Below are positions 1 through 62,189 of a DNA stretch of 62,189 nt, one piece after another (within the stretch, counting starts at the first letter, position 1; each line of letters opens with the position of its first letter). A model generated the notes under the pieces. That model was not told the origin of the DNA, ran no database searches, and worked only from the letters and a program-made list of their open reading frames with translations. Position numbers and translations under genes: made by a program. The stretch is from an uncultured Bacteroidales bacterium (GTDB lineage: Bacteria > Bacteroidota > Bacteroidia > Bacteroidales > Bacteroidaceae). The DNA lies in contig CACYQI010000009.1 in the NCBI GenBank assembly GCA_902776455.1, positions 1 to 62,189 on the forward strand. The letters run 5' to 3'.

Positions 1-1
1 C

Positions 2-109
2 AAGAACCTCCGCGCCGAAGCCACCTTCAACCTTGTTCCCACCCGCAAGGCCCAGGCTGATGCAGTCGAGGAAATCAAGAACGAGGAAACAATTCATGGG
101 CTTGAGTAA
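2..109 (+). CDS. C-terminal end of an unidentified protein (partial)
   Basis: An open frame enters from the left edge and stops at TAA (107-109), leaving 35 residues (begins KNLRAEATFNL, ends ETIHGLE). Codon use resembles the neighbouring genes and the frame is open to the edge, so it is probably the tail of a real gene. I do not recognise the family from this fragment. Confidence 0.55.
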   Translation, partial: KNLRAEATFNLVPTRKAQADAVEEIKNEETIHGLE

Positions 110-247
110 AGCCCCCTCCCCGCTCCCCCTTTGGGGGAGTGCTTTTAAGCGGCGGGTATCTCAGCTTCCTTCCCCTCCCCTTAAGGGGAGGGGTTAGGGG
201 GTGGGGTATCAATCTCACACGGAAAACACGGAAAACACGGAAATCAC

Positions 248-330
248 AGAAATTTCGCCGAAGGCGAAGTGAAGAGTGAAGAATATCGCCTTCGGCGAAG
301 TGAAGAGTGAAGAGTGAAAAGTGAAAAATC
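248..330. repeat. Heptad array (GTGAAGA/GTGAAAA)n with a CGCCTTCGGCG palindrome
   Basis: Tandem copies of GTGAAGA and GTGAAAA run through this stretch, interrupted twice by the small palindrome TCGCCTTCGGCGA. The reverse complement of the same heptad (TCTTCAC) is found in frame inside thrA at 39700-39731. Confidence 0.8.
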
Positions 331-387
331 AAAGTTACTATGCTCCGCAGCCCTTTGTAAATTATTGCTGTCCGCTAAATAAGCGCC

Positions 388-680
388 GAACCAAAGGTCG
401 ACGAAGTCAAGGGACGAGAGACCACAGACGGGGGTGTACTCCGCCTGCGCCTGAGCGAAGCGAAGAACCCCCGGGATAGGGTCGCAGAACAATAATAAGC
501 CCTAAAAGGGCGACAGAACATGTAACGTGTTTAATAACAACATGCTTAGATCTCTGTCGCCCCCTCGGGGCTTTCTCTGTCGTTGCAACATTACCGGGGG
601 TTCTTCCCTTCGGTCAGGCGCAGGCGGAGTACACCCCCGTCTGTGGTCTCTCGTCCCTTGACTTCGTCGACCTTTGGTTC
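388..680. repeat. Large inverted-repeat element, arms about 87 bp
   Basis: The left arm (388-475, starting GAACCAAAGGTCGACG) and the right arm (594-680, ending CGACCTTTGGTTC) are near-perfect reverse complements. They enclose about 118 bp holding the palindrome-like CGACAGAACATG...CTCTGTCG and CCCCCTCGGGG. Related copies or fragments lie at 25424-25695, 11030-11085, 34683-34725 and 61960-62097. No coding capacity is visible, so it behaves like a non-autonomous element or an expanded REP-type repeat. Confidence 0.8.
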
Positions 681-790
681 GGGACTTTAGAGTAAGCCCC
701 CTTCGACTTCTATTCGCTTAAAATGCCAATGAAAAGGATCTAAAAGGCAGAGGAAGAAATGTTTCCCGGACAGCAATAAAATAGTACATA

Positions 791-824
791 AATCGTAAAT
801 TGTAAATCGTCAAATCGTAAATTA
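791..824. repeat. AT-rich heptad array (GTAAATC/GTAAATT)n
   Basis: Units GTAAATT, GTAAATC and GTCAAATC repeat with 7-8 bp period. The same array type occupies 2099-2225 and 2650-2713, and appears in frame inside thrC (43726-43760) and rlmI (56823-56853). Confidence 0.8.
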
Positions 825-1120
825 CTTTGTTTCTTTCGTGTTTTTAGATGTAGAAAAAAAACTTTCTGTGCTTTCTGTGCTTTCCGTGTGAGATTGATAC
901 CCCTCCCCTTAGAGGCGAGGGGAGTCGCGGCGGTGTCTTTCGTGGTTTTAGATGTTATTTATAATCTGTTTAATCCGTTTTAAACCGTTGTTCTAAATAT
1001 AATCTGTTTAATCTGCTCAATCTGTGGTCCTTATTCAATTCATAATTCTTAATCCTTTGTTTCTTTCGTGTCTTTCGATGTTGAAAATTTCTGTGCTTTC
1101 CGTGTGAGTCGTAGTGGTAC

Positions 1121-1152
1121 AAAAAAAAGCCTGAAGCACTTTGCCTCAGGCC
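1121..1152 (-). terminator. Intrinsic terminator of the aldolase gene
   Basis: Read on the minus strand, a GCCTGA/TCAGGC stem (1129-1134 with 1146-1151, 11-nt loop) is followed directly by eight U residues (1121-1128). It lies about 45 bp beyond the expected stop of the aldolase gene. Confidence 0.75.
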
Positions 1153-1194
1153 TTTTGTTGTCGAGCGGAGGGAAACGGTTCCCTGCGTCGGGAT

Positions 1195-2098
1195 TTAGAG
1201 CTTGTCGTTGCTGCCGAGCACTTCCACAATCTTGTGGATGTACATCTTCTTCATGTTCTCGCGAGCGGGCTTCAGGTACTGACGGGGATCGAAGTCGCCG
1301 GGCTTCTCGTCGAAGTGCGATGCCTACTGCGTCGGGCAGCTTGCCGCCGTGAGCGTTGATGGTGTCAACCTCTTCCTGAGGCACGGAGCTTGAGCCGTGG
1401 AGCACGATGGGGAAGCCGGGGAGCTTCTTCTCGATCTCGTGGAGGATGTCGAATGCCAATGGAGGAGGCACGAGCTTGCCGGTCTTCGGGTCGCGTGTGC
1501 ACTGCTCGGGAGTGAACTTGTAAGCGCCGTGGCTTGTGCCGATGGAGATGGCGAGGCTGTCGCAACCGCTGCGGGTGGCGAAGTCGATTACCTCTTCGGG
1601 CTTCGTATAGTGGCTCTTTTCGGCCTGTACCTCGTCCTCAACGCCTGCCAGCACGCCCAGCTCTGCCTCTACGGTAACGTCGTGAGCGTGAGCATATTCT
1701 ACCACCTGCTTGGTGATGCGGATGTTCTCTTCGTAGGGGAGAGCGCTGCCGTCAAACATCACGCTGGAGAAGCCGTTGTCGATGCAGTCCTTGCACAGCT
1801 CGAAGCTGTCGCCGTGGTCGAGGTGGAGGACAATCTGAGGATTCTCGCAGCCGAGTTCCTTAGCGTACTCTACGGCGCCCTGTGCCATGTAGCGGAGGAT
1901 GGTGCCGTTGGCGTAGTTGCGTGCGCCCTTGCTGACCTGCATGATGACGGGAGACTTAGTCTCAACGGCAGCCTGCACGATGGCCTGCATCTGTTCGAGT
2001 GTGTTGAAGTTGAATGCGGGGATGGCATAGCCGCCAGCCACTGCCTTTTTGAACATCTCACGGGTGTTCACCAGGCCGAGTTCTTTGTAACTTGTCAT
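1195..2098 (-). pseudogene. fba: Class II fructose-bisphosphate aldolase, internal deletion and frameshift
   Basis: Residues 1-260 match a class II zinc aldolase: HLDHGDS metal-binding motif near residue 95, EAELG, and GTSHGAY and LHGSSS near residues 190 and 240. After DAVGI (codon 1319-1321) the frame shifts by one base and continues as HFDEKPGDFDP...VEVLGSNDKL, the normal aldolase C-terminus, ending with TAA at 1195-1197. The family normally has about 35 residues at this junction, including the substrate-binding NIDSD-type motif; these are absent. Reading without the shift gives an unrelated 89-residue tail ending at 1049. The enzyme as written should be inactive in glycolysis/gluconeogenesis. 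The deletion may be real or an assembly collapse. The gene stands alone with its own terminator. Confidence 0.85.
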
Positions 2099-2225
2099 AG
2101 TGATTTACGATTTAACGATTTACTATTTACTATTTATTATTTAAGGATTTACGATTTGACGATCCTAATTAATTTACGATTTGACGATTTACTATTTACG
2201 ATTTATTTACGATTTAACTATTTAC
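2099..2225. repeat. AT-rich heptad array in the aldolase leader
   Basis: Units such as TTTACTA, TTTATTA, ATTTACG and ATTTGACG repeat with 7-8 bp period for about 125 bp directly upstream of the aldolase start. If the promoter at 2400-2407 is used, the array is transcribed as part of the 5' leader. Confidence 0.75.
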
Positions 2226-2313
2226 ATCCCCCTCTCCTTTAAGAGAGGGTTGGGGAGAGGCTTTTTGTCCCCTCTCCTTAGGAGAGGGTCGGGGAGAGGC
2301 TTTTTGTCCCAGT

Positions 2314-2387
2314 AGGAGCCGACGCTTGGAAGCGTCGGTACGGTACGTTTGACTGTCAGATTCCGACGCTTGGAAGCGTCGGCTCCT
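2314..2387. repeat. REP/BIME-like pair of inverted hairpins
   Basis: Two hairpins built on CCGACGCTTGGAAGCGTCGG (2319-2338 and 2363-2382) are arranged as an inverted repeat: AGGAGCCGACG at the left edge is mirrored by CGTCGGCTCCT at the right edge. This is the typical geometry of a bacterial interspersed mosaic element. It sits between two G/C-rich AGAGGGTTGGGGAGAGG modules (2228-2310) and the promoter at 2400. Confidence 0.75.
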
Positions 2388-2399
2388 ATAAATCGGCTG

Positions 2400-2407
2400 C
2401 AAAGATA
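2400..2407 (-). promoter_or_regulatory. Bacteroidetes -7 element (TATCTTTG), probable aldolase promoter
   Basis: TATCTTTG on the minus strand matches the TAnnTTTG consensus, but no clear TTTG is present at the -33 position. It would give an aldolase leader of about 300 nt filled by repeats, suggesting that repeats accumulated between promoter and gene. Confidence 0.45.
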
Positions 2408-2717
2408 CGAAGAAAAGATTAAAGTTTAAAGTTTATGGATTAAAGATTTCTGCTTTGCAGCACTTTTGCAAAGTCCGCTTTGCATGAATGTCGCCTCCGG
2501 CGAAGTAAAAGTCACGCGGATGGGTATGTCACACGGAAATCACAGAAAGCACAGAAATGTCGCCTTCGGCGAAGTAAAGAGGAGCCTCTCCCCAACCCTC
2601 TCCTAAAGGAGAGGGAAAAGCCTCCCCTCGGGGAGGTTTGGAAGGGGGTCTGTAAATAGATAAATTACTAAATTGTAAATAAATAGTAAATTGTAAATTG
2701 TCAAATTGTAAATCATT
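2408..2717. other. Gene-free repeat stretch
   Basis: Contains the CGCCTTCGGCGAAGT module (2490-2575), G/C-rich palindromic modules CTCTCCTAAAGGAGAGG and CCTCCCCTCGGGGAGG (2585-2650), and an AT-rich 7-8-bp array (2650-2713). A module related to the 2620-2650 copy occurs in frame in cysN (13541-13640). No gene seen. Confidence 0.65.
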
Positions 2718-3764
2718 TCATTGTTTCGCCTTCACGAGGTAGGTCACGGTGGGCAGGTGGTCGCTGAAGCCGTTGAGCCAGATGCCTCCCGCGTGCGTGC
2801 GCTTGGGCGTACCTTTATATTTTCCTTCCTGCTGGATGAGATAGTCGCGCTTGAAGATGTGGTAGCCGTAGAGCGTTAGCTCTTTGTACTCCTTCGTTCC
2901 TTCTACGTCGAGCAGGTTCTTGGAAAGCAGGATTTGGTCGAAGAGGTTCCATCCTCCCTGGAAGGTCAACGTGCCCTGTCCCTTTCCGCGCAGGATGTCC
3001 CACCACGGGTTGAAGAAGTCGCCTTCGCCCACGTCCTTCATCTTCCTGCGTCCTCCGAGTTGTTTAGCCATCGAGGGGTTGTCGGGGTCGTCGTTCATGT
3101 CGCCCATGACGATGATGTGCTGCGACGGGTCGGCCTTGTGGATGCTGTCTGTCAAGGCACGCACCTGTCTGGCTCCGTCCTCGCGGTAGATGTTGTCGTG
3201 CCCACGGCTTGGCAGGTGGCAGACGACGACGGTGAGATTGTCGCCGGCGAGCTTGCCCTGTACGCAGAGGAAGGGGCGTGTCTTCTGGGCTGTGTCGCCA
3301 TGTTCGAAGACATAGAGTTTGTGGAAGTACTTCTCCACCTTGAAAGCTTTGGGGTTGTAGATGAGGGCACAGTCCACGCCTCGTTTGTCAGGTCCCTCGA
3401 GGTGAATGTACTTGTAGCCCCGCTTCTGCATGTTGGGCTGAGCGATGAGGTCGTTGAGCGCGTTGTCGTTCTCCACTTCCACTACGCCGATGATGCTGGC
3501 TCCGTAGGGGAGCTTGTCGGTACCGAGGTCGCAGAGCGCACGCGACATGTTGGCCAGCTTGTTGGTGTACTTGTTGGCATTCCAACTGAAGGAGCCGTTG
3601 GGCAGGAAGTCGTAGTCGTTCTTGTGCGCGTCGTGGCACGTGTCGAAGAGATTCTCGAGATTGTAGAAGCAGACGGCGTGCACCATGAGCTGGCGGTCTT
3701 GAGCCGAGAGATAAGCATAACTGAGCAAGAGCAGCGTCGCTAATGCCATGAGTGTTTGTTTCAT
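2718..3764 (-). CDS. Secreted endonuclease/exonuclease/phosphatase-family protein
   Basis: 348 residues with a signal peptide (MKQTLMALATLLLLSYAYLSAQ). The mature part follows the EEP fold: VCFYNLENLFD (first metal-binding Asn/Glu), IIGVVEVEN (catalytic Glu), CHLPSRG, MGDMNDDPDNPS (Asp/Asn pair) and a C-terminal FSDHLPT (catalytic Asp-His). EEP enzymes cleave phosphodiesters by a metal-dependent mechanism. This subfamily is common in Bacteroidales and the substrate is not defined; extracellular or periplasmic DNA or RNA is likely. It is divergent from the TonB receptor operon that starts at 3948 and may work with it. A -7 promoter element lies at 3824-3831. Confidence 0.85.
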   Translation of the reverse strand: MKQTLMALATLLLLSYAYLSAQDRQLMVHAVCFYNLENLFDTCHDAHKNDYDFLPNGSFSWNANKYTNKLANMSRALCDLGTDKLPYGASIIGVVEVENDNALNDLIAQPNMQKRGYKYIHLEGPDKRGVDCALIYNPKAFKVEKYFHKLYVFEHGDTAQKTRPFLCVQGKLAGDNLTVVVCHLPSRGHDNIYREDGARQVRALTDSIHKADPSQHIIVMGDMNDDPDNPSMAKQLGGRRKMKDVGEGDFFNPWWDILRGKGQGTLTFQGGWNLFDQILLSKNLLDVEGTKEYKELTLYGYHIFKRDYLIQQEGKYKGTPKRTHAGGIWLNGFSDHLPTVTYLVKAKQ

Positions 3765-3823
3765 TTATGTAAGGATTATGTTGTTTAACTGTTTTTTGGT
3801 TCAGTCTTCGTTCATTTTCTTCG

Positions 3824-3831
3824 CAAAGTTA
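3824..3831 (-). promoter_or_regulatory. -7 promoter element (TAACTTTG) for the secreted EEP protein
   Basis: TAACTTTG on the minus strand, 60 bp upstream of the start codon; the -33 element is not clear. Confidence 0.5.
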
Positions 3832-3879
3832 ACACTTTTTGGGGAAGATAATGCATTTAGGCAAAAAAACATTCCGTTA

Positions 3880-3913
3880 TTTGTCGAAGGAAGCGAATTT
3901 TTTTATAAGTTTG
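3880..3913 (+). promoter_or_regulatory. Promoter of the TonB receptor operon
   Basis: TTTG (3880-3883), a 22-bp spacer and TAAGTTTG (3906-3913), 34 bp before the start codon of the receptor. The spacer is slightly longer than the usual 19-21 bp. Confidence 0.6.
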
Positions 3914-3947
3914 CAGCATAATAAATAAAATATAACATAAAACGCAC

Positions 3948-6515
3948 ATGAAAATGAAGCATCTGCCACTGGTGATTGCCCTTGCGGCATCGCCGTTAAG
4001 CCACGCCCAGACGATAGGGACAATGGGCGCGGATTCGCTGAGCACGATGGAAGAGGAAATGCTGACCGACGACAGCAATTTCACCTTCACCGAATCGCAG
4101 CTCGGCGAGAACGATGACATCACGACCGATGTCATACGCATCAATTCAGCCACAAACATCTATGTCAGCCAAATCGGATGGGCCTGGAGCGGCATCTGGT
4201 TCAAGTATCGTGCCCTGGACAATGCCTACAACGACGTTTACATGAACGGCGTGCAGGTGAACAACCCGGAGAACGGTCGCTTTTCCTATACGACAATCGG
4301 CGGCATCAACGACGCCACTCGCAACAAGGAAGACGTGGGTGCCTTCGAGGGCAACAACTACTCCTTCAGCGGCTTAGGCGGCAGCAGCAACTACAACTTC
4401 CGTCCCAGCCAGATGCCCGACGGACACAAGGTGACGCTCTCTGGAGCCAACCGCAACTACACCCTCCGCGCCATGTATTCCTACGGCACAGGCCTGAGCA
4501 AGGACGGATGGGCCTTCTTCGGAAACATCGGCTACCGATGGTCGAACATGCAGACGGCCTCCATCAAGGGAACCTTCTACAACAGCCTCTCCTTCTTCCT
4601 GTCGGCCCAGAAGGTGTTCAACGACAAGCACTCCCTCAGCATCGCCGCATGGGCCAACCCCACGGAGCGCGCTACGGCAGGCGCCAGCACCGACGAGGCT
4701 TACTGGCTTGCCAACGACTATCAGTACAACCCCTATTGGGGCTACCAGGACGGCAAGAAGCGCGCCAGCCGCATCGTCACCAACGTAGAGCCGAGCTTCC
4801 TCGTCACGTGGGACTATAATATAAAGGAAAACATGAAGCTCACCACGAGCGCCATCCTCAAATACGCCGAGTACAAGAGCACCAAGCTCAACTACAGCGG
4901 CACCAACCCCCATCCCGACTACTGGAAACGCTTCCCCTCGTACAACTACGACGTGTGGGAACGCGACGGCGACTACAACTACGACAACGCCGCTTTCTGG
5001 TCGAGCTACGACAATTGGAAACAAGAGCCTTACCGCCAAATCAACTTCGACGAACTCTACTTCGCCAACACGCAGCTCAACAAGATAGGTGCCGACGCCA
5101 TCTACTGGATTGAGGCACGCCACAACAACCACTTGATGACCAACCTCTCCAGCACCTTCGACTGGACGTTCAAGCCCGGAACAAGGTTCAGTGCCGGCGT
5201 GCAGATACTCAGCAACCGCGGTTCGCACTACCGCACCATCGAGGACCTCTTGGGCGGCAAGTACTTCCACAACACCAACACGTACCTCGTGGGCGACTAT
5301 CAGCAGACAGCCCCCGAAGCCATGTACGACGTCAATCATGGCTACCAGAAGCTCATCGAAGGCGACCGCTACGGCTACGACTACTACCTCTGGAACCAGG
5401 ACATCAAGCTCTGGGCAGGCTTCACCATGGAACACGGCATCATGCACAGCTTCTTCACAGGCAAGATAGGCGGACGCCGCATGTGGCGCGAAGGCTTCAT
5501 GCGCAACGGCCTCTTCCAGGACAACAGCTATGGCAAGAGCGGCATCGCACACTTCCTCGACGGCGGCCTCAAGATGGGCTCCACCGTTAACCTCGGTAAG
5601 GGACACGCCCTTTCTGCCGGCTTGGGCTACGAGCTGAAAGCTCCCGGAGCCTCAGTCGCCTTCATGTGTCCCGAGATGAACAACGACTACGCACAGGACC
5701 TCCGCAACGAGAAAGTGCTGAGCGCCGAATTGGGCTATGCCATCAGCAACAGGTGGTTCCGACTCAACCTGAACGGCTACTACTACTACATGCACGACGG
5801 CAACGAGTGGCAACAGTTCTACAACGACGACAGCAACAGCTTCTCCTACAACAGCCTCACAGGCGTGAAGAAAGAATACTATGGCGTAGAGCTGGGATTG
5901 CGCATCAACGTAACCAGCAGCCTCGACATCGTAGCCCTTGGCACCTACGGCGAGGCAAAGTATATAGAAAACACGCCAGTCAGCTGGATGAACAGCACAT
6001 CAGGCGAGATGAAGCAGGAAATCTGCCACAACAAAGGGATGCGTGTCAGCGGAACACCTTTGGCAGCAGCCAGCCTCGGACTGAACTATCGCATCAAACG
6101 TTGGTACCTTGGTTTGACCGGCAACTACTACGACCGCATCTACCTCTCCTACAGCACCAACATGCGCTATGAGAACAACCTGAAGAATGCCGGCCGCTAT
6201 CATGCCGGAGAGTACGACGTCCCCGACCAGGCAAAGGGTAACGGCGGCTTCATGCTCGATGCAAGCATCGGCAGGCAGTTCCAAGTGTTCCACCATCCCC
6301 TTAGCGTCAACCTGCAACTCTGCAACCTGACCAACCGCCGCAACATCACTACAGGCGGCTACGAGCAGAGCCGAAGCAACTACAGCGTGACGGAAACCGA
6401 GAACTCGGGCACAGAGACAACAACCAAGCCCCGCACATACAACTTCGAGAAGAACGCCAAGAAGTTCTATGCACAAGGCTTCAACTTCATGCTCAACGTG
6501 AACTACAGATTCTAA
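3948..6515 (+). CDS. TonB-dependent outer membrane receptor
   Basis: 855 residues with a signal peptide cleaved after about residue 20 (LPLVIALAASPLSHAQ). The mature protein begins with an acidic stretch, then a plug-like region (about 50-170: NDVYMNGVQVNNPENGRFSY, NYSFSGLGGSSNYNFRPS) and a long aromatic-rich beta-barrel ending in NFMLNVNYRF, a typical outer membrane C-terminus with terminal Phe. The N-terminal carboxypeptidase-like domain of SusC proteins is missing and no SusD follows, so this is not a classical glycan-uptake pair. It is followed after 53 bp by a DUF5689-type lipoprotein and then an OB-fold-type lipoprotein, and divergent from a secreted nuclease-family gene. Substrate unknown; nucleic-acid-derived compounds are a reasonable guess. 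Confidence 0.88.
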   Translation: MKMKHLPLVIALAASPLSHAQTIGTMGADSLSTMEEEMLTDDSNFTFTESQLGENDDITTDVIRINSATNIYVSQIGWAWSGIWFKYRALDNAYNDVYMNGVQVNNPENGRFSYTTIGGINDATRNKEDVGAFEGNNYSFSGLGGSSNYNFRPSQMPDGHKVTLSGANRNYTLRAMYSYGTGLSKDGWAFFGNIGYRWSNMQTASIKGTFYNSLSFFLSAQKVFNDKHSLSIAAWANPTERATAGASTDEAYWLANDYQYNPYWGYQDGKKRASRIVTNVEPSFLVTWDYNIKENMKLTTSAILKYAEYKSTKLNYSGTNPHPDYWKRFPSYNYDVWERDGDYNYDNAAFWSSYDNWKQEPYRQINFDELYFANTQLNKIGADAIYWIEARHNNHLMTNLSSTFDWTFKPGTRFSAGVQILSNRGSHYRTIEDLLGGKYFHNTNTYLVGDYQQTAPEAMYDVNHGYQKLIEGDRYGYDYYLWNQDIKLWAGFTMEHGIMHSFFTGKIGGRRMWREGFMRNGLFQDNSYGKSGIAHFLDGGLKMGSTVNLGKGHALSAGLGYELKAPGASVAFMCPEMNNDYAQDLRNEKVLSAELGYAISNRWFRLNLNGYYYYMHDGNEWQQFYNDDSNSFSYNSLTGVKKEYYGVELGLRINVTSSLDIVALGTYGEAKYIENTPVSWMNSTSGEMKQEICHNKGMRVSGTPLAAASLGLNYRIKRWYLGLTGNYYDRIYLSYSTNMRYENNLKNAGRYHAGEYDVPDQAKGNGGFMLDASIGRQFQVFHHPLSVNLQLCNLTNRRNITTGGYEQSRSNYSVTETENSGTETTTKPRTYNFEKNAKKFYAQGFNFMLNVNYRF

Positions 6516-6568
6516 ACAGACACTTCGAAAGAGTACATTATCCACATACCTATTATATATTGTAAGCA

Positions 6569-7414
6569 ATGAAAAAGCAAACAATCATCATAGCTCTGTT
6601 GGCCGGAACATTCGCCTTAGCCTCTTGCCAAGACGGGGACTGGGATGTTCCCCAGACCATTCCGTACGGCAACAACAGTCTGAAGGCAGGCCGAACCGTT
6701 ACCATAGCCGAATTGCAAAGCACTTACGCCAACACCATCAGCAGCGACAACTACAAGCAGATAACGGAAGACCTTTGGTTGCGTTGCGTGGTCAACGGCA
6801 ACGACTACGGCGACAACCTCTACAAGCAATTGTCCGTACAGGACGAAACCGGTGGCATCATCATCGGCATCAACGGCTCCGACCAGGGCGCATACATGCC
6901 TGTCGGCCAGAAGCTGCTCATCAGCCTCAAGGACCTCTACATCGGAGGCTACGGCAATCAAGCGCAACTGGGCGGCCTCTACAACGGCGGCCTCGGACGC
7001 ATGGAACTCACGGAGTGGAAGAATCACGTGCGCCTCATCATGGACGACATGTCCGAAGCCATCGAGTTCGGCTCCATAAAGGTTGACACCATCGACTTCG
7101 ATCCGAACAAGACGATGGCTCAGCAAGCCGGCAGAGTGGTTCGTCTCAGCGGTGTGACCATTAAGAAGGAAGGCACTCCCATCATCGCTCCCGAAGATGG
7201 TTCAGTCAGCCTTGTCAGCAATTGCGTGAACCGTACGCTCTCCGGCGGCAATGCCGGCAGCAAATGCGTGCTCCGCACCAGCACATACGCCGCATTCAAA
7301 GGCATCGCCATCCCCGACGGAGCAGTCGATATCTACGGCATTGCCACCATCTATCGCGGTACATGGCAGATACTTGCACGCACCGAAAGTGACTTAGCTT
7401 GGAAAAGAAATTAA
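6569..7414 (+). CDS. DUF5689-type lipoprotein
   Basis: 281 residues. The N-terminus MKKQTIIIALLAGTFALASC carries a lipobox with the lipidated Cys at residue 20. The body has features of the DUF5689 family: TVTIAELQSTY near residue 45, LRCVVNGNDYGDNLYKQLSVQDETGGI around 70-95, and PVGQKLLISLKDLYIGGYG. This family is expected to form OB-like beta barrels and commonly accompanies TonB receptors and secreted EEP nucleases in Bacteroidetes. Second gene of the operon, 29 bp before the next lipoprotein. Likely outer-membrane anchored; its ligand is unknown. Confidence 0.75.
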   Translation: MKKQTIIIALLAGTFALASCQDGDWDVPQTIPYGNNSLKAGRTVTIAELQSTYANTISSDNYKQITEDLWLRCVVNGNDYGDNLYKQLSVQDETGGIIIGINGSDQGAYMPVGQKLLISLKDLYIGGYGNQAQLGGLYNGGLGRMELTEWKNHVRLIMDDMSEAIEFGSIKVDTIDFDPNKTMAQQAGRVVRLSGVTIKKEGTPIIAPEDGSVSLVSNCVNRTLSGGNAGSKCVLRTSTYAAFKGIAIPDGAVDIYGIATIYRGTWQILARTESDLAWKRN

Positions 7415-7443
7415 AAAGAAACACATAAAAAGACATACACATT

Positions 7444-9120
7444 ATGAAAAAGACTTTCAAAACATTTGCGTTCATGTTGCTGGCAGCCCTCGCTTTCAGC
7501 AGCTGTGTTGACGTTCCCGCTCCATTCAATCTCCCCGAAAAGGGCAGTGAATCAGGCGGCGGCTCAACAACCAACGAAGGTATTGCCATTACCTGCGCAC
7601 AAGCTGTCGATTTGGCAAAAGCATTGGCCGACGGCGCCACATCTGCTGATACTTACACCATCACGGGTTACATCACGGAGGTCGTAGGCGACGTCAGCAG
7701 AAACCAACAGACTTTCTGGATGGCCGACACAAAAGGAGGCGGCAGAGTGTTCGAAGCCTACTGGGCTAACCTTCCCGAGGGAGTGACGGCTTTCACGGCA
7801 GGTACAAAGGTGAAGATAACAGGCAAGCTGATGAAGTTTGTCAACAACTCTGGCAGCGTTATTCCCGAGATGAAGAATGCCGTAGTGACTATTCTTGAAG
7901 ATGATGGCGGCGGTACGACTCCTGTGGAAGAAGGCACGCAAGTCACTTGCGCACAAGCCGTTCAGTTGACGAATGATCTGCCAGACAGTGGCACTTCTAC
8001 GGAAACTTATACCGTAACAGGTTACATCACTCAGATTCTTGGTGCTGTCAGCACTAAGACTGGCACTCCTCAGCAAAGCTTTTGGATGTCAGACGATAAG
8101 GGTGGCGAAAATCAGTTCCAAGCTTATTATGCAAACCTGCCAACTGGAGTTAGTGAATTCACGGTTGGCATGAAGGTAAAGATTACTGGTAAGCTGAAGA
8201 AATTCATGAAGAATGGTGCCGCAACACCTGAGATGCAGAACCCCGATGTTGTCATCCTCGAAGATGGCGGCAGCGTCACTCCTACTCCTACACCTGGCGG
8301 TGATGCAGAACACATTACTATTGCTGAGTTCCTGCAGAAAGCAGATGCGAATACTGTTTACGAACTGACAGGCACCGTCAAGAACATCTCCAACACGACC
8401 TATGGCAATTTCGACCTCGTGGAGGGCGATGCCAGCATATACATCTATGGCCTTTTGAATCTGAATGGCGAGAAGCAGAAGTTCGCGAGCATCGGCATAG
8501 AGGAAGGCGATATCGTGACCTTGACTGGCAAATATAAGCTCTTTAACAACAAGCCTGAGATTGTCGATGCCCAACTTGTCAGCTTCACGAAAGGCGAAGG
8601 CGGCGACACACCTCAGCCTCCCACGCCTGGTCCTGGCGGCGACCCTGTCTCCGAACTCGTCAACGGCGATTTCGAGAGTTGGGACAACGCTTCGCAACCT
8701 ACTGGTTGGAAGTCAGCAAGCACAGCAAGCAACGCTACGTTGAGCCAGAGCACCGACGCCCGCAATGGTAGCTACGCATGCGTAGTTGCTGCACCTGGAA
8801 CTATGAACAAACGTCTTGCCACTCAGGAGATGACGCTCGAAGCAGGCTCCTACACCTTCTCCTACTATGCCAAATCCACTACGGGCAATGCGAGTCAGAC
8901 AAAGGGTGGCTATGTTCCCATTAATGCTGATGGTGCAGTCGGCGCTTATAAGTATGGCGACTTCTTCGACCTCAACAATAGCGGCTGGACACTCGTGACC
9001 TACGACTTTACTTTGGATGATACGACAAAGCTCTGCCTTATCGTTATGAATCCGAAGAATAGCAGCTACTCTTCCTCGCAGGACATCCTCATCGACGATG
9101 CCACATTGGTGAAGAAGTAA
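7444..9120 (+). CDS. Lipoprotein with tandem OB-like (DUF6359-type) domains and a C-terminal jelly-roll-like domain
   Basis: 558 residues, lipobox FSSC with Cys at residue 21. Two homologous repeats follow (about 55-155 and 160-275), each starting AxxxTCAQAV and containing TYTxTGYIT, FWMxDxKGG and KVKITGKL. A third, shorter OB-type domain (about 285-380; VYELTGTVKNIS, GDIVTLTGKYKLFN) follows a Pro/Thr/Gly linker. The last part (about 400-558; NGDFESW, GSYTFSYYAKST) resembles carbohydrate-binding jelly-roll domains. OB-type domains of this kind often bind nucleic acids or oligosaccharides. The internal duplication is still clear at DNA level, suggesting recent domain duplication. Third gene of the TonB operon. 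Confidence 0.75.
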   Translation: MKKTFKTFAFMLLAALAFSSCVDVPAPFNLPEKGSESGGGSTTNEGIAITCAQAVDLAKALADGATSADTYTITGYITEVVGDVSRNQQTFWMADTKGGGRVFEAYWANLPEGVTAFTAGTKVKITGKLMKFVNNSGSVIPEMKNAVVTILEDDGGGTTPVEEGTQVTCAQAVQLTNDLPDSGTSTETYTVTGYITQILGAVSTKTGTPQQSFWMSDDKGGENQFQAYYANLPTGVSEFTVGMKVKITGKLKKFMKNGAATPEMQNPDVVILEDGGSVTPTPTPGGDAEHITIAEFLQKADANTVYELTGTVKNISNTTYGNFDLVEGDASIYIYGLLNLNGEKQKFASIGIEEGDIVTLTGKYKLFNNKPEIVDAQLVSFTKGEGGDTPQPPTPGPGGDPVSELVNGDFESWDNASQPTGWKSASTASNATLSQSTDARNGSYACVVAAPGTMNKRLATQEMTLEAGSYTFSYYAKSTTGNASQTKGGYVPINADGAVGAYKYGDFFDLNNSGWTLVTYDFTLDDTTKLCLIVMNPKNSSYSSSQDILIDDATLVKK

Positions 9121-9162
9121 AAGAAGCGTAATGAAAGAATGAACGAACGAAAGAATGAAGAA

Positions 9163-10065
9163 ATGAAAATGCGTGCTTTTATATTAATCGCTCTTATGAC
9201 ACTGTGCCCCGCCTTGAGGGCACAGCAGTATGCCACAATCCTCTATCGGCAGACCGACACGCCCCGTGCCGTCCCCGTGGCTGAGATAGATTCTGTAGTG
9301 GTGCGCGACGTTGCGCAAGTGGATGCCACCTACTTTGCCGCTGCTAAGGACACTGTCTATGTCGTGCCCGTCAAGGAGTCGCACTGGAAGGGCAAACGCA
9401 TCGGCTTCCTGGGCGACAGCATTACGCAGTATGCCGAGTACGTCAATTCATACGCTAACCTGACGGGATGTACGGCCGTCAACTACGGTGTGTCTGCCAC
9501 TCACATGGCTCGCAAGAACAACAACGACACCAATGCCTTCGAGCGACGTTACTCCTCGATGACCAGGAACCTCGACATGGTGATAGTCTTTGGCGGCACG
9601 AATGACTTCGGACATACCACTACGGCAGAGTTCGGTGCGTTCACCGACGGGCCGAAAGTGGGCAAGTTCACCTTCTATGCCGGACTGCATCGCCTCTTCA
9701 GAGGACTGCAAGACCGCTATCCGAGCATACCTGTCGTCATCATGCTCCCCCTTCATCATGGCACAGAGATTGATGTGCCCGAGTACATCTTCAACTCCGA
9801 CAAGTCGTTCACCGAAGGTACGAACCCCACTACAGGCAAGACCTTCCGCGAATACGTCAACGCCATTCGCGAGGTAGCTGCCTACTATTCCTTCATCGTT
9901 CTCGATGCTTACAGCTACTCCGGCCTCTCGCCCATGACTGAGATCGGAGCCGAGAACCGCGTGTACTTCCGCGACGGACTCCACCTGAACGCAGCCGGCG
10001 GCGAGAAGTTGGCACGATGGATGTACCCGCAGCTCGAAGCCGTTTACGAAATGTTCTACAAATAA
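9163..10065 (+). CDS. Secreted SGNH/GDSL hydrolase
   Basis: 300 residues from the ATG at 9163, which gives a good signal peptide (MKMRAFILIALMTLCPALRAQ). The ATG at 9139 is in frame but would add repeat-derived NERKNEE, so I prefer 9163. Catalytic blocks: GFLGDSITQY (nucleophile Ser, block I, near residue 90), FGGTNDFGH (block III) and DGLHLNAAGG (block V, Asp-x-x-His). The family deacylates or de-esterifies carbohydrates and lipids; the substrate cannot be told. Fourth gene of the operon, following after 42 bp of sequence that is partly a GAATGAA-type array. Confidence 0.85.
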   Translation: MKMRAFILIALMTLCPALRAQQYATILYRQTDTPRAVPVAEIDSVVVRDVAQVDATYFAAAKDTVYVVPVKESHWKGKRIGFLGDSITQYAEYVNSYANLTGCTAVNYGVSATHMARKNNNDTNAFERRYSSMTRNLDMVIVFGGTNDFGHTTTAEFGAFTDGPKVGKFTFYAGLHRLFRGLQDRYPSIPVVIMLPLHHGTEIDVPEYIFNSDKSFTEGTNPTTGKTFREYVNAIREVAAYYSFIVLDAYSYSGLSPMTEIGAENRVYFRDGLHLNAAGGEKLARWMYPQLEAVYEMFYK

Positions 10066-10069
10066 ATAG

Positions 10070-11002
10070 ATGAAAAAACACAGACATTCTCATTCCTTCA
10101 TTCTTTCATTCCTACATTTCTTCATTCTTTCCTTCCTTCATCTCTCCACGGTTCAGGCCTACGACGTAGAGTTGGGGGGCATCTTCTATTGCATCCTGGG
10201 TTCGTACAGAGCGTACGTCACCCATGCCGACGTAGTGCCGGATTCGAACGGGAAATATGCGAAGGAATACAGCGGAACGGTGGTTGTGCCTTCACAGATA
10301 AGGTACAACGGGCGCAACTACACCGTCATGTCCATCGGCCCCAATGCCTTTGCCGGATGCGAGAAGCTGAATGTCGTCCGTTTGCCATCCACTATCCAAG
10401 CCCTCAGCGCCTGCGCATTCATCGGTTGCTCCAACCTCCGGCAAGTGGTACTGCCTGCTGACCTACAGGCCATTAGCAGCTGTGCATTCACCGGCTGCAC
10501 TTCCTTGCAACAGGTTTCCTTGCCTCGCCATGCGGAAGTTGTCGATACGCTCACGTTCTACTGCTGCACGTCGCTGACGTCGGTCATCTTGCCTCATACC
10601 GTCCGCGCTGTTTGTCAGGGCGCTTTCGAACACCTTCTTTCCCTGAAGCACCTCTACTGCTTCTCTTCGATTCCACCTGTTGCCGAGCGCGGAGCCTTTA
10701 CGTTTGCCGACCAGCAGAACTGCACCCTCCATGTTCCTGCCGAAGCCGTCCAGCTCTACCACGAGTCGCCTGTCTGGAAGGACTTCAAGAGCATCGTTCC
10801 CCTTCAGAACGGCGACTACACGGGCCAAGGCTATCAGCGCGGCGACATCAACGACGACGGACACATCGATGCCAACGACCTCGCCTTGCTTCGCCAACTT
10901 ATTGTAGGCCAACCCGACGAAGCATACGTCCGTTGGGCAGCCGACGTCAACGCCGACGGCATAGTCAATGCCATCGACTTCGTCATTCAGTCGAAGCGAT
11001 AA
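10070..11002 (+). CDS. BspA-like leucine-rich repeat protein with C-terminal dockerin-like module
   Basis: 310 residues, starting 4 bp after the SGNH hydrolase. The signal peptide core (SFILSFLHFFILSFLHLS, residues 9-26) is encoded by an octad array (10085-10148). The middle (about 80-200) has BspA-type leucine-rich repeats (IGPNAFAGCEKLNVVRLPS, CAFIGCSNLRQVVLP, CAFTGCTSLQQVSLP). The end holds two calcium-loop motifs, GDINDDGHIDANDL and ADVNADGIVNAIDF, as in type I dockerins. Such proteins are surface attached or secreted and mediate binding. No cohesin is visible in the window. Last gene of the operon. Confidence 0.82.
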   Translation: MKKHRHSHSFILSFLHFFILSFLHLSTVQAYDVELGGIFYCILGSYRAYVTHADVVPDSNGKYAKEYSGTVVVPSQIRYNGRNYTVMSIGPNAFAGCEKLNVVRLPSTIQALSACAFIGCSNLRQVVLPADLQAISSCAFTGCTSLQQVSLPRHAEVVDTLTFYCCTSLTSVILPHTVRAVCQGAFEHLLSLKHLYCFSSIPPVAERGAFTFADQQNCTLHVPAEAVQLYHESPVWKDFKSIVPLQNGDYTGQGYQRGDINDDGHIDANDLALLRQLIVGQPDEAYVRWAADVNADGIVNAIDFVIQSKR

Positions 11003-11605
11003 ACGCATGTATCTTAGTATTGGCGTACGCTAAGTAAGCGCCGAGTGCGCGAAAGACCACAGACGGAGGTGTAAGCCCCCGGTACAGGAGCATCGAAAAA
11101 ATGATTAATGGGAACTTACGGCCTATCATGTATTAAGCAAACACAAAGACACAAAGGCACTAAGTAACAGCCCATGTTGTAAAGACACAAAGATCTTTGT
11201 GTCTTCAGTTCTGCGGCGTAGCTCTCCGTGTCTTCGTGTCTTTGTGTTTGATTGTCCTTTTGATTTTCACCGAACTCACGTTATCTTAGTAAAGTCCGCT
11301 GAAGCTCCCATCCCTTCAAGGGAGATGATCTTCGTGAAGTCCTGCCGCGACTCCCCTCCCTTCAAGGGGAGGGGTAGGGGGTGGGGTCTGTAATGTATAA
11401 AATAGCTTTGGCCTTTGACAATCTCACCCCACCCCTAACCCCTCCCCTTAAAAGGGAGGGGAAACGCCGCAATGCTTCGACTGAAACTTTGTGAAGAACG
11501 TCGCATTTTCACTCGAAGTGAGGGAATCTCAGCAAAGGCCTGCCGCGACTCCCCTCCCTTCAAGGGGAGGGGTAGGGGGTGGGGTCTGTAATTAACAAAC
11601 TATCC
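11003..11605. other. Gene-free repeat stretch
   Basis: Holds a fragment of the 388-680 element (11030-11085, AGACCACAGACGG...GCCCCCGGTA), an array of ACACAAAGAC-type units (11140-11250) and four G/C-rich CTCCCCTCCCTTCAAGGG-type palindromic modules (11310-11390, 11425-11465, 11545-11590). No gene seen. Confidence 0.65.
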
Positions 11606-11724
11606 ACGTAGATTCGTCAAACTATCCACAGGGCATCCGTTCACGCTCCACGGAGCATCGGCTTACGCTCCACGTTGCATCGGGCGACGCTCCACGTTGC
11701 ATCGGGCGACGCTCCACGTTGTGT
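11606..11724 (-). repeat. 22-bp-period array (ACGT every 22 bp)
   Basis: On the plus strand the ACGT-like core starts at 11606, 11628, 11650, 11672, 11694 and 11716, exactly 22 bp apart. Units read (minus strand) ACGTGGAGCGTCGCCCGATG followed by CA, degenerating to the left. The array ends 4 bp before the sulfotransferase stop codon. See also 22020-22178, 48065-48160 and others. Confidence 0.85.
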
Positions 11725-11727
11725 GAA

Positions 11728-12837
11728 TCAGAGCCTCTCGTAGCCCCAGTCGTCGAGCGCTTCGCCCCAATGTTCGTTCACGAGGCGGATGGTGCGCGGA
11801 GCATACTGATACTTGTTCTTTTTGTAGCCTTTCTTGCTCTGTATGTAGCTCTCTATGGCGGACTTAGCCTCTTCCCAACCGGGAATGCCGAGCTTGCTGT
11901 AAATGTCCTTCGTGATGTTCAGGGCGTCCTTTTCGATGTCCTCAAAGCGCACTTCGTAGAGGGCGCCTTCGGGCAGATGCTGCTTCTGCTCCTTGTAGGC
12001 ATGGTAGAGTTCCATGTAGTTGCGAAGGATGTTCTGCTCCATCTCTTCGTCGCTGATGCTATGGAACTGCAAGGGTTTGATGGTATTGATGTAGAAGGAG
12101 CGTGTGCTCTCGAAGACCGTATAGGGATTGCGCATTAAATATATGTATCGCGCGCGAGGGAAAAGCTCCGTCATAGCCTTGATGCGGCCCGTATGAGGCG
12201 GGTTCTTGCTGAGATACTGCGTGCCGCCCGTGTTCCAGAGGCTTAGCTTGACAAGCTTTTCGAAAGTCTGCTTGAACTCCCGAAGCTCTTCGTCCGTGAT
12301 GGTCTTGAAGGTAAGAAAGCGGTCGCACCACTCTTGCATCCGCTCCGGGAAGAACCAGAAGTTGTAGTAGTTGCAGGCCGTCATGTTCGACAGCGCAAAT
12401 TCTTCCTCCTGCGGAAGGTCGGGGGAAAGCTCCATGTTGTCGGTAGGACGATGGCTGGGCATCACTAACTTCATGACTGGCTTGAAGAAGCCTTGCAGCG
12501 ACATGATGTAGTGGGGGAAGACAGTCTGATAGGTGGTGGTGAAGCCGAAGTGTTTGTCTTGGGCAAAGATGTTGTGGAGGAAGGTCGTACCGCTCCGCCA
12601 ATGTCCGAGGATGAACAATGGGGCGTTCTCCAATGGCTTGTTTGCCAACTCCTTACGATACCTTCGTTCTTGTAAAGCTACAAACGGGCTGAGAATGCGG
12701 CAAATGCACTTCGTAAGCCAGTAGTTAGCCCGTTTTTCCTTGGCGATGTGCTGACCTTTGGTCACAGCACCGAATGTTTTCCAGTCGGCTCCCACGAGGG
12801 TATTGACGGGAAGATTGTTGAATTTGAACAGTCCCAT
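11728..12837 (-). CDS. PAPS-dependent sulfotransferase
   Basis: 369 residues. The 5'-phosphosulfate-binding loop FILGHWRSGTTFLHNIF lies near residue 75, and the 3'-phosphate-binding segment RARYIYLMRNPYTVFESTRS near 225. The family moves sulfonate from PAPS to hydroxyl groups. It lies 154 bp downstream of cysN and cysD on the same strand, so sulfate activation and transfer are probably co-expressed. No APS kinase (CysC) or PAP phosphatase is in the window. From established knowledge, Bacteroides thetaiotaomicron carries a similar sulfotransferase/CysDN cluster that sulfonates steroids such as cholesterol; the acceptor here is unknown and could be a sterol, lipid or glycan. Confidence 0.85.
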   Translation of the reverse strand: MGLFKFNNLPVNTLVGADWKTFGAVTKGQHIAKEKRANYWLTKCICRILSPFVALQERRYRKELANKPLENAPLFILGHWRSGTTFLHNIFAQDKHFGFTTTYQTVFPHYIMSLQGFFKPVMKLVMPSHRPTDNMELSPDLPQEEEFALSNMTACNYYNFWFFPERMQEWCDRFLTFKTITDEELREFKQTFEKLVKLSLWNTGGTQYLSKNPPHTGRIKAMTELFPRARYIYLMRNPYTVFESTRSFYINTIKPLQFHSISDEEMEQNILRNYMELYHAYKEQKQHLPEGALYEVRFEDIEKDALNITKDIYSKLGIPGWEEAKSAIESYIQSKKGYKKNKYQYAPRTIRLVNEHWGEALDDWGYERL

Positions 12838-12840
12838 CTC

Positions 12841-13009
12841 TCATTTACCATTTAAACATTTAATCATTTACCATTTCTCAGCTCCCGCAAGGGGATGAGG
12901 CTTTCCGCCTGCAAGACTCCCCCTCTCCTTTGAGATTGAAGAGAGGGTGTTTATCATCGACCCTCGTTTGGCGGATAACCTTTTCACCTTTTTACCTTTT
13001 CACCTTTAC
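12841..13009. repeat. Tandem arrays between sulfotransferase and cysN, including the cysN stop
   Basis: 12841-12878 has a (CATTTAC/CATTTAA)n heptad array, 12905-12950 a G/C-rich CCCTCTCCTTTG module, and 12977-13009 an octad array (CTTTTCAC/CTTTTTAC)n. The cysN stop codon (TTA at 12992-12994) and its last codons (KVKR) lie within the octad array. Confidence 0.75.
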
Positions 13010-14521
13010 TTCCAGTCCTTGCCGGCTGAGTTCTTTCACGGCCGTCGCGATGGCCTCGTAGTGTTCGGGGCCGATGCCGAGGCGGGGAAGGTCGAGCGTA
13101 GGCAGGTCTTCGCGCATGAGTTCCGTTTCGTCGAGCGGCTTCTCTATCATGCCCACGGCACATGTGTTGTTCGTGATGGGGTCGATGAGGATGAAGGCTC
13201 CGGTGGCACGGTTCTGCGAGTAGGCGTCGAAGAAGAGCGTCTTGGCCGTCGTTATCTGCACCTGACCTATCTCGTTGAGTTTGAAGTCGGTTCCCGGCAA
13301 GTGCTCCATCGTGTTGACGTCGATGCGGTAGTCGATGGCGTTGATGGTGGCACGGGTCGTGTTGGTGTTGGCCTTGAGGAAGAACTGCTTGCTGCGGTCC
13401 ATCGGTTCCTCGTCCATCCAGACGAGCTTCGTCTGCAAGTGTCTCCCGATGAAGGGCAGGTTGTCGGGCTTGACAAGCATCTCCCCGCGCGAGATGTCTA
13501 TTTCGTCTTCGAGCGTAATGGTAACGCTTTGAGGGCAGAAAGCAAGCCCAAGCCCCCCTCCAACCTCCCCCCGAGGAGGGAGGCTTTCTGCCGCGAAACT
13601 CCCCTCCTCCTCGGGGGAGGGGACGGGAGAGGTGGCTGGGGAAGAGGCGGGGGCTGTAGGACTGTAGATTTCCTTCACGCGGCTCGTCTTCTTGCTGGGC
13701 AGGGCCATGATTTCGTCGCCCTTGCGGATGATGCCGCTCGCCACTTTTCCGCAGAAGCCGCGGAAGTCGAGGTTGGGCCGAAGCACGTACTGCACGGGGA
13801 AACGGAAGTCGTGCATGTTGCGGTCGCGGTCAATGGGAACCGTCTCGAGGAACTGGAGAAGGGACGAACCCTCGTACCAAGGTGTGCGTCCGCTCTTCTT
13901 CACCACGTTGTCGCCCTCCTTTGCCGAAAGGGGGAAGCACGTGACGTCCTCGATGCCAAGCCGATGGGTGAGACTGAGGTACTCGTGCTTTATCCTGTTG
14001 AAGACCTCTTCGGAGAAGCCCACGAGGTCCATCTTGTTGATGGCCAGAGCTATGTGTTTGATGCCGAGCAGCGAGACGAGGAACGTGTGTCGGCGTGTCT
14101 GCGTGATGATGCCATTACGCGCATCGACCAGAATGATAGCGAGGTTGGCGGTCGAGCCGCCTGTTATCATGTTGCGCGTGTACTGCTCGTGTCCCGGAGT
14201 GTCTGCGATGATGAACTTGCGTTGGTTGGTCGAGAAGTAGCGATAGGCCACGTCGATGGTGATACCCTCCTCGCGTTCGGCCTTCAGTCCGTCAAGCAGG
14301 AGGGCGTAGTCTATCTCTCCCGCTCCGGCGTTGCCCACGCGCTTCGAGTCGCGCTCGAGTGCTTGGAGCTGGTCTTCGTAGAGCATCTTGCTGTCGAAGA
14401 GCAAGCGTCCGATGAGCGTTGACTTGCCGTCGTCCACCGAGCCGGCTGTAAGCAGGCGGAGAAGCGACTTGCGTTCGTCGGCATCAAGGTAGGCCTTTAT
14501 GTTTAACTTATTGTTTTCCAC
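12992..14521 (-). CDS. cysN: Sulfate adenylyltransferase subunit 1 (GTPase CysN)
   Basis: 509 residues. GTPase motifs: [19 protein letters not shown] (G1, residue 27 on), [21 protein letters not shown] (G3) and NKMDLVG (G4). With CysD it makes APS from ATP and sulfate, with GTP hydrolysis driving the reaction. It has no fused APS-kinase domain. Between SRVKEIYS and [18 protein letters not shown] (about residues 292-328), where the family has a short acidic loop, an extra low-complexity segment ([20 protein letters not shown], then [20 protein letters not shown]) is encoded by G/C-rich repeat modules like those between genes. The frame is kept and the C-terminal domain continues, so the enzyme may remain functional. 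Confidence 0.92.
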
Positions 14522-14627
14522 GATTGTTTCCTGTTATTTCGTTGTGACGTTGTTTCGTGATGACGACATTACGTTATAACGTTATTTCGACATTTCTCTA
14601 AACTCTAAACCCTAAACTCTCAACTAT
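14522..14627. repeat. Repeat-filled cysD-cysN gap
   Basis: GTTGTTTCGTGATGAC / ACGTTATAACGTTATTTCG units (14530-14592) are followed by a TAAACTC/TAAACCC heptad array (about 14597-14623). No gene or promoter is evident, so cysN is probably read through from cysD. Confidence 0.6.
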
Positions 14628-15536
14628 TCAGAAGTACCCTTCCCGCTTCTTCTGCTCCATGCTTGCCTCTTGGTCGAAGTCGATGACGCGTGTTGTGCGT
14701 TCGCTCTTCGTTGTGGTCATCATTTCCTCCACTATTTCTTCTATGGTGGCGGCGTTGCTTTCTACGGCTCCTGTCAGCGGCCAGCAGCCGAGCGTGCGGA
14801 AGCGTACCATGCGCATGTGAATCTTGGGAACGAGTTCTTTTGGCAGGCGGTCGTCGTCGGCCATGATGAGGTTTCCGTCGATTTCTACGCACGGGCGTTC
14901 CTTGGCAAAATAGAGAGGAACGATGGGAATGTTCTCCAGGCGGATGTATTGCCAGACGTCAAGCTCGGTCCAGTTCGAGAGGGGAAAGACGCGGATGCTC
15001 TCGCCTTTGCGTATGCGACTGTTGTAGATGTCCCAAAGCTCAGGGCGCTGGTTCTTGGGGTCCCATTGGTTGAACTGGTCGCGGAAGCTGAAGATGCGTT
15101 CCTTTGCCCTCGACTTCTCCTCGTCGCGACGTGCTCCGCCGAAGGCTGCATCGAACTTGTACTTGTCGAGCGCATCGAGAAGTGCCTTCGTCTTCATCAG
15201 GTCGGTATGCACTTTGCTGCCGTGCGTGAACGGACCTACGCCAGCGCGGAAGGCTTCCATGTTGCTCTCGACGATGAGGTTCCAGTTGTGCTCCTTGGCA
15301 TAACGGTCGCGGAACTCAATCATCTCGCGAAACTTCCACTTCGAGTCGATGTGCATGAGCGGGAAAGGCACCTTGCCTGGAGCAAAAGCTTTCTCAGCGA
15401 GGCGAACCATCACGCTGCTGTCCTTGCCGATGCTGTAAAGCATGACGGGATTCTCGAACTCAGCTGCCACTTCTCTTATGATATGTATCGACTCGGCTTC
15501 AAGTTCCTGAAGATGACTCAAACGGTATTCTTCCAT
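14628..15536 (-). CDS. cysD: Sulfate adenylyltransferase subunit 2 (CysD)
   Basis: 302 residues from ATG 15536 ([20 protein letters not shown]), the usual length and start of the family. The frame is open further upstream, but that sequence is repeat-rich and does not resemble CysD. The PP-loop [17 protein letters not shown] (near residue 30), [16 protein letters not shown], and the C-terminal [15 protein letters not shown] and [20 protein letters not shown] are all present. CysD adenylylates sulfate in the CysDN complex. First gene of the cysD-cysN-sulfotransferase operon; a -7 element lies at 15652-15659. Confidence 0.93.
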
Positions 15537-15651
15537 CTTTTTCGTCGTGTTGTTGTTTGGTGGTTTAGTCGTTAGGCGGGAGGGGCGAACCGCAGTTGCC
15601 GTAGGCAGAGAGACACGGACGCCTGCCCCTCGGAAACAACTAATTTGCCTG

Positions 15652-15659
15652 CAAAGGTA
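15652..15659 (-). promoter_or_regulatory. -7 promoter element (TACCTTTG) for cysD
   Basis: TACCTTTG on the minus strand about 115 bp upstream of the cysD start. A CTTG at 15680-15683 gives a 20-bp spacer as a weak -33 element. Confidence 0.55.
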
Positions 15660-15920
15660 CGAAGAAGTGCGCAAATAAACAAGAAGGGAGGCAGCTTTTC
15701 GCGTCTTTTCCGCTATTAAAGCAAATAGCGGCAAGGAAAAAGCGGCTAAAAGAAGGGCAGCAGGAGGGACGGAAGGGGAGGGGGGAGCTGCGTTGACAAC
15801 GCAACATACGGGACGGCGGGGGAGGGGAAACTTGAGGGCAAAGGGGAGAGGAAGGCGGGGGGCAGCTTGGAAGAACAAGGGGAGCGACCGCGAAAAACCT
15901 TGACAAGATTTTTTCTCTCT
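15660..15920. other. Gene-free low-complexity stretch
   Basis: Purine-rich on the plus strand (GGGAGGGG, AAGGGGAGAGG). An open frame runs through it but lacks resemblance to any protein. It joins the 22-bp array that starts at 15921. Confidence 0.5.
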
Positions 15921-16250
15921 CCACGTAGAACAAACCGACGACGCACGCCATCTCTTTCAACACTCCACGTTAAGTTGGCCAACTCTCCACGGAGTGTTGC
16001 TTTTTCCTCCACGTTGTCTTGCCCCTCTTCCCACGTGCTTTTTTCGGCTTTTCTTTGTATGGTTTGACCGTGCCCCGTGCTGCCCATGTACTTTCTTAAC
16101 TCGCCTCGACAAAACTCGCCTCTCTAACTAACTGAATATCAGCGGCAATTAAAAATAAGCCCTTTTTGAGCCTTCGGTGGCCCTTAGTGCCACAGAAGCA
16201 AAAAAACGCCGCCAGAACGCGCCTCGATGCGAAAAGTCTTGACAAACAAG
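15921..16250 (+). repeat. Composite intergenic element, copy 1 (22-bp array plus conserved distal part)
   Basis: ACGT-type cores (CCACGT or close variants) start at 15921, 15943, 15965, 15987, 16009 and 16031, all 22 bp apart. They are followed by a segment shared with 25059-25345 and 34163-34455: ATTAAAAATAAGCCCTTTT (16150s), GAAGCAAAAAAACGCC, GCCGCCAGAACGCG (16208-16221) and ATGCGAAAAGTCTTGACAAA. The three copies have the same orientation. Between the divergent cysD and gyrA genes. Confidence 0.75.
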
Positions 16251-16464
16251 CCCTTCCTTGCGGCCGAGGGAAGCCTTTCCTAAATCCTCCCCTGAAGGCA
16301 AGGACCTTGCCCCCGTCCCTTTAGGGAAGGGGTAGGGGAAAGGCCGCCTGAATCCGAAGCGGCAGCCGAAGAGCTACCTTCGCCACTTTTGCCCCCTCAA
16401 CTCCGCTCCTTGCGGAGCTTGAAACTTAATTTTTGCCGAAAGCTGAAATTAGGGGTGGTTTTAT
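16251..16464. other. Remainder of the cysD-gyrA gap
   Basis: A G/C-rich module (CTTTAGGGAAGGGGTAGGGG, about 16318-16340) and unstructured sequence up to the gyrA promoter. Confidence 0.5.
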
Positions 16465-16495
16465 TTTGCGTTATGCCTTTTTTTTCGTACCTTTG
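16465..16495 (+). promoter_or_regulatory. gyrA promoter
   Basis: TTTG (16465-16468), a 19-bp spacer and TACCTTTG (16488-16495): an excellent match to the Bacteroidetes primary sigma consensus. The predicted start is close to 16502, giving a leader of about 48 nt. Confidence 0.85.
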
Positions 16496-16549
16496 CGCCA
16501 AAATACGCAGCAGGCCGAATGGTTTTGCTGCCATACAAACTTAAACCCA

Positions 16550-19063
16550 ATGGATGATCAAGAAAGAATAATTAAAGTTGACATTCAACAGGAGATGAAG
16601 AAGAGCTACATCGACTACTCGATGAGCGTCATCGTAGCCCGTGCCCTGCCAGATGTCAGGGACGGCTTCAAGCCTGTTCACCGCCGCATTCTGTACGGCA
16701 TGCGCGAACTTCGCAATTTCCACAGTAGCCCTTATAAGAAATGTGCCCGTATCGTGGGCGAGGTGCTCGGTAAGTATCACCCTCATGGCGACAGCTCGGT
16801 CTATATGGCCCTCGTCCGCATGGCTCAGGAATGGGCTATGCGCTGCACACTTGTTGACGGCCAGGGCAACTTCGGCAGCGTCGATGGCGACAGCCCCGCT
16901 GCCATGCGATACACCGAGGCAAGGCTCAGCCTCATGGGCGAAGCCATGATGGACGACCTGGAGAAGGAGACCGTTGATATGACAAACAACTTCGACGACA
17001 CGCTCCAGGAACCCACCGTGATGCCCACCCGCATACCCAATCTGCTCGTCAACGGAGCCACCGGCATTGCCGTCGGCATGGCAACCAACATCCCGACCCA
17101 CAACCTCGGCGAAGTCATCGACGCCTGCGTGGCATACGTCGATAACAGCGAACTCACGGTAGATGACCTCATGCACTACGTGAAAGGGCCCGACTTCCCC
17201 ACCGGCGCCTACATCATGGGCATGCAGGGCATCCGCGATGCCTACGAGACCGGCCGCGGACGCATTGTCCTCCGCGCCAAAGCCGACATAGAGAGCGGCG
17301 ACACGCACGACAAGATCATCGTCAGCGAAATACCCTACGGCATCAACAAACAGCAGCTCATCGAATACATCGCACAACTCGTGGGCGAAAAGAAAATAGA
17401 AGGCATCAGCAACGTCAACGACGAGAGCGACTCGGAAGGCATGCGCATCGTGGTTGACCTGAAGCGCGACGCCAACGCACGCGTCGTGCTGAACAAGCTC
17501 TTCAAGATGACGCCGTTGCAGACCAGCTTCAGCGTCAACAGCATCGCCCTCGTGAAGGGACGGCCGCAACTGCTCACCCTCAAGGACTTCATCAGCAACT
17601 TCGTCGAGCATCGCCACGATGTCGTCATCCGTCGCACGAAGTACGACCTCCGCAAAGCCGAAGAGAGAGCACACATCCTCAAAGGCCTCATCATCGCCTC
17701 GGACAACATCGACGAGGTGGTACACATCATACGTGGCAGCAAGACGCCTGCCGACGCCCAGCGCAACCTCGAAGCCCGCTTCGAGCTGGACGAACTGCAG
17801 AGCAAGGCCATCGTCGATATGCGTCTGTCGCAACTCACAGGCTTGCGGCAGGAAGACCTCCATAATGAGTACGACGAACTGCTGGAGAAGATTAAGTACT
17901 ACAACCAGATTCTCACCGACGACGCCCTTTGCCGCAAGGTCATCAAGGACGAACTCATCGAGATAAAGGAACAGTACGGCGACGCACGTCGCACGGAGAT
18001 TCTGCCCAGCGCCGAGGAGTTCAACGCCGAAGACTTCTATGCCGACGACGAAGTAGTCATTACGATGAGCCACATGGGCTACATCAAGCGAGTTCCCCTG
18101 GCAGAGTTCAAGGCACAAGGCCGCGGCGGCATCGGCGTCAAAGCAAGCTCTACGCGCGACAACGACTTCATCGAGAAAATCTATCCCGCCACGATGCACA
18201 ACACGATGCTCTTCTTCACCGACCGCGGACGCTGCTACTGGCTCAAGGTTTATGACATTCCCGACGGCAACAAACAGGGCAAAGGACGAGCCATCCAGAA
18301 CATGCTCAACATCGAACCTGGCGATGCTGTCCGCGCTTGCCTCTGCATCCGCAAGCTTGGCGACCCCGAGTTCTGCCAGAGCCACTTCGTGGTCTTCTGC
18401 ACCAAGAAGGGCATCATCAAGAAGACCTGCCTGACGGAATACAGCCGAGTCCGCACAAATGGCGTCAACGCCATCAACATCCGCGAGGACGACCAAGTAA
18501 TCGGCGTAGAACTGACCAACGGCAAGAACGAAATCATCATCGCCAATGCCGGAGGTCGCGCCGTACGCTTCGACGAAGAACAAATCCGCTCGATGGGACG
18601 CACAGCTACAGGCGTGCAGAGCATCATCCTCGACGACGACCCGCGCGACGGCGTGGTGGGCATGTGCATCATCAACGATGTCGAGACCGAAAGCATCATG
18701 GTGCTCAGCGAGAACGGCTTCGGCAAACGCACCAACGTCGAAGAGTATCGCAAGACAACTCGCCATGCGAAAGGCGTCAAGACCCTCGCCATCACCGAGA
18801 AGACAGGCTACCTCGTAGCCATCACCGTAGTGAAGGACGACGACGACCTGATGATTATCAACAAGAGCGGCACTACCATCCGCATCCATGCCGACAGGAT
18901 TACGGAGACGAAGGGACGTGTCACGCAAGGCACCAAAGTCATCGAACTCAAGAAGCGCAACGACGTCATCAGCCATCTGAGCGTCGTACCGCGTGCCGAA
19001 GAAGAACCCGAGACGGAGGCAGAAGGCGAGGCAGAAGTTGAGACAACCGACAGCGAACAGTAA
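16550..19063 (+). CDS. gyrA: DNA gyrase subunit A
   Basis: 837 residues from ATG 16550 ([20 protein letters not shown]). The frame is open upstream, but the promoter at 16488-16495 lies inside that extension. Breakage-reunion domain: [28 protein letters not shown] (the quinolone-determining segment, Ser82 equivalent to E. coli Ser83) and the catalytic Tyr121 in [11 protein letters not shown]. The GyrA box QGRGGIGV (about residue 524) precedes the C-terminal beta-pinwheel. An acidic tail ([20 protein letters not shown]) ends the protein. It introduces negative supercoils with GyrB, which is not in the window. The following TPR gene starts 37 bp downstream. Confidence 0.97.
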
Positions 19064-19100
19064 ACAAACACATAGTACACATATTATATTTATTAAGGAT

Positions 19101-20405
19101 ATGAAGAAACTATTCATTTCGATGGCACTGCTCATGAGCGTAGGTACCATCATGGGTCAAGCCGACAAGGCCGCCCTCAAGCAAGCACAGAAAGAGGCAA
19201 AGGCAGAGATGACTGAAGCACAAAAGATAAACGACGCCATCCTTGCCAAGATAAACGAAAAGACCGCTACTGAGGCCGAAATCATGTCCGAGTGCAAGAA
19301 AGGACAAGCCCTCATCAGCAAAGCCATCAAGAGCGGTGCCATCGCCGAGAACAGAATAGGCGAAGCCTACAAGCTCTCTGCCGACCTCGCACTCCAGCCG
19401 CACAATCTCATGCTGATTCATGCATCCAAGAAGGAACCCTTCGACACGGTATTCTTCTACTCAAACCTCAAGACAATGACCGATGCCCTGCAAGGCGAGC
19501 TGAAGAACACCAAGGTGACTAAGGGCGAAACGGGCAACGAAGCCTACATCAAAGGCAAGACGTTCAACCTCGCACAATGCGGTGACTACTACATCTATGC
19601 TGGTCAGTTCAACGCTGCCATAGGCCAATTCGACAAAGCCATCGAGGCTTACACGACGGCAATGAACTACACAAAGATCTATCCCGAAGTGGCAGGCAAG
19701 GCAGAACTCCGTATTCCCGTAGAGCAGATTGCCTATTACGCCTTCCACACGGCACATGAAGGCAAGCTCTACGACAAGATGGACGAGTTCTTCGACCAGG
19801 CCATCAAGTTCGAGGAAGGCGCCGTCGGAACAAAGCAAGTCAAGGTGGCTTCCTACTTGGAGCGTGGCGACTCGACGGCTTGGGCTAACTACATCCACGA
19901 CATGACCGTGAAGGAACCCCAGCAGAACACAGACTACATCCAGATGCTCATTGCCTATTACCTCAAGAAAGACAAGGAGACCGGCAGCGACCAGATGATG
20001 AAGTACGCCGACGAAATCATCGCCAAAGACCCCAACATCCTTATTGCTCAGTACGGTAAGGCTTACAAGTACTTCGAAAGCGAGAAGTACGACGAGGCAT
20101 TCGAAGCATACAAGAAGTGTACGGAACTCAAGAGCGACTACTACGACGCGTGGTATCAGTGCGGCCTCTGCAAGTATCGTCAGGCCTTGGCCCTCAACTC
20201 AACCATCAGTACCATCAAGAATCAGGCTGAAGCCAAAAAGGTGCTCGAAAAGACTAAGGGCATCTTCGGCGAGGCCATCCCGTTCTTCGAGAAGGCACGC
20301 GAATGTGCTCCCGACGAGCCGCAGAAGTGGGCTTTCGAGCTTCGCCAATGCTACAGCGTCACAGGACAGGCAGCCAAAGCTGCCGAGATGGACAAACTGC
20401 TCTAA
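19101..20405 (+). CDS. Secreted tetratricopeptide repeat protein
   Basis: 434 residues from ATG 19101, which begins a signal peptide (MKKLFISMALLMSVGTIMGQ). An Ala/Lys-rich, probably coiled segment (about 20-55) precedes TPR-like helices: FNAAIGQFDKAIEAYTTAM (about 170-190), YDEAFEAYKKCTELKSDYYDAWYQCGLC (about 325-350) and FGEAIPFFEKARECAPDEP near the end. It probably acts as a periplasmic or outer-membrane-associated scaffold; no enzymatic motif is seen. Position directly after gyrA suggests co-transcription. Confidence 0.8.
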   Translation: MKKLFISMALLMSVGTIMGQADKAALKQAQKEAKAEMTEAQKINDAILAKINEKTATEAEIMSECKKGQALISKAIKSGAIAENRIGEAYKLSADLALQPHNLMLIHASKKEPFDTVFFYSNLKTMTDALQGELKNTKVTKGETGNEAYIKGKTFNLAQCGDYYIYAGQFNAAIGQFDKAIEAYTTAMNYTKIYPEVAGKAELRIPVEQIAYYAFHTAHEGKLYDKMDEFFDQAIKFEEGAVGTKQVKVASYLERGDSTAWANYIHDMTVKEPQQNTDYIQMLIAYYLKKDKETGSDQMMKYADEIIAKDPNILIAQYGKAYKYFESEKYDEAFEAYKKCTELKSDYYDAWYQCGLCKYRQALALNSTISTIKNQAEAKKVLEKTKGIFGEAIPFFEKARECAPDEPQKWAFELRQCYSVTGQAAKAAEMDKLL

Positions 20406-20422
20406 AGCAACACAATTGAGAG

Positions 20423-20553
20423 TGTGTCAAAATACAATTAATATAATGTAAACAACGGATTACACGGATTTGACGGACCTAAGCCACGCTGATAATCAGC
20501 ATATAAGAAAATCCGTTGAATCTGTGTAGTCCGTTGTTGTTAATTATGACACA
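20423..20553. repeat. Palindromic element P1 with TGTGTCA/TGACACA ends
   Basis: About 131 bp bounded by TGTGTCA (20423-20429) and TGACACA (20547-20553). Imperfect inverted arms (AACAACGGATTACACGG and its mirror CTGTGTAGTCCGTTGTT) surround the palindrome GCTGATAATCAGC. A second copy in the opposite orientation lies at 25788-25908, and a related fragment at 961-1030. It has the shape of a miniature inverted-repeat element. Confidence 0.75.
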
Positions 20554-20641
20554 TCCTCTTATTCAGATAAGGCAGATGGAATCATCCACTTTGTTTGCTC
20601 AGGTCTTCCTCCTCTTTGGAAGAAGGGTGGGGAGGTGGTTC

Positions 20642-21889
20642 ATGCTCCTCCTCCTTTTGCTTTTTTCCCTTTGCACCTTGCCTTCACAGGCTAAGCAACC
20701 CAAGCAACCGAAGCAGCCAAAGCAGGAGAAACTCTCCACTCTCAACAAAAACGCACGGATGGCGCTCAAGAACCAAAGCGGACAGGAAGCGGCTTTGGGA
20801 GCGTTGCTCAATGCCTTGAACCGTCCCGAACTGAAGAATGCGCAACGAGCCAAAATATATTATACTGCCGCACAGCTCGACGAATCGATAAACGGCATAG
20901 AGAACCGGAAGGCTTATCTCAAGCAGGCTTACGACACGGCAAAGTTCTTCAACAAGCTCCGCGACATGTACAACCGCCTGCAGCTCTGTGACAGCATCGA
21001 CCGCCTCCCCGATGCAAAGGGGAAAGTTCATGCCCGTCTGCAGAAGAAGACAACGGCTTTGCGCCTCAAGCATCGTCGCAACATCTTCGGCGGAGGCAGG
21101 TACTATCTCTTCAAGCAAAACTATAAGGAAGCCTATCCCTTCTACGACCTTTATTGTATCTACAGCCGAGAGGAGAAGCAGGACACGCTTTATCCGCAGG
21201 CAGCTCTGTGCGCAACGCTTTCAGCCTTCCTTGTCGAGAACTGGCAGGGGACTATCAAGTATGCCGATACCGCTATATTCTATTCCGACACAGCCACTTC
21301 TGCCATCCTGCATGAATACAAGGTTCGTTCCTACGAGAAGTTGAAGAACGACAGTCTCTGGGTGGCGATGCTCCAGCAAGGCGTCGTCAAGTATCCGAAT
21401 CACGACTACTTCTTCGTCCAGCTGGCCGATTGGTGTTATGCTCATCGCCGTTATGATGTGGAAAGGAAGCTTGCCGACAGGGTGATAGCCGAAACGGGGG
21501 GAAAGGCCATTCACTACTATGCGAAGTCGAAATCCTATCTTGCCGAGGAGAACTACGAAGCTTGTATCGAGTTCGCAGACAGCACGATAGCCCGACAGAA
21601 AGACTTTGCCGATGCCTACTACAACAAGGGTATTTCCTACATCAACATGGCAGTCATAGCCCACGAGATGAGTTGCAAGGACGTCAAGAACCCGCAGTAT
21701 GCCATCGACAAGCAAAGGACGCAGGAGCTTTACAAGAAGGCCCGTCCCTGCGTGGAAATGGTTCGTCGCCTCCAGCCCGAGAAGTCAGACCTCTGGGCTC
21801 CGCTTCTCTATCGCATCTATCTCAATCTCAATCTTGGAGAAGAGTTCAACGAGATAGACCGCCTCCTTCATCCCAAACCGCTTCCCTGA
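20642..21889 (+). CDS. Secreted TPR-type protein
   Basis: 415 residues if started at ATG 20642, which opens with a hydrophobic signal sequence (MLLLLLLFSLCTLPSQA) followed by KQPKQPKQPKQ. Earlier in-frame ATGs exist (20546, 20576), but 20546 lies in the end of palindromic element P1 and the segment 20600-20640 looks like a G/C-rich repeat module. Helical repeats are visible (YYLFKQNYKEAYPFYDLY, YLAEENYEACIEFADSTIA, DAYYNKGISYINMA). It may be a distant paralogue of the preceding TPR protein and act at the cell envelope. No catalytic motif. Confidence 0.7.
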   Translation: MLLLLLLFSLCTLPSQAKQPKQPKQPKQEKLSTLNKNARMALKNQSGQEAALGALLNALNRPELKNAQRAKIYYTAAQLDESINGIENRKAYLKQAYDTAKFFNKLRDMYNRLQLCDSIDRLPDAKGKVHARLQKKTTALRLKHRRNIFGGGRYYLFKQNYKEAYPFYDLYCIYSREEKQDTLYPQAALCATLSAFLVENWQGTIKYADTAIFYSDTATSAILHEYKVRSYEKLKNDSLWVAMLQQGVVKYPNHDYFFVQLADWCYAHRRYDVERKLADRVIAETGGKAIHYYAKSKSYLAEENYEACIEFADSTIARQKDFADAYYNKGISYINMAVIAHEMSCKDVKNPQYAIDKQRTQELYKKARPCVEMVRRLQPEKSDLWAPLLYRIYLNLNLGEEFNEIDRLLHPKPLP

Positions 21890-22019
21890 CAAGCTTGTCA
21901 CCTTCCTTCCTATTGTTTCTTTTATTGATGACAAGGGGATGTTTATCTCATCTTCCTTTGAGGTTCTTCTCCAACACACATCCCATGTTTTAGTGGCGCA
22001 AAGGTGTTGGCTTTACACG
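21890..22019. other. Start of convergent gap before the 22-bp array
   Basis: Unstructured sequence with TTTTATTGATGACAAGGGG and a short pyrimidine tract. No obvious terminator hairpin. Confidence 0.4.
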
Positions 22020-22178
22020 ACGTGGAGCATCGGCCAACACAACGTGGAGCGTCGGCCAACACAACGTGGAGCATCGGCCAACACAACGTGGAGCGTCGGC
22101 CAACACAACGTGGAGCATCGGCCAACACAACGTGGAGCGTCGGCCAACTAAACGTGGAGCGTCGGCCAACACAACGTG
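22020..22178 (+). repeat. 22-bp tandem array, seven full units
   Basis: Seven complete 22-bp units and a partial eighth. Each begins ACGTGGAGC and ends GGCCAACACA (CAACTAA in unit 6). The two bases after GGAG alternate strictly CA, CG, CA, CG, CA, CG and then CG, so the array appears to have expanded as a 44-bp dimer. It has no spacers and no leader, so it is not a CRISPR. It lies between the convergent ends of a TPR gene and gldE. Confidence 0.92.
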
Positions 22179-22255
22179 CCATGTTGTACGGAACGGCGCG
22201 GGGCGATAAACTCCGTCGCTTGAATGGTGGCGAAAAGCAGTACTCGGGAATGCTT

Positions 22256-23584
22256 TCATGCGGGGGTGGGGGAAGGTTTGTCATGCAGGATGACCTTCAC
22301 CTTGACGATGCGGCGCTGGTCAACTTCCATCACGTCGAAGGTGAAGCGCTTGTACTCGATGCGTTCGCCTTGTGCGGGGAAATCGCCCTTTATCTCTAGC
22401 AAGAGGCCGGCAAGCGTTTCGGCCTCGCCTTCGATGGTCTCGAAGTAATCGTCGTCGAGGCCAAGTATCTTCGTAAAGTCGGACATAAGTGTCTTGGCCT
22501 CAAAGATGTAGGTGTTCTGATTGAGCCGTTGGTAAGGCTTCTCCTCGTCGTCGTACTCGTCGTTTATCTCCCCGACGATTTCCTCCAGAATGTCTTCCAT
22601 CGTGACGATTCCGCTTGTGCCTCCGAACTCATCCACCACGATGGCGATGTGTACTTTGTTCGATTGGAAGTCGCGCAAAAGGTCGTCCACCATCTTCGTC
22701 TCCGGCACGAAGTAGGCGGGTCGAATCAGCGTCTGCCACCGGAATCCTTGCGGCTTGCCCAGATGCGGCAGGAGGTCTTTGATATAGAGCACGCCCTTGA
22801 TGTTGTCCTGCGTGTCCTGATAGACGGGGATGCGGCTGTAGTTGTTTGCCACGATGCAAGCCAGCACGTCGTTGAACGAAGCCTTGATGTCGAGATCCAC
22901 AATATCGACGCGGCTCGTCATTATCTCTTTCGCCATCTCGCCGCCGAAGCGGATGATGCCCTTCAGCATGCCGGCTTCCTCGGCGATGTCCTTCTTGTCG
23001 GTCAGCTCCATAGCCTTCTCCAGGTCATCGACGGTGAGCATCTCGGCCTCGTGGCTGACGAAACGCTTCGTGATGACTTTGCTTCGGATGAGCAGACGGC
23101 TTAGGGGCCAGAACAACTTGCTCAGTACCTGCAACTTCGGTGCAGCAAAGCGGCAGAAGGCAAGGGCGTGGTTTGCGCTGTAGATCTTGGGGATGACCTC
23201 TCCGAAAAGCAGGAGGAGGAAGGTGAGCAGCACGGTCATCACGAGGAACTCCAACCATACGGCACCGCCGAAATCGATGGTCTTGCTGAAACAGAAGTAG
23301 AGGAGGATGATGACGCTGACGTTCACCACATTGTTGCTAATGAGGATGGTAGCAAGCAGCCGCTCGCTGTCGTCGAGCAGGGAACTGACTTTCTTGTCGG
23401 CCTTATGCTTGCCTTCGTCTATAGCACTCCTGTCGGCGGGAGTCAGACTGAAGAAGGCTATCTCGCTCGCCGAAACGAAACCCGAACAAAGTAGCAGCAG
23501 CAGAACGATGCCGAAGGCAATCCAGACGCCCACGGTAGGCATCTGAAGGCTGACCTCCGACACTAAGAAATCGTAGTTCATCAT
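22256..23584 (-). CDS. gldE: GldE-type membrane protein (DUF21/CBS/CorC)
   Basis: 442 residues from ATG 23584 (an ATG 3 bp later is equally possible; an upstream TTG is less likely). The N-terminal DUF21 domain has about four membrane segments (VWIAFGIVLLLLLCSGFVSA, VNVSVIILLYFCF, FLVMTVLLTFLLLLFGEVIP). Paired CBS domains (about 205-330; SRIPVYQDTQDNIKGVLYIK, VVDEFGGTSGIVTMEDILEEIVGEI) and a C-terminal CorC/HlyC transporter-associated domain follow. Homologues include GldE, linked to gliding in Flavobacterium, but the gene is also widespread in non-gliding Bacteroidales. It starts 7 bp after ssb, an arrangement conserved in the order. Confidence 0.88.
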   Translation of the reverse strand: MMNYDFLVSEVSLQMPTVGVWIAFGIVLLLLLCSGFVSASEIAFFSLTPADRSAIDEGKHKADKKVSSLLDDSERLLATILISNNVVNVSVIILLYFCFSKTIDFGGAVWLEFLVMTVLLTFLLLLFGEVIPKIYSANHALAFCRFAAPKLQVLSKLFWPLSRLLIRSKVITKRFVSHEAEMLTVDDLEKAMELTDKKDIAEEAGMLKGIIRFGGEMAKEIMTSRVDIVDLDIKASFNDVLACIVANNYSRIPVYQDTQDNIKGVLYIKDLLPHLGKPQGFRWQTLIRPAYFVPETKMVDDLLRDFQSNKVHIAIVVDEFGGTSGIVTMEDILEEIVGEINDEYDDEEKPYQRLNQNTYIFEAKTLMSDFTKILGLDDDYFETIEGEAETLAGLLLEIKGDFPAQGERIEYKRFTFDVMEVDQRRIVKVKVILHDKPSPTPA

Positions 23585-23590
23585 TGGCAA

Positions 23591-23947
23591 TCAGACGTTT
23601 TCTTGCTCTTCGCTCTTCGCTTTCGGCGAGAGCAATTCGAGCGACTCGGCCCATATCTCTGTGACGTGACGACGTATGCCGTTGCGGTCCTCGTAGGTGC
23701 GCGAATGAATCTGCCCTTCGATGAAAAGCTTGTCGCCCTTGTGGACGTATTTCTCCACGACTTCGGCCAGACCTCGCCACAGCACGACGTCGTGCCATTC
23801 TGTACGTTCCGGCACCTCGGTCCCGTCCTTCAACTTGTATCCGCGCTCTGTTGTAGCCAGCGACACACTTGCCACGCAAAGCCCGGCATCGACGTATTTC
23901 ACCTCCGGTTCCTTGCCGACATTGCCTATTAGCATCACTTTGTTCAT
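23591..23947 (-). CDS. ssb: Single-stranded DNA-binding protein
   Basis: 118 residues with the OB fold of bacterial SSB: MNKVMLIGNVGKEPEVKYVD at the N-terminus, FSV-type strand SVSLATTERG, WHDVVLWRGLAEVVEKYVHKG and IHSRTYEDRNG. It is short and lacks the acidic DDDIPF-type tail of long SSBs, ending SEEQENV, so a second SSB may exist elsewhere in the genome. Co-transcribed with gldE. A -7 element lies at 23979-23986. Confidence 0.9.
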   Translation of the reverse strand: MNKVMLIGNVGKEPEVKYVDAGLCVASVSLATTERGYKLKDGTEVPERTEWHDVVLWRGLAEVVEKYVHKGDKLFIEGQIHSRTYEDRNGIRRHVTEIWAESLELLSPKAKSEEQENV

Positions 23948-23978
23948 CTTCTTTCCCTACTTTTTTCGTTTAGCTGCA

Positions 23979-23986
23979 CAAAGATA
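23979..23986 (-). promoter_or_regulatory. -7 promoter element (TATCTTTG) for ssb-gldE
   Basis: TATCTTTG on the minus strand, 31 bp upstream of the ssb start codon. Confidence 0.55.
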
Positions 23987-24030
23987 CAAAGAAAATAATA
24001 ATTAAGAAAGAAGAATTGAGAATTATTTCG

Positions 24031-24038
24031 TAACTTTG
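24031..24038 (+). promoter_or_regulatory. -7 promoter element (TAACTTTG)
   Basis: TAACTTTG 22 bp upstream of the start of the secreted EEP-family gene; the -33 element is not clear. Confidence 0.5.
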
Positions 24039-24060
24039 CTCTTAAATTAAAGAAGAAAAC

Positions 24061-24924
24061 ATGAAAAAACTGTTCTTATTACTTTCTATCCTTATGCCGA
24101 TGGCATGTCTGTCGGCTGGGAAACATGCTTCCGAAGTAGCCAAACTCCGCTGGGGAACGTTCAACATCCGTCTGCAGACACCTGTTGACGACAAGGAAGG
24201 CTTGGGCTGGGATGTCCGGCGCGACAGAGTGGCGAAGTACATCAAGAAGAAACATCTCGATGTCGTTGGCATGCAGGAGGTTCTGCATGCTCAGTTAGAG
24301 GATTTGTTGACTCGTCTTCCCGAGTACGATTACGTTGGTGTTGGCCGTACAGACGGCAAGACAAAAGGCGAGTACTCGCCCGTCTTCTTCCGCAAGGACA
24401 AGTTCGAGGTTCTCGAGAAGGGCAACTTCTGGCTGAGCGAGACGCCCGATGTGGCCGGTTCCGTTGGGTGGGATGCAGCCTTGGAGCGCATTGCCAGCTA
24501 CGCGAAGCTCAAGGACAAGCGGACGGGCAAAGTGTTCATGGCTGTCAACACGCACTTCGACCATGTGGGCGTAAAAGCGCGTCGCGAGAGTGCCAAGCTG
24601 ATTATGAGGAAGATACAGGAGATAGTGGGCGACCGGCCAGCCGTTGTCACCGGCGACTTCAACGTGACGGAAGACGACGAGGCCTACGTCACGATGACGA
24701 CCAACGCCTTCCGAATGAACGACGCATACCACATCACAGCCAAGCACACGGGCGCGAACTACACCTGGCATCAGTTCTGCAAACTTCCGCTCGAGAAGCG
24801 CGAGAAGATTGACTTCATCTTCCTCACGCCCACCATTCAAGTGAAACGCACACACATCGAGGAGCCTAACACCGAAGCTTTGCTGTCCGACCACAACCCC
24901 CATTGGGCAGACCTGGAGTTCTGA
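24061..24924 (+). CDS. Secreted endonuclease/exonuclease/phosphatase-family protein
   Basis: 287 residues, signal peptide MKKLFLLLSILMPMACLSAG. EEP motifs in order: TFNIRLQTPVDD (first Asn), VVGMQEVLHAQ (catalytic Glu), VNTHFDHVGVKARRESAK, VTGDFNVTEDDEAY and LLSDHNPHWADLEF at the C-terminus (catalytic Asp-His). The compact length and the MQE and THFDH motifs fit the secreted EEP subfamily common in Bacteroidales, which is distinct from the 2718-3764 protein. Substrate could be nucleic acid or a phosphodiester lipid. Stands alone; convergent with lon. Confidence 0.87.
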   Translation: MKKLFLLLSILMPMACLSAGKHASEVAKLRWGTFNIRLQTPVDDKEGLGWDVRRDRVAKYIKKKHLDVVGMQEVLHAQLEDLLTRLPEYDYVGVGRTDGKTKGEYSPVFFRKDKFEVLEKGNFWLSETPDVAGSVGWDAALERIASYAKLKDKRTGKVFMAVNTHFDHVGVKARRESAKLIMRKIQEIVGDRPAVVTGDFNVTEDDEAYVTMTTNAFRMNDAYHITAKHTGANYTWHQFCKLPLEKREKIDFIFLTPTIQVKRTHIEEPNTEALLSDHNPHWADLEF

Positions 24925-25058
24925 AGACCATGAGGCTCATTCGACCAATAAGGCCAACGAGCCTCATGAGCCTTAAAGCTTTTCCGAAAAATCCTTACAG
25001 AGAAATCCGTCTCCTGCAGGCTTTCGGCAGCTCTCTTTGTGGCGTCTCGTCCAACGCT
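24925..25058. other. Start of convergent gap
   Basis: Short direct repeats (GCCAACGAGCCTCATGAGCC) and no gene. The following kilobase to lon is made of dispersed repeats listed separately. Confidence 0.4.
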
Positions 25059-25345
25059 CCACGTTGCATCGCCCGATGCTCCACGTTGCATCGCCTTTTC
25101 CTCCACGTTCTGTTTCAACTCTCAACTTTCAATTTTCAACTTCATTCTTTGTTCCGTTTGACGGCACTGTGTGCCGTCCCGACACTTTCTTAACACAGCC
25201 CCACGAAACGCCCCTTTGTAACCCATTGATTATCACCTGCCATTCGATTTAAGGCCATTTCTCGTCTTCGGTGGACAAAAGTGCCGCAACGCCAAAAAGA
25301 AGCCGTCAGAACGCGCCCTAATGCGAAAGTTTTTGACAAATACAG
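25059..25345 (+). repeat. Composite intergenic element, copy 2
   Basis: CCACGT cores at 25059, 25081 and 25103 (22 bp apart), then a (CAACTTT)-type heptad array (about 25114-25141) and the conserved distal part: TAACCCATTGATTATCACCTG, then AAGCCGTCAGAACGCG (25300-25315) and TGCGAAAGTTTTTGACAAA. Same orientation as copies at 15921 and 34163. Confidence 0.75.
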
Positions 25346-25423
25346 ACATTTATGGCACGAAACCAAACATTAACAAGAGGCTATGCCAAGATAATAAACT
25401 ATTGGAGTCCGGGGAAAAGCACC

Positions 25424-25695
25424 GGAGGTGCGAAAGACCACAGACGGGGGTGTACTCCGCCTGCGCCTGACCGAAGGGAAGAACCCCCGAGACAAGCGCA
25501 TTAACAAAACTAAGCCCCGAACCAAAGGTCGACGAAGTCAAGGGGCGACAGAATATGTAACGTGTTTAATAACAACATGCTTAGGTCTCTGTCGCCCCCT
25601 CGGGGCTTTCTCTGTCGTTGCAACATTACCGGGGGCTTGCGCCCCCGTCTGTGGTCTCTCGTCCCTTGACTTCGTCGACCTTTGGTTCGGGACTT
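25424..25695. repeat. Second large copy of the AGACGGGGGTG inverted-repeat family
   Basis: Carries the same arms and core as 388-680 (ACCACAGACGGGGGTGTACT on the left, GTCGACCTTTGGTTCGGG on the right; core GTAACGTGTTTAATAACAAC and CTGTCGCCCCCTCGGGG). The order differs: a piece of the right-arm complement (CCGAACCAAAGGTCGACG) sits directly before the core. This suggests rearrangement after copying. Confidence 0.75.
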
Positions 25696-25787
25696 TGGAG
25701 TAAACCCCCATGAGCTGCTTTTCGTCAGTAAAGTCGATGGATAGGAGCATCAATTGGGGTGCGCATGCTTTTCCCCGGACAGCCATA

Positions 25788-25908
25788 ATAATAAACAACG
25801 GATTAAACGGATTTGACGGATTAGCTTAAATGCTGACTATCAGCTTACCTTCAATCCGTTCAATCCGTTCAATCCGTTGTTTTATTATATTAATTGTGTT
25901 TTGACACG
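25788..25908. repeat. Palindromic element P2 (opposite orientation to P1)
   Basis: Reverse-complement relative of 20423-20553: AACAACGGATTAAACGG, core GCTGACTATCAGC, three tandem CAATCCGTT units, then TTAATTGTGTTTTGACAC. It lies just downstream of the lon stop codon and could also act as a terminator-like structure. Confidence 0.75.
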
Positions 25909-25976
25909 GTCTATCTGCTTGAATTGGAATGCTTTTGCTGTTCGCTAAAAGCAGCCATTCATGCTTCCCTTTCTCT

Positions 25977-28451
25977 TCAGGCTTCCTTCTTGTCTTCCTC
26001 GTCGAAAGTGAAGGTGATGGGGTGGGCAACCTTTTCGTCGAGCAGGGCAAAGTCAAGCACCTCCTGTATGTCGGTAGCATAGTGGAAGGAAAGGCCTCCG
26101 AGATATTCCTGCGGTATCTCCTCGATGTCCTTCTTGTTCTCTTGGCAAAGGATGATGTCCTTAATGCCAGCTCGCTTGGCAGCAAGTATCTTCTCGCGAA
26201 TGCCGCCTACGGGCAGCACTTTTCCGCGAAGAGTTATCTCGCCCGTCATGGCAAGCGATGCCCGTACCTTCCTCTGTGTCAGGGCCGAAGCGATGCTTGT
26301 CGCCATGGTGATGCCGGCACTTGGTCCGTCCTTCGGCACAGCGCCTTCTGGCACGTGGATGTGCAGGTTGTAGTTCTCGAAGATGCGGTGGTCGATGTTC
26401 AGGCGGTCGGCATGTGCTCGGATGTATTCGAGGGCAAGCAGAGCGCTCTCCTTCATGATGTCGCCCAGATTGCCGGTGAGCGTGAGCTTGCCGCCTTTGC
26501 CGCGGCTCAGACTGGTCTCGATGAAGAGTATCTCGCCGCCGACACTCGTCCAGGCAAGGCCTGTCACAACGCCCGCATAGCTGTTGCCCTGATAGCTGTC
26601 GCGGCTGAAGATGGGCTTGCCCAGCAAGTCCTCAGCCTCCTGCTTGGAGATGGAGTGGTCGCCCGTCATTTCTCCCTTTGCAACGCGCAGGGCTACGCGG
26701 CGGAACAACTTGTCGATCTGCTTCTCCAAACTGCGCACGCCGCTCTCGCGAGTGTAGCGTTCGATGATGAATTCCAGGGCTGGTCTTGCCACCTTCAGAG
26801 CCGTGTGTTCCTTCAGTCCGTTCTTCTCGCGATTCTTCGGCACAAGATGCCGTCGGGCTATCTCTATCTTTTCCTCCGTGATGTAGCCGTCAACCTCGAT
26901 GAGTTCCATGCGGTCGAGTAGGGGACGCGGAATGCTGCCAATGTCGTTGGCAGTAGCTATGAACATGACTTTGCTGAGGTCGTAGTCGAGGTCAACATAG
27001 TTGTCGTGGAAGGCAACGTTCTGTTCGGGATCGAGCACCTCAAGCAGCGCCGACGATGGGTCGCCGTGGACAGAGCCGAGCGAAAGCTTGTCTATCTCGT
27101 CGAGAATAAAGACGGGATTGGAGCTTCCGGCACGTTGCATGCCTTGAATGATACGTCCTGGCATGGCTCCGATGTAGGTGCGTCGGTGTCCGCGTATCTC
27201 GCTTTCGTCGTGAACACCACCGAGGCTGACGCGCACATACTTCCTGCCGAGCGATTCGGCTATGCTCTTGCCGAGACTCGTCTTACCGACGCCCGGAGGA
27301 CCGTAAAGGCAGATGATGGGACTTTGTCTGTCCTTGCGCATCTTCAGCACAGCGAGGTGTTCCAAGATGCGCTCCTTCACCTTCTCCATGCCATAGTGGT
27401 CGCGGTTCAGCTTCTTCTCGGCACGGGCGATGTCGGTGTTGTCGCGAGTGCATTCGTCCCACGGCAGACCGACGACCGTCTGCAGGTACTGGAGCTGCAC
27501 GTTGTAGTCGGGCGACTGGATGTTGATGCGGTTCAGCTTCGAAAGCTCCTTGTTGAAGATTTCGGCCGTCTCCTTGCTCCAATGCTTTGCAGCAGCCTTG
27601 TCCTTGAGGTTGGACACGTCTTCCTGCCTTACGCTCGACTCGTCCTTGTCGCCCAGCTCGCTCTGAATGTTCTGCACCTGCTGGCGAAGGAAGTACTCGC
27701 GCTGCTGCTGGTCGAGGTCGCTACGCGTCTTGTTTTCTATCTTTCGCTTGAGCTGCATCAGCTCGATGATGTTGTTGGCAAACTGAATGGCATGGCGAAG
27801 TCGCTCCAGCTCCGTTGGGCAGGAGAGCAGCTCATACTTCTGTTCGATGCTGAGCGGCAGGTAGCTGCATATCGTATTGAGCATGAAGGTAGATGGCTCC
27901 ATGTTGTTTACGTATTGCATCAGCTCGTCAGGGTAGTCATCCAGGATGCTCATCAGCCGTCCTGTACGTTCCTTGAGCATCGCCAGCATAGTCCTGTACT
28001 CGGGCATCTCCAGTCGTCCAGGCACGGCATCGGTCAGACTTTCCACCGTTCCTTCGTAGCTTCCGCCCACCAGCCGCATGTCGAGTATCTGGATTCTGTT
28101 GAAAGCCTGGAAGAGCGCGTTGTAGGTTCCGTCGGGCATCTTCATGGTATGCACGAGCTTAGCGGCAACGCCGATGGGGTAGAGGTCTTCGGTTTGCGGA
28201 GTATCCACCTCGGGAGTCTTTTGCGTCAGCAATGCCACCATGCTGTCTCCGCTCTCTATCTTGCGCAACGTCTTAATGCTGTGCTTGCGGCCCACGGTAA
28301 TGGGAGAGACGGTTCCGGGGAAGAATATATTGTCGCGAAGGGTGATGATAGGCATCTCGCCACCATAGCTTGCATGTATCAGCTTGTCGGTCTCGCCCGA
28401 TACCTCCGCTACAAAGGAGAATGTCTTTTTCGTGTTCTCAAACATAGTCAT
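25977..28451 (-). CDS. lon: ATP-dependent protease Lon
   Basis: 824 residues from ATG 28451 (an ATG two codons later is also possible). The N-terminal substrate-binding domain (about 30-240; [19 protein letters not shown]) is followed by the AAA module: Walker [18 protein letters not shown] (about 385), Walker [12 protein letters not shown] and sensor region. The S16 protease domain has the catalytic Ser in [14 protein letters not shown] and Lys in [21 protein letters not shown]. Lon degrades misfolded and regulatory proteins in the cytoplasm. Monocistronic, with a -7 promoter element at 28467-28474. Confidence 0.97.
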
Positions 28452-28466
28452 TGATTAAAAGCGCGA

Positions 28467-28474
28467 CAAAGGTA
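28467..28474 (-). promoter_or_regulatory. -7 promoter element (TACCTTTG) for lon
   Basis: TACCTTTG on the minus strand, 15 bp upstream of the start codon, implying a very short leader. Confidence 0.55.
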
Positions 28475-28518
28475 CAAAGAAATGATGAATTAAGCGTGAT
28501 GAATTAAGATTTTTTTTG

Positions 28519-28526
28519 TAACTTTG
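28519..28526 (+). promoter_or_regulatory. -7 promoter element (TAACTTTG) for trmN6
   Basis: TAACTTTG preceded by a T tract; the leader of about 80 nt contains a CCTTGCC/CCTTGCT heptad array (28577-28604) directly before the start codon. Confidence 0.5.
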
Positions 28527-28613
28527 CGGCTAATTAAATAAGGAATAGGGAGCAGGAAAGCAGAAAAGGATAACTCCTGCCCCTTGCCCCTTGCTCCTTG
28601 CCCCCAAAAAGAG

Positions 28614-29309
28614 ATGAACGATTTCTTTCAATTCAAGCAGTTTCGCATACGGCACGACCGCTGTGCCATGAAGGTCGGAACCGACGGCGTACTGCTGGGC
28701 GCATGGGCTTGCGTCGAGGGCCGGACGGTTCTTGATGTCGGCACAGGCACCGGCCTCATTGCCCTAATGGCAGCACAGAGAAACCCGGATGCACAGGTAC
28801 TCGGCATCGAGATAGACAAAGCTGCTGCCCAGCAAGCACAGGAGAACATGGCGCAAAGTCCTTTCCATAGTCGTGTAAGTTGCTGCTGCCAAGACGTTTT
28901 GACGTTCTGCCCAACGCAACGTTTCGACGCCATCCTCTGCAATCCGCCTTTCTTCACCGAGGACACGTTGCCCGACGACAAAGCGCGTGCCTTGGCTCGA
29001 AACAACAAGAGCCTGCCTTTTGCCTTGCTCGTTCCTAAAGTTGCCTCGCTGCTTGCCGACGAAGGCACTTTCTCTGTCGTCATTCCAAGCCAAGCCGTAA
29101 CTGATTTCGTCGCGCTTTGTCTTGCCGAAGGATTGCATCTGATGCGTCGCTTGGCTGTGCAGACAACTGCCAAGAAACAGCCCCGACGCTCGCTGCTTAC
29201 CTTTACAAGACAGCATGTTGCGTGCAACAACGAGGTTCTCATCCTGTTGAATCCCGACGGAAGCAGAAGCGTGGCATACGAAGAACTGACGAGCGCATTC
29301 TATCTATAA
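28614..29309 (+). CDS. trmN6: tRNA1(Val) A37 N6-methyltransferase
   Basis: 231 residues from ATG 28614. The frame is open ten codons further upstream, but that part is heptad-array sequence. N-terminus FQFKQFRIRHDRCAMKVGTDGVLLGAWA is typical of YfiC/TrmN6. SAM-binding motif VLDVGTGTGLIALMAAQR follows and the catalytic NPPF motif is in CNPPFFTED, about residue 110. It methylates N6 of A37 in tRNA. The next gene begins 9 bp after the stop. Confidence 0.9.
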   Translation: MNDFFQFKQFRIRHDRCAMKVGTDGVLLGAWACVEGRTVLDVGTGTGLIALMAAQRNPDAQVLGIEIDKAAAQQAQENMAQSPFHSRVSCCCQDVLTFCPTQRFDAILCNPPFFTEDTLPDDKARALARNNKSLPFALLVPKVASLLADEGTFSVVIPSQAVTDFVALCLAEGLHLMRRLAVQTTAKKQPRRSLLTFTRQHVACNNEVLILLNPDGSRSVAYEELTSAFYL

Positions 29310-29317
29310 ACCCTTTA

Positions 29318-30268
29318 ATGGCAATTATGTTTAATATAAAATCGCTTTACAACATAGCTTGCGACAGTTTTCAGCCTGCTGGAAAGACTACGATATGGTT
29401 GCTTAAGATAATGATTCCCATATCGTTTGCCGTCTGTCTGATGGAGTATTACGGCATCATAGCATGGTGTGCGCAATGGCTGAACCCGTTGTTCTGCCAC
29501 ATTGGATTGCCCGGAGCATCGTCGATAGCGTTTCTGACAGGCGCCACAGCCACTACATACGCAGCACTTGCCGTGATGATGACGATGCAGCTCACCCTGC
29601 GGCAAGCGACTGTCATTGCTATTATGGTACTCATTTGCCACGCTCTTCCGTTGGAATGCACCGTGAACAAGAAAGTCGGTTCAAAGCCTTTCCGTATGGG
29701 GTTCCTGCGCATCTGCGGAGCACTCCTTGCAGCCGTCTTTCTTAACTTCGTGTTGCCTGAGATGTCGGAACCTTTCTCGTCGTCGATGATTTCTGCTGAA
29801 GAATCGACTATCGGCGAAGTGTTGAAGGCATGGATAGCCTCTTCGTTGAAGCTGAGTGCCATGATATTTGCCATCATTTACGCGTTGATGTTCATCCAGA
29901 GATTCATGGAGAAGTACGGCTTGATGCAGAAGCTGACGAAGCCGCTCGAACCCTTGATGGTGCTCTTCGGCTTGCCCAGGAACGCCGCATACCTTTGGCT
30001 CGTCGGCAACGTGCTGGGCATCAGCTACGGTTCAGCCGTGATGCTTCAACTGGAAGATGAAGGGAAAATCAGTCGCGAAGAAGCCAACGAAGTGAATTAC
30101 CACCTTATTATGAATCACTCCATGCTGGAAGATACTTTGGTCTTTGCCACGGCTGGCGTTTCGGCTCTCTGGATTCTCGGCACTCGCCTACTCTTTGCCT
30201 TCGTTCTCGTCTGGTGCAGGAAGTTACTTCAATATCTTAAACATTCGAAATTTCAATATAATAATTGA
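29318..30268 (+). CDS. Nucleoside-recognition (Gate) domain membrane protein
   Basis: 316 residues from ATG 29318 (or 29327). Several hydrophobic helices (TIWLLKIMIPISFAVCLMEY, ATVIAIMVLICHALPLE, LSAMIFAIIYALMFIQRF, ALWILGTRLLFAFVLVW) and two copies of the Gate-type repeat with GLPG/GLPRNAAY motifs (about 65 and 225). The family includes spore maturation proteins and nucleoside-transport-related membrane proteins; function here is unknown. It sits 9 bp behind trmN6 and may be co-transcribed. Confidence 0.8.
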   Translation: MAIMFNIKSLYNIACDSFQPAGKTTIWLLKIMIPISFAVCLMEYYGIIAWCAQWLNPLFCHIGLPGASSIAFLTGATATTYAALAVMMTMQLTLRQATVIAIMVLICHALPLECTVNKKVGSKPFRMGFLRICGALLAAVFLNFVLPEMSEPFSSSMISAEESTIGEVLKAWIASSLKLSAMIFAIIYALMFIQRFMEKYGLMQKLTKPLEPLMVLFGLPRNAAYLWLVGNVLGISYGSAVMLQLEDEGKISREEANEVNYHLIMNHSMLEDTLVFATAGVSALWILGTRLLFAFVLVWCRKLLQYLKHSKFQYNN

Positions 30269-30469
30269 AGTTTCTGAAGTAAAAATAGAAGTAAAATGGA
30301 AGTAAACTCGCTACGCTCGTAGAAGTAATAAAAGGACTTTAGCCGTGCGCCTTGGTGCTATAGCATCCAAGAACTCCCTGCGCAAAGCACTTAATTCCCT
30401 TTTATACTTCATTCTATAACTCCCGAAACATGAATAATTAACTCTTGAAACTCCTAAATAAATAATGTA

Positions 30470-31582
30470 ATGAAACCGCGGTATGATATTTTAGACGGGT
30501 TGCGAGGCGTGGCTGCAATAATGGTTTTGCTTTATCACGTCTTCAATGACGCAAAGAGTTTCGTTGTTTGGCCTACGGTTGTTGATGAGTTCTATCACAG
30601 CTTTCTCGGCGTGGACTTCTTCTTCATCCTGTCCGGCTTCGTGATGGGCTATGCTTATGACGAACGTCTCAAGACCGATATGACGCTGGGGAACTTCATT
30701 AAGCGAAGACTCATCCGTCTGCATCCCATGGTCGTGATGGGCGTGCTGATTGGCGCGTTAGCCTTTGCCATCCAGGGCTTTACGAAGTGGGATGGCACGC
30801 AAGTCAGCATCGAGGCTCTGATGCTTACCGTCCTGCTGGGACTTTTCCTCATTCCTTCCCCTACAAGTCTCGACGTTCGAGGCAACACGGAAGCGTTTCC
30901 TCTAAACGGCCCCCACTGGTCACTTTTCGTCGAGTATGTCGGCAGTTTGCTCTACTGCCTATTATTACAACGCATTTCCACAAAGTGGCTACGGGTATGG
31001 GTGGCTTGTAGCATCGTCTCCATAGCAGGCTTTGCTCTTCTGACCGAAGAAGGTGGCATCGCTTACGGATGGTCGTCAGAGCCTATGAACCTGTGCGGAG
31101 GTGCCCTCAGGATGCTTTATGCCTATCCCATGGGACTGCTGATGGCGCGTGTCTTCAGAGAACGACAGCCGAAGCCGATACACGGACACATGTTCCTCCT
31201 GTGCAGCATAGGATTAGTGGTTTTGATGGGACTTCCTTTCTTGGGCAACAAGGACACGGAAACGATCTACCAGCTTGTCTGCATCTTCTCCTTCTTCCCC
31301 ACGATTATCTGGTACGGGGCACGCGGCGGCGTGTCGGGTTGGAGGCAGAAGGCTGTCTCTTTCCTTGGCCGACTCTCCTACCCTCTCTATGCCGTCCATT
31401 TCCCCCTTGTCTATCTGTATATCAGTTGGATTGCTCGAAGCGGATATACTTATTCAGGTCACTCCCAACCTTGGATTCCAGCACTCATCACGCTTGCGGC
31501 CTCTCTGCTGATAGCCACGATATGTCTGCTCTACTACGACGAACCGATAAGGAAAAAGCTAAATGAGAAAAATGATAATTAG
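30470..31582 (+). CDS. Acyltransferase 3 family membrane protein
   Basis: 370 residues. N-terminal RYDILDGLRGVAAIMVLLYHV has the Arg/Asp-x-Leu-Arg-Gly signature and the catalytic His (H23). FFFILSGFVMGYAY and FIKRRLIRLHPM are the other conserved blocks. About ten membrane helices follow, ending SRLSYPLYAVHFPLVYLYISW. The family transfers acyl groups (often acetyl) to surface glycans. It lies upstream of a sialate O-acetylesterase, so O-acylation and de-O-acylation genes are neighbours here, although a 263-bp repeat-bearing gap separates them. Confidence 0.9.
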   Translation: MKPRYDILDGLRGVAAIMVLLYHVFNDAKSFVVWPTVVDEFYHSFLGVDFFFILSGFVMGYAYDERLKTDMTLGNFIKRRLIRLHPMVVMGVLIGALAFAIQGFTKWDGTQVSIEALMLTVLLGLFLIPSPTSLDVRGNTEAFPLNGPHWSLFVEYVGSLLYCLLLQRISTKWLRVWVACSIVSIAGFALLTEEGGIAYGWSSEPMNLCGGALRMLYAYPMGLLMARVFRERQPKPIHGHMFLLCSIGLVVLMGLPFLGNKDTETIYQLVCIFSFFPTIIWYGARGGVSGWRQKAVSFLGRLSYPLYAVHFPLVYLYISWIARSGYTYSGHSQPWIPALITLAASLLIATICLLYYDEPIRKKLNEKNDN

Positions 31583-31690
31583 AGAATGTACCACAAAAGA
31601 CAGGGCGTGGGAATCGCGTCCAAAGGTGTCAGAAAAATTAAACGTGCTTACTTTCCCCTCCCCTTCAATGGGAGGGGAGCCGCGGTCAAG

Positions 31691-31779
31691 CTTAGTTGAC
31701 GAATTAAGCGTGCTTAGTTGACGAATTAAGCGTGCTTAGTTGACCAACTTTACGTGCCAAGTTAGGCGATGCGGCACGT
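31691..31779 (-). repeat. 22-bp-period array, four units (AT-rich variant)
   Basis: Units start at 31691, 31713 and 31735 with CTTAGTTGACGAATTAAGCG followed by TG; the third reads CTTAGTTGACCAACTTTACG then TG, and a diverged fourth ends in GGCACGT. The GCGTG/ACGTG core recurs every 22 bp as in the G/C-rich arrays. Confidence 0.8.
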
Positions 31780-31845
31780 TATGCTTTGACACCCTTCTGT
31801 ATTCATTCATTTTCACACCGATAATTCATTTAAAACTAAAAAGAT

Positions 31846-33936
31846 ATGAAACGCTTATTTGTATTGCTTACAGCCACGATTTATGCTGTAAAGTCCCAGG
31901 CAGATGTTACCCTGCCCGGATGGATGACCTCGAACATGGTTCTGCAACAACGTGCTAAGGTTCACCTGCAGGCTACGGCCAAGAAGGGTGCTACCGTGAA
32001 GATTACGGCCTCATGGGACAAGCAGACCATGAAGGCAGTTGCCGACAAGACCACCGGAACCTTTGAATTCGAACTCGATGTGCCTTCGGCAGGAGGTCCT
32101 TACACGCTGACCTTCGACGACGGCAAAAAGCTTCAGCTGGAGAATGTTATGAGCGGAGAAGTGTGGTTCTGCAGCGGCCAGTCGAACATGGAAATGCCTG
32201 TCAAGGGATGGGGCCAAGTGAATGATTTTGAGAAAGAAGTGGCCGAAGCCAATCATCCGCTTATCCGCCTCTTCCAAGTGGACAAGGTGGTGGCTCACAC
32301 GCCACAGACAAAGGTACCCGTCGGCCATACAAAAGGCTGGGCAGTCTGCTCGCCGGAGATGGTGGAAGAGTTCTCGGCGGCGGCCTATTTCTTTGCCCGC
32401 GAGGTCACGGAGAAGCTGGGCATTGCCGTCGGCGTAGTCAACAGTTCGTGGGGCGGAACGCCTGCCGAGAGTTGGGTAAGCTTGGAGCAGTTGCAGGGTG
32501 TAATGGGTTTCCAAGACCATGCCAAGCGGCTCTTTGCCACAGGCTTCGATGAAGAGAGAATCAATCAGCTCTATCAAGAGGAAAAAGCCGAGTGGATGAA
32601 AATGGCTTTCACAGCCGACAAGGGTCTGAAGGACGGCAACATCGACGATGCTCCCTGGGCTGCAACCGACTTCAACAATGCCGATTGGAACACCTTGGCT
32701 CAGCCTGTCACTTGGAGCAAGACGGATGCGCTAAAGGACTTCGACGGCATCATCTGGATGCGTCGAGAGGTGGACATCCCTGCCCCGCTGGCAGGCAAAG
32801 ACCTGAAGCTTGAACTTGGAGCCATCGACGACGAAGACATCACCTATTGGAACGGCCAGCGCATCGGCATGACAGCAGGCTGGATCGTCAATCGCAGCTA
32901 CACCGTCGCCGGCAAGTTCGTGAAGGCCGGCAAGAATGTGCTCGCGATTCGCGTCAACGACACAGGCGGCGACGGTGGCTTCCTAAAGGATGCAAAGGAC
33001 TTCAACCTCACCGCAGGAGGAACAATAGTCTCGCTGGCAGGCGACTGGAAATGGAAGGAAAGCCTCAAGGCTGCCAGCATCACCCATCCAAAGGACATGA
33101 CGGAACCGGCTGCCCCCAACAATTCGTGGTACCCCGCAGGCCTGTACAACAGCATGGTTGCGCCGTTCCTTTCGATGCCCATTCGTGGTTTCCTCTGGTA
33201 TCAAGGCTGTTCGAATGTGGGCAGAGCCGTGCAGTACGAAAGCCTCTTCCAAACCTTGATTCTCGACTGGCAGGCGCGTTTCAACAAGAACTCCGAGGTG
33301 GCTCCCTACCCCAAGCCACAGCCGCAGAACGAGCGTCGCCGCTTCATGCAAAACGCAGACTCGAAGGCCCTACCCTTCTACTTCGTGCAACTTGCCAATT
33401 ACTTGCAACGTAAGCCCCTGCAACCCCAGTCGGGATGGGCTGCCCTGCGCGAAGCTCAGCGAAAGGCTCAGCAGCTGGATGGCGTCGGTATGATGGTGAA
33501 CATCGACATCGGTATGGCCGCCGACATCCATCCGAAGAACAAGCAGGAGGTGGGTCGCCGCTTGGCTTTGTTGGCACTCAATCGCACTTATGGCGAAGAA
33601 GAACCCTGTGCCGCTCCCGAGTTCCTGCAAATGAATGTCGCGGACGGCAAAGCAACGCTCTCGTTCCTACCCTCTCCCGGCAGCGATATGCTGGAGGAAA
33701 ACGCCGACATCACGGGCTTCTCGATAGCAGGTCCCGACCACGAATGGCACGTAGCGAAAGCCCATACCGAAGGAAACGGCAGGTTCGTTTGGCGTGTTGT
33801 CGTGGAGTGTCCCGAAGTGTCGCATCCCGTTGCCGTCCGCTATGCTTGGGCCGACAATCCGGAATGCAACCTCAAGACGGTCACCGGCCTGCCCGTAGGA
33901 CCTTTCCGCACCGACGACTGGGACGATATAAGATAA
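31846..33936 (+). CDS. Sialate O-acetylesterase
   Basis: 696 residues, signal peptide MKRLFVLLTATIYAVKSQA. N-terminal beta domain, then SGNH catalytic core: WFCSGQSNMEMPVKGW (nucleophile Ser, about residue 110), VNSSWGGTPAESW, GFLWYQGCSNVG and the Asp-x-His dyad in GMAADIHPKNKQEVGRRLA (about 565). A beta-sandwich insertion (about 270-390; IDDEDITYWNGQRIGMT) lies inside the catalytic domain, as usual in this family. It removes O-acetyl groups from sialic acid or related glycans in the periplasm or outside the cell. No sialidase is in the window. Confidence 0.92.
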   Translation: MKRLFVLLTATIYAVKSQADVTLPGWMTSNMVLQQRAKVHLQATAKKGATVKITASWDKQTMKAVADKTTGTFEFELDVPSAGGPYTLTFDDGKKLQLENVMSGEVWFCSGQSNMEMPVKGWGQVNDFEKEVAEANHPLIRLFQVDKVVAHTPQTKVPVGHTKGWAVCSPEMVEEFSAAAYFFAREVTEKLGIAVGVVNSSWGGTPAESWVSLEQLQGVMGFQDHAKRLFATGFDEERINQLYQEEKAEWMKMAFTADKGLKDGNIDDAPWAATDFNNADWNTLAQPVTWSKTDALKDFDGIIWMRREVDIPAPLAGKDLKLELGAIDDEDITYWNGQRIGMTAGWIVNRSYTVAGKFVKAGKNVLAIRVNDTGGDGGFLKDAKDFNLTAGGTIVSLAGDWKWKESLKAASITHPKDMTEPAAPNNSWYPAGLYNSMVAPFLSMPIRGFLWYQGCSNVGRAVQYESLFQTLILDWQARFNKNSEVAPYPKPQPQNERRRFMQNADSKALPFYFVQLANYLQRKPLQPQSGWAALREAQRKAQQLDGVGMMVNIDIGMAADIHPKNKQEVGRRLALLALNRTYGEEEPCAAPEFLQMNVADGKATLSFLPSPGSDMLEENADITGFSIAGPDHEWHVAKAHTEGNGRFVWRVVVECPEVSHPVAVRYAWADNPECNLKTVTGLPVGPFRTDDWDDIR

Positions 33937-34162
33937 AGAGGATCCTCTCCTTTTGCTCCTTGGCTCCGTAGAGTTTTAATTTCTACGGAGTATCTGGAGC
34001 ACATGGAGAGGCCACTCCCCTAACCCCTCCATAGCCTCTCCTCTGACTCCTTGGCTCCTTAGAGTTTTAATTCCGACTGACGACATAGGGCAAGGCAGGA
34101 AAAATCACGACATCATTTTGTTCCTCTACGAGGGGAATCGACTGATGCCACAGGGTCTCTTT
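33937..34162. other. Gene-free stretch after the esterase
   Basis: Two near-identical short blocks (CTCCTTGGCTCCGTAGAGTTTTAAT at 33956 on, GACTCCTTGGCTCCTTAGAG at 34046 on) suggest a duplication. No gene seen. Confidence 0.45.
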
Positions 34163-34455
34163 TTCGACGCTGCACGTTGTCTCGGCCGATGCAACGTGTT
34201 GTGTTGACAAATTCCCCACGTTGTGCTTACCGCTGCTTTACGGAGAATTTGACGATAATCTATGCGGAATTTATCAGTTGCCTTTGATGTGTTGGTATAT
34301 TCTTTGCGTGTGTCGCAAAAACATCGCTTTGTAACTTACTGGTTATCAACTGCTATTAAAAATAAGCCCTTTTCCTGCGATTTCCCATGCAAAGTGCCGC
34401 AGAAGCAAAAAAACGCCGTCAGAACGCGTACCATTGCGAAAACTTCTGACAAAAT
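34163..34455 (+). repeat. Composite intergenic element, copy 3
   Basis: ACGT cores at 34174, 34194 and 34218 (44 bp from first to last) are followed by the conserved distal part: TAACTTACTGGTTATCAACTG, ATTAAAAATAAGCCCTTTT, GAAGCAAAAAAACGCC, GCCGTCAGAACGCG (34415-34428) and TTGCGAAAACTTCTGACAAA. Best preserved distal part, with a CAGAAG...CTTCTG pairing. Confidence 0.75.
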
Positions 34456-34787
34456 AACGATGAAGTCTCACACGGAAATCACGGAAATCATAGAAAAACC
34501 GCCCTACGGGAGAAGCTTAGGGATAACGGAGGTTCAACAAGGAAGCTTGCCTCCCTTCCCCTCCCCTCTAAGGGGAGGGGTTAGGGGTGGGGTGTGTCAC
34601 ACAGAAATCGGAAAGCACAGAAACAGCCTCTCCACATGCCTCTCCAAGGAGAGGGGGTTGGCTTTCCCTTCTTCGGCTGTTGCCTCAGGCGCAGGCGGAG
34701 CGGTCGCCGACCTTTGGTTTCCAACCTTGCCCCTGCCGCTAAGATTAGCCTTAAATCACTTTCTTTTGCAGAAATTCAGCCAAACGC
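34456..34787. other. Gene-free repeat stretch
   Basis: G/C-rich modules (CCCCTCCCCTCTAAGGGGAGG, 34555-34585; CCTCTCCAAGGAGAGGGGGTT, about 34640) and a fragment of the AGACGGGG family (34683-34725, GGCGCAGGCGGAG). The open frame that spans it has no protein-like character. Confidence 0.55.
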
Positions 34788-34818
34788 TTTGCCGTTTCAG
34801 AAGAAAAGCGTAACTTTG
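34788..34818 (+). promoter_or_regulatory. Strong Bacteroidetes promoter before the structured RNA
   Basis: TTTG (34788-34791), a 19-bp spacer and TAACTTTG (34811-34818): the same geometry as the gyrA promoter. Predicted start is close to 34824, more than 330 nt upstream of the next start codon. Confidence 0.8.
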
Positions 34819-34823
34819 TGCCG

Positions 34824-35106
34824 TCTTGTGGACCGTTCTGCCCACTTCTTGTGCCAGCAGAAAGCCAGCCACAATGACCAAGAGAGCGTTCCGCGCTTTC
34901 ATCCTTACTTTCGAAATCGCCAAGTTCAAAAGCCAAAGGATGACTGTCGAGGCAACGCCCCCGATATGTTTCGTATGCATACGGCTCCCACGCCGTCGTG
35001 CTCGAGCATATTCGGCGTGGGGTATGTTGTTTCCAGTTCATTTTGGCGATGGTGTTTGGCGATACCAGAAAGTAGATGAGTTAGGACAAGTCCCTGCGCT
35101 TTCTTG
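34824..35106 (+). ncRNA. Candidate structured ncRNA (6S-like long rod)
   Basis: Directly after the promoter, hairpin 1 pairs 34826-34831 with 34869-34874 (TTGTGG/CCACAA) and 34836-34841 with 34857-34862 (TTCTGC/GCAGAA). Then a long rod: 34879-34888 with 35097-35106 (10 bp, one G-U), 34900-34903 with 35075-35078, 34906-34912 with 35068-35074, 34916-34923 with 35056-35063 (8 bp), 34932-34937 with 35042-35047, and 34987-34995 with 35013-35021 (CCCACGCCG/CGGCGTGGG). Internal loops separate the helices. A roughly 230-nt interrupted rod behind a strong promoter is the architecture of 6S RNA, but I cannot confirm identity by sequence. It could alternatively be a structured leader of the gene at 35166. 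Confidence 0.6.
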
Positions 35107-35165
35107 TAACCAAACACATAAACCTTTTAGAGCGATGCGGGGGACGGAGTCGCGCCAGTGATTCT

Positions 35166-35588
35166 ATGAAAAGACTCTTACTCTTGCTGCTTGCGACAGT
35201 CGCGGCAGCAGCGGCACCACGGGCTGATACAGCCCTCATCGTGCATCAGAAGTCAGGCGGAACAGTTGAGTACGCCTTCAGTGAGAAACCCGTAGTCACC
35301 TATGCAGACGGCTACCTTGTCATTTCGGCGGTCGATGCGTTGACGTACTACCCGCTGTCAAACTTGCAGAAGTTCACCTTCGCCGAACTGAGCGACCAGT
35401 GGACGCGCATTGTGGCTCCTGCCGACCAGAAGCCTCAGCCTACACTTATATATAATGTAGGCGGCATGCTCCTCCGCACTCTCGAACCAAGCGACGACGG
35501 CAGCACCCCTGCTAGCCTCGACGGACTTCCCGCAGGCACCTACATCATCAAGAATGGCAACACAAGTTATAAAACAATCAAAAGGTAA
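35166..35588 (+). CDS. Small secreted protein with C-terminal sorting-like domain
   Basis: 140 residues, signal peptide MKRLLLLLLATVAAAAAPRA. The middle YYPLSNLQKFTFAEL and the end TLIYNVGGMLLRTLEPS...LPAGTYIIKNGNTSYKTIKR follow a pattern common in short Prevotellaceae surface proteins. The tail resembles type IX secretion C-terminal domains (Gly-Thr-Tyr-Ile-Ile and a terminal Lys/Arg), though the domain is short. The next gene starts 4 bp after its stop, so both are one transcript. Specific function unknown. Confidence 0.75.
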   Translation: MKRLLLLLLATVAAAAAPRADTALIVHQKSGGTVEYAFSEKPVVTYADGYLVISAVDALTYYPLSNLQKFTFAELSDQWTRIVAPADQKPQPTLIYNVGGMLLRTLEPSDDGSTPASLDGLPAGTYIIKNGNTSYKTIKR

Positions 35589-35592
35589 TAAC

Positions 35593-37236
35593 ATGAAAAC
35601 AAGAAACATCTTAGCATTCCTGCTTCTGCTTGTGGCAGGCGTGCAGACGGCAGCCGCTCAGGGCTTCCGCGTTTACAAGAGCGACGGCACAGTCGCACAG
35701 TTCAGCTTCCGTACGGACAGCATCGTCTTCTACGACGGCATTGGTTCAGACGTTGACTTCGGTCCCTTCACGCCTGTCAATCAGTGCATTGTCGGCACAT
35801 GGTACAAGACGAAGAGCGAGACAATCACTTTCAACGAGGACGGCACGACGAACTATCTCGCCGGCGCCACCTACGAGTTTCTGCCTTATCAGGGCACGCT
35901 CATCATCAACAACGCTGAGGGCAAGCTGACGAAGCTGCTGCGTGTGCCCAAGGTGACGAAGGACTACATCGTGCTGAGCGAATGGGGCGGCGAGACGTTT
36001 GCCTTCCTGACCGCCGAACAGCCGGGTCAGCTTGTGACGGGCATCACCATCAATCCGGCAACGCTCAACCTACAGCTTAACGAGACGACTGCCATCACAG
36101 CCACTGTCCTCCCTGCCGATGCCGACAACAAGGAAGTGGAGTGGTCGAGCAGCGACGAGGCTGTGGCCGTCGTAGGCGACTTCTTCGGCACCATCACCGT
36201 CATGGCGAAAGGCTACGGCACCTGCACCATCACCGCAACGGCCAAGGACGGCAGCGGCGTGAAGGGCGAGTGCCAAGTGACCATAGCCCAGCTCGTTACG
36301 GGCATCACCATCAGCCCTGCCACTCTCACGCTTGAGCCTGGCAAGACGCAGACGCTTAAGGCTACTATTCAGCCTTCTGATGCAACGAACAAAGCCGTCA
36401 CATGGACAAGCAGCAATACGAGCGTCGCCACAGTCAGCACAAGCGGCAAAGTGACAGCCAAAGCCGTTGGAACCAGCACCATTACAGCCACTGCGAAGGA
36501 CGGCAGCGGCGTGAAAGGCACCTGCAAAGTAACGGTGAAGGAGACTGGCATCAACGGGCACGCTTTCGTTGAGATAGGCGGCCTGAAGTGGGCCACGATG
36601 AACGTCGGCGCAACGACCGTGGCAGGCAGCTACGAGACCTGCTTCGGCGACTACTTCGCTTGGAGCGAGATACAGCCGCGCTACATTACCATCACGCGCA
36701 CAGCAGCAGATGCTGCCAATTTCACCTGGAAGGACGGCTTCAGCAGTGGCTTCAGCAACGACAACAATCCCCCCTACAGTGACGATATACTTGATTCATC
36801 TCACGATGCAGCCACTGTCAACTGGGGCGGCACATGGCGCATGCCGACAAGTGAGGAGTTCAAGGCGTTGGCAGATGCCTGTTCGAGCAACAGTTCCTAT
36901 ACTCCAACACCCGACAATATGATTTTCTCCATAACAGCTGGCGGCATTTACTGGCTGAGCAGTACGCAGACCATCGAGCCAGCCTACACCGGCGTGGCCG
37001 GGATTCTTTTCGTGAGCAAGGCAGACATCAGTAAGCGGGTTTTCTTCCCTGCCTCGGGCTTGATTGACAATACGAACCTTCGCGATGGCGGTACAGGCCG
37101 CTACTTGTCCTCGACAATCAACACGAATAGTAGAAGAAACCCCTGGTACCTATCTTTCAACTCGAAGTATGTAAAACCGGAAGATAATTATTGGTATCGC
37201 TGGGATGGGTACACAATACGTCCTGTTTCAGACTAA
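35593..37236 (+). CDS. Secreted protein with two BIG2 Ig-like domains and a FISUMP-type C-terminal domain
   Basis: 547 residues from ATG 35593, which begins the signal peptide MKTRNILAFLLLLVAGVQTA. An N-terminal part with YKSDGTVAQFSFRTDSIVFYD is followed by a lipocalin-like strand region (about 60-140). Two BIG2 domains follow (about 145-235 and 236-320), each with VTGITIxPATLxL, then VTWTSSNTSVATVS-type and TSTITATAKDGSGVKG motifs. The last 220 residues (GLKWATMNVGATT, YFAWSEI, WGGTWRMPTSEEFKALADAC) match the FISUMP major-paralogous domain. Surface or secreted adhesin-like protein; no enzyme motif. Confidence 0.82.
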   Translation: MKTRNILAFLLLLVAGVQTAAAQGFRVYKSDGTVAQFSFRTDSIVFYDGIGSDVDFGPFTPVNQCIVGTWYKTKSETITFNEDGTTNYLAGATYEFLPYQGTLIINNAEGKLTKLLRVPKVTKDYIVLSEWGGETFAFLTAEQPGQLVTGITINPATLNLQLNETTAITATVLPADADNKEVEWSSSDEAVAVVGDFFGTITVMAKGYGTCTITATAKDGSGVKGECQVTIAQLVTGITISPATLTLEPGKTQTLKATIQPSDATNKAVTWTSSNTSVATVSTSGKVTAKAVGTSTITATAKDGSGVKGTCKVTVKETGINGHAFVEIGGLKWATMNVGATTVAGSYETCFGDYFAWSEIQPRYITITRTAADAANFTWKDGFSSGFSNDNNPPYSDDILDSSHDAATVNWGGTWRMPTSEEFKALADACSSNSSYTPTPDNMIFSITAGGIYWLSSTQTIEPAYTGVAGILFVSKADISKRVFFPASGLIDNTNLRDGGTGRYLSSTINTNSRRNPWYLSFNSKYVKPEDNYWYRWDGYTIRPVSD

Positions 37237-37287
37237 CCCTTTACGGTCGTATTGACAATCCGCCAGAACGAGCGATAAAGAACAACA

Positions 37288-37324
37288 AAAGCGGCAGACT
37301 TGCTTCGTGCAGGCCTGCCGCTTT
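37288..37324. terminator. Bidirectional terminator-like hairpin
   Basis: AAAGCGGCAG (37288-37297) pairs perfectly with CTGCCGCTTT (37315-37324), a 10-bp stem with A- and T-rich flanks, between the convergent BIG2/FISUMP gene and the FAD oxidoreductase. Confidence 0.75.
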
Positions 37325-37360
37325 GTTGCACTTATAGCTATAATTGAGTCCACTTGAAAT

Positions 37361-39058
37361 TTAGAGGAGGCTTTTCCCTAAGTACGCCGCTACTGCTTCG
37401 GCACAGCGTTCGCCATCGACACCTGCGCTGACGATGCCGCCGGCATAGCCTGCACCTTCGCCACAAGGGAAGAGGCCTGCTATGCGGATGTGCTGCAAGG
37501 TCTCGTTGTCGCGGAGGATGCGGACAGGACTGCTGGTCCTTGTTTCGATGCCGATAACGGTGGCTTCGCTCGTCAGGAAGCCGTGTTTCTGCTTGCCCCA
37601 CAGCTTGAAGGCTTCGCGAAGACGGCTGCTGATGAACTCCGGCAACCAGAAATGCAAGGGGCTGGCTATCAAGCCGGGAGCGTAGGAAGATTCGTTGAGG
37701 TCGGCGGAGAGGCGTCCGTTCACGAAGTCCGTCATCCGCTGTGCCGGAGCCGTCTGCATGCGATTTGCCTGCAGCCAGCATTGCCGCTCGAGGTCTTCCT
37801 GAAGCAAAAGAACCCCTAAAGAGGGGCAAGGGGCAGGGGGCAAGGAGCAGGAGGATTGCTCTGACAGTTGGTCTTCTCTTGCCCCTAGCCCCTTGCTCCT
37901 TGCCCCTTTTAAGGGGGAGTTCGAGGGGGTCACATCTTCCGGCCTTATCTCCACCACCATACCGCTATTGCTCCAACGGCCGTTGCGGTTAGACGGACTC
38001 ATGCCGTTGACCACAACCTGTTCCGGTCCGCTTGCCGCAGGCACGACGAAGCCGCCGGGACACATGCAGAAACTATAGACGCCACGACCCTGAACTTGCG
38101 TCACCATGCTGTACTCGGCAGCCGGCAACCACTTTCCCCTACCCTCTCGATTGTGGTATTGTATCTGGTCGATGAGGTGGGCCGGATGCTCCAGGCGAAC
38201 ACCAATGGCAAGTCCCTTCGCCTCTATGTCGATGCCGCTCTCTGCAAGGTATCGATAGACATCGCGTGCCGAATGGCCAGTAGCAAGGATGACGGGACCG
38301 TCAAATGTGGTGCGAGGGGCATGGGGCAAGGGGCAAGAGGTTACCTCTGCTTCTATTCCTGCAACTATTCTCTCGCTCCTTGCCCCTTGCTCCTTGCTCC
38401 TTACAATCAGCCCTGTCATCTTGGTTTGGAAGTGCACCTCGCCGCCACAGGCAAGGATGGTCTTGCGCATGTTCTCGATGACACGCGGCAGGCGGTCGGT
38501 GCCGATATGCGGATGGGCATCGGAGAGGATGGCCGGGCTTGCTCCGTGCTGCACGAAGATTTGCAGGATGCGGTCGGTGTTGCCGCGCTTCTTGCTGCGC
38601 GTGTAGAGTTTGCCGTCGCTGTAGGCCCCTGCCCCACCCTCGCCAAAGCTGTAGTTGCTCTCGGGGTCAACACGTTGCTCCGGACGAATGCGTGCCAAGT
38701 CCTTCTTGCGCTCGCGAACATCCTTGCCTCGCTCCACGACAATAGGCTTCAGCCCCAATTCGATGAGTCGCAAAGCAGCAAACAGTCCGCCAGGACCAGC
38801 TCCGACCACAACAACCGAGGGACAGTCGCTCACATCTTTATATATATAAGGCTCGAAGTCCTGCAAAGGCGGTTCCTCGCCGACATAAGCCCTTACGGTC
38901 AGATTGACATAAATCGTCCGCTGACGGGCATCGATGCTGCGACGCAACACGCGCACAGCTCCCGCTTTGATTCCCTTTTCCTCGCGAAGATAAGCAAGGA
39001 TGCTCTGTTCGTTGTATGCTTGCCTGGGCAAGATACGCAAGTTTAGTTCATTGACCAT
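37361..39058 (-). CDS. FAD-dependent oxidoreductase with two repeat-derived insertions
   Basis: 565 residues. An N-terminal domain (about 1-75) precedes the Rossmann FAD motif VVVVGAGPGGLFAALRLIELG and ER at the end of the second strand (VVERG). Other family blocks are NYSFGEGGAGAYSDGKL, VILATGHSARDVY and the C-terminal GLFPCGEGAGYAGGIVSAGVDG. These are the marks of the large NAD(P)/FAD family protein found across Bacteroidales; substrate unknown. Two non-family segments, about residues 219-248 (IVRSKEQGARSERIVAG...CPLPHAP) and 376-418 (PSNSPLKGARSKGLGARE... CSLPPAPCPSLG), are encoded by heptad (CCTTGCC)n and G/C-rich repeats identical in type to intergenic ones. The frame is maintained through both. 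Confidence 0.85.
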   Translation of the reverse strand: MVNELNLRILPRQAYNEQSILAYLREEKGIKAGAVRVLRRSIDARQRTIYVNLTVRAYVGEEPPLQDFEPYIYKDVSDCPSVVVVGAGPGGLFAALRLIELGLKPIVVERGKDVRERKKDLARIRPEQRVDPESNYSFGEGGAGAYSDGKLYTRSKKRGNTDRILQIFVQHGASPAILSDAHPHIGTDRLPRVIENMRKTILACGGEVHFQTKMTGLIVRSKEQGARSERIVAGIEAEVTSCPLPHAPRTTFDGPVILATGHSARDVYRYLAESGIDIEAKGLAIGVRLEHPAHLIDQIQYHNREGRGKWLPAAEYSMVTQVQGRGVYSFCMCPGGFVVPAASGPEQVVVNGMSPSNRNGRWSNSGMVVEIRPEDVTPSNSPLKGARSKGLGAREDQLSEQSSCSLPPAPCPSLGVLLLQEDLERQCWLQANRMQTAPAQRMTDFVNGRLSADLNESSYAPGLIASPLHFWLPEFISSRLREAFKLWGKQKHGFLTSEATVIGIETRTSSPVRILRDNETLQHIRIAGLFPCGEGAGYAGGIVSAGVDGERCAEAVAAYLGKSLL

Positions 39059-39093
39059 TAAACATTAACCTTTTCTGCGCAAAAGTACAAAAT

Positions 39094-39126
39094 AATTCAT
39101 AATTCATAATTCAAAATTCATAATTA
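39094..39126. repeat. Heptad array (AATTCAT)n
   Basis: Four to five AATTCAT/AATTCAA units in the divergent gap between the FAD oxidoreductase and thrA. Confidence 0.75.
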
Positions 39127-39131
39127 TTTTA

Positions 39132-39139
39132 TACTTTTG
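39132..39139 (+). promoter_or_regulatory. -7 promoter element (TACTTTTG) for the thr operon
   Basis: TACTTTTG, 37 bp upstream of the thrA start. A mirror-image -7 element for the divergent oxidoreductase lies at 39080-39087. No threonine-rich leader peptide is visible, so classical attenuation is unlikely. Confidence 0.5.
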
Positions 39140-39175
39140 CACGCGAATTACAAAAGGATAACCCAAAGAGCAAGG

Positions 39176-41629
39176 ATGAAAGTAATGAAGTTTGGCGGAA
39201 CATCTGTAGGTTCCGCAGAAAGCATACTGAGTGTAAAGAGGATTGTCGAGAGGCAAACAGAACCTGTCATTGTTGTGGTCAGCGCCCTTGGCGGCATCAC
39301 CGACAAGCTCATCAGGACAAGCCAGATGGCAGTGGAAGGCGATGCCCTCTATCAAATGTCGTTCGACGAGATAAAGGTGCGTCACGAGGAGATGATAAAC
39401 GCCATCATTCCTGCCGGAGAAAAGCGCAACAAGCTAATGACCGTGGTGGGCGGACTGCTCGAGGAACTGCGCAGCATCTACCAGGGCGTCTATCTCATTC
39501 ACGACCTGAGTGCCAAGACGCAGGCAGCCATTGTCTCCTACGGCGAACGCATCAGCAGTCAGATTGTAGCGACGTTGATTGAAGGCGCTGAATGGTTCGA
39601 CAGCCGCGAGTTCATCAAGACAGAGTTCAAGGCAGGCAAGAACAGACTCGTCCGCGAGTTGAGTAACAAACTGGTGCGCAAGACCTTTGGAGACTCTGAT
39701 TCTTCACTCTTCACTCTTCGTTCTTCACTCCAATGCGTTGTTGTCGGCGGCTTCATCAGCACCGATGCCGAGAGCGGCGAAGTGACGAACCTCGGACGCG
39801 GAGGCAGCGACTACACAGCCAGCATCATTGCTGCGGCTCTGGATGCCAGCGTGCTGGAGATATGGACCGACGTCGATGGCTTTATGACAGCCGACCCGCG
39901 CGTCATCAGCTCGGCATACGTCATACCCGAACTGAGCTATGTCGAAGCAATGGAGCTAAGCAACTTCGGCGCAAAAGTCATCTATCCGCCAACGATTTAT
40001 CCCGTCTGCATCAAGCACATACCCATCCTTGTCAAGAACACCTTCAACCCCGATGCTCCAGGCTCTATCATCAAGGACGAAGTGATGGACGACTCGAGGA
40101 GCATCAAAGGCATCTCCAGCATCAAGGGCACAACGCTCATCACCGTATCGGGTCTCTCGATGGTGGGCGTCATCGGCGTCAACCGCCGCATCTTCACTTG
40201 CCTGGCAGACAATGGCATCAGCGTCTTCATGGTCAGTCAGGCATCCAGCGAGAACAGTACGAGCATCGGCGTTCAGGACGAAGATGCCGACGAAGCTTGT
40301 CGCGTCTTGGACATTGAGTTCAAGAAGGAGATTGAGGACGGCTCGATGTTCCCCATGCTTGCCGAGAAAGGCCTTGCAACCGTCGCTATCGTAGGCGAGA
40401 ACATGAAGCACACACCAGGCATTGCCGGTAAACTCTTCGGCACGCTTGGCCGCTCGGGTATCAGCGTTATTGCCTGTGCTCAAGGTGCCAGCGAGACGAA
40501 CATTTCCTTCGTCATCAACCAGAACTTCCTCCGCAAAGCACTTAATGTCATCCACGACTCCTTCTTCCTCTCCGAATACCAAGTTCTGAACCTCTTCGTC
40601 TGTGGCGTCGGCACGGTGGGCGGCAGCCTCTTGGAGCAGATACATCAACAGCAGGAAAAGTTGATGCGCGAACTCCGGCTGAAGCTCAATGTCGTAGGCA
40701 TTGCCAGCGGCCACAACGCCATCTTCACCCGCGAAGGTATCAACCTGGAGAACTACCGCGAACAGCTCGCAGCAGCTCCTGTAAGCAACATCCAACGCTT
40801 GCACGATGAAGTCATCGGCATGAACATCTTCAACAGCGTCTTCGTCGATTGCACGGCAAGCCCCGAAGTGGCCGGTCTCTATGCCGACTTCCTCGAGCAC
40901 AACATCAATGTCGTGGCAGCCAATAAGATTGCAGCCAGCAGCGACTACGCCAACTACCGAAAGCTCAAAGAGACCAGCCAGAAGCGTGGCGTCAAGTTCC
41001 TCTTCGAGACGAATGTCGGCGCTGGACTGCCCATCATACGTACCATCAACGACCTCTGCAACTCGGGCGACAAAATACTTCGCATCGAGGCAGTTCTGAG
41101 CGGAACGCTCAACTTCATCTTCAACACAATCAGCAAGGACATTCCTTTCAGCGAAACGGTTCGCATGGCAAAGGAAGAAGGCTACAGCGAACCCGACCCG
41201 CGCATCGACTTGAGCGGCAAGGACGTCATTCGCAAGCTGGTCATCCTGGCTCGCGAGGCCGGCTACGAGATAAGTCAAGAAGACGTGGAAGCCAAGCTCT
41301 TCATTCCACAGTCTTTCTTCGAAGGTTCGCTGGAAGAGTTCTGGAAGAACCTGCCTTCGCTCGATGCCGACTTGGAGGCTCGCCGACAGGAACTGGAGAA
41401 GCAGAAGAAGGTTTGGCGCTTCGTGGCCAAGCTCGAGAACGGCAAGGCCAGCGTCTCGCTCGAAGAGTTCGACCACAACCACTCGTTCTACGTACTCGAA
41501 GGCAGCAACAACATCGTGATGCTCACCACAGAGCGCTACCGCAAGTACCCGATGCTCATCCAGGGCTACGGTGCGGGAGCAAGCGTGACGGCCGCTGGTG
41601 TGTTCGCCGACATAATGAGCCTGGCATAA
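39176..41629 (+). CDS. thrA: Bifunctional aspartokinase / homoserine dehydrogenase
   Basis: 817 residues from ATG 39176 (MKVMKFGGTSVGSAESILSV), the conserved kinase start. The aspartokinase domain (1 to about 290, VSYGERISSQIVATLI, TDVDGFMTADPR) is followed by ACT regulatory domains (about 310-460) and homoserine dehydrogenase (about 465-817; VCGVGTVGGSLLEQI, NKIAASSDYANYRKL, SGTLNFIFNTISKD). It catalyses the first and third steps of the aspartate pathway. At about residues 175-186, between KTFGDSD and CVVVGGFI, the peptide SSLFTLRSSLQ is encoded by a (TCTTCAC)n heptad array, an in-frame insertion. First gene of the thr operon. Confidence 0.95.
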   Translation: MKVMKFGGTSVGSAESILSVKRIVERQTEPVIVVVSALGGITDKLIRTSQMAVEGDALYQMSFDEIKVRHEEMINAIIPAGEKRNKLMTVVGGLLEELRSIYQGVYLIHDLSAKTQAAIVSYGERISSQIVATLIEGAEWFDSREFIKTEFKAGKNRLVRELSNKLVRKTFGDSDSSLFTLRSSLQCVVVGGFISTDAESGEVTNLGRGGSDYTASIIAAALDASVLEIWTDVDGFMTADPRVISSAYVIPELSYVEAMELSNFGAKVIYPPTIYPVCIKHIPILVKNTFNPDAPGSIIKDEVMDDSRSIKGISSIKGTTLITVSGLSMVGVIGVNRRIFTCLADNGISVFMVSQASSENSTSIGVQDEDADEACRVLDIEFKKEIEDGSMFPMLAEKGLATVAIVGENMKHTPGIAGKLFGTLGRSGISVIACAQGASETNISFVINQNFLRKALNVIHDSFFLSEYQVLNLFVCGVGTVGGSLLEQIHQQQEKLMRELRLKLNVVGIASGHNAIFTREGINLENYREQLAAAPVSNIQRLHDEVIGMNIFNSVFVDCTASPEVAGLYADFLEHNINVVAANKIAASSDYANYRKLKETSQKRGVKFLFETNVGAGLPIIRTINDLCNSGDKILRIEAVLSGTLNFIFNTISKDIPFSETVRMAKEEGYSEPDPRIDLSGKDVIRKLVILAREAGYEISQEDVEAKLFIPQSFFEGSLEEFWKNLPSLDADLEARRQELEKQKKVWRFVAKLENGKASVSLEEFDHNHSFYVLEGSNNIVMLTTERYRKYPMLIQGYGAGASVTAAGVFADIMSLA

Positions 41630-41683
41630 CCTTTTAACCCTTTAACTTTTTCACCTTTTAACCTCTTCACCTTTTAACCTTTT
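41630..41683. repeat. Octad array (CTTTTAAC/CTTTTCAC)n forming the thrA spacer and the next start codon
   Basis: The whole 52-bp spacer after thrA is a degenerate 8-bp array, and the TTG start codon of the following gene (41682-41684) is the last CTTTTG of the array. Confidence 0.75.
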
Positions 41684-42893
41684 GAAGCATCTCATCATTC
41701 TTGGCGACGGCATGGCCGACTGGCCGTGCGACGAGTTGAAGGACAAGACATTGCTCCAATATGCCGACACGCCTCATTTCGATTGGCTTGCCGAGCATGG
41801 ACGCAACGGCTTACTGAAGACCGTTCCCGACGGCTTCCATCCTGGTAGCGAGGTTGCCAACTCCAGCATCCTCGGTTACGACCAGCACATAGTCTATGAA
41901 GGCAGAGGACCACTCGAGGCAGCAAGCATCGGCGTGGAACTCGCTGAAGACGACCTAGCCCTTCGCTGCAACTTGGTTTGCCTCGAAGGCAATCTCCTGA
42001 AGAACCATTCCTGCGGACGGCTTGAGACAGAAGAAGGCGACGTGCTGATTCGCTTCCTTCAGGAACAGCTTGGCTCAGAGCGCATCCACTTCTATACAGG
42101 TGTTCAGTATCGGCACTTGCTGGTCATCAAGGGCGGCAACAAGCATCTGCATTGCACGCCGCCTCATGATATTCCCTTGAAGCCGTGGCGCGAATACATG
42201 CTGCGGGCCGAATGTCCCGAAGCAGAAGAGACCGCCCAACTGCTCATCGACCTCATCCTTCGCAGTCTGGAGTTGCTGGCTAAGCATCCGCTCAACATCG
42301 AACGGCAGCAGAGAGGCATGGACCCCGCCAACTGCATCTGGCCGTGGGGAGGCGGCTATCGGCCCAAGATGACACCGCTGACGGAGACTTATCCGCAGAT
42401 CAAGAAAGGAGCCGTCATCACGGCCGTTGACCTCATCCGAGGCATCGGACGCTATGCGGGCTTGGACGTCATCAATGTGCCTGGGGCAACAGGACTTTGG
42501 GATACTGACTTCCGCGCAAAGGCACAGGCAGCAATTGATGCTTTGCAAACCAATGACTTCGTCTATCTGCATGTTGAGGCAAGCGATGAAGCCGGTCACG
42601 ACGGCGACCTGCACATGAAGCTTGGCTGCATCGAACACCTCGACCACCTGCTCCTTGCACCCATCCTCTCTCAATTGTCAAAGGTCAATGGTCAATGTTC
42701 CATAGCTCTCCTTCCCGACCACCCGACGCCCATTCACCATCGCACTCATACGGCCGAGCCTGTTCCCTTCTGCATCTACTATCCTGGCATCGAGCCCGAT
42801 AAAGTGCAGACCTTCGACGAGGTTGCTGCCAAGGAAGGCATCTATGGCAACCTTGAAGGCGACGCATTCATCAAAGAATTTATGAAAAGGTAA
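41682..42893 (+). CDS. ApgM-like protein, probable homoserine kinase
   Basis: 403 residues starting at TTG 41682: the conserved N-terminus KHLIILGDGMADWPCDEL begins immediately after it and no ATG fits. It has the alkaline-phosphatase-like metal site of cofactor-independent phosphoglycerate mutases (ILGDGMADWP; ANSSILGYD with the usual Ser; ASDEAGHDGD and LPDHPTP with metal-binding Asp/His). Between thrA and thrC no GHMP-type homoserine kinase is present. From memory, genetic work in Bacteroides thetaiotaomicron and Desulfovibrio assigns homoserine kinase activity to this family, so threonine synthesis is the likely role. Residues 332-340 (SKVNGQCS) come from a (GGTCAAT)n repeat. Confidence 0.82.
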   Translation: MKHLIILGDGMADWPCDELKDKTLLQYADTPHFDWLAEHGRNGLLKTVPDGFHPGSEVANSSILGYDQHIVYEGRGPLEAASIGVELAEDDLALRCNLVCLEGNLLKNHSCGRLETEEGDVLIRFLQEQLGSERIHFYTGVQYRHLLVIKGGNKHLHCTPPHDIPLKPWREYMLRAECPEAEETAQLLIDLILRSLELLAKHPLNIERQQRGMDPANCIWPWGGGYRPKMTPLTETYPQIKKGAVITAVDLIRGIGRYAGLDVINVPGATGLWDTDFRAKAQAAIDALQTNDFVYLHVEASDEAGHDGDLHMKLGCIEHLDHLLLAPILSQLSKVNGQCSIALLPDHPTPIHHRTHTAEPVPFCIYYPGIEPDKVQTFDEVAAKEGIYGNLEGDAFIKEFMKR

Positions 42894-42899
42894 AAAGAC

Positions 42900-44333
42900 A
42901 TGAGATACTATAGCACAAACGGCAAGGCACCGCTTGCCACACTCGAAAAGGCCGTCGTCAAAGGACTGGCCGAAGACAAGGGACTCTACATGCCGGAGCG
43001 CATCAAGCCACTCCCGCAGGAGTTCTACGACAACATCCAGGACATGTCGCTCCAGGAGATTGCTTACCGCGTGGCAGACTGCTTCTTTGGCGAAGACGTT
43101 GATGCAGAGAGCCTTCGCAAGATAGTGAACGAAACACTTTCCTTCGACATACCTTTAGTAAAGGTAAAAGGGTTAAAAGGAGAAAAGGAGACCCTCTCTA
43201 ACTCTCCCTTAAAGGGAGAGAACAACGACACCCTCCCTTTAAGGGAGTCTGTTTACTCTCTCGAACTCTTCCACGGCCCTACCCTCGCCTTCAAGGACGT
43301 CGGCGCCCGCTTCATGGCTCGCCTGCTAAGATATTTTACTAGCAGCTCTAGTTCTGCTAGTTCGACTAGTTTTACTAGTCCAACTAGCCCTGCTAGTTTA
43401 ATTAATGTCCTCGTTGCCACGAGCGGCGATACAGGTTCTGCTGTTGCCAACGGCTTCCTTGGCGTGGAAGGCATCCACGTCTATGTGCTCTACCCGAAGG
43501 GTAAGGTCAGCCCCATACAGGAGTGTCAGTTCACGACGCTTGGGCAGAACATCACAGCTCTTGAGGTGGATGGCGTGTTCGACGACTGCCAAGCACTCGT
43601 CAAAAATGCCTTCATGGACGAGGAACTCAATGCCCGAATGCGGCTCACCTCTGCTAACAGCATCAACGTGGCACGCTTCCTGCCGCAAAGCTTCTACTAC
43701 TTCTGGGCTTACGCTCAGCTCAAAAAAATCGTAAATTGTAAATCGTCAAATAGTAAATTCGTTTGCTGTGTCCCTTCCGGCAACTTCGGCAACATCTGCT
43801 CCGCCCTCTTTGGCAAGCGCATGGGTCTGCCTATCAGTCGCTTCATCGCTGCCAACAATGCCAACGATGTCTTCTATAAATACATACAGACCGGCAAGTA
43901 CGAGCCAATGGCAAGCATACAGACCATTGCCAACGCGATGGACGTGGGTGCTCCGAGCAACTTCGCCCGCATCCTCGACCTCTACGGCAACAGCCACGAA
44001 GCCATCTGCAAGGACATCAGCGGCGCAACTTATACAGACGAACAGATTGCCGAGACCATGCGCCAATGCCTTGCCGAGACGGGATATCAGCTTGACCCTC
44101 ACGGAGCTTGCGGCTACCGTGCCTTGCAGGAAGGGCTGAAGGAAGGCGAAATCGGCTTCTTCATCGAGACGGCACATCCCGCTAAGTTCAAGCAGACAGT
44201 AGATGACATCTGCGGCATCGACATTGCCATCCCTGAGCGTTTGCAAGCCTTTATGAAAGGCACAAAGCAGAGCATTCCTATGAGCAAGGACTATGAAGAG
44301 TTCAAGAGAATACTCAGCACTGGACTTCAATAA
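42900..44333 (+). CDS. thrC: Threonine synthase with three repeat-derived insertions
   Basis: 477 residues. N-terminus MRYYSTNGKAPLATLEKAVVKGLAEDKGLYMP, PLP lysine in HGPTLAFKDVGARF (about residue 133), VATSGDTGSAVANGF and VPSGNFGN identify a fold type II threonine synthase acting on O-phosphohomoserine. Three segments absent from the family interrupt it: about 89-116 (GLKGEKETLSNSPLKGENN, G/C-rich module plus AAGGTAAA array), 147-168 (Ser/Thr-rich, from a 9-bp CTAGTTCTG-type array at 43337-43405) and 276-287 (IVNCKSSNSK, from the AT heptad array at 43726-43760). All keep the frame and lie between conserved blocks. Six bp after the kinase gene. Confidence 0.93.
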   Translation: MRYYSTNGKAPLATLEKAVVKGLAEDKGLYMPERIKPLPQEFYDNIQDMSLQEIAYRVADCFFGEDVDAESLRKIVNETLSFDIPLVKVKGLKGEKETLSNSPLKGENNDTLPLRESVYSLELFHGPTLAFKDVGARFMARLLRYFTSSSSSASSTSFTSPTSPASLINVLVATSGDTGSAVANGFLGVEGIHVYVLYPKGKVSPIQECQFTTLGQNITALEVDGVFDDCQALVKNAFMDEELNARMRLTSANSINVARFLPQSFYYFWAYAQLKKIVNCKSSNSKFVCCVPSGNFGNICSALFGKRMGLPISRFIAANNANDVFYKYIQTGKYEPMASIQTIANAMDVGAPSNFARILDLYGNSHEAICKDISGATYTDEQIAETMRQCLAETGYQLDPHGACGYRALQEGLKEGEIGFFIETAHPAKFKQTVDDICGIDIAIPERLQAFMKGTKQSIPMSKDYEEFKRILSTGLQ

Positions 44334-45639
44334 CCTCTCTGACTCCAAGACCCTCTCCCAACCTCTCGCATGTAGGGAGAGGCAGGGAGAGGGTCTGGGA
44401 GCTGAAGAAAGTCTTCCCCTTTGGAACTCAAACTACCTGAAGGCCTGGAGCGCGAACTTCATGCTCTACTTCTCCTTCATGCTCGTCACGCCGCTCTTCC
44501 CGTTGTACTTGAGCGAAGTGTTTGGTGCGACGAAGGAAGTAACGGGTATGGTGCTGAGCGGCTATGCACTCACAGCTCTGCTCATACGTCCCTTCAGCGG
44601 ATTCCTTGTCGATTCCTTTCCGCGCAAGATGGTACTGCTCGTCTGCTACGGACTCTTCGCCCTTCTCTTTGGCGGTTATCTCGTGGCAGGCAGCCTACTC
44701 TCCTTCTTCATCATTCGCACCTTGCACGGCGCACCTATGGGAGCCACAACGGTTGCCAACAGCACAGTAGCCATCGATGTCCTGCCGTCCAAACGTCGAG
44801 CTGAAGGCATCGGCTACTATGGACTGAGCAACAACCTCGGTACAGCCATCGCGCCAACCATCGGAATGCTCATCTATCAATGGACGGCCAGCTACAATAT
44901 CATCTTCCTCATTTCCCTCTTAACAGCAGGCATGGGCTTTGCTATAAACAGCACACTAAAACTCAAGCCGCGTCCGATAGAGAAAGAAAGATTGAAAAAG
45001 GAGAATGACACATTCCATAAAGTTCATTTTTCACTATTTACTTTTCACTTTTCACTTAGTCTCGACCGCTTCTTGCTGCTGAAGGGCTGGCCCGAAGCAC
45101 TTTGCATGATTGGCTACAGTTTCTCGTATGGCGTGGTAAGCACCTATATCGCTATCTATGCTAAGCAAGAACTCGGCATCACCACCGGCACAGGTCTGTT
45201 CTTCACGTTGCTTTGCATCGGACTGATGTCGAGCCGACTGATAGGTGCTCGCGGACTTCGCGAAGGGCGCATAGCTGAGAATGCGGCCCACGGCGTTCTC
45301 ACCTCGCTCGTCGGCTACTTCGTCTTTGCAGCATTCCATAACATGTGGGGATTCTACGGAGCGGCCCTCATCATCGGCCTTGGCAACGGACACATGTTCC
45401 CGGCCTTTCAGACGATGTTCATCAACATGGCACCCGCCTCGCAGCGAGGTACAGCAAACGGCACCTTGCTTACGGCTTGGGAGACGGGCTTCGGCCTCGG
45501 CATCATCTTGGGCGGCATAGCAGCCGAGTTCTTTTCTTACGGCACAGCTTTCTGGCTTGCCTGGCTCTCCAACGCAGCCGGCGCCGCCTTCTTCTTCGCT
45601 TATGCCCGTAAGCACTTCCTTGCGCATCGAATCTCCTGA
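44293..45639 (+). CDS. MFS transporter with repeat-derived N-terminus and central loop
   Basis: 448 residues. ATG 44293 lies inside the end of thrC (41-bp overlap) and is the only evident start. The first 40 residues include SDSKTLSQPLACRERQGEG from a G/C-rich AGGGAGAGG module; family-like sequence starts at LWNSNYLKAWSANFMLYFS. Twelve membrane helices and the MFS loop motif SGFLVDSFPRKMVLL are present. The cytoplasmic loop between helices 6 and 7 (about 237-257) contains HFSLFTFHFSLSL from a (TTTTCAC)n heptad array. Substrate unknown; its place in the thr operon would fit amino-acid export. Translational coupling with thrC is likely. Confidence 0.85.
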   Translation: MKSSREYSALDFNNLSDSKTLSQPLACRERQGEGLGAEESLPLWNSNYLKAWSANFMLYFSFMLVTPLFPLYLSEVFGATKEVTGMVLSGYALTALLIRPFSGFLVDSFPRKMVLLVCYGLFALLFGGYLVAGSLLSFFIIRTLHGAPMGATTVANSTVAIDVLPSKRRAEGIGYYGLSNNLGTAIAPTIGMLIYQWTASYNIIFLISLLTAGMGFAINSTLKLKPRPIEKERLKKENDTFHKVHFSLFTFHFSLSLDRFLLLKGWPEALCMIGYSFSYGVVSTYIAIYAKQELGITTGTGLFFTLLCIGLMSSRLIGARGLREGRIAENAAHGVLTSLVGYFVFAAFHNMWGFYGAALIIGLGNGHMFPAFQTMFINMAPASQRGTANGTLLTAWETGFGLGIILGGIAAEFFSYGTAFWLAWLSNAAGAAFFFAYARKHFLAHRIS

Positions 45640-45666
45640 GAATCATTCGTAACAAAGTAACATCAC

Positions 45667-45758
45667 ACGTGAAGTCAACCAACTTAACACGTGAAGTCAA
45701 CCAACTTAACACGTGAAGTCAATCAAGTTAACACGTGAAGTCGGCACACACGACACGG
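45667..45758 (+). repeat. 22-bp-period array, four units (CACGTG variant)
   Basis: ACGT cores start at 45667, 45689, 45711 and 45733, with a degenerate ACGG at 45755. Units begin ACGTGAAGTCAACCAACTTA and are followed by AC; each junction creates the palindrome CACGTG. Confidence 0.85.
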
Positions 45759-45981
45759 CGTTTCGGCCTTGACGACCAATTAGCTCGCAACGAGAGCCTT
45801 AGGTAGAAAGTGTTTACATGTTTGACACCGATCAGACTATCCACTCATCTCGAAACTCCCAAACTGCATTAGCCCTTACGTCTTCTGAGCAGATTTTGCA
45901 CGTTTATTGCCCTCGAAAACATGTTATGAAGCATGTTTTGAAGGTTTTTCTATAGTTTTGTTGAAAATTTTCCCACAAAAG
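45759..45981. other. Remainder of the gap before the small secreted gene
   Basis: Mostly unique, increasingly AT-rich sequence; ATGTTATGAAGCATGTTTTGAAGG contains a short direct repeat. No gene seen. Confidence 0.4.
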
Positions 45982-46013
45982 TTTGCAGGAATGAAAGAAA
46001 AAGCCTACCTTTG
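45982..46013 (+). promoter_or_regulatory. Promoter of the small secreted gene
   Basis: TTTG (45982-45985), a 20-bp spacer and TACCTTTG (46006-46013), 19 bp before the start codon. Confidence 0.75.
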
Positions 46014-46032
46014 CAAGCGGATTATATAAGAA

Positions 46033-46335
46033 ATGAAGAAGATTTTTATCATAGCACTTACTTTGGCGATGGCATTCGCGCCCGTCTCTATGTATGCTCA
46101 GGCTGAACGCGAGGGCATCGAGGTGAGCGTGTCCGGCATCACTCTCAGCATCAGTGGCGGCAACGTCCACATTGTTGGTGCAAGCGGCGAAGTGATGGAA
46201 ATCTTCAATCTCACCGGCACGAAGGTTGCTACCATTCGCATCGATTCAGCCGACAAGACCTTTGCCCTGAACCTCCCCAAAGGCTGCTACCTCGTAAAGG
46301 TGGGAAAGATTGTACGTAAGATTTCCGTACAGTAA
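46033..46335 (+). CDS. Small secreted protein with C-terminal sorting-like domain
   Basis: 100 residues: signal peptide MKKIFIIALTLAMAFAPVSM and YAQ, then about 77 residues resembling only a type IX-like C-terminal module (IVGASGEVMEIFNLTGTKVATIRIDS...LPKGCYLVKVGKIVRKISVQ). There is essentially no passenger domain. Comparable to the 35166-35588 protein. It has its own strong promoter. Function unknown. Confidence 0.75.
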   Translation: MKKIFIIALTLAMAFAPVSMYAQAEREGIEVSVSGITLSISGGNVHIVGASGEVMEIFNLTGTKVATIRIDSADKTFALNLPKGCYLVKVGKIVRKISVQ

Positions 46336-46517
46336 TCCTCTCTTCATATTATATATTAAGGATTAAACATTCAAGTTTGTTGCCTGTGCGACAGACTCTA
46401 TAATTGATTATCTTTCATTATACCATGTCTCTCAAAACAGCAACAAATCCTTATTCCCTAATTTTTAATCCTTAATTGCATTAAACCATATCGAATTATT
46501 CTTGTCTAAAGATAATA

Positions 46518-47057
46518 ATGATAGACGAGAAAGCACTCTATACCCAACTGCAAAACGACTCGACCAAAGAGGCGGCCTTCACGCTCCTGATACGCGAATA
46601 TCAGGAGCCGCTCTATTGGCAGATACGTCGCATGGTCGTAGTTCACGACGATGCCGACGATGTCTTGCAGAACACCTTCATCAAGGCATGGAGTGCCATC
46701 GACAGCTTCCGGGGCGAATCGCGCCTGCAGACGTGGCTCTTCCGCATAGCTATCAACGAATCGCTCAACTTCCTCTCGAAGAAGAAGCAAACGCTCAGCC
46801 TCGACCAAAACGAAGGCATCGGGGCAAACATGCTTTCGTCCGACAGCTACTTCGACGGCGACCAACTGCAACGACAGTTCCAAAAAGCCATCGGTACCCT
46901 GCCCGACAAACAGCGACTCGTCTTTAACCTCAAGTACTTCGACGAAATGAAATACGAGGACATGAGCGACTTGCTCGGAACAAGCATCGGAGCACTCAAA
47001 GCATCCTACCATCATGCCGTGAGAAAAATTTCTGCATTTTTTGAAAACAACGGTTAA
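46518..47057 (+). CDS. ECF-type RNA polymerase sigma factor
   Basis: 179 residues. Region 2 (about 20-90): PLYWQIRRMVVVHDDADDVLQNTFIKAW and FRGESRLQTWLFRIAINESLNFL. Region 4 (about 125-175): LPDKQRLVFNLKYFDEMKYEDMSDLLGTSIGALKASYHHAVRKI, a helix-turn-helix for -35 recognition. Followed after 32 bp by a short membrane protein likely to be its anti-sigma factor and then a Spy-like periplasmic protein; this three-gene layout fits an envelope-stress or surface-signalling unit. Confidence 0.92.
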   Translation: MIDEKALYTQLQNDSTKEAAFTLLIREYQEPLYWQIRRMVVVHDDADDVLQNTFIKAWSAIDSFRGESRLQTWLFRIAINESLNFLSKKKQTLSLDQNEGIGANMLSSDSYFDGDQLQRQFQKAIGTLPDKQRLVFNLKYFDEMKYEDMSDLLGTSIGALKASYHHAVRKISAFFENNG

Positions 47058-47089
47058 ACCTTTCGCACATATAAACATCAAATAAGTAA

Positions 47090-47428
47090 ATGAAGACAAA
47101 CAACCATAGCACAGACGAACTGGAGGCCAAGCTTCTTTCGCGCTTTGGCACAGATAATCACTTCACAGTCCCCGAAGGATACTTCGACGCTCTGTCGGGA
47201 AAAGTGATGGGCCGGATAGCCGAACGGAAACGCCGTCGCAGCCTGATACAACGTTGGGCAGCAGCCGCAGCGCTTGTGGGGTGCTTGTGGGCCGGAGGAA
47301 TGCTCCTCGAAAACCAATACAACAAACAGACCGCCGAGGCAGAAGAAATACAGTATATCGAAGATGCTCTGGACTATTCCATGATAGACAACATGAGCAT
47401 CGCATCATATCTGACAGAAGCAGAATAA
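47090..47428 (+). CDS. Putative anti-sigma factor (single-pass membrane protein)
   Basis: 112 residues. A cytoplasmic N-terminal half (YFDALSGKVMGRIAERKRRR) is followed by one membrane helix (WAAAAALVGCLWAGGMLLE, about 62-80) and a short acidic tail (EAEEIQYIEDALDYSMIDN). No named family recognised; the role is inferred from topology and from its position between the ECF sigma gene and a Spy-like gene. Confidence 0.65.
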   Translation: MKTNNHSTDELEAKLLSRFGTDNHFTVPEGYFDALSGKVMGRIAERKRRRSLIQRWAAAAALVGCLWAGGMLLENQYNKQTAEAEEIQYIEDALDYSMIDNMSIASYLTEAE

Positions 47429-47441
47429 GGAGAACGCGAAG

Positions 47442-47909
47442 ATGAAAAAGACATTGCTACTTTTATTCAGCCTGATAGCTTTCAGCCTTGCTGCAACGGC
47501 ACAGCAGCCACAACGAGGCAAATTCAACCCCGAAGAGTTCAAGGCAAAACTCGAAAGCTTCATCACGCAAGAGGCAAACCTCACCCCTGCCGAAGCTCAG
47601 GCATTCTTCCCCATCTACCACGAAATGAAGGGAAAGCAGCGGGGAATACAGCACAAGATATTCAGACTCAAGAAGAACGCACCGGCCGAAGATGCCGACG
47701 AAACCGAATATGCCATCATCATCCAGAAGATAAACGACCTTGGCGTTGAGATGGCCGAACTGGGAGTCACCTACTACAAAGCACTGTGCAAAGCCGTGCC
47801 TCCGCATAAAGTCTATGCAGCCATGCGAGCCGAAGACAAATTCCACAGGAAGATGCTCGAAGGCTTCGGTCCCGGACAAAACCGTCGCGAAGAAGGAAAA
47901 ACAAGATAA
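47442..47909 (+). CDS. Spy/CpxP-like periplasmic protein
   Basis: 155 residues with signal peptide MKKTLLLLFSLIAFSLAATAQ. The mature part is charged and helical, with FITQEANLTPAEAQAFFPIY, which corresponds to the LTxxQ-type motif of Spy/CpxP chaperones, and a long basic helix (MKGKQRGIQHKIFRLKKNA). Likely a periplasmic stress chaperone or sensor under control of the ECF sigma factor. 13 bp after the anti-sigma gene and followed by a strong terminator. Confidence 0.7.
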   Translation: MKKTLLLLFSLIAFSLAATAQQPQRGKFNPEEFKAKLESFITQEANLTPAEAQAFFPIYHEMKGKQRGIQHKIFRLKKNAPAEDADETEYAIIIQKINDLGVEMAELGVTYYKALCKAVPPHKVYAAMRAEDKFHRKMLEGFGPGQNRREEGKTR

Positions 47910-47947
47910 GAATAGCTTTTAAGGTAAAAGGATAATTTCTGGTTGAG

Positions 47948-47990
47948 GAGTAGAATAGCATTTGTAGTGTTGCTATTCTACTCATTTTTT
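47948..47990 (+). terminator. Intrinsic terminator of the sigma operon
   Basis: GAGTAGAATAGCA (47948-47960) pairs perfectly with TGCTATTCTACTC (47971-47983), a 13-bp stem with a 10-nt loop, followed by ATTTTTT. Confidence 0.92.
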
Positions 47991-48064
47991 GAATCTTATG
48001 CTTCCATAGAAGGCGAGACAGAAGCAAGGAGTCGAAGCATCCCTTTGGGGGGTGGTTCTACACT

Positions 48065-48160
48065 CCGTGGAGCGTGAGCCGATGCAACGTGGAGCGTGAG
48101 CCGATGCAACGTGGAGTGTGGGCCGATGCAACGTGGAGCGTGGGCCGATACTCCGTGCTG
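48065..48160 (+). repeat. 22-bp tandem array, four units
   Basis: Unit starts at 48065, 48087, 48109 and 48131, with a partial at 48153. Units read ACGTGGAGCGTGAGCCGATG then CA, with small differences. Located between convergent genes, like the array at 22020-22178. Confidence 0.88.
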
Positions 48161-48203
48161 TGTAAAGTTGGCGCTAACGGGGGATGCTCCGAAAGGCATG
48201 ATT

Positions 48204-50528
48204 TCAAGAGAGGCAGGAGACGCTGGTAAGGAACTCTTCGGCTTCAGCCAGCGAACCGGGCTTGCCGACGTCGAGAAGGCGAAGGCCGGCCTGTACGTAG
48301 CCATAGATAGGTTCTTTGTCACAGACTTTCAGATAGAAGTCGATGATGCTGAAGCGCTCGGGGAAGTCATCGAAGTAGGCAAAGAGCCGCGGCGTCATGT
48401 AGTGAATGCCGGCAAAGGCGTACTTGCGGTAGTGCTCCGGATTGATGTCGGGATAGGGACTGCGTACTTCGCCAGTCGCGATGTTAGTCCATCCCACAAG
48501 GCGCATCTCGTCGTCGAAAAGGAGGTATCGCTGCGTCTTGCGCTCGCTGACAAGCAAGGTGGCGGCACGATAAGAGTTGAGAGTTGAAAGTTGAGAGTTG
48601 AAACGCTCTCTTCTGACTTTAGGCGAAGAGCTGCCTATCTCAGCAAGCTGTCGCAAGTCGGCGTTGGAGAGAATATCGACGTTGTGGATGAGGAAGCCTG
48701 CCTCAGCGTCGCTAAGCAAGGGAGCTGCATGTTTGATGCCGCCACCCGTCTCGAGGAGCTGGGCGCGCTCGTCGCTGAACCTGATGCGCATCTGCATGGG
48801 ATGCTCCTTGCACCATTCCTCTATCATGTCGGCAAAGTGATGCACGTTTATCACGACGTCGTTGAAGCCCGATGCCTTCAGCTTCAGGAGCAGGTGCTCA
48901 AGGAGCGGTTTGCCGCCGACGTTGACCAGAGCTTTCGGTCTGTCGGCTGTGAGTGGGCCAAGGCGAGTGCCGAGGCCTGCGGCGAAGATCATAGCACGAG
49001 GTGCCTTCAATACCTGCGTTATGCTCTGTTCGCGGTGGCAAAGGTGAACCTCGATGCCAAACTTCCTGTTTATGTGCTCCGCCAAGTGCTGGGCACAATA
49101 GACGCTGCGATGCTGACCGCCTGTGCAGCCGAAGCTGAACATGAGGTCGGTGAAGCCGCGCTCCATGTAACGGCTGACGTGAGCGTCGGCCAGCTTATAG
49201 ACACTCTCGAGGAAGGTCAGGATTTCGCCATCGTCTTCAAGAAAGCGGATGACAGGTTCGTCGAGGCCAGTCAGCTGCTTGTAGGGTTCGTAGCGACCGG
49301 GATTGTGAGTGGAACGGCAGTCGAAGACGTACCCGCCGCCATTGCCGCTCGTGTCCTCCGGAATGCCCTTCCGATAGGAGAAGCTGAAGACGCGGACAAG
49401 CAGAAGACCTTCTCCCAATCTCTCCCTCTGGTATCTACTCCTCTCCCTACAAGGGAGAGGTTGGGAGAGGGTCCGAGAGGAAGGTTGTATGCTCAGACAA
49501 AGTTTTGTCAGCACCTCATTAAGATAAGGATAGGGGCATCCGCCTTCGCTGAGCAGGTCTTGAAGGTTCTCTATGGCAGGCGGAATGCTGTCGAGGAAAT
49601 GCTTCTTGCGTTCGAAGTAACCACGAAAGCCGTAAGCACCAAGCACTTGAAGCAGGCGGAAGAGGACACAAAGCTGCAAGCCACGGCGGAACTCAGCCTC
49701 ATTGGCAAATGGCCATTGACCATGAACCGTTTCTCCTTCAGAAGAAGGTTGGGAAGTCTTTTCTTTAAGGCTTTGCAGATAAACCTCGATGAGTTCTTCG
49801 CGCAAAGCCTTGGGATAGCGTGCAGAAGCTTGCCATAGAAAGCTTGCCACGTCGTACTGCACGGGACCTTTCCTGCCTCCCTGAAAGTCGATGAAGCAAG
49901 GGTTGCCTTCGGCATCGAGCATGACGTTCCTTGCCTGGAAGTCGCGGTACATGAAAGCTCTGCCCGGGATGCTGACGATGTCGTGAGCCATCTGCCGGAA
50001 GGAGTCTTCGAGCTTCATTTCGTGGAAGTCAATCCCTGTGGTCTTGAGGAAGCAGTACTTGAAGTAATTGAGGTCGAAGAGGACGTTGGTCTCGTCGAGC
50101 GAAGGCTGCGGATAGCATTGGTTGAAGTCGAGTCCCCTTGCTCCGAGTATCTGCATGGCCGGCAAGGTGGCAATGGTCTTGCGGAGCAATTCGCGTTCCT
50201 GCTCATTGTACTGTCCACCGGCTTCGCGTCCACCCTTCAACGCATCGAAGAGGGAGAGGCTGCCGAGGTCGCTTTGCAGATAGCGAAGCCCGTCATCGCT
50301 CTCGGCCACTACCTGAGGCACAGGCAGATGCGCCTCGCTGAAATGGCGGGCGAGATAGCAGAAGGCACGGTTCTCGTCGAGGCTCGTGCCGACGACTCCT
50401 ATGAGCGAACTGCCCTGACTGGACTTCAGACGATAGTACTTCCGGTTGCTTCCTGCTCCCGGGATGGCTTCGACCTCGCTTGCATCGAAACCGGTTGCTT
50501 CCTTGTATAGCTGCTTCAGTTGTTCCAC
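48204..50528 (-). CDS. Three-domain fusion: AmgK-like sugar kinase, RapZ C-terminal domain, MurU-like nucleotidyltransferase
   Basis: 774 residues. Domain 1 (about 1-335) is an aminoglycoside-phosphotransferase-type kinase resembling AmgK: PGAGSNRKYYRL, catalytic AFMYRDFQARNVML and CFIDFQGGRKGPVQYDVASFL. Domain 2 (about 375-505) matches the RapZ C-terminal domain: FSFSYRKGIP, YVFDCRSTHNPGRY, LTGLDEPV and FSFGCTGGQHRSVYCAQHLA; the RapZ kinase part is absent. Domain 3 (about 510-774) is a sugar-1-phosphate nucleotidyltransferase: AMIFAAGLGTRLGPLTADRP, KALVNVGGKPLLEH, LIHNVDILSN. AmgK and MurU form the MurNAc recycling route to UDP-MurNAc. Repeat-derived segments occur in the first linker (about 345-374, SRTLSQPLPCRERSRYQ) and at about 642-651 (RFNSQLSTLNS). 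A separate start at MIFAAG cannot be excluded. Confidence 0.85.
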   Translation of the reverse strand: MEQLKQLYKEATGFDASEVEAIPGAGSNRKYYRLKSSQGSSLIGVVGTSLDENRAFCYLARHFSEAHLPVPQVVAESDDGLRYLQSDLGSLSLFDALKGGREAGGQYNEQERELLRKTIATLPAMQILGARGLDFNQCYPQPSLDETNVLFDLNYFKYCFLKTTGIDFHEMKLEDSFRQMAHDIVSIPGRAFMYRDFQARNVMLDAEGNPCFIDFQGGRKGPVQYDVASFLWQASARYPKALREELIEVYLQSLKEKTSQPSSEGETVHGQWPFANEAEFRRGLQLCVLFRLLQVLGAYGFRGYFERKKHFLDSIPPAIENLQDLLSEGGCPYPYLNEVLTKLCLSIQPSSRTLSQPLPCRERSRYQRERLGEGLLLVRVFSFSYRKGIPEDTSGNGGGYVFDCRSTHNPGRYEPYKQLTGLDEPVIRFLEDDGEILTFLESVYKLADAHVSRYMERGFTDLMFSFGCTGGQHRSVYCAQHLAEHINRKFGIEVHLCHREQSITQVLKAPRAMIFAAGLGTRLGPLTADRPKALVNVGGKPLLEHLLLKLKASGFNDVVINVHHFADMIEEWCKEHPMQMRIRFSDERAQLLETGGGIKHAAPLLSDAEAGFLIHNVDILSNADLRQLAEIGSSSPKVRRERFNSQLSTLNSYRAATLLVSERKTQRYLLFDDEMRLVGWTNIATGEVRSPYPDINPEHYRKYAFAGIHYMTPRLFAYFDDFPERFSIIDFYLKVCDKEPIYGYVQAGLRLLDVGKPGSLAEAEEFLTSVSCLS

Positions 50529-50544
50529 TTGGTACTTTTTAGTG

Positions 50545-50573
50545 GTTAGAGGTTAGAGGTTAGGGGTTAGAGG
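50545..50573. repeat. Heptad array (TTAGAGG)n
   Basis: Four TTAGAGG/TTAGGGG units directly upstream of the kinase-transferase fusion gene. The rest of the 151-bp gap carries no feature I can name. Confidence 0.8.
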
Positions 50574-50679
50574 ATAGTTGGGGATGTTGTTTGGGTTCGA
50601 AGGTATTCTCATCCACCCGCACCTGAGGCTTTCGCTGAAGTTCTGCCTGAGCGGTGGGAAGAACCACTAACCTCTCTCT

Positions 50680-51876
50680 TCAATTCTTCCATATTATATT
50701 TATGCGCCGACGGATGATGGCGGCATTGGCAAGGCTGACTATCACGAAGAGCACGAAGCCGAGCACGATGGCAGGCAGGATGCTCTCTTCGCTTATCTGA
50801 GGGAATACGCTCCAGAGCCTCTGCATATAGAGCGAGCGCAAGATGCAAAGACCGCCCACGGCAAGCAGCAACACGGCTGCATTCATGCCGATGGTGAGCA
50901 GTTGGTAGGGCAAAGCCACCTTCGCAGGACTATAGCCGATGAGCAGGAGCGTCCGCATCTTCTCGGTATTCTTCTCGACGAGCAGATAGATGGAGAGCAT
51001 CAGGATGTAGAAGCTCAGGAGGCTGATGAGCAAACCGACCAGCATGACGATGCCCGCAACGAGGCGCAGGAAGAAGGTCATGCGACCGGCATCGAGCTTG
51101 TCGTCCTCCATCTCGTAGCCCTTCTCGTTGATGTAGTGAACGATGGCATCGTCGGCTGGATTGCTGACTTCCAGGATGATGCGCGAAGGTTCGTCTTCGG
51201 CATCGGGAGCATAACGCTCGTTGCTCCAGCGGACGAAGCTCTCGGGGGCAAGGATGGTGTTGAGACGCGAACTGAAGCCTATCACCCTACCCTTGATGTA
51301 CTCGTTGAGTCCGTTGCCGCGCATAGAGATAGTCATTTCCACCATGCCTATTACGCCTTCCGACAGTTTGGGCAGGTTCTGGCTTTGGGCAAAGCCGAAG
51401 TTGTAGATGGCAAGGTAGGTCTTTGGCAGGATGATGGGCACTACCCCATCTTCGGGCGAGAAGTGCCATTTGGTGAGGTCAACATCAACAAACGCATCGG
51501 GCACGCTCTCGAAGAACATCTCCGTGCCGATCTGAGCCAAGCCTTCGATGCCCATGCTGCAGCTCACCTTGTATTGGCTGGCTGTGAAGGCTCCTACCCT
51601 CTTGGCAAAGGGCTGCGAAGCGAGTTCGTCGATGTCTCGTTGCGAGAAGGTTTTTGTAGAGCCGAGGCCGATGGCACCCAGCGACGATATGCGTTTGCTC
51701 AAGATGAGGTAGTCGGGACGAATGAAGCCGTCTTCCTCCGAGAAGATGGGTTTCACGTCGCGATAGAACTGCAGGCTCATCAGGACAATCACCATGCCTA
51801 AGAGGTTGGCAAGGAAGAAGCCTGCCAGCTGTGGCAGACTGATGTGGCGTCGAAGAAGTTTCCAGACAAGTCTCAT
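50680..51876 (-). CDS. ABC transporter permease, FtsX/MacB-like
   Basis: 398 residues from ATG 51876, which overlaps the ATPase stop (ATGA). One N-terminal membrane helix (PQLAGFFLANLLGMVIVLMS), a large extracytoplasmic domain (about 40-265) and three C-terminal helices (IVMLVGLLISLLSFYILMLS, GMNAAVLLLAVGGLCILRSL, ILPAIVLGFVLFVIVSLANA) give the MacB/FtsX topology. Such permeases usually act in mechanotransmission or lipoprotein/peptide extrusion. Substrate unknown. Confidence 0.8.
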   Translation of the reverse strand: MRLVWKLLRRHISLPQLAGFFLANLLGMVIVLMSLQFYRDVKPIFSEEDGFIRPDYLILSKRISSLGAIGLGSTKTFSQRDIDELASQPFAKRVGAFTASQYKVSCSMGIEGLAQIGTEMFFESVPDAFVDVDLTKWHFSPEDGVVPIILPKTYLAIYNFGFAQSQNLPKLSEGVIGMVEMTISMRGNGLNEYIKGRVIGFSSRLNTILAPESFVRWSNERYAPDAEDEPSRIILEVSNPADDAIVHYINEKGYEMEDDKLDAGRMTFFLRLVAGIVMLVGLLISLLSFYILMLSIYLLVEKNTEKMRTLLLIGYSPAKVALPYQLLTIGMNAAVLLLAVGGLCILRSLYMQRLWSVFPQISEESILPAIVLGFVLFVIVSLANAAIIRRRINIIWKN

Positions 51877-52517
51877 AGGCACAAGGTTTTATCGTAAGGC
51901 AAGTCCATGTGCTTGCCGATACTGGTTATGATGATGCCTGCTCCTTGCCGACGTGCCTCGGCCATCATGATGTCAGCCATGGCTCGCGAGTTCGCTTCGT
52001 CGAGGTGCGAGATGGGTTCGTCGGCAAGCAGGTAGTCGAAGGGCTGGACGAGCGCTCGAATCATGGCAACTCTCTGCTGCTGGCCGAAGCTCATGAGGCG
52101 GACGGGCGACTCCATCTTGTCGGCAATACCGAGTGCTTCGAACCATTCTTCTATCTCCTTCCTTTTCTTGAAGCAAGTCAGGCTGTTCTTTATCTCAACG
52201 TTCTCCATTGCAGTCAGTTCGGGGAAGAGCCGCAGTTCCTGAAAAAGCATGCTGATGTGGCTCTGTCGGAGCTTTGTCCAGTCTGCTGTACGTAGCTCAC
52301 GGCTATTCTGACTGTCGAAGAGGATGTTGCCGTCGTAGTCGTGCCGGAAGCCGATGATGAAGCTGCAAAGCGAACTCTTGCCTGTGCCGCTACTGGCTTC
52401 CACGAGGTAAGTCCTGCCCTTTTCGAGCGTGACTTGCTTGCGCCAAATGTCGCTCTGCACGTCTTGTCGCGCAAGGAAGACATTCGGCAGGGTATTATCA
52501 AGGCGAATGCTGTTCAT
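51873..52517 (-). CDS. ABC transporter ATP-binding protein with degenerate motifs
   Basis: 214 residues. Walker A ASSGTGKSSL (about residue 42), Q-loop region MLFQELRLFPELTAMENVE, Walker B DYLLADEPISHLD. The signature reads MSFGQQQRVAMIRAL instead of LSGGQ, and where the switch histidine is expected the sequence is IIITSIGKHMDL, with Ser in place of His by my alignment. These changes suggest weakened or altered ATP hydrolysis. Partner permease overlaps by 4 bp; the DUF4836-like gene ends 4 bp upstream. Confidence 0.85.
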   Translation of the reverse strand: MNSIRLDNTLPNVFLARQDVQSDIWRKQVTLEKGRTYLVEASSGTGKSSLCSFIIGFRHDYDGNILFDSQNSRELRTADWTKLRQSHISMLFQELRLFPELTAMENVEIKNSLTCFKKRKEIEEWFEALGIADKMESPVRLMSFGQQQRVAMIRALVQPFDYLLADEPISHLDEANSRAMADIMMAEARRQGAGIIITSIGKHMDLPYDKTLCL

Positions 52518-52521
52518 CGTT

Positions 52522-53931
52522 CTATTTTCGCGACAGGAGTTTCACGAGGTTCGACATGACGTCCTTCACGGGCTTGTTAGTCTGCAGGCTCAGCTCGAAG
52601 GACTGAGGAGTGTCGGCAGAGAATGTCAGCTTGTCGATGGCTGTTACGGCATCGTGCAGCTGAGGAACGGCAGAGAGGATGAGCATCAAGGGAGCATAGT
52701 TCTGCACGAGCTGGGCGATGTCGATAGAACCGCACATGTACTTCCCGGCTACCTTAGGATGCAGAAGGCCGTTTTCCGATTCCTGAAGAACCTGATTGGC
52801 AAGGCTTTCGGAGGAAGAGATGTAGAGCAAGCCACCACGGACGCCCCAGAACACCTGCTCGCCTTGGAAGCTGAAGACGTAGTCGTTCTCGCCTCTCTTG
52901 CGCAAGCCCATGTCGTCCACAGAGGAGGTTGTGTCCCAATCATCGGCATTCTTCAAGAAGTCGGAATTGGAGATTTCTGCCGTGATGAGCACTTCGTGAC
53001 GTTCAAGGTCTGCCTTCGGCATCATCACCACCACATCGCCATTAATGGCTTTCAGCAGCAGGTCGGCATCGAAGAAGGTGACGTTCAGCATCATCAGCAT
53101 AGCACTCACCTGAGGGCCGATGCGAAGGAACTTGAGCAACTGCTCGCCTTTCACGCCAATACTGAACCACGCAAAAGGCTGGTCGGGAAGTACCGTTGGC
53201 AGCAGACCTTTTATGGGACAAAGAAGTTCCTCGCCTTCAGGCCTGCCGGAATAGGGTTTTCCATCCTTGTCCTCCACTTTGGCCGAAAGCGTTATGTCCT
53301 GCTTCCCGAAAGAAAGCGACGTGTTCAGGAAAGCACCCGAAGCATCGTAGCCGGGCGGCAATTGGTCTTTGGGTATGCTGTTCAAGGAAGAACATAGCCG
53401 AAGGAAACCCTTCTGTCCATCTACTTTCTCGAGGATGGGCACTTCCTGTCCGCTTTGCTTCATCAGTTTGAGCAGTTCCGGGCGCAAAGCATTCTGCTCT
53501 GATGTGGAAACAGGACCGCAGAGCAACAGCTTCTCCTTGTCGAAACATCCGATGGCGTTGCTGCTGGCAATCCATTGATACCCACTTTGTTCCTCGCTGG
53601 CAAAGTTAAAGTTCGAGGCAGCTTTCTTCAGTTTGTCGGCATCGCGAACATTGAGGGCGATGCACGAAGAGTTGCCTTCCGTGGCAAAGGCATAGACGGG
53701 GTTCGTGAGGTCGAAAGCCTCGATGAGGTCTTTCATGTCCCCATCCAAGTTGCCTACATCTTCGGGCGAGAGGCCAAGTCCCTGGATGAGTTCGATGGGG
53801 TCGAGCACAGCAACAGATGTTGCATCGGCAGGCAACACATTCCTGGCTTTGTCGTTGGTGCGCAGGAAATACCAAGCCCCAGCTGCTCCTGCGAGAAGCA
53901 GACAAACAAGGGCAATCGCAATTTTCTTCAT
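52522..53931 (-). CDS. DUF4836-like membrane-anchored/secreted protein
   Basis: 469 residues. The N-terminal hydrophobic segment KIAIALVCLLLAGAAGAWYFL is a signal anchor or uncleaved signal. The body has VLPADATSVAVLDPIELIQ and NPVYAFATEGNSSCIAL, then alternating beta strands and helices, resembling the DUF4836/DUF3352 type of Bacteroidales envelope proteins. First gene of a probable three-gene unit with the ABC ATPase and permease. No catalytic motif seen. Confidence 0.65.
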   Translation of the reverse strand: MKKIAIALVCLLLAGAAGAWYFLRTNDKARNVLPADATSVAVLDPIELIQGLGLSPEDVGNLDGDMKDLIEAFDLTNPVYAFATEGNSSCIALNVRDADKLKKAASNFNFASEEQSGYQWIASSNAIGCFDKEKLLLCGPVSTSEQNALRPELLKLMKQSGQEVPILEKVDGQKGFLRLCSSLNSIPKDQLPPGYDASGAFLNTSLSFGKQDITLSAKVEDKDGKPYSGRPEGEELLCPIKGLLPTVLPDQPFAWFSIGVKGEQLLKFLRIGPQVSAMLMMLNVTFFDADLLLKAINGDVVVMMPKADLERHEVLITAEISNSDFLKNADDWDTTSSVDDMGLRKRGENDYVFSFQGEQVFWGVRGGLLYISSSESLANQVLQESENGLLHPKVAGKYMCGSIDIAQLVQNYAPLMLILSAVPQLHDAVTAIDKLTFSADTPQSFELSLQTNKPVKDVMSNLVKLLSRK

Positions 53932-54000
53932 ACTATCAATTATTTCATTCTTATTCTTCTTATTCAGTAACTTAGCTTAATCGACGAATCATCCATGCAT

Positions 54001-54045
54001 GATTGGTCAACTTAACGTGCTTAATTGGTCAACTTAACGTGCTTA
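54001..54045 (-). repeat. 22-bp-period repeat overlapping the rsmE stop codon
   Basis: ACGTG cores at 54015 and 54037, with CTTAATTGGTCAACTTAACG units; the TTA at 54043-54045 (the rsmE stop, minus strand) is part of the repeat. Confidence 0.75.
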
Positions 54046-54765
54046 ATTTGCATTCTTCATCTGCATCATGTGGACGGCAACAAGGGCAGCCGTTTCCGTT
54101 CGAAGCCGGCTCCTTCCAAGTGTGACGCTCCTGTAGCCTTTCTGCAAGGCGAGACGTACCTCGTCCACGCTGAAGTCGCCTTCGGGACCAACGAGTACCG
54201 TGGTCGGCACTCCTTCTCGAAGGACATCGAAGAGGTTCGGCTTGTCGCCGTCGCCGATGTCACTTTCCTCGTAGCAATGGCAGATGAACTTGTCGCCCTC
54301 ACGTTCCTGGCGGATGAAGTCGCGGAACTTCAGCATCCCATTCAGCTGAGGTTTCCAGGCTTTGTGGCTCTGCTTCATGGCAGAGACGAGTATCTTGTCG
54401 ATGCGGTCCTCCTTGACCACGCGTCGCTCGCTGAACTGACAGTCGAGGAACGTCAGCTCGTCGAACCCTATCTCTGTCGCTTTCTCTGCAAGCCACTCTA
54501 CCCTATCCATCATCTTTGTCGGCGCTACGGCAAGGTGCAGATGGCCTGTCCATGCGGGTTCCTGAGGCATGGATTCCTCGATTCGATAGGCACATCGATG
54601 TCCCGTGGAAGCCGTTATGGAGGCCCGATAGAAGCATCCCTGTCCATCGACAAGCATGAGTTCGTCGCCCACGCCAAGCCGAAGGACTTTGGTGGCATGG
54701 TGGGCCTCCTCGGCAGGAAGCTCGCCCGACATCAGGGGGTCGTAGAAGAAACGGACTTCTTTCAC
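54043..54765 (-). CDS. rsmE: 16S rRNA m3U1498 methyltransferase
   Basis: 240 residues. N-terminal PUA-like region (MKEVRFFYDPL, HHATKVLRLGVGDELMLVDGQG), then the SPOUT knot: WLAEKATEIGFDELTFLDCQFSE, LVGPEGDFSVDEVRLALQKGY and LGRSRLRTETAALVAVHM. It methylates N3 of U1498 in 16S rRNA. Start overlaps the stop of the upstream MFS gene by 4 bp. The C-terminal residues after VHMMQMKNAN run directly into a 22-bp repeat that supplies the stop. Confidence 0.93.
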   Translation of the reverse strand: MKEVRFFYDPLMSGELPAEEAHHATKVLRLGVGDELMLVDGQGCFYRASITASTGHRCAYRIEESMPQEPAWTGHLHLAVAPTKMMDRVEWLAEKATEIGFDELTFLDCQFSERRVVKEDRIDKILVSAMKQSHKAWKPQLNGMLKFRDFIRQEREGDKFICHCYEESDIGDGDKPNLFDVLREGVPTTVLVGPEGDFSVDEVRLALQKGYRSVTLGRSRLRTETAALVAVHMMQMKNAN

Positions 54766-56027
54766 TTCTTATCCTTGAAAAGTAAAGCAAAGAGTACTGC
54801 CACTACAAGGGCGTAGGCGGCAAAGATGTACCAGCACGTCTGCCATCCAGCCACTACTTCCACTCCGCTTGCACCTGCCTCTTGGGGCGTGAAGACGTAA
54901 TGGTTGATGACGGCTTGGGCAACGAGCGTACCGATGAATGCTCCCAGACCATTGGTCATCATCATAAAGAGGCCTTGAGCAGAACTGCGGATGCTGTCGT
55001 CGGTCTCTTGATTGATGAAGAGCGAGCCAGAGATGTTGAAGAAGTCGAAGGCAACGCCATAGACTATCATCGAAAGCAGGAAGAGCCAAACGCCGCTGCC
55101 CGGATTGCCGACGGCAAAGAAGGCGAAGCGAAGCACCCATCCCAGCAAAGCGATGAGCACCACTTTCTTGATGCCGAAACGCGACAGGAAGAAGGGAATG
55201 AGCAGGATGCAAAGCGTCTCGCTCATCTGCGAAAGCGAGATGAGGATGTTGGCATGTTGTACGCCGAAGGTCTGCTGATACTCTGCAATCGAACCGAAGC
55301 TTGTGATGAAGGGATTGGCATAGCCGTTACTAATTTGCAGGCAGAAACCCAGCAACATGGCAAACGCCATGAAGAGTGCCATTCTGGGATTGAGGAAGAG
55401 CTTGAAGGCATTCAGGCCGAGTGCTTCGGCAAGCGACTTCTGCTGGCTTTCGTCCTTCTTAATCTCCATGCGTGGCATCGTCAACGAATATGCTGCCATG
55501 ACGAGGCTCAGGCAACCGCTTACCATCCATTGCCCCGGTGTCTGCTGCAAGCCGCAAAGGTCCACAATCCACATCGTCACGATGAAGCCCACGGTACCCC
55601 AAACACGAATGGGAGGGAAGGCTTTCACAGTATCAAGTCCTGCTTTCTCCAAAGCCGAATAAGCCACTGAGTAACTGAGGGCTATGGTTGGCATGAAGAA
55701 AGCTACAGAAAGGGTGTAGAGCGAAAAGAGGATGCTGAATTGAGGTGCATCGCCTGCCTGGTAGCCATAGAGAGAAGCACCAATCATGAAGAGGCCTGCC
55801 AAAGCATGGCAGAGGCTCAGAACCTTTTGTCCCTCCAGCCAACGGTCGGCAAGGATGCCCATCAAAGCAGGCATAAAGATGCTCACGATGCCTTGTACAG
55901 AATAGAACCATCCGATGTTCGGGCCAAGGCCAACACCGGCAAGATAGGAACCCATTGAGGTCAAGTAGGCTCCCCAAACGGCAAACTCAAGGAAGTTGAG
56001 AAATGTAAGACGAATTTTTAAGTTCAT
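54762..56027 (-). CDS. MFS transporter, nucleoside:H+ symporter (NupG/XapB) type
   Basis: 421 residues with 12 predicted helices. N-terminus MNLKIRLTFLNFLEFAVWGAYLTSMGSYL and the block FYSVQGIVSIFMPALMGILADRWL are typical of the NHS family in Bacteroidales. Likely imports nucleosides; this would fit the secreted nuclease-family proteins elsewhere in the window. Co-transcribed with rsmE. Confidence 0.85.
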   Translation of the reverse strand: MNLKIRLTFLNFLEFAVWGAYLTSMGSYLAGVGLGPNIGWFYSVQGIVSIFMPALMGILADRWLEGQKVLSLCHALAGLFMIGASLYGYQAGDAPQFSILFSLYTLSVAFFMPTIALSYSVAYSALEKAGLDTVKAFPPIRVWGTVGFIVTMWIVDLCGLQQTPGQWMVSGCLSLVMAAYSLTMPRMEIKKDESQQKSLAEALGLNAFKLFLNPRMALFMAFAMLLGFCLQISNGYANPFITSFGSIAEYQQTFGVQHANILISLSQMSETLCILLIPFFLSRFGIKKVVLIALLGWVLRFAFFAVGNPGSGVWLFLLSMIVYGVAFDFFNISGSLFINQETDDSIRSSAQGLFMMMTNGLGAFIGTLVAQAVINHYVFTPQEAGASGVEVVAGWQTCWYIFAAYALVVAVLFALLFKDKK

Positions 56028-56053
56028 GAGATTTTATGTTAAGGTTGTTAAGG

Positions 56054-56100
56054 TCTTTAGGGTCTTTAAGGACTTTAAGGACTTTAGGGTCTTTAAGGAC
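56054..56100. repeat. 9-bp array (TCTTTAAGG/ACTTTAAGG)n
   Basis: Five 9-bp units occupy almost the whole gap between the MFS gene and rlmI. Confidence 0.8.
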
Positions 56101-56101
56101 G

Positions 56102-57433
56102 TTATTCAACATAGAGCACCAAGCCTTTCAGGTATTCGCCTTCGGGATGGTAGATGTTGACGGGGTGGTCGGCTGGCTGATGAAGCTGGTGCAGAATGCG
56201 AACCTTCCTCTTAGCCATTGCAGCTGCCGTGAAGACGGCCATTCGGAACTGGTCTTTGTTGACTGCTTGCGAACAACTGAAGGTAAAGAGTATGCCGCCT
56301 GGCTGTATCATTTCGAAGGCTTTGGCGTTGAGCTTTGTATAGCCTCGGAGAGCATTCTTGAGGGCATCCTTGTGCTTGGCAAAAGCGGGCGGGTCGAGAA
56401 TGATGAGGTCGTAAGGGCTTTGACTCTTAACCCTTGGCCCTTGACCATTATTCCTTGTTGCTGCATCTTCGGGCGTAGCCGAATGGTCAATGGTCAACGA
56501 TAACTGGTCGATGAAGCGGAAGGCGTCTTCGGCAAAGGCTTGGTGACGATTGTCGCCAGGGAAGTTGAGTTCGACGTTGGCATTCACCAGTTCGATGGCT
56601 TTGGCACTACTGTCCACAGAATGCACCAGCTCTGCCCCACCCCTCATGGCATAGACGCTGAAGCCACCGGTGTAGCAGAACATGTTGAGCACCTTGCGGC
56701 CTTTTGCATAGTGTTCCACAAGCAATCGGTTGTCGCGCTGATCGACAAAGAAACCTGTCTTCTGACCTTTCAGCCAGTCGATATGGAAGGCCAGACCATT
56801 CTCGCGAGCTATATCATCACATGTACAATTTGAGGATTTACTATTTACAATTTCTTCTTCACTTGCTTCTTTATAGAGGAAACCGTTCTCCTGGCCGAGT
56901 TGCGCTTTGAAGGGAAGCGTCGTCTCGCTTTTGTAGTAAATGGCTTTGAGGCTTTCTCCCATGACTTCCCGAAGGGCTTGGGCTATCTCGCCTCTGCAGA
57001 CGTGCATCCCGACGCTGTGTGCCTGCATGACAGCCGTCGTGCCATACATATCGATGACCAGTCCCGGCAGGTTGTCACCTTCACCGTGAACGAGGCGGAA
57101 GATGTCATTGCATTTACCATTTAAGCATTTATCATTTACCATTTGTGCCACTCCGATGGTCTTGCGAACATTGAGTGCTGCGGCCAGACGTTTCTGCCAA
57201 AAAGCCTTGTCGATACGTTGACGTTTGAATGTCAGCACACGGACCGCGATGCTTCCTATCTGCCAATGTCCGATGGCGAGAAAGCGTCCGTCGCTGGAAA
57301 GCACCTCGACGAGGTCGCCTTCCTCCAGCGGCTCCGGGCTTTCGGTATGGTGAATGGCACCGCTGAATATCCAGGGATGGAAGCGCAGGAGACTTTCTTC
57401 CTTACCTTTTCTGAGTATAATAGTCTTATTCAT
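56102..57433 (-). CDS. rlmI: 23S rRNA m5C methyltransferase RlmI-like, with repeat-derived insertions
   Basis: 443 residues, longer than the roughly 390-400 usual for the family. PUA domain (about 1-80: LRKGKEESLLRFHPWIFSGAI, EEGDLVEVLSSDGRFLAIG), then the Rossmann methyltransferase: NMFCYTGGFSVYAMRGGA (SAM motif I), LIILDPPAFAKHKDAL (motif IV) and FTFSCSQAVNKDQF (catalytic Cys). Three extra segments account for the length: about 97-108 (MVNDKCLNGKC, from CATTTACC heptads), 194-203 (IVNSKSSNCT, AT heptad array) and 311-338 (IDHSATPEDAATRNNGQG, from GGTCAAT/CCTTGACC repeats). Overlaps the exonuclease stop by 4 bp. Confidence 0.9.
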   Translation of the reverse strand: MNKTIILRKGKEESLLRFHPWIFSGAIHHTESPEPLEEGDLVEVLSSDGRFLAIGHWQIGSIAVRVLTFKRQRIDKAFWQKRLAAALNVRKTIGVAQMVNDKCLNGKCNDIFRLVHGEGDNLPGLVIDMYGTTAVMQAHSVGMHVCRGEIAQALREVMGESLKAIYYKSETTLPFKAQLGQENGFLYKEASEEEIVNSKSSNCTCDDIARENGLAFHIDWLKGQKTGFFVDQRDNRLLVEHYAKGRKVLNMFCYTGGFSVYAMRGGAELVHSVDSSAKAIELVNANVELNFPGDNRHQAFAEDAFRFIDQLSLTIDHSATPEDAATRNNGQGPRVKSQSPYDLIILDPPAFAKHKDALKNALRGYTKLNAKAFEMIQPGGILFTFSCSQAVNKDQFRMAVFTAAAMAKRKVRILHQLHQPADHPVNIYHPEGEYLKGLVLYVE

Positions 57434-58053
57434 TCTTCTTCTTTTACAGTTTGTTCCAGTTCGAACCCGTCTTCCTGCAAACGTCGCATTTCCCTGTAGA
57501 GCTGTATGCAGGCCCAGGCGTCGGTGGCTGCGTAGAGCTTTTGGGCGTCGCTGAGGTTGTCGGCATCCCAGTTGGTGAGCTGCTGACCCTTGCTTATCTT
57601 GCCGCCCAAGATGTTGGCATAGAGTTTCTGCAGGCTTATATCCCCGATGCCCATCTGTGCTGCGATGTCCTGCAGGTCAATAAATGTGCCGACGCTGAAC
57701 TCCCCTCGTGCCTTCAGTCCCCGCAAGTCGTCGTGCCACGAAAGTCCCACCTTCGTTATCCTCTCATCGCCAATCAGACGCAGCAGGCACGGCGGAAGAC
57801 CGATTCTGTTGAGGCGGAAGAGGAAGCACACCTTGTCTGTGCTGACTTGTAGGAGTGCCACCTTGTACTGTTTGCCGCGCTTGAACGAAGGCCGCGTCTC
57901 GGTATCGAAGCCCAGCAGAGGCTGCCTCATGAGATACTGAACAGCCCTTTCAGCCTCGCTTTCGCTGATGATGACTTCAATCCTTCCTGGGAAGAGTACC
58001 CGAGGAAGGCTGTTCAAGAGGCTCTTGTCGAAGTGGTCAAATATCCTTTTCAT
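57430..58053 (-). CDS. 3'-5' exonuclease, DEDDy (RNase D-like)
   Basis: 207 residues from ATG 58053 (ATG 58059 possible). Motif I LGFDTETRPSF (Asp, Glu), motif II region ITKVGLSWHDDLRGL, motif III YAATDAWACIQLY with the Tyr and Asp of the DEDDy class. Acts on RNA or DNA 3' ends. The frame continues upstream in frame but overlaps the DUF5063 gene with no matching residues. Its start overlaps the end of DUF5063 by 17-23 bp and its stop overlaps rlmI by 4 bp: a tight three-gene operon. Confidence 0.9.
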   Translation of the reverse strand: MKRIFDHFDKSLLNSLPRVLFPGRIEVIISESEAERAVQYLMRQPLLGFDTETRPSFKRGKQYKVALLQVSTDKVCFLFRLNRIGLPPCLLRLIGDERITKVGLSWHDDLRGLKARGEFSVGTFIDLQDIAAQMGIGDISLQKLYANILGGKISKGQQLTNWDADNLSDAQKLYAATDAWACIQLYREMRRLQEDGFELEQTVKEEE

Positions 58054-58570
58054 CTGCATTGTCGGGAAGGGAGTAACGGATGCGATGCAGTTGTCGCAAG
58101 GTGTCGAGCATAGTCTGCCCAAGGTAAAGCTCGAAGTTGTCTCGCAGCTGCCAGAGTGCATCGGGCATACAGGGTTCGAGTCGCTGCTGATAGACAGCCA
58201 CGAAGTTGCGGAGTGCCTGGTAGATGTCCGCCAGGCCTTCACTCACCGAGCACCAGCGGCTCTCCTCCGTCTGCATGTCCTCGTCCCAGACAAGCATCTC
58301 GTATTCGTCGTGTTCGTGTAGCAGGCCAAAGGCAGCATCGCGGACAAAGTTATAGTCGTCCTCTGTTACCTGGCCATCAGGGACGAGAGTCCCTTCCGTA
58401 TCCAACTCGGGCAAGAGCTGCACCTTCATGTAGAGCAGCGGCAGGAGCTTGAGCAAGGTGCCGACAAACTCCTTCTCCGTGCGCTGGCCGCATTGCTCCA
58501 TCAGGGCGCAGTACTCTGCCGCCACGGCAACGAACTCCAGCGTCTCACGGGCATATATGGGGGTCTCCAT
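58037..58570 (-). CDS. DUF5063-type protein
   Basis: 177 residues, mostly helical and acidic, no signal peptide. Features: RETLEFVAVAAEYCALMEQ, FVGTLLKLLPLLYMKVQLLP, EYEMLVWDEDMQTEESRWCSVSEGLADIYQALR. Consistent with the DUF5063 family, which lies next to the exonuclease and rlmI genes in Bacteroidales. Cytoplasmic; function unknown. First gene of the operon. Confidence 0.75.
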   Translation of the reverse strand: METPIYARETLEFVAVAAEYCALMEQCGQRTEKEFVGTLLKLLPLLYMKVQLLPELDTEGTLVPDGQVTEDDYNFVRDAAFGLLHEHDEYEMLVWDEDMQTEESRWCSVSEGLADIYQALRNFVAVYQQRLEPCMPDALWQLRDNFELYLGQTMLDTLRQLHRIRYSLPDNADEKDI

Positions 58571-58631
58571 TTAGCTTTCTTCATTTTAATCCCACCAAGC
58601 AGACAAGGGGGCATTATTTACTTTTTGAGTA

Positions 58632-58639
58632 CAAAGGTA
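58632..58639 (-). promoter_or_regulatory. -7 promoter element (TACCTTTG) for the DUF5063 operon
   Basis: TACCTTTG on the minus strand, 61 bp before the start codon. No clear -33 element. Confidence 0.55.
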
Positions 58640-58765
58640 CGACATTTAATTGAAAGAAGCTGCATCCGAATCACATTTTTTAGTCCTACGCTTCGTTTCT
58701 GGAACCGAGAGAAGCCGTAAAGGATAAGAAACTCAGCTATTTCATGAAAAAAGTTCCCGTATTGC

Positions 58766-58796
58766 ATTGCGGTTCGGAATTTTCTTTCTACCTTTG
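58766..58796 (+). promoter_or_regulatory. Promoter of the structured leader / GLUG gene
   Basis: ATTG (58766-58769, a near match to TTTG), a 19-bp spacer and TACCTTTG (58789-58796). Predicted start about 58802, giving a leader of about 280 nt before the GLUG gene. Confidence 0.65.
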
Positions 58797-58880
58797 CAAG
58801 CGATTCCATACGTTTCGTAGCGACGGAACGGGGATGACCTTATCGGAAAATAAAAAGAAGCGTTATACTCGTCTTACATT

Positions 58881-58993
58881 CAGAAACCTAGGAAATTTCA
58901 GAAACACGTAAGAAGGTGATGTAACGGCTTCCACGTTTATAGCGTGGGCTGTTGTCATTACATCTTTACGTGTGGGTTTTCCTAGGACCTCTG
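58881..58993 (+). ncRNA. Structured RNA element in the GLUG gene leader (113-nt rod)
   Basis: Nested pairings: CAGA 58881-58884 with TCTG 58990-58993, CCTAGGAAA 58887-58895 with TTTCCTAGG 58978-58986, CACGTAA 58905-58911 with TTACGTG 58966-58972, GATGTAA 58918-58924 with TTACATC 58958-58964, and CCACG 58931-58935 with CGTGG 58943-58947. Downstream of a good promoter and about 90 nt before the start codon of the surface protein. Could be a regulatory leader or a separate small RNA. I do not recognise a named riboswitch. Confidence 0.6.
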
Positions 58994-59080
58994 AATGGGA
59001 TGTGGATACAGTTCCACGCTTCGCGCATCTAATAACCGCTCTTTATGGGACTGGAGGAGCAAACATAAATCGTTAAAATC

Positions 59081-61423
59081 ATGAAGAAACGTTTATTCTT
59101 CCTTTCAGCATTTATGCTGTTAACATCGCTGGGCTATGCGCAATTAAGCGGCTCTGGTACGGAAGCCGACCCGTACCAAGTAAGAACTGCAGATGACTTG
59201 TTTGACATTAGAACGAACCTGTCAGCTCACTATGTGCTAATGAACGACATTGACCTGACAGAATGGATTGCAGAGGAATTCCCTACACAAGGATGGCTAC
59301 CCATTCCTAATTTCTCTGGAACATTCGATGGCAATAATCATTCTATTTCAGGGCTTTTTATCTATAGGCCTTCTTCTTCTAATGTGGGATTGTTTGGTCA
59401 AGTGACAGGTGCCATTAGTAACTTGAAACTGGTAAATCCGAGAGTGACAGGCGGAAGTTCTACGGGAGCACTTATCGGTACAGGTACAGGATTTAGCTGT
59501 GATGGTATCACTGTTTTAAATGCAACTGTGAAGGGGATGGACTATACTGGTGGAATTGTAGGCAATAATGCAGAGGGTAGTGGAGCTACTCTTTCTAATA
59601 TGAAAGTGATTGGAGCCAATATTACAGGAACCAATTATGTAGGCGGCTGTCTTGGCTATGGTTATAAAGTCAATCAGTCCTACATAAAGGACATTGTGGT
59701 TAAGGGAACAGCATATCTTGGAGGACTTGCAGGATATATTGGTTTAGCCTCAGATAATATCGTTATGGGCGTGTCTATTACAGGCACTGAAAAAATAGGC
59801 GGCCTTGTTGGACATTTGTGGTATGGATCAATAAACGATTGTTTTGTTTTTGATTGCAAGTTGTCTGGCACTAATCGTATCGGTGGCATCGCAGGAATAA
59901 CAAATTCTCCTTATGTTAATTTTCATTATATAAATAGTTGTTATGCGTCAGGAGTAATAGAATGTAGTGGGGATTATTGTGCAGGAATAGTAGCATATAT
60001 ATTTCACCACTCCACAGGCAATACTGGTAGATTAGGAATAAATAATTGTCGTTTTGATGGTTATATCACTGGCACAGCAAATATAGCCGCTGGTGTAGCT
60101 GCTTATAGTGCATATGGAGGTGATAAAGCTCCAGGGGCAAATAATAATATAGTTTCCGGAAGTATTTATGGTAGCAACTCGGTCTATGGTATTTACTCTG
60201 GTCGTGGAAGCAACAACGTCTGTTGTGCTGACACTGTATATAGTAAAGGCGGCACAGCGTACCGCACAGGAGGAAGCAGTTCGTATGCCTATAATGGTAT
60301 GGTTGTTTACTCAAACGACAAAAAAGTCGAGGTTGCAGACGGTGGTGCCAATGGTACGGGATATAGCTTAAGATTATTGAAGAAGCGCAATACATATATA
60401 GGATTGGGGTACGATTTTGATTCTGTATGGGCAATAGATGAAGATAGCTCTTTCCCCTATCTGATGACACAAAGTGCCCCACCAACAATTACATCATGTA
60501 TTAGTGGAAATAATGGTAAAATCACTGGTACTGCTCCTGAAGATGGCATAGTGTATGTGTTCGTCAATAAGAAGATGTTTGAAAGCCAAATAATTAGCGG
60601 ACAATGGGATGTTTCTTTAGGTGAAGTAGCAGATGGCACAGTGGTGAATGTCTATGCGGAAGCTACTGGGAAAAGACCTTCTTGCAAAGTCTCTTGCATT
60701 GCTATGCCGGGAATGCAAATGACAGAATTAAAAGAAAATGAAACAACACTTCCCGAAGCTGCTACCGATGTGAATGTCCTGCTGAAGCGCACCATCAAGG
60801 CTGACGAGTGGAGCACTATCTGTCTGCCCTTTACGGCTACGGGTGAGCAGGTGAAACAGGCTTGGGGCGAAGACGTGCAGCTGGCTTCGTTCACGGGCTG
60901 GGAGAGCGAGGAGGACGGAACCGGCGCTATCGTAGCGATTAATGTGATGTTCTCTTCTGCCAATCCTGCCGACGGCATTCCTGCCAACACGCCCATGCTT
61001 ATCAAGGTGAGCAAGGCCGCAGAGACTGCAACATTCGATGGTGTGACTATCGAGCCGGAGGAAGAGCCTATGGTACAGGTGGGCAAGAAGGCTTCGGAAC
61101 GCGGAAGGTTCTATGGCACCTACAAGAAAACCATCGTTCCCGAGGAGAACATGTTCCTGAGCGGCAACAAGTTCTGGTACTCAACAGGAAAGACAACCAT
61201 CAAGGGCTACCGAGGCTACTTCGAGTTCCGCGACGTGCTGGATGCCTACTACGACGGCAGCGAGGTGAAGGTGTACATGTTCATCGACGAAGATGCCACA
61301 GGCATCAGTAAGTCCTTCCCTTCAGGGGAGAATTTAGGAGAGGCTTACAACCTTGCCGGTCAGCGCGTAGCAGGGAACTACAAGGGCATAGTCATCGAGA
61401 ACGGAAAGAAGATTCTAAAATAA
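59081..61423 (+). CDS. GLUG-repeat surface protein
   Basis: 780 residues, signal peptide MKKRLFFLSAFMLLTSLGYAQ. Start of the mature part GSGTEADPYQVRTADDLFDI is typical of right-handed beta-helix GLUG proteins. Repeats run to about residue 400 (SNVGLFGQVTGAISNLKL, YTGGIVGNNAEGSG, YVGGCLGYGY, LGGLAGYIG, IGGLVGHLW, IGGIAGITN). After a beta domain (about 465-545), the C-terminal part (about 560-780; WSTICLPFTATGEQV, PANTPMLIKVS, YNLAGQRVAGNYKGIVIENGKKIL) is the conserved sorting/anchoring type. The first two thirds (to about 60740) are clearly more AT-rich than the last third and than neighbouring genes, a compositional break inside one gene. Confidence 0.85.
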   Translation: MKKRLFFLSAFMLLTSLGYAQLSGSGTEADPYQVRTADDLFDIRTNLSAHYVLMNDIDLTEWIAEEFPTQGWLPIPNFSGTFDGNNHSISGLFIYRPSSSNVGLFGQVTGAISNLKLVNPRVTGGSSTGALIGTGTGFSCDGITVLNATVKGMDYTGGIVGNNAEGSGATLSNMKVIGANITGTNYVGGCLGYGYKVNQSYIKDIVVKGTAYLGGLAGYIGLASDNIVMGVSITGTEKIGGLVGHLWYGSINDCFVFDCKLSGTNRIGGIAGITNSPYVNFHYINSCYASGVIECSGDYCAGIVAYIFHHSTGNTGRLGINNCRFDGYITGTANIAAGVAAYSAYGGDKAPGANNNIVSGSIYGSNSVYGIYSGRGSNNVCCADTVYSKGGTAYRTGGSSSYAYNGMVVYSNDKKVEVADGGANGTGYSLRLLKKRNTYIGLGYDFDSVWAIDEDSSFPYLMTQSAPPTITSCISGNNGKITGTAPEDGIVYVFVNKKMFESQIISGQWDVSLGEVADGTVVNVYAEATGKRPSCKVSCIAMPGMQMTELKENETTLPEAATDVNVLLKRTIKADEWSTICLPFTATGEQVKQAWGEDVQLASFTGWESEEDGTGAIVAINVMFSSANPADGIPANTPMLIKVSKAAETATFDGVTIEPEEEPMVQVGKKASERGRFYGTYKKTIVPEENMFLSGNKFWYSTGKTTIKGYRGYFEFRDVLDAYYDGSEVKVYMFIDEDATGISKSFPSGENLGEAYNLAGQRVAGNYKGIVIENGKKILK

Positions 61424-61482
61424 GAAATGCAGAAAATAAGAAATGTAGAAAATAAGAATGTAGAAAATAAGAAATGAAGAAA
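61424..61482. repeat. AATAAGAAATG(C/T)AGAA tandem units
   Basis: About four 14-16-bp units (GTAGAAAATAAGAA) directly after the GLUG stop codon. Confidence 0.75.
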
Positions 61483-61534
61483 CACCATCGCTCTTTCTTA
61501 TTTTCTAATTCTCCAAATGTCTAAAACATAAAGT

Positions 61535-61714
61535 ATGAAAAAGATATATGTATGTCCCCTGATGAAGCAGGAGGAAGCTGAGTGTTGCATGATGATGGCT
61601 GCCAGCGGTGTCAACAGTAGCATCGGCATCGGCTTTGGCGGCGTGGACAATAACGGCGAAATGGAACCGAGCACAAAGGAATTCCTATGGGACAGCGATG
61701 ACTTCGACAAATAA
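61535..61714 (+). CDS. Small peptide of 59 residues (MKKIYVCP family-like)
   Basis: ATG 61535 to TAA 61712-61714. Sequence begins MKKIYVCPLMKQEEAECCMM, contains MAASGVNSSIGIGFGGVDN and ends KEFLWDSDDFDK. The pattern (MKKxYxxP start, AAS in the middle, acidic WDxD end) resembles short proteins that are frequent in Prevotellaceae. The Cys pairs and the Gly-rich, acidic second half suggest a possible precursor or secreted peptide, but no maturation enzyme is nearby. Stop codon lies 1 bp before a palindromic element. Confidence 0.55.
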   Translation: MKKIYVCPLMKQEEAECCMMMAASGVNSSIGIGFGGVDNNGEMEPSTKEFLWDSDDFDK

Positions 61715-61715
61715 G

Positions 61716-61853
61716 AACTGAGTCCACTTGAAAAAGTCCAGATGTTTGCTTTTGCTCTTACAGAGCGAAACATAACCGCTTGATTACTACCCGGGCCATG
61801 CCCTGTGCTAAGAGCTTTTAGTCCTTACAGGACTTTTTCAAGTGGACTCAGTT
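61716..61853. repeat. MITE-like element with perfect 24-bp terminal inverted repeats
   Basis: Left end 61716-61739 (AACTGAGTCCACTTGAAAAA then GTCC) and right end 61830-61853 are exact reverse complements around 90 bp of unique sequence that contains a second imperfect inverted repeat (GCTCTTACAG / TAAGAGC). No coding capacity. A lone related end, TTGAGTCCACTTGAAAT, lies at 37346-37362, at the 3' end of the FAD oxidoreductase gene. Confidence 0.8.
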
Positions 61854-61959
61854 GTAAAAAAATATTGCTGTCCGGGGAAAACCTTTTCAACTTCTATTTA
61901 GGCTCTTATCCATCGGCTTTTCTGACAAAAAGCAGTTCATAGAGATTTGGCTAAAGTCT

Positions 61960-62097
61960 CGAAGAGACGACAGACCTCAGACGGGGGCGCAAGCCCCCGG
62001 TAGTAGTGCGAAACAAAAGAAGCGCCGAAGGTGCAACAGGGTTGTTCTTAATGTGTTGTTAGCAAACTAATTGGCCTTTCTGTCGCCCCCTCGGGTA
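61960..62097. repeat. Fragment of the AGACGGGG repeat family
   Basis: GACAGACCTCAGACGGGGGC and GCAAGCCCCCGGTAG, then AGAAGCGCCGAAGGTGC, and CTGTCGCCCCCTCGGG at the right. Diverged relative of 388-680 and 25424-25695. Confidence 0.65.
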
Positions 62098-62134
62098 GGG
62101 TGTTCAAAATCGACATCTGACGCGAGACCATTTT

Positions 62135-62188
62135 TTATGCTGTTTTGAGGGTCTGGATGCGTTTTGCAACAAGGTTCTCCATGAGATT
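62135..62188 (-). CDS. C-terminal end of a possible transposase (partial)
   Basis: On the minus strand a frame enters from the right edge and ends NLMENLVAKRIQTLKTA, stop 62135-62137. The short basic tail next to dispersed repeats suggests an insertion-sequence transposase, but 17 residues are too few to name a family. Confidence 0.3.
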   Translation of the reverse strand, partial: NLMENLVAKRIQTLKTA

Positions 62189-62189
62189 T

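Follow-up and report, generated by a model that had tools for sequence, protein, structure and literature searches.

Repeat-bearing genes in the window

The window, i.e., the whole stretch of 62,189 nucleotides analyzed here, comes from an uncultured gut bacterium in which short dispersed DNA hairpins built from heptads occupy in-frame positions in housekeeping genes, giving the encoded proteins extra loops; at the same gene sites, sister species carry other repeats or none. A first-pass annotation had reported repeats inside eight housekeeping-type genes with intact family blocks around them, and both points stand: repeat DNA is in frame in all eight (Table 1), each of which is one open reading frame (ORF), and family domains were found around the repeats in every case.

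Table 1 Repeat features of the window, in order of position
Position	Strand	Gene or location	Feature
2102..2225	+	intergenic	longest intergenic heptad array of the window, ATTTACN
13565..13660	-	cysN	G/C-rich palindromic module, 32 aa in frame
20451-20538		intergenic	another hairpin with nonamer arms, same architecture
25793..25882	.	intergenic	hairpin with nonamer arms AACGGATTN, same architecture as heptad hairpins
37813..37916	-	FAD-dependent gene (37361-39058)	class A heptad-arm hairpin, arms GCAAGGR, loop GAAGACCAACTGTCAGAGCAATC, in frame
38311..38402	-	same FAD gene (37361-39058)	second heptad-arm hairpin, in frame
39092..39125	+	intergenic	heptad array ATAATTC, inside inverted repeat 39079-39140
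39698..39730	+	thrA	single heptad array TCTTCAC, in frame
42671..42697	+	apgM	heptad array TCAATGG, equal-length loop replacement
43170..43247	+	thrC	palindromic module, residues ~91-115 (segment absent from most relatives: 43170-43244)
43348..43398	+	thrC	nonamer array, CTAGTTCNA-like (segment absent from most relatives: 43365-43391)
43726..43758	+	thrC	heptad array GTAAATC/GTAAATT, ~3-4 aa longer than shortest relatives
44343..44401	+	MFS gene after thrC	palindrome at N-terminus, start codon uncertain
45001..45057	+	MFS gene after thrC	heptad array TTCACTT, in frame, common to G005
48573..48603	-	MurU part, AmgK/RapZ/MurU fusion	heptad array AACTCTC, peptide NSQLSTLNS
49406..49473	-	linker between AmgK and RapZ parts	palindromic module, also widely variable in relatives
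49707..49751	-	AmgK part of fusion	15-aa insert, weakly repeat-like by 13-mer count
56423..56497	-	rlmI	inverted TTGACCA-type pair, 32-bp loop, 25 aa in frame
56819..56860	-	rlmI	heptad-like segment, changed form also in G020
57110..57138	-	rlmI	heptad array CATTTAC

We compared 22 of the window's 36 ORFs with orthologues, the other 14 having none in the comparison set. By set thresholds, the alignments exclude loci whose tblastn scores were weak or whose ORFs were short; they also exclude two thrC rows that were duplicates. In seven of the 22 (cysN, the FAD gene, thrA, thrC, the MFS gene, the AmgK/RapZ/MurU fusion and rlmI) there are repeat-bearing segments that most compared relatives lack. 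The annotation had taken the repeats as added peptide throughout, which holds for these seven genes but not for apgM (its "homoserine-kinase-like gene"), where in-frame heptads, also present in sister G005, make up a loop of equal length with no net insertion. Inserts of at least 4 aa were absent in 11 of the 22 compared ORFs; in cysD, spmAB and exo35 the flags fell mainly on N-termini that are uncertain, and in TPR2 on a 7-aa segment without repeat character.

Residues encoded by the first FAD-gene hairpin are absent from relatives, and its core match (37825-37904) scores 85.6 bits against model R1, this copy having been in the training set; the second hairpin, a copy outside that set, scores 60.2 bits. 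Same-genus relatives are without the cysN module, and most compared relatives are without 10 aa of thrA (39698-39727), a site at which G005 carries a different 7-aa insert. Of the three repeats claimed for thrC, two are inserts, but the third array merely lengthens a loop slightly; of the two claimed for the MFS gene, the heptads hold, while the palindrome is clouded by its uncertain start. At least two repeats had been counted in the fusion gene, and the MurU-part and AmgK-part segments bear this out, although the latter is only weakly repeat-like and the former could be compared in just five relatives with a fused MurU part. All three rlmI segments bear repeats and are absent from most compared relatives. 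The predicted structure of ThrC is good (mean pLDDT 86.3), with pLDDT below 50 at residues 93-113 and 151-164, and in this model both inserts coincide with these two segments; that of the FAD protein was too poor for use (mean pLDDT 53.6).

Distant orthologues are without these residues. An artefact of assembly or binning is scarcely credible as their source: the assembly is a draft (94 contigs, 87% complete) and repeats are prone to misassembly, but different in-frame elements occupy the same sites in separately assembled genomes, and such elements also occur in named Prevotella-like assemblies. This recurrence of the same kind of insert argues against assembly error at the level of assemblies rather than reads.

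Heptad arrays as arms of hairpins

Across 462 kb, tandem arrays numbered 389 vs. 10 in one first-order shuffle, and those with periods of 7, 14 or 15 numbered 156 vs. 2; inverted repeats with arms of at least 15 numbered 104 vs. 1 in one shuffle. Just 27 heptads account for 118 period-7 arrays. The whole window gave no Rfam match at the gathering threshold.

Arrays and palindromes, which the annotation had listed separately, are linked, and we dropped the idea of separate things once inverted pairs emerged. About a quarter of heptad arrays form one arm of a hairpin of ~80-95 bp with a core of 26-40 bp (AGAATA...AATYCT). One core is common to three arm classes, both arms changing together so that they match within a copy, and hairpin and G/C-rich palindromic module can move together as a single unit. 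An inverted partner within 160 bp was found for 46 of 195 arrays, a direct partner for 7 of 195 (control, 3.2%); within 250 bp, 32 pairs were inverted vs. 11 direct, in a set drawn more loosely, where some arms are 8-9-mers and one array figures twice. In 17 copies chosen for having both arms, 91.9% of cells were paired, vs. 36-55% in slid structures; 17 of 25 pairs showed change on both sides, and cells with such change numbered 79 vs. 28.2 in shuffles (reached in 0 of 500), a covariation that consists mainly of three class changes. When 18 matches were picked by the core alone, the arms were at least 75% complementary in 13, a level reached by 26% of cross-element pairs.

An explanation by local replication slippage only, with heptads born in place as short tandem repeats and the intragenic ones being those that kept frame, is quite improbable, and for the hairpins it is already disfavoured. 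In its favor, single arrays predominate (at the threshold used, 149 of 195 lack a partner in inverted orientation) and might owe their origin to slippage alone; units and their copy numbers are variable, and in EngB the right half is triplicated in frame. Against this stand the confinement of the period-7 arrays to so few heptads, the inverted pairing, the sharing of one core among unrelated loci, and the near-identical copies of 80-110 bp at different genes.

Dispersal among genes and sister genomes

A 110-bp unit in the FAD gene (G000) is identical at 104 of 110 positions to one at the thrC/MFS junction of sister G020, and two genes 3.6 kb apart share 80 of 80 bp. Outside the window, elements interrupt AlaRS, EngB, MetH, RsmF-like and FabF-like genes. 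For 4 of the 10 genes that could be compared, a sister has another element at that very site (11 were queried; L193:10103 was without an aligned sister and MetH had one sister only). These near-identical dispersed copies and sister differences favor active insertion, one of two alternatives in the annotation. The other, tolerated loop growth, is right insofar as the coding frame filters what stays, but some loops are replaced at equal length, as in apgM and, in G013, at the FabF-like site. Nor are all insertions harmless: in LolA-like L190:19073 the insert additionally takes the place of a stretch that four sisters conserve.

Few copies match a strict DNA core pattern (5 in G000 and single ones elsewhere, some of them probably by chance), which is why copies were sought with a covariance model. 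With both strands counted and 118 candidates scored per genome, model R1 had at least 118 matches in G000 (118 of 118 scored, from 1978 candidates), 108 in G020, 71 in G013, 0-26 in the other 20 same-genus genomes, and 2 in one of 14 genomes of other members of the order. Inserts per gene correlated modestly with these R1 counts among the 118 scored candidates (Spearman 0.50, p = 0.023, 20 genomes, leaving out three that had fewer than 3 of the 6 genes). R1 cannot account for all inserts, since G018 has five inserts in three genes and few R1 matches. In DNA alignments of six genes and three intergenic junctions, no clean target-site duplication was found; at these nine sites, flanks were too different or the insert replaces sequence.

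Frame filter inside genes

Since 7 and 3 share no factor, a heptad free of stops reads open whichever frame it falls in; with its arms inverted, the element offers the same two arms, and stays open, in either orientation. Arrays whose heptads are stop-free on two, one or no strands lay in called genes in 11 of 16, 21 of 70 and 0 of 25 cases, with a coding fraction of 0.81. Class A elements were in genes in 8 of 12 cases and class B in 0 of 9 (p = 0.005); overall, 12 of 33 elements scoring at least 35 bits were inside called genes. Genes were called with our own simple caller, and genes broken by stops would count as intergenic and so inflate the filter. The heptad has a sense-strand stop in 11 of 41 genic arrays, where the repeat that would read as a stop is altered.

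Relation to known systems

The closest known systems are Rickettsia palindromic elements (RPEs) and REPINs. RPEs are described as short palindromic dispersed elements of several families, found in frame in unrelated metabolic genes and between genes (PMC10969869). Our hairpins are likewise palindromic, dispersed in many copies and in frame in unrelated protein genes. They differ in tandem-heptad arms that vary between classes and match within a copy, in single arms and equal-length replacements, and in phylum; the likeness drawn here is one of layout and placement. The annotation's comparison with RPEs is right in part, as are both of its alternatives.

REPINs are described as inverted doublets with a variable loop that form hairpins, with non-autonomous dispersal proposed (PMC3116915). 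That the present elements are REPINs mobilized by a RAYT (Y1 tyrosine transposase) that happen to tolerate genes is rather unlikely. They share the inverted doublet and variable loop, and the genome has three Y1_Tnp-like ORFs, two above Pfam's cut-off. However, no heptad hairpin lies near these ORFs (loci of ~2.4-3.2 kb), leaving the elements without a RAYT neighbor there, and the sole repeat beside the 183-aa Y1-like ORF is a 22-mer array; a genome search for Y1_Tnp identified no mobilizing enzyme linked to hairpins. The elements have arms of tandem heptads instead of a fixed palindromic REP, and intragenic copies are frequent, at over a third of elements, vs. the extragenic placement described for REPINs (PMC3116915).

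Period-7 arrays are also dispersed elsewhere: TAACTGA heptamers, translatable in reverse orientation, in Beggiatoaceae, Cyanobacteria and five Bacteroidetes, and G-rich heptads in Xanthomonas and Nostoc. In the available portions of the reports, those use one fixed heptad rather than hairpin arms, and insertion in conserved genes is not described (PMC4679880; PMC4692102).

Inverted repeats of tandem subrepeats, here 26 of 104 with period-7 arms, recall foldback transposons. Drosophila FB is a foldback transposon whose terminal inverted repeats consist of internal tandem repeats. Galileo and Tetris are described as likewise having long terminal inverted repeats of this kind. All three are eukaryotic and much larger, some with a transposase, whereas our hairpins are 80-95 bp and coding-compatible. 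As short non-coding elements with terminal inverted repeats, they also resemble MITEs. BrickBuilt of Porphyromonas gingivalis, a Bacteroidales miniature element holding a tandem repeat, differs in its 23-bp direct minisatellite between small inverted ends and is described as always intergenic. A search of an open-access library, largely without the subscription literature, gave no description of heptad-armed hairpins in Bacteroidales genes.

Proposed explanation and implications

The hairpin architecture, the dispersal of near-identical copies, their absence at orthologous sister sites and the frame filter are observed. They probably reflect a family of non-autonomous dispersed hairpin elements that land between and inside genes, are filtered by frame and are then remodelled. 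The unit would be a short core flanked by inverted heptad arrays, sometimes with a G/C-rich palindrome alongside, perhaps transposed in trans by some enzyme. Inside genes just frame-preserving, stop-free versions would survive, mostly in loops variable among relatives. Arms, which may be born and homogenized through slippage or hairpin repair, would later expand, shrink or vanish, with hairpins decaying into single heptad arrays and equal-length "rewritten" loops.

This would be a second, unrelated case after Rickettsia of repeats surviving inside protein genes. The sequence rule behind it is simple, a stop-free heptad whose period is coprime to 3, set in inverted arms, and accounts for the tolerance of dispersed repeats in genes such as AlaRS, EngB and MetH. 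The source of lineage-specific insertions in conserved proteins becomes directly testable, and a caution applies to such peptides in this group's predicted proteins, which are real insertions, not assembly noise. More tentatively, and with less than even chances in our estimation, the elements may belong to a class of bacterial mobile DNA that is itself new: foldback hairpins whose tandem heptad arms make them effectively proof against frame and orientation, and which colonize genes near the coding-density rate and continually create and rewrite surface loops of conserved proteins across Bacteroidaceae; consistent with such a rate, heptads open on both strands lie in genes in 11 of 16 cases vs. 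81% coding DNA.

Repeat DNA within genes

Repeat DNA lies within an open frame in all eight housekeeping-type genes where the first-pass annotation had placed arrays and palindromes, with Pfam domains present on both sides of the repeats. Orthologue comparison, feasible for 22 of the 36 window ORFs, revealed repeat-bearing segments missing from most relatives in seven of these 22 (cysN, the FAD-dependent gene, thrA, thrC, the MFS gene, the AmgK/RapZ/MurU fusion and rlmI); apgM, previously described as homoserine-kinase-like, does contain heptads but has no added residues. In the predicted thrC structure (pTM 0.88), the two clear inserts coincide with the model's two pLDDT <50 segments and lie between conserved helices and strands; the predicted FAD protein structure was too poor for use. 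The window is one contig of a draft genome, G000 (3.39 Mb, 94 contigs, 87% complete). A putative aldolase-like ORF, with repeat DNA shortly downstream, appears by eye to depart from its family in its C-terminal part.

Tandem arrays and the hairpin element

Across 462 kb of G000, made up of the window and 20 further 20-kb stretches, we observed 389 tandem arrays, far more than the 10 found in a single first-order shuffle; array counts peak at periods 7 (104 arrays), 22 (57), 9 (34), 14 (34) and 12 (27). The 118 period-7 arrays counted at a slightly lower threshold comprise only 27 distinct heptads, out of ~1,170 arithmetically possible (rotation and strand ignored in both figures). Of 64 arrays with a period of 22 or 44, 62 lie between genes, and one array of the 22-bp family adjoins a Y1-transposase-like ORF (L336), one of three such ORFs (with L337 and L338), two of which have their own short internal peptide repeats. 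Many interspersed repeats of ~290-330 bp, 77-89% alike and several starting with TTGTCCG, look like further MITE-type families.

Heptad arrays often flank a short core in inverted pairs: at a local-alignment score threshold of 32, an inverted partner lies within 160 bp for 46 of 195 arrays and a direct one for 7, compared with a control of 3.2% in other arrays' flanks. Folding of the paired arrays gives long hairpins, in which three arm classes have a common core that starts with AGAATA and ends with AATYCT. In 17 copies, selected for having both arms, standard pairs fill 91.9% of pair cells, falling to 36-55% once the structure is slid; 17 of 25 pairs exhibit both-side change (79 cells vs. 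28.2 in shuffles), mostly reflecting the three class differences rather than independent events. Of 18 copies selected by their core without regard to the arms, 13 show arm complementarity of 75% or more, a level reached by 26% of cross-element pairs. Other hairpins also have tandem-repeat arms, nonamers being one example; the nonamer-armed ones share this architecture, their loop often containing a small palindrome.

Repeat features and their positions
Feature	Arm or unit	Window positions	Loci outside the window
Class A hairpin	GCAAGGR		
Class B hairpin	GTTAGNG		
Class C hairpin	GTGAAGA		
Nonamer-arm hairpin	ACGGATTTA	20451-20538, 25793-25882	L187, L191, L196, L199
22-bp tandem family	CTCCACGGAGCATCGGCC-like	11643-11721, 22015-22178, 48066-48149	L336 (adjoining ORF)
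Interspersed repeats		415-701, 25431-25709	L184, L188, L195, L196, L201, others
FAD-dependent gene		37361-39058	
Aldolase-like ORF		1049-2098	

Filtering by reading frame

Period 7 runs through all phases in any frame, so a stop-free heptad strand is open in every frame; inverted arms have the same appearance from either side. Among 111 period-7 arrays, those within called genes number 11 of 16 with two stop-free strands, 21 of 70 with one and 0 of 25 with none (coding fraction 0.81). Similarly, 8 of 12 class A elements are genic, as against 0 of 9 in class B, whose arms contain stops. In 11 of the 41 genic arrays of periods 7 and 14, a stop occurs in the heptad on the sense strand, and the single repeat otherwise read as a stop is altered; this shows a way in which the frame is kept, the evidence being partly circular because a gene call cannot cross a stop.

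Dispersal among sister genomes

A 110-bp segment (104/110 identical), taking in a G/C-rich palindrome together with the hairpin, lies inside the FAD-dependent gene in G000 and at the thrC/MFS junction in the sister genome G020, and 80/80 bp are identical between two genes 3.6 kb apart. For 11 hairpin-bearing genes elsewhere in G000, sister genes were located via their flanks, and 10 could be aligned (AlaRS, EngB, MetH and FeoB passed NCBIfam cut-offs; other names are weaker). At the AlaRS site, G000 and G005 both carry a TTGACC-type hairpin, G013 a class A hairpin and G020 a palindromic module; G008, G012 and G024 have nothing there. In the FabF-like gene, G000 has a class C element where G020 has class A and G013 just one class C arm. 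Class A in G000 corresponds to a palindrome in G020 in both the RsmF-like gene and EngB, and five sisters have nothing at the EngB site. The CapD-like insert is restricted to G000; a class C element in the glycosyltransferase-like gene and the MetH insert (G020 being the sole sister compared) are common to G000 and G020; and the LolA-like gene has also lost a conserved segment. Across 105 thrC rows, the same loops recur with different fillings: heptads in some species, and nonamers, copies of a 24-bp repeat or palindromes in others. At two gene junctions, G000 carries a class C and a class B element respectively; in G005 the genes there are nearly adjacent, and some sisters have other repeats. 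Alignment of insertion sites in genes and at junctions brought no recognisable target duplication to light.

The best account of these repeats is a family of non-autonomous, dispersing hairpin elements filtered by reading frame. Such elements would land within and between genes, the frame would filter the landed copies, and arms might later shrink or persist as single arrays. The family would work like Rickettsia palindromic elements, with an anatomy reminiscent of REPINs and foldback transposons, likenesses from which we claim no membership.

Copy numbers

A covariance model trained on the 17 two-armed copies found 41 places in the 462 kb, 33 of them at ≥35 bits with training copies counted in (12 within called genes, 1 at a gene edge and 20 intergenic). 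Among 118 candidates scored per genome, matches, which outnumber elements because palindromes match on both strands, reached at least 118 in G000, 108 in G020, 71 in G013, 26 in G014, 23 in G003 and 12 in G005, with 0-8 in each of the other 17 same-genus genomes; among other members of the order, G034 had 2 and the remaining 13 none. Period-7-armed inverted repeats numbered 9 in 940 kb from 80 named Bacteroidaceae/Prevotella-like loci. The relative G018 has the modelled hairpin in few copies despite large in-frame inserts of other repeats (24-bp unit; TGCAT-type peptides) in thrC (L055) and AmgK (L113).
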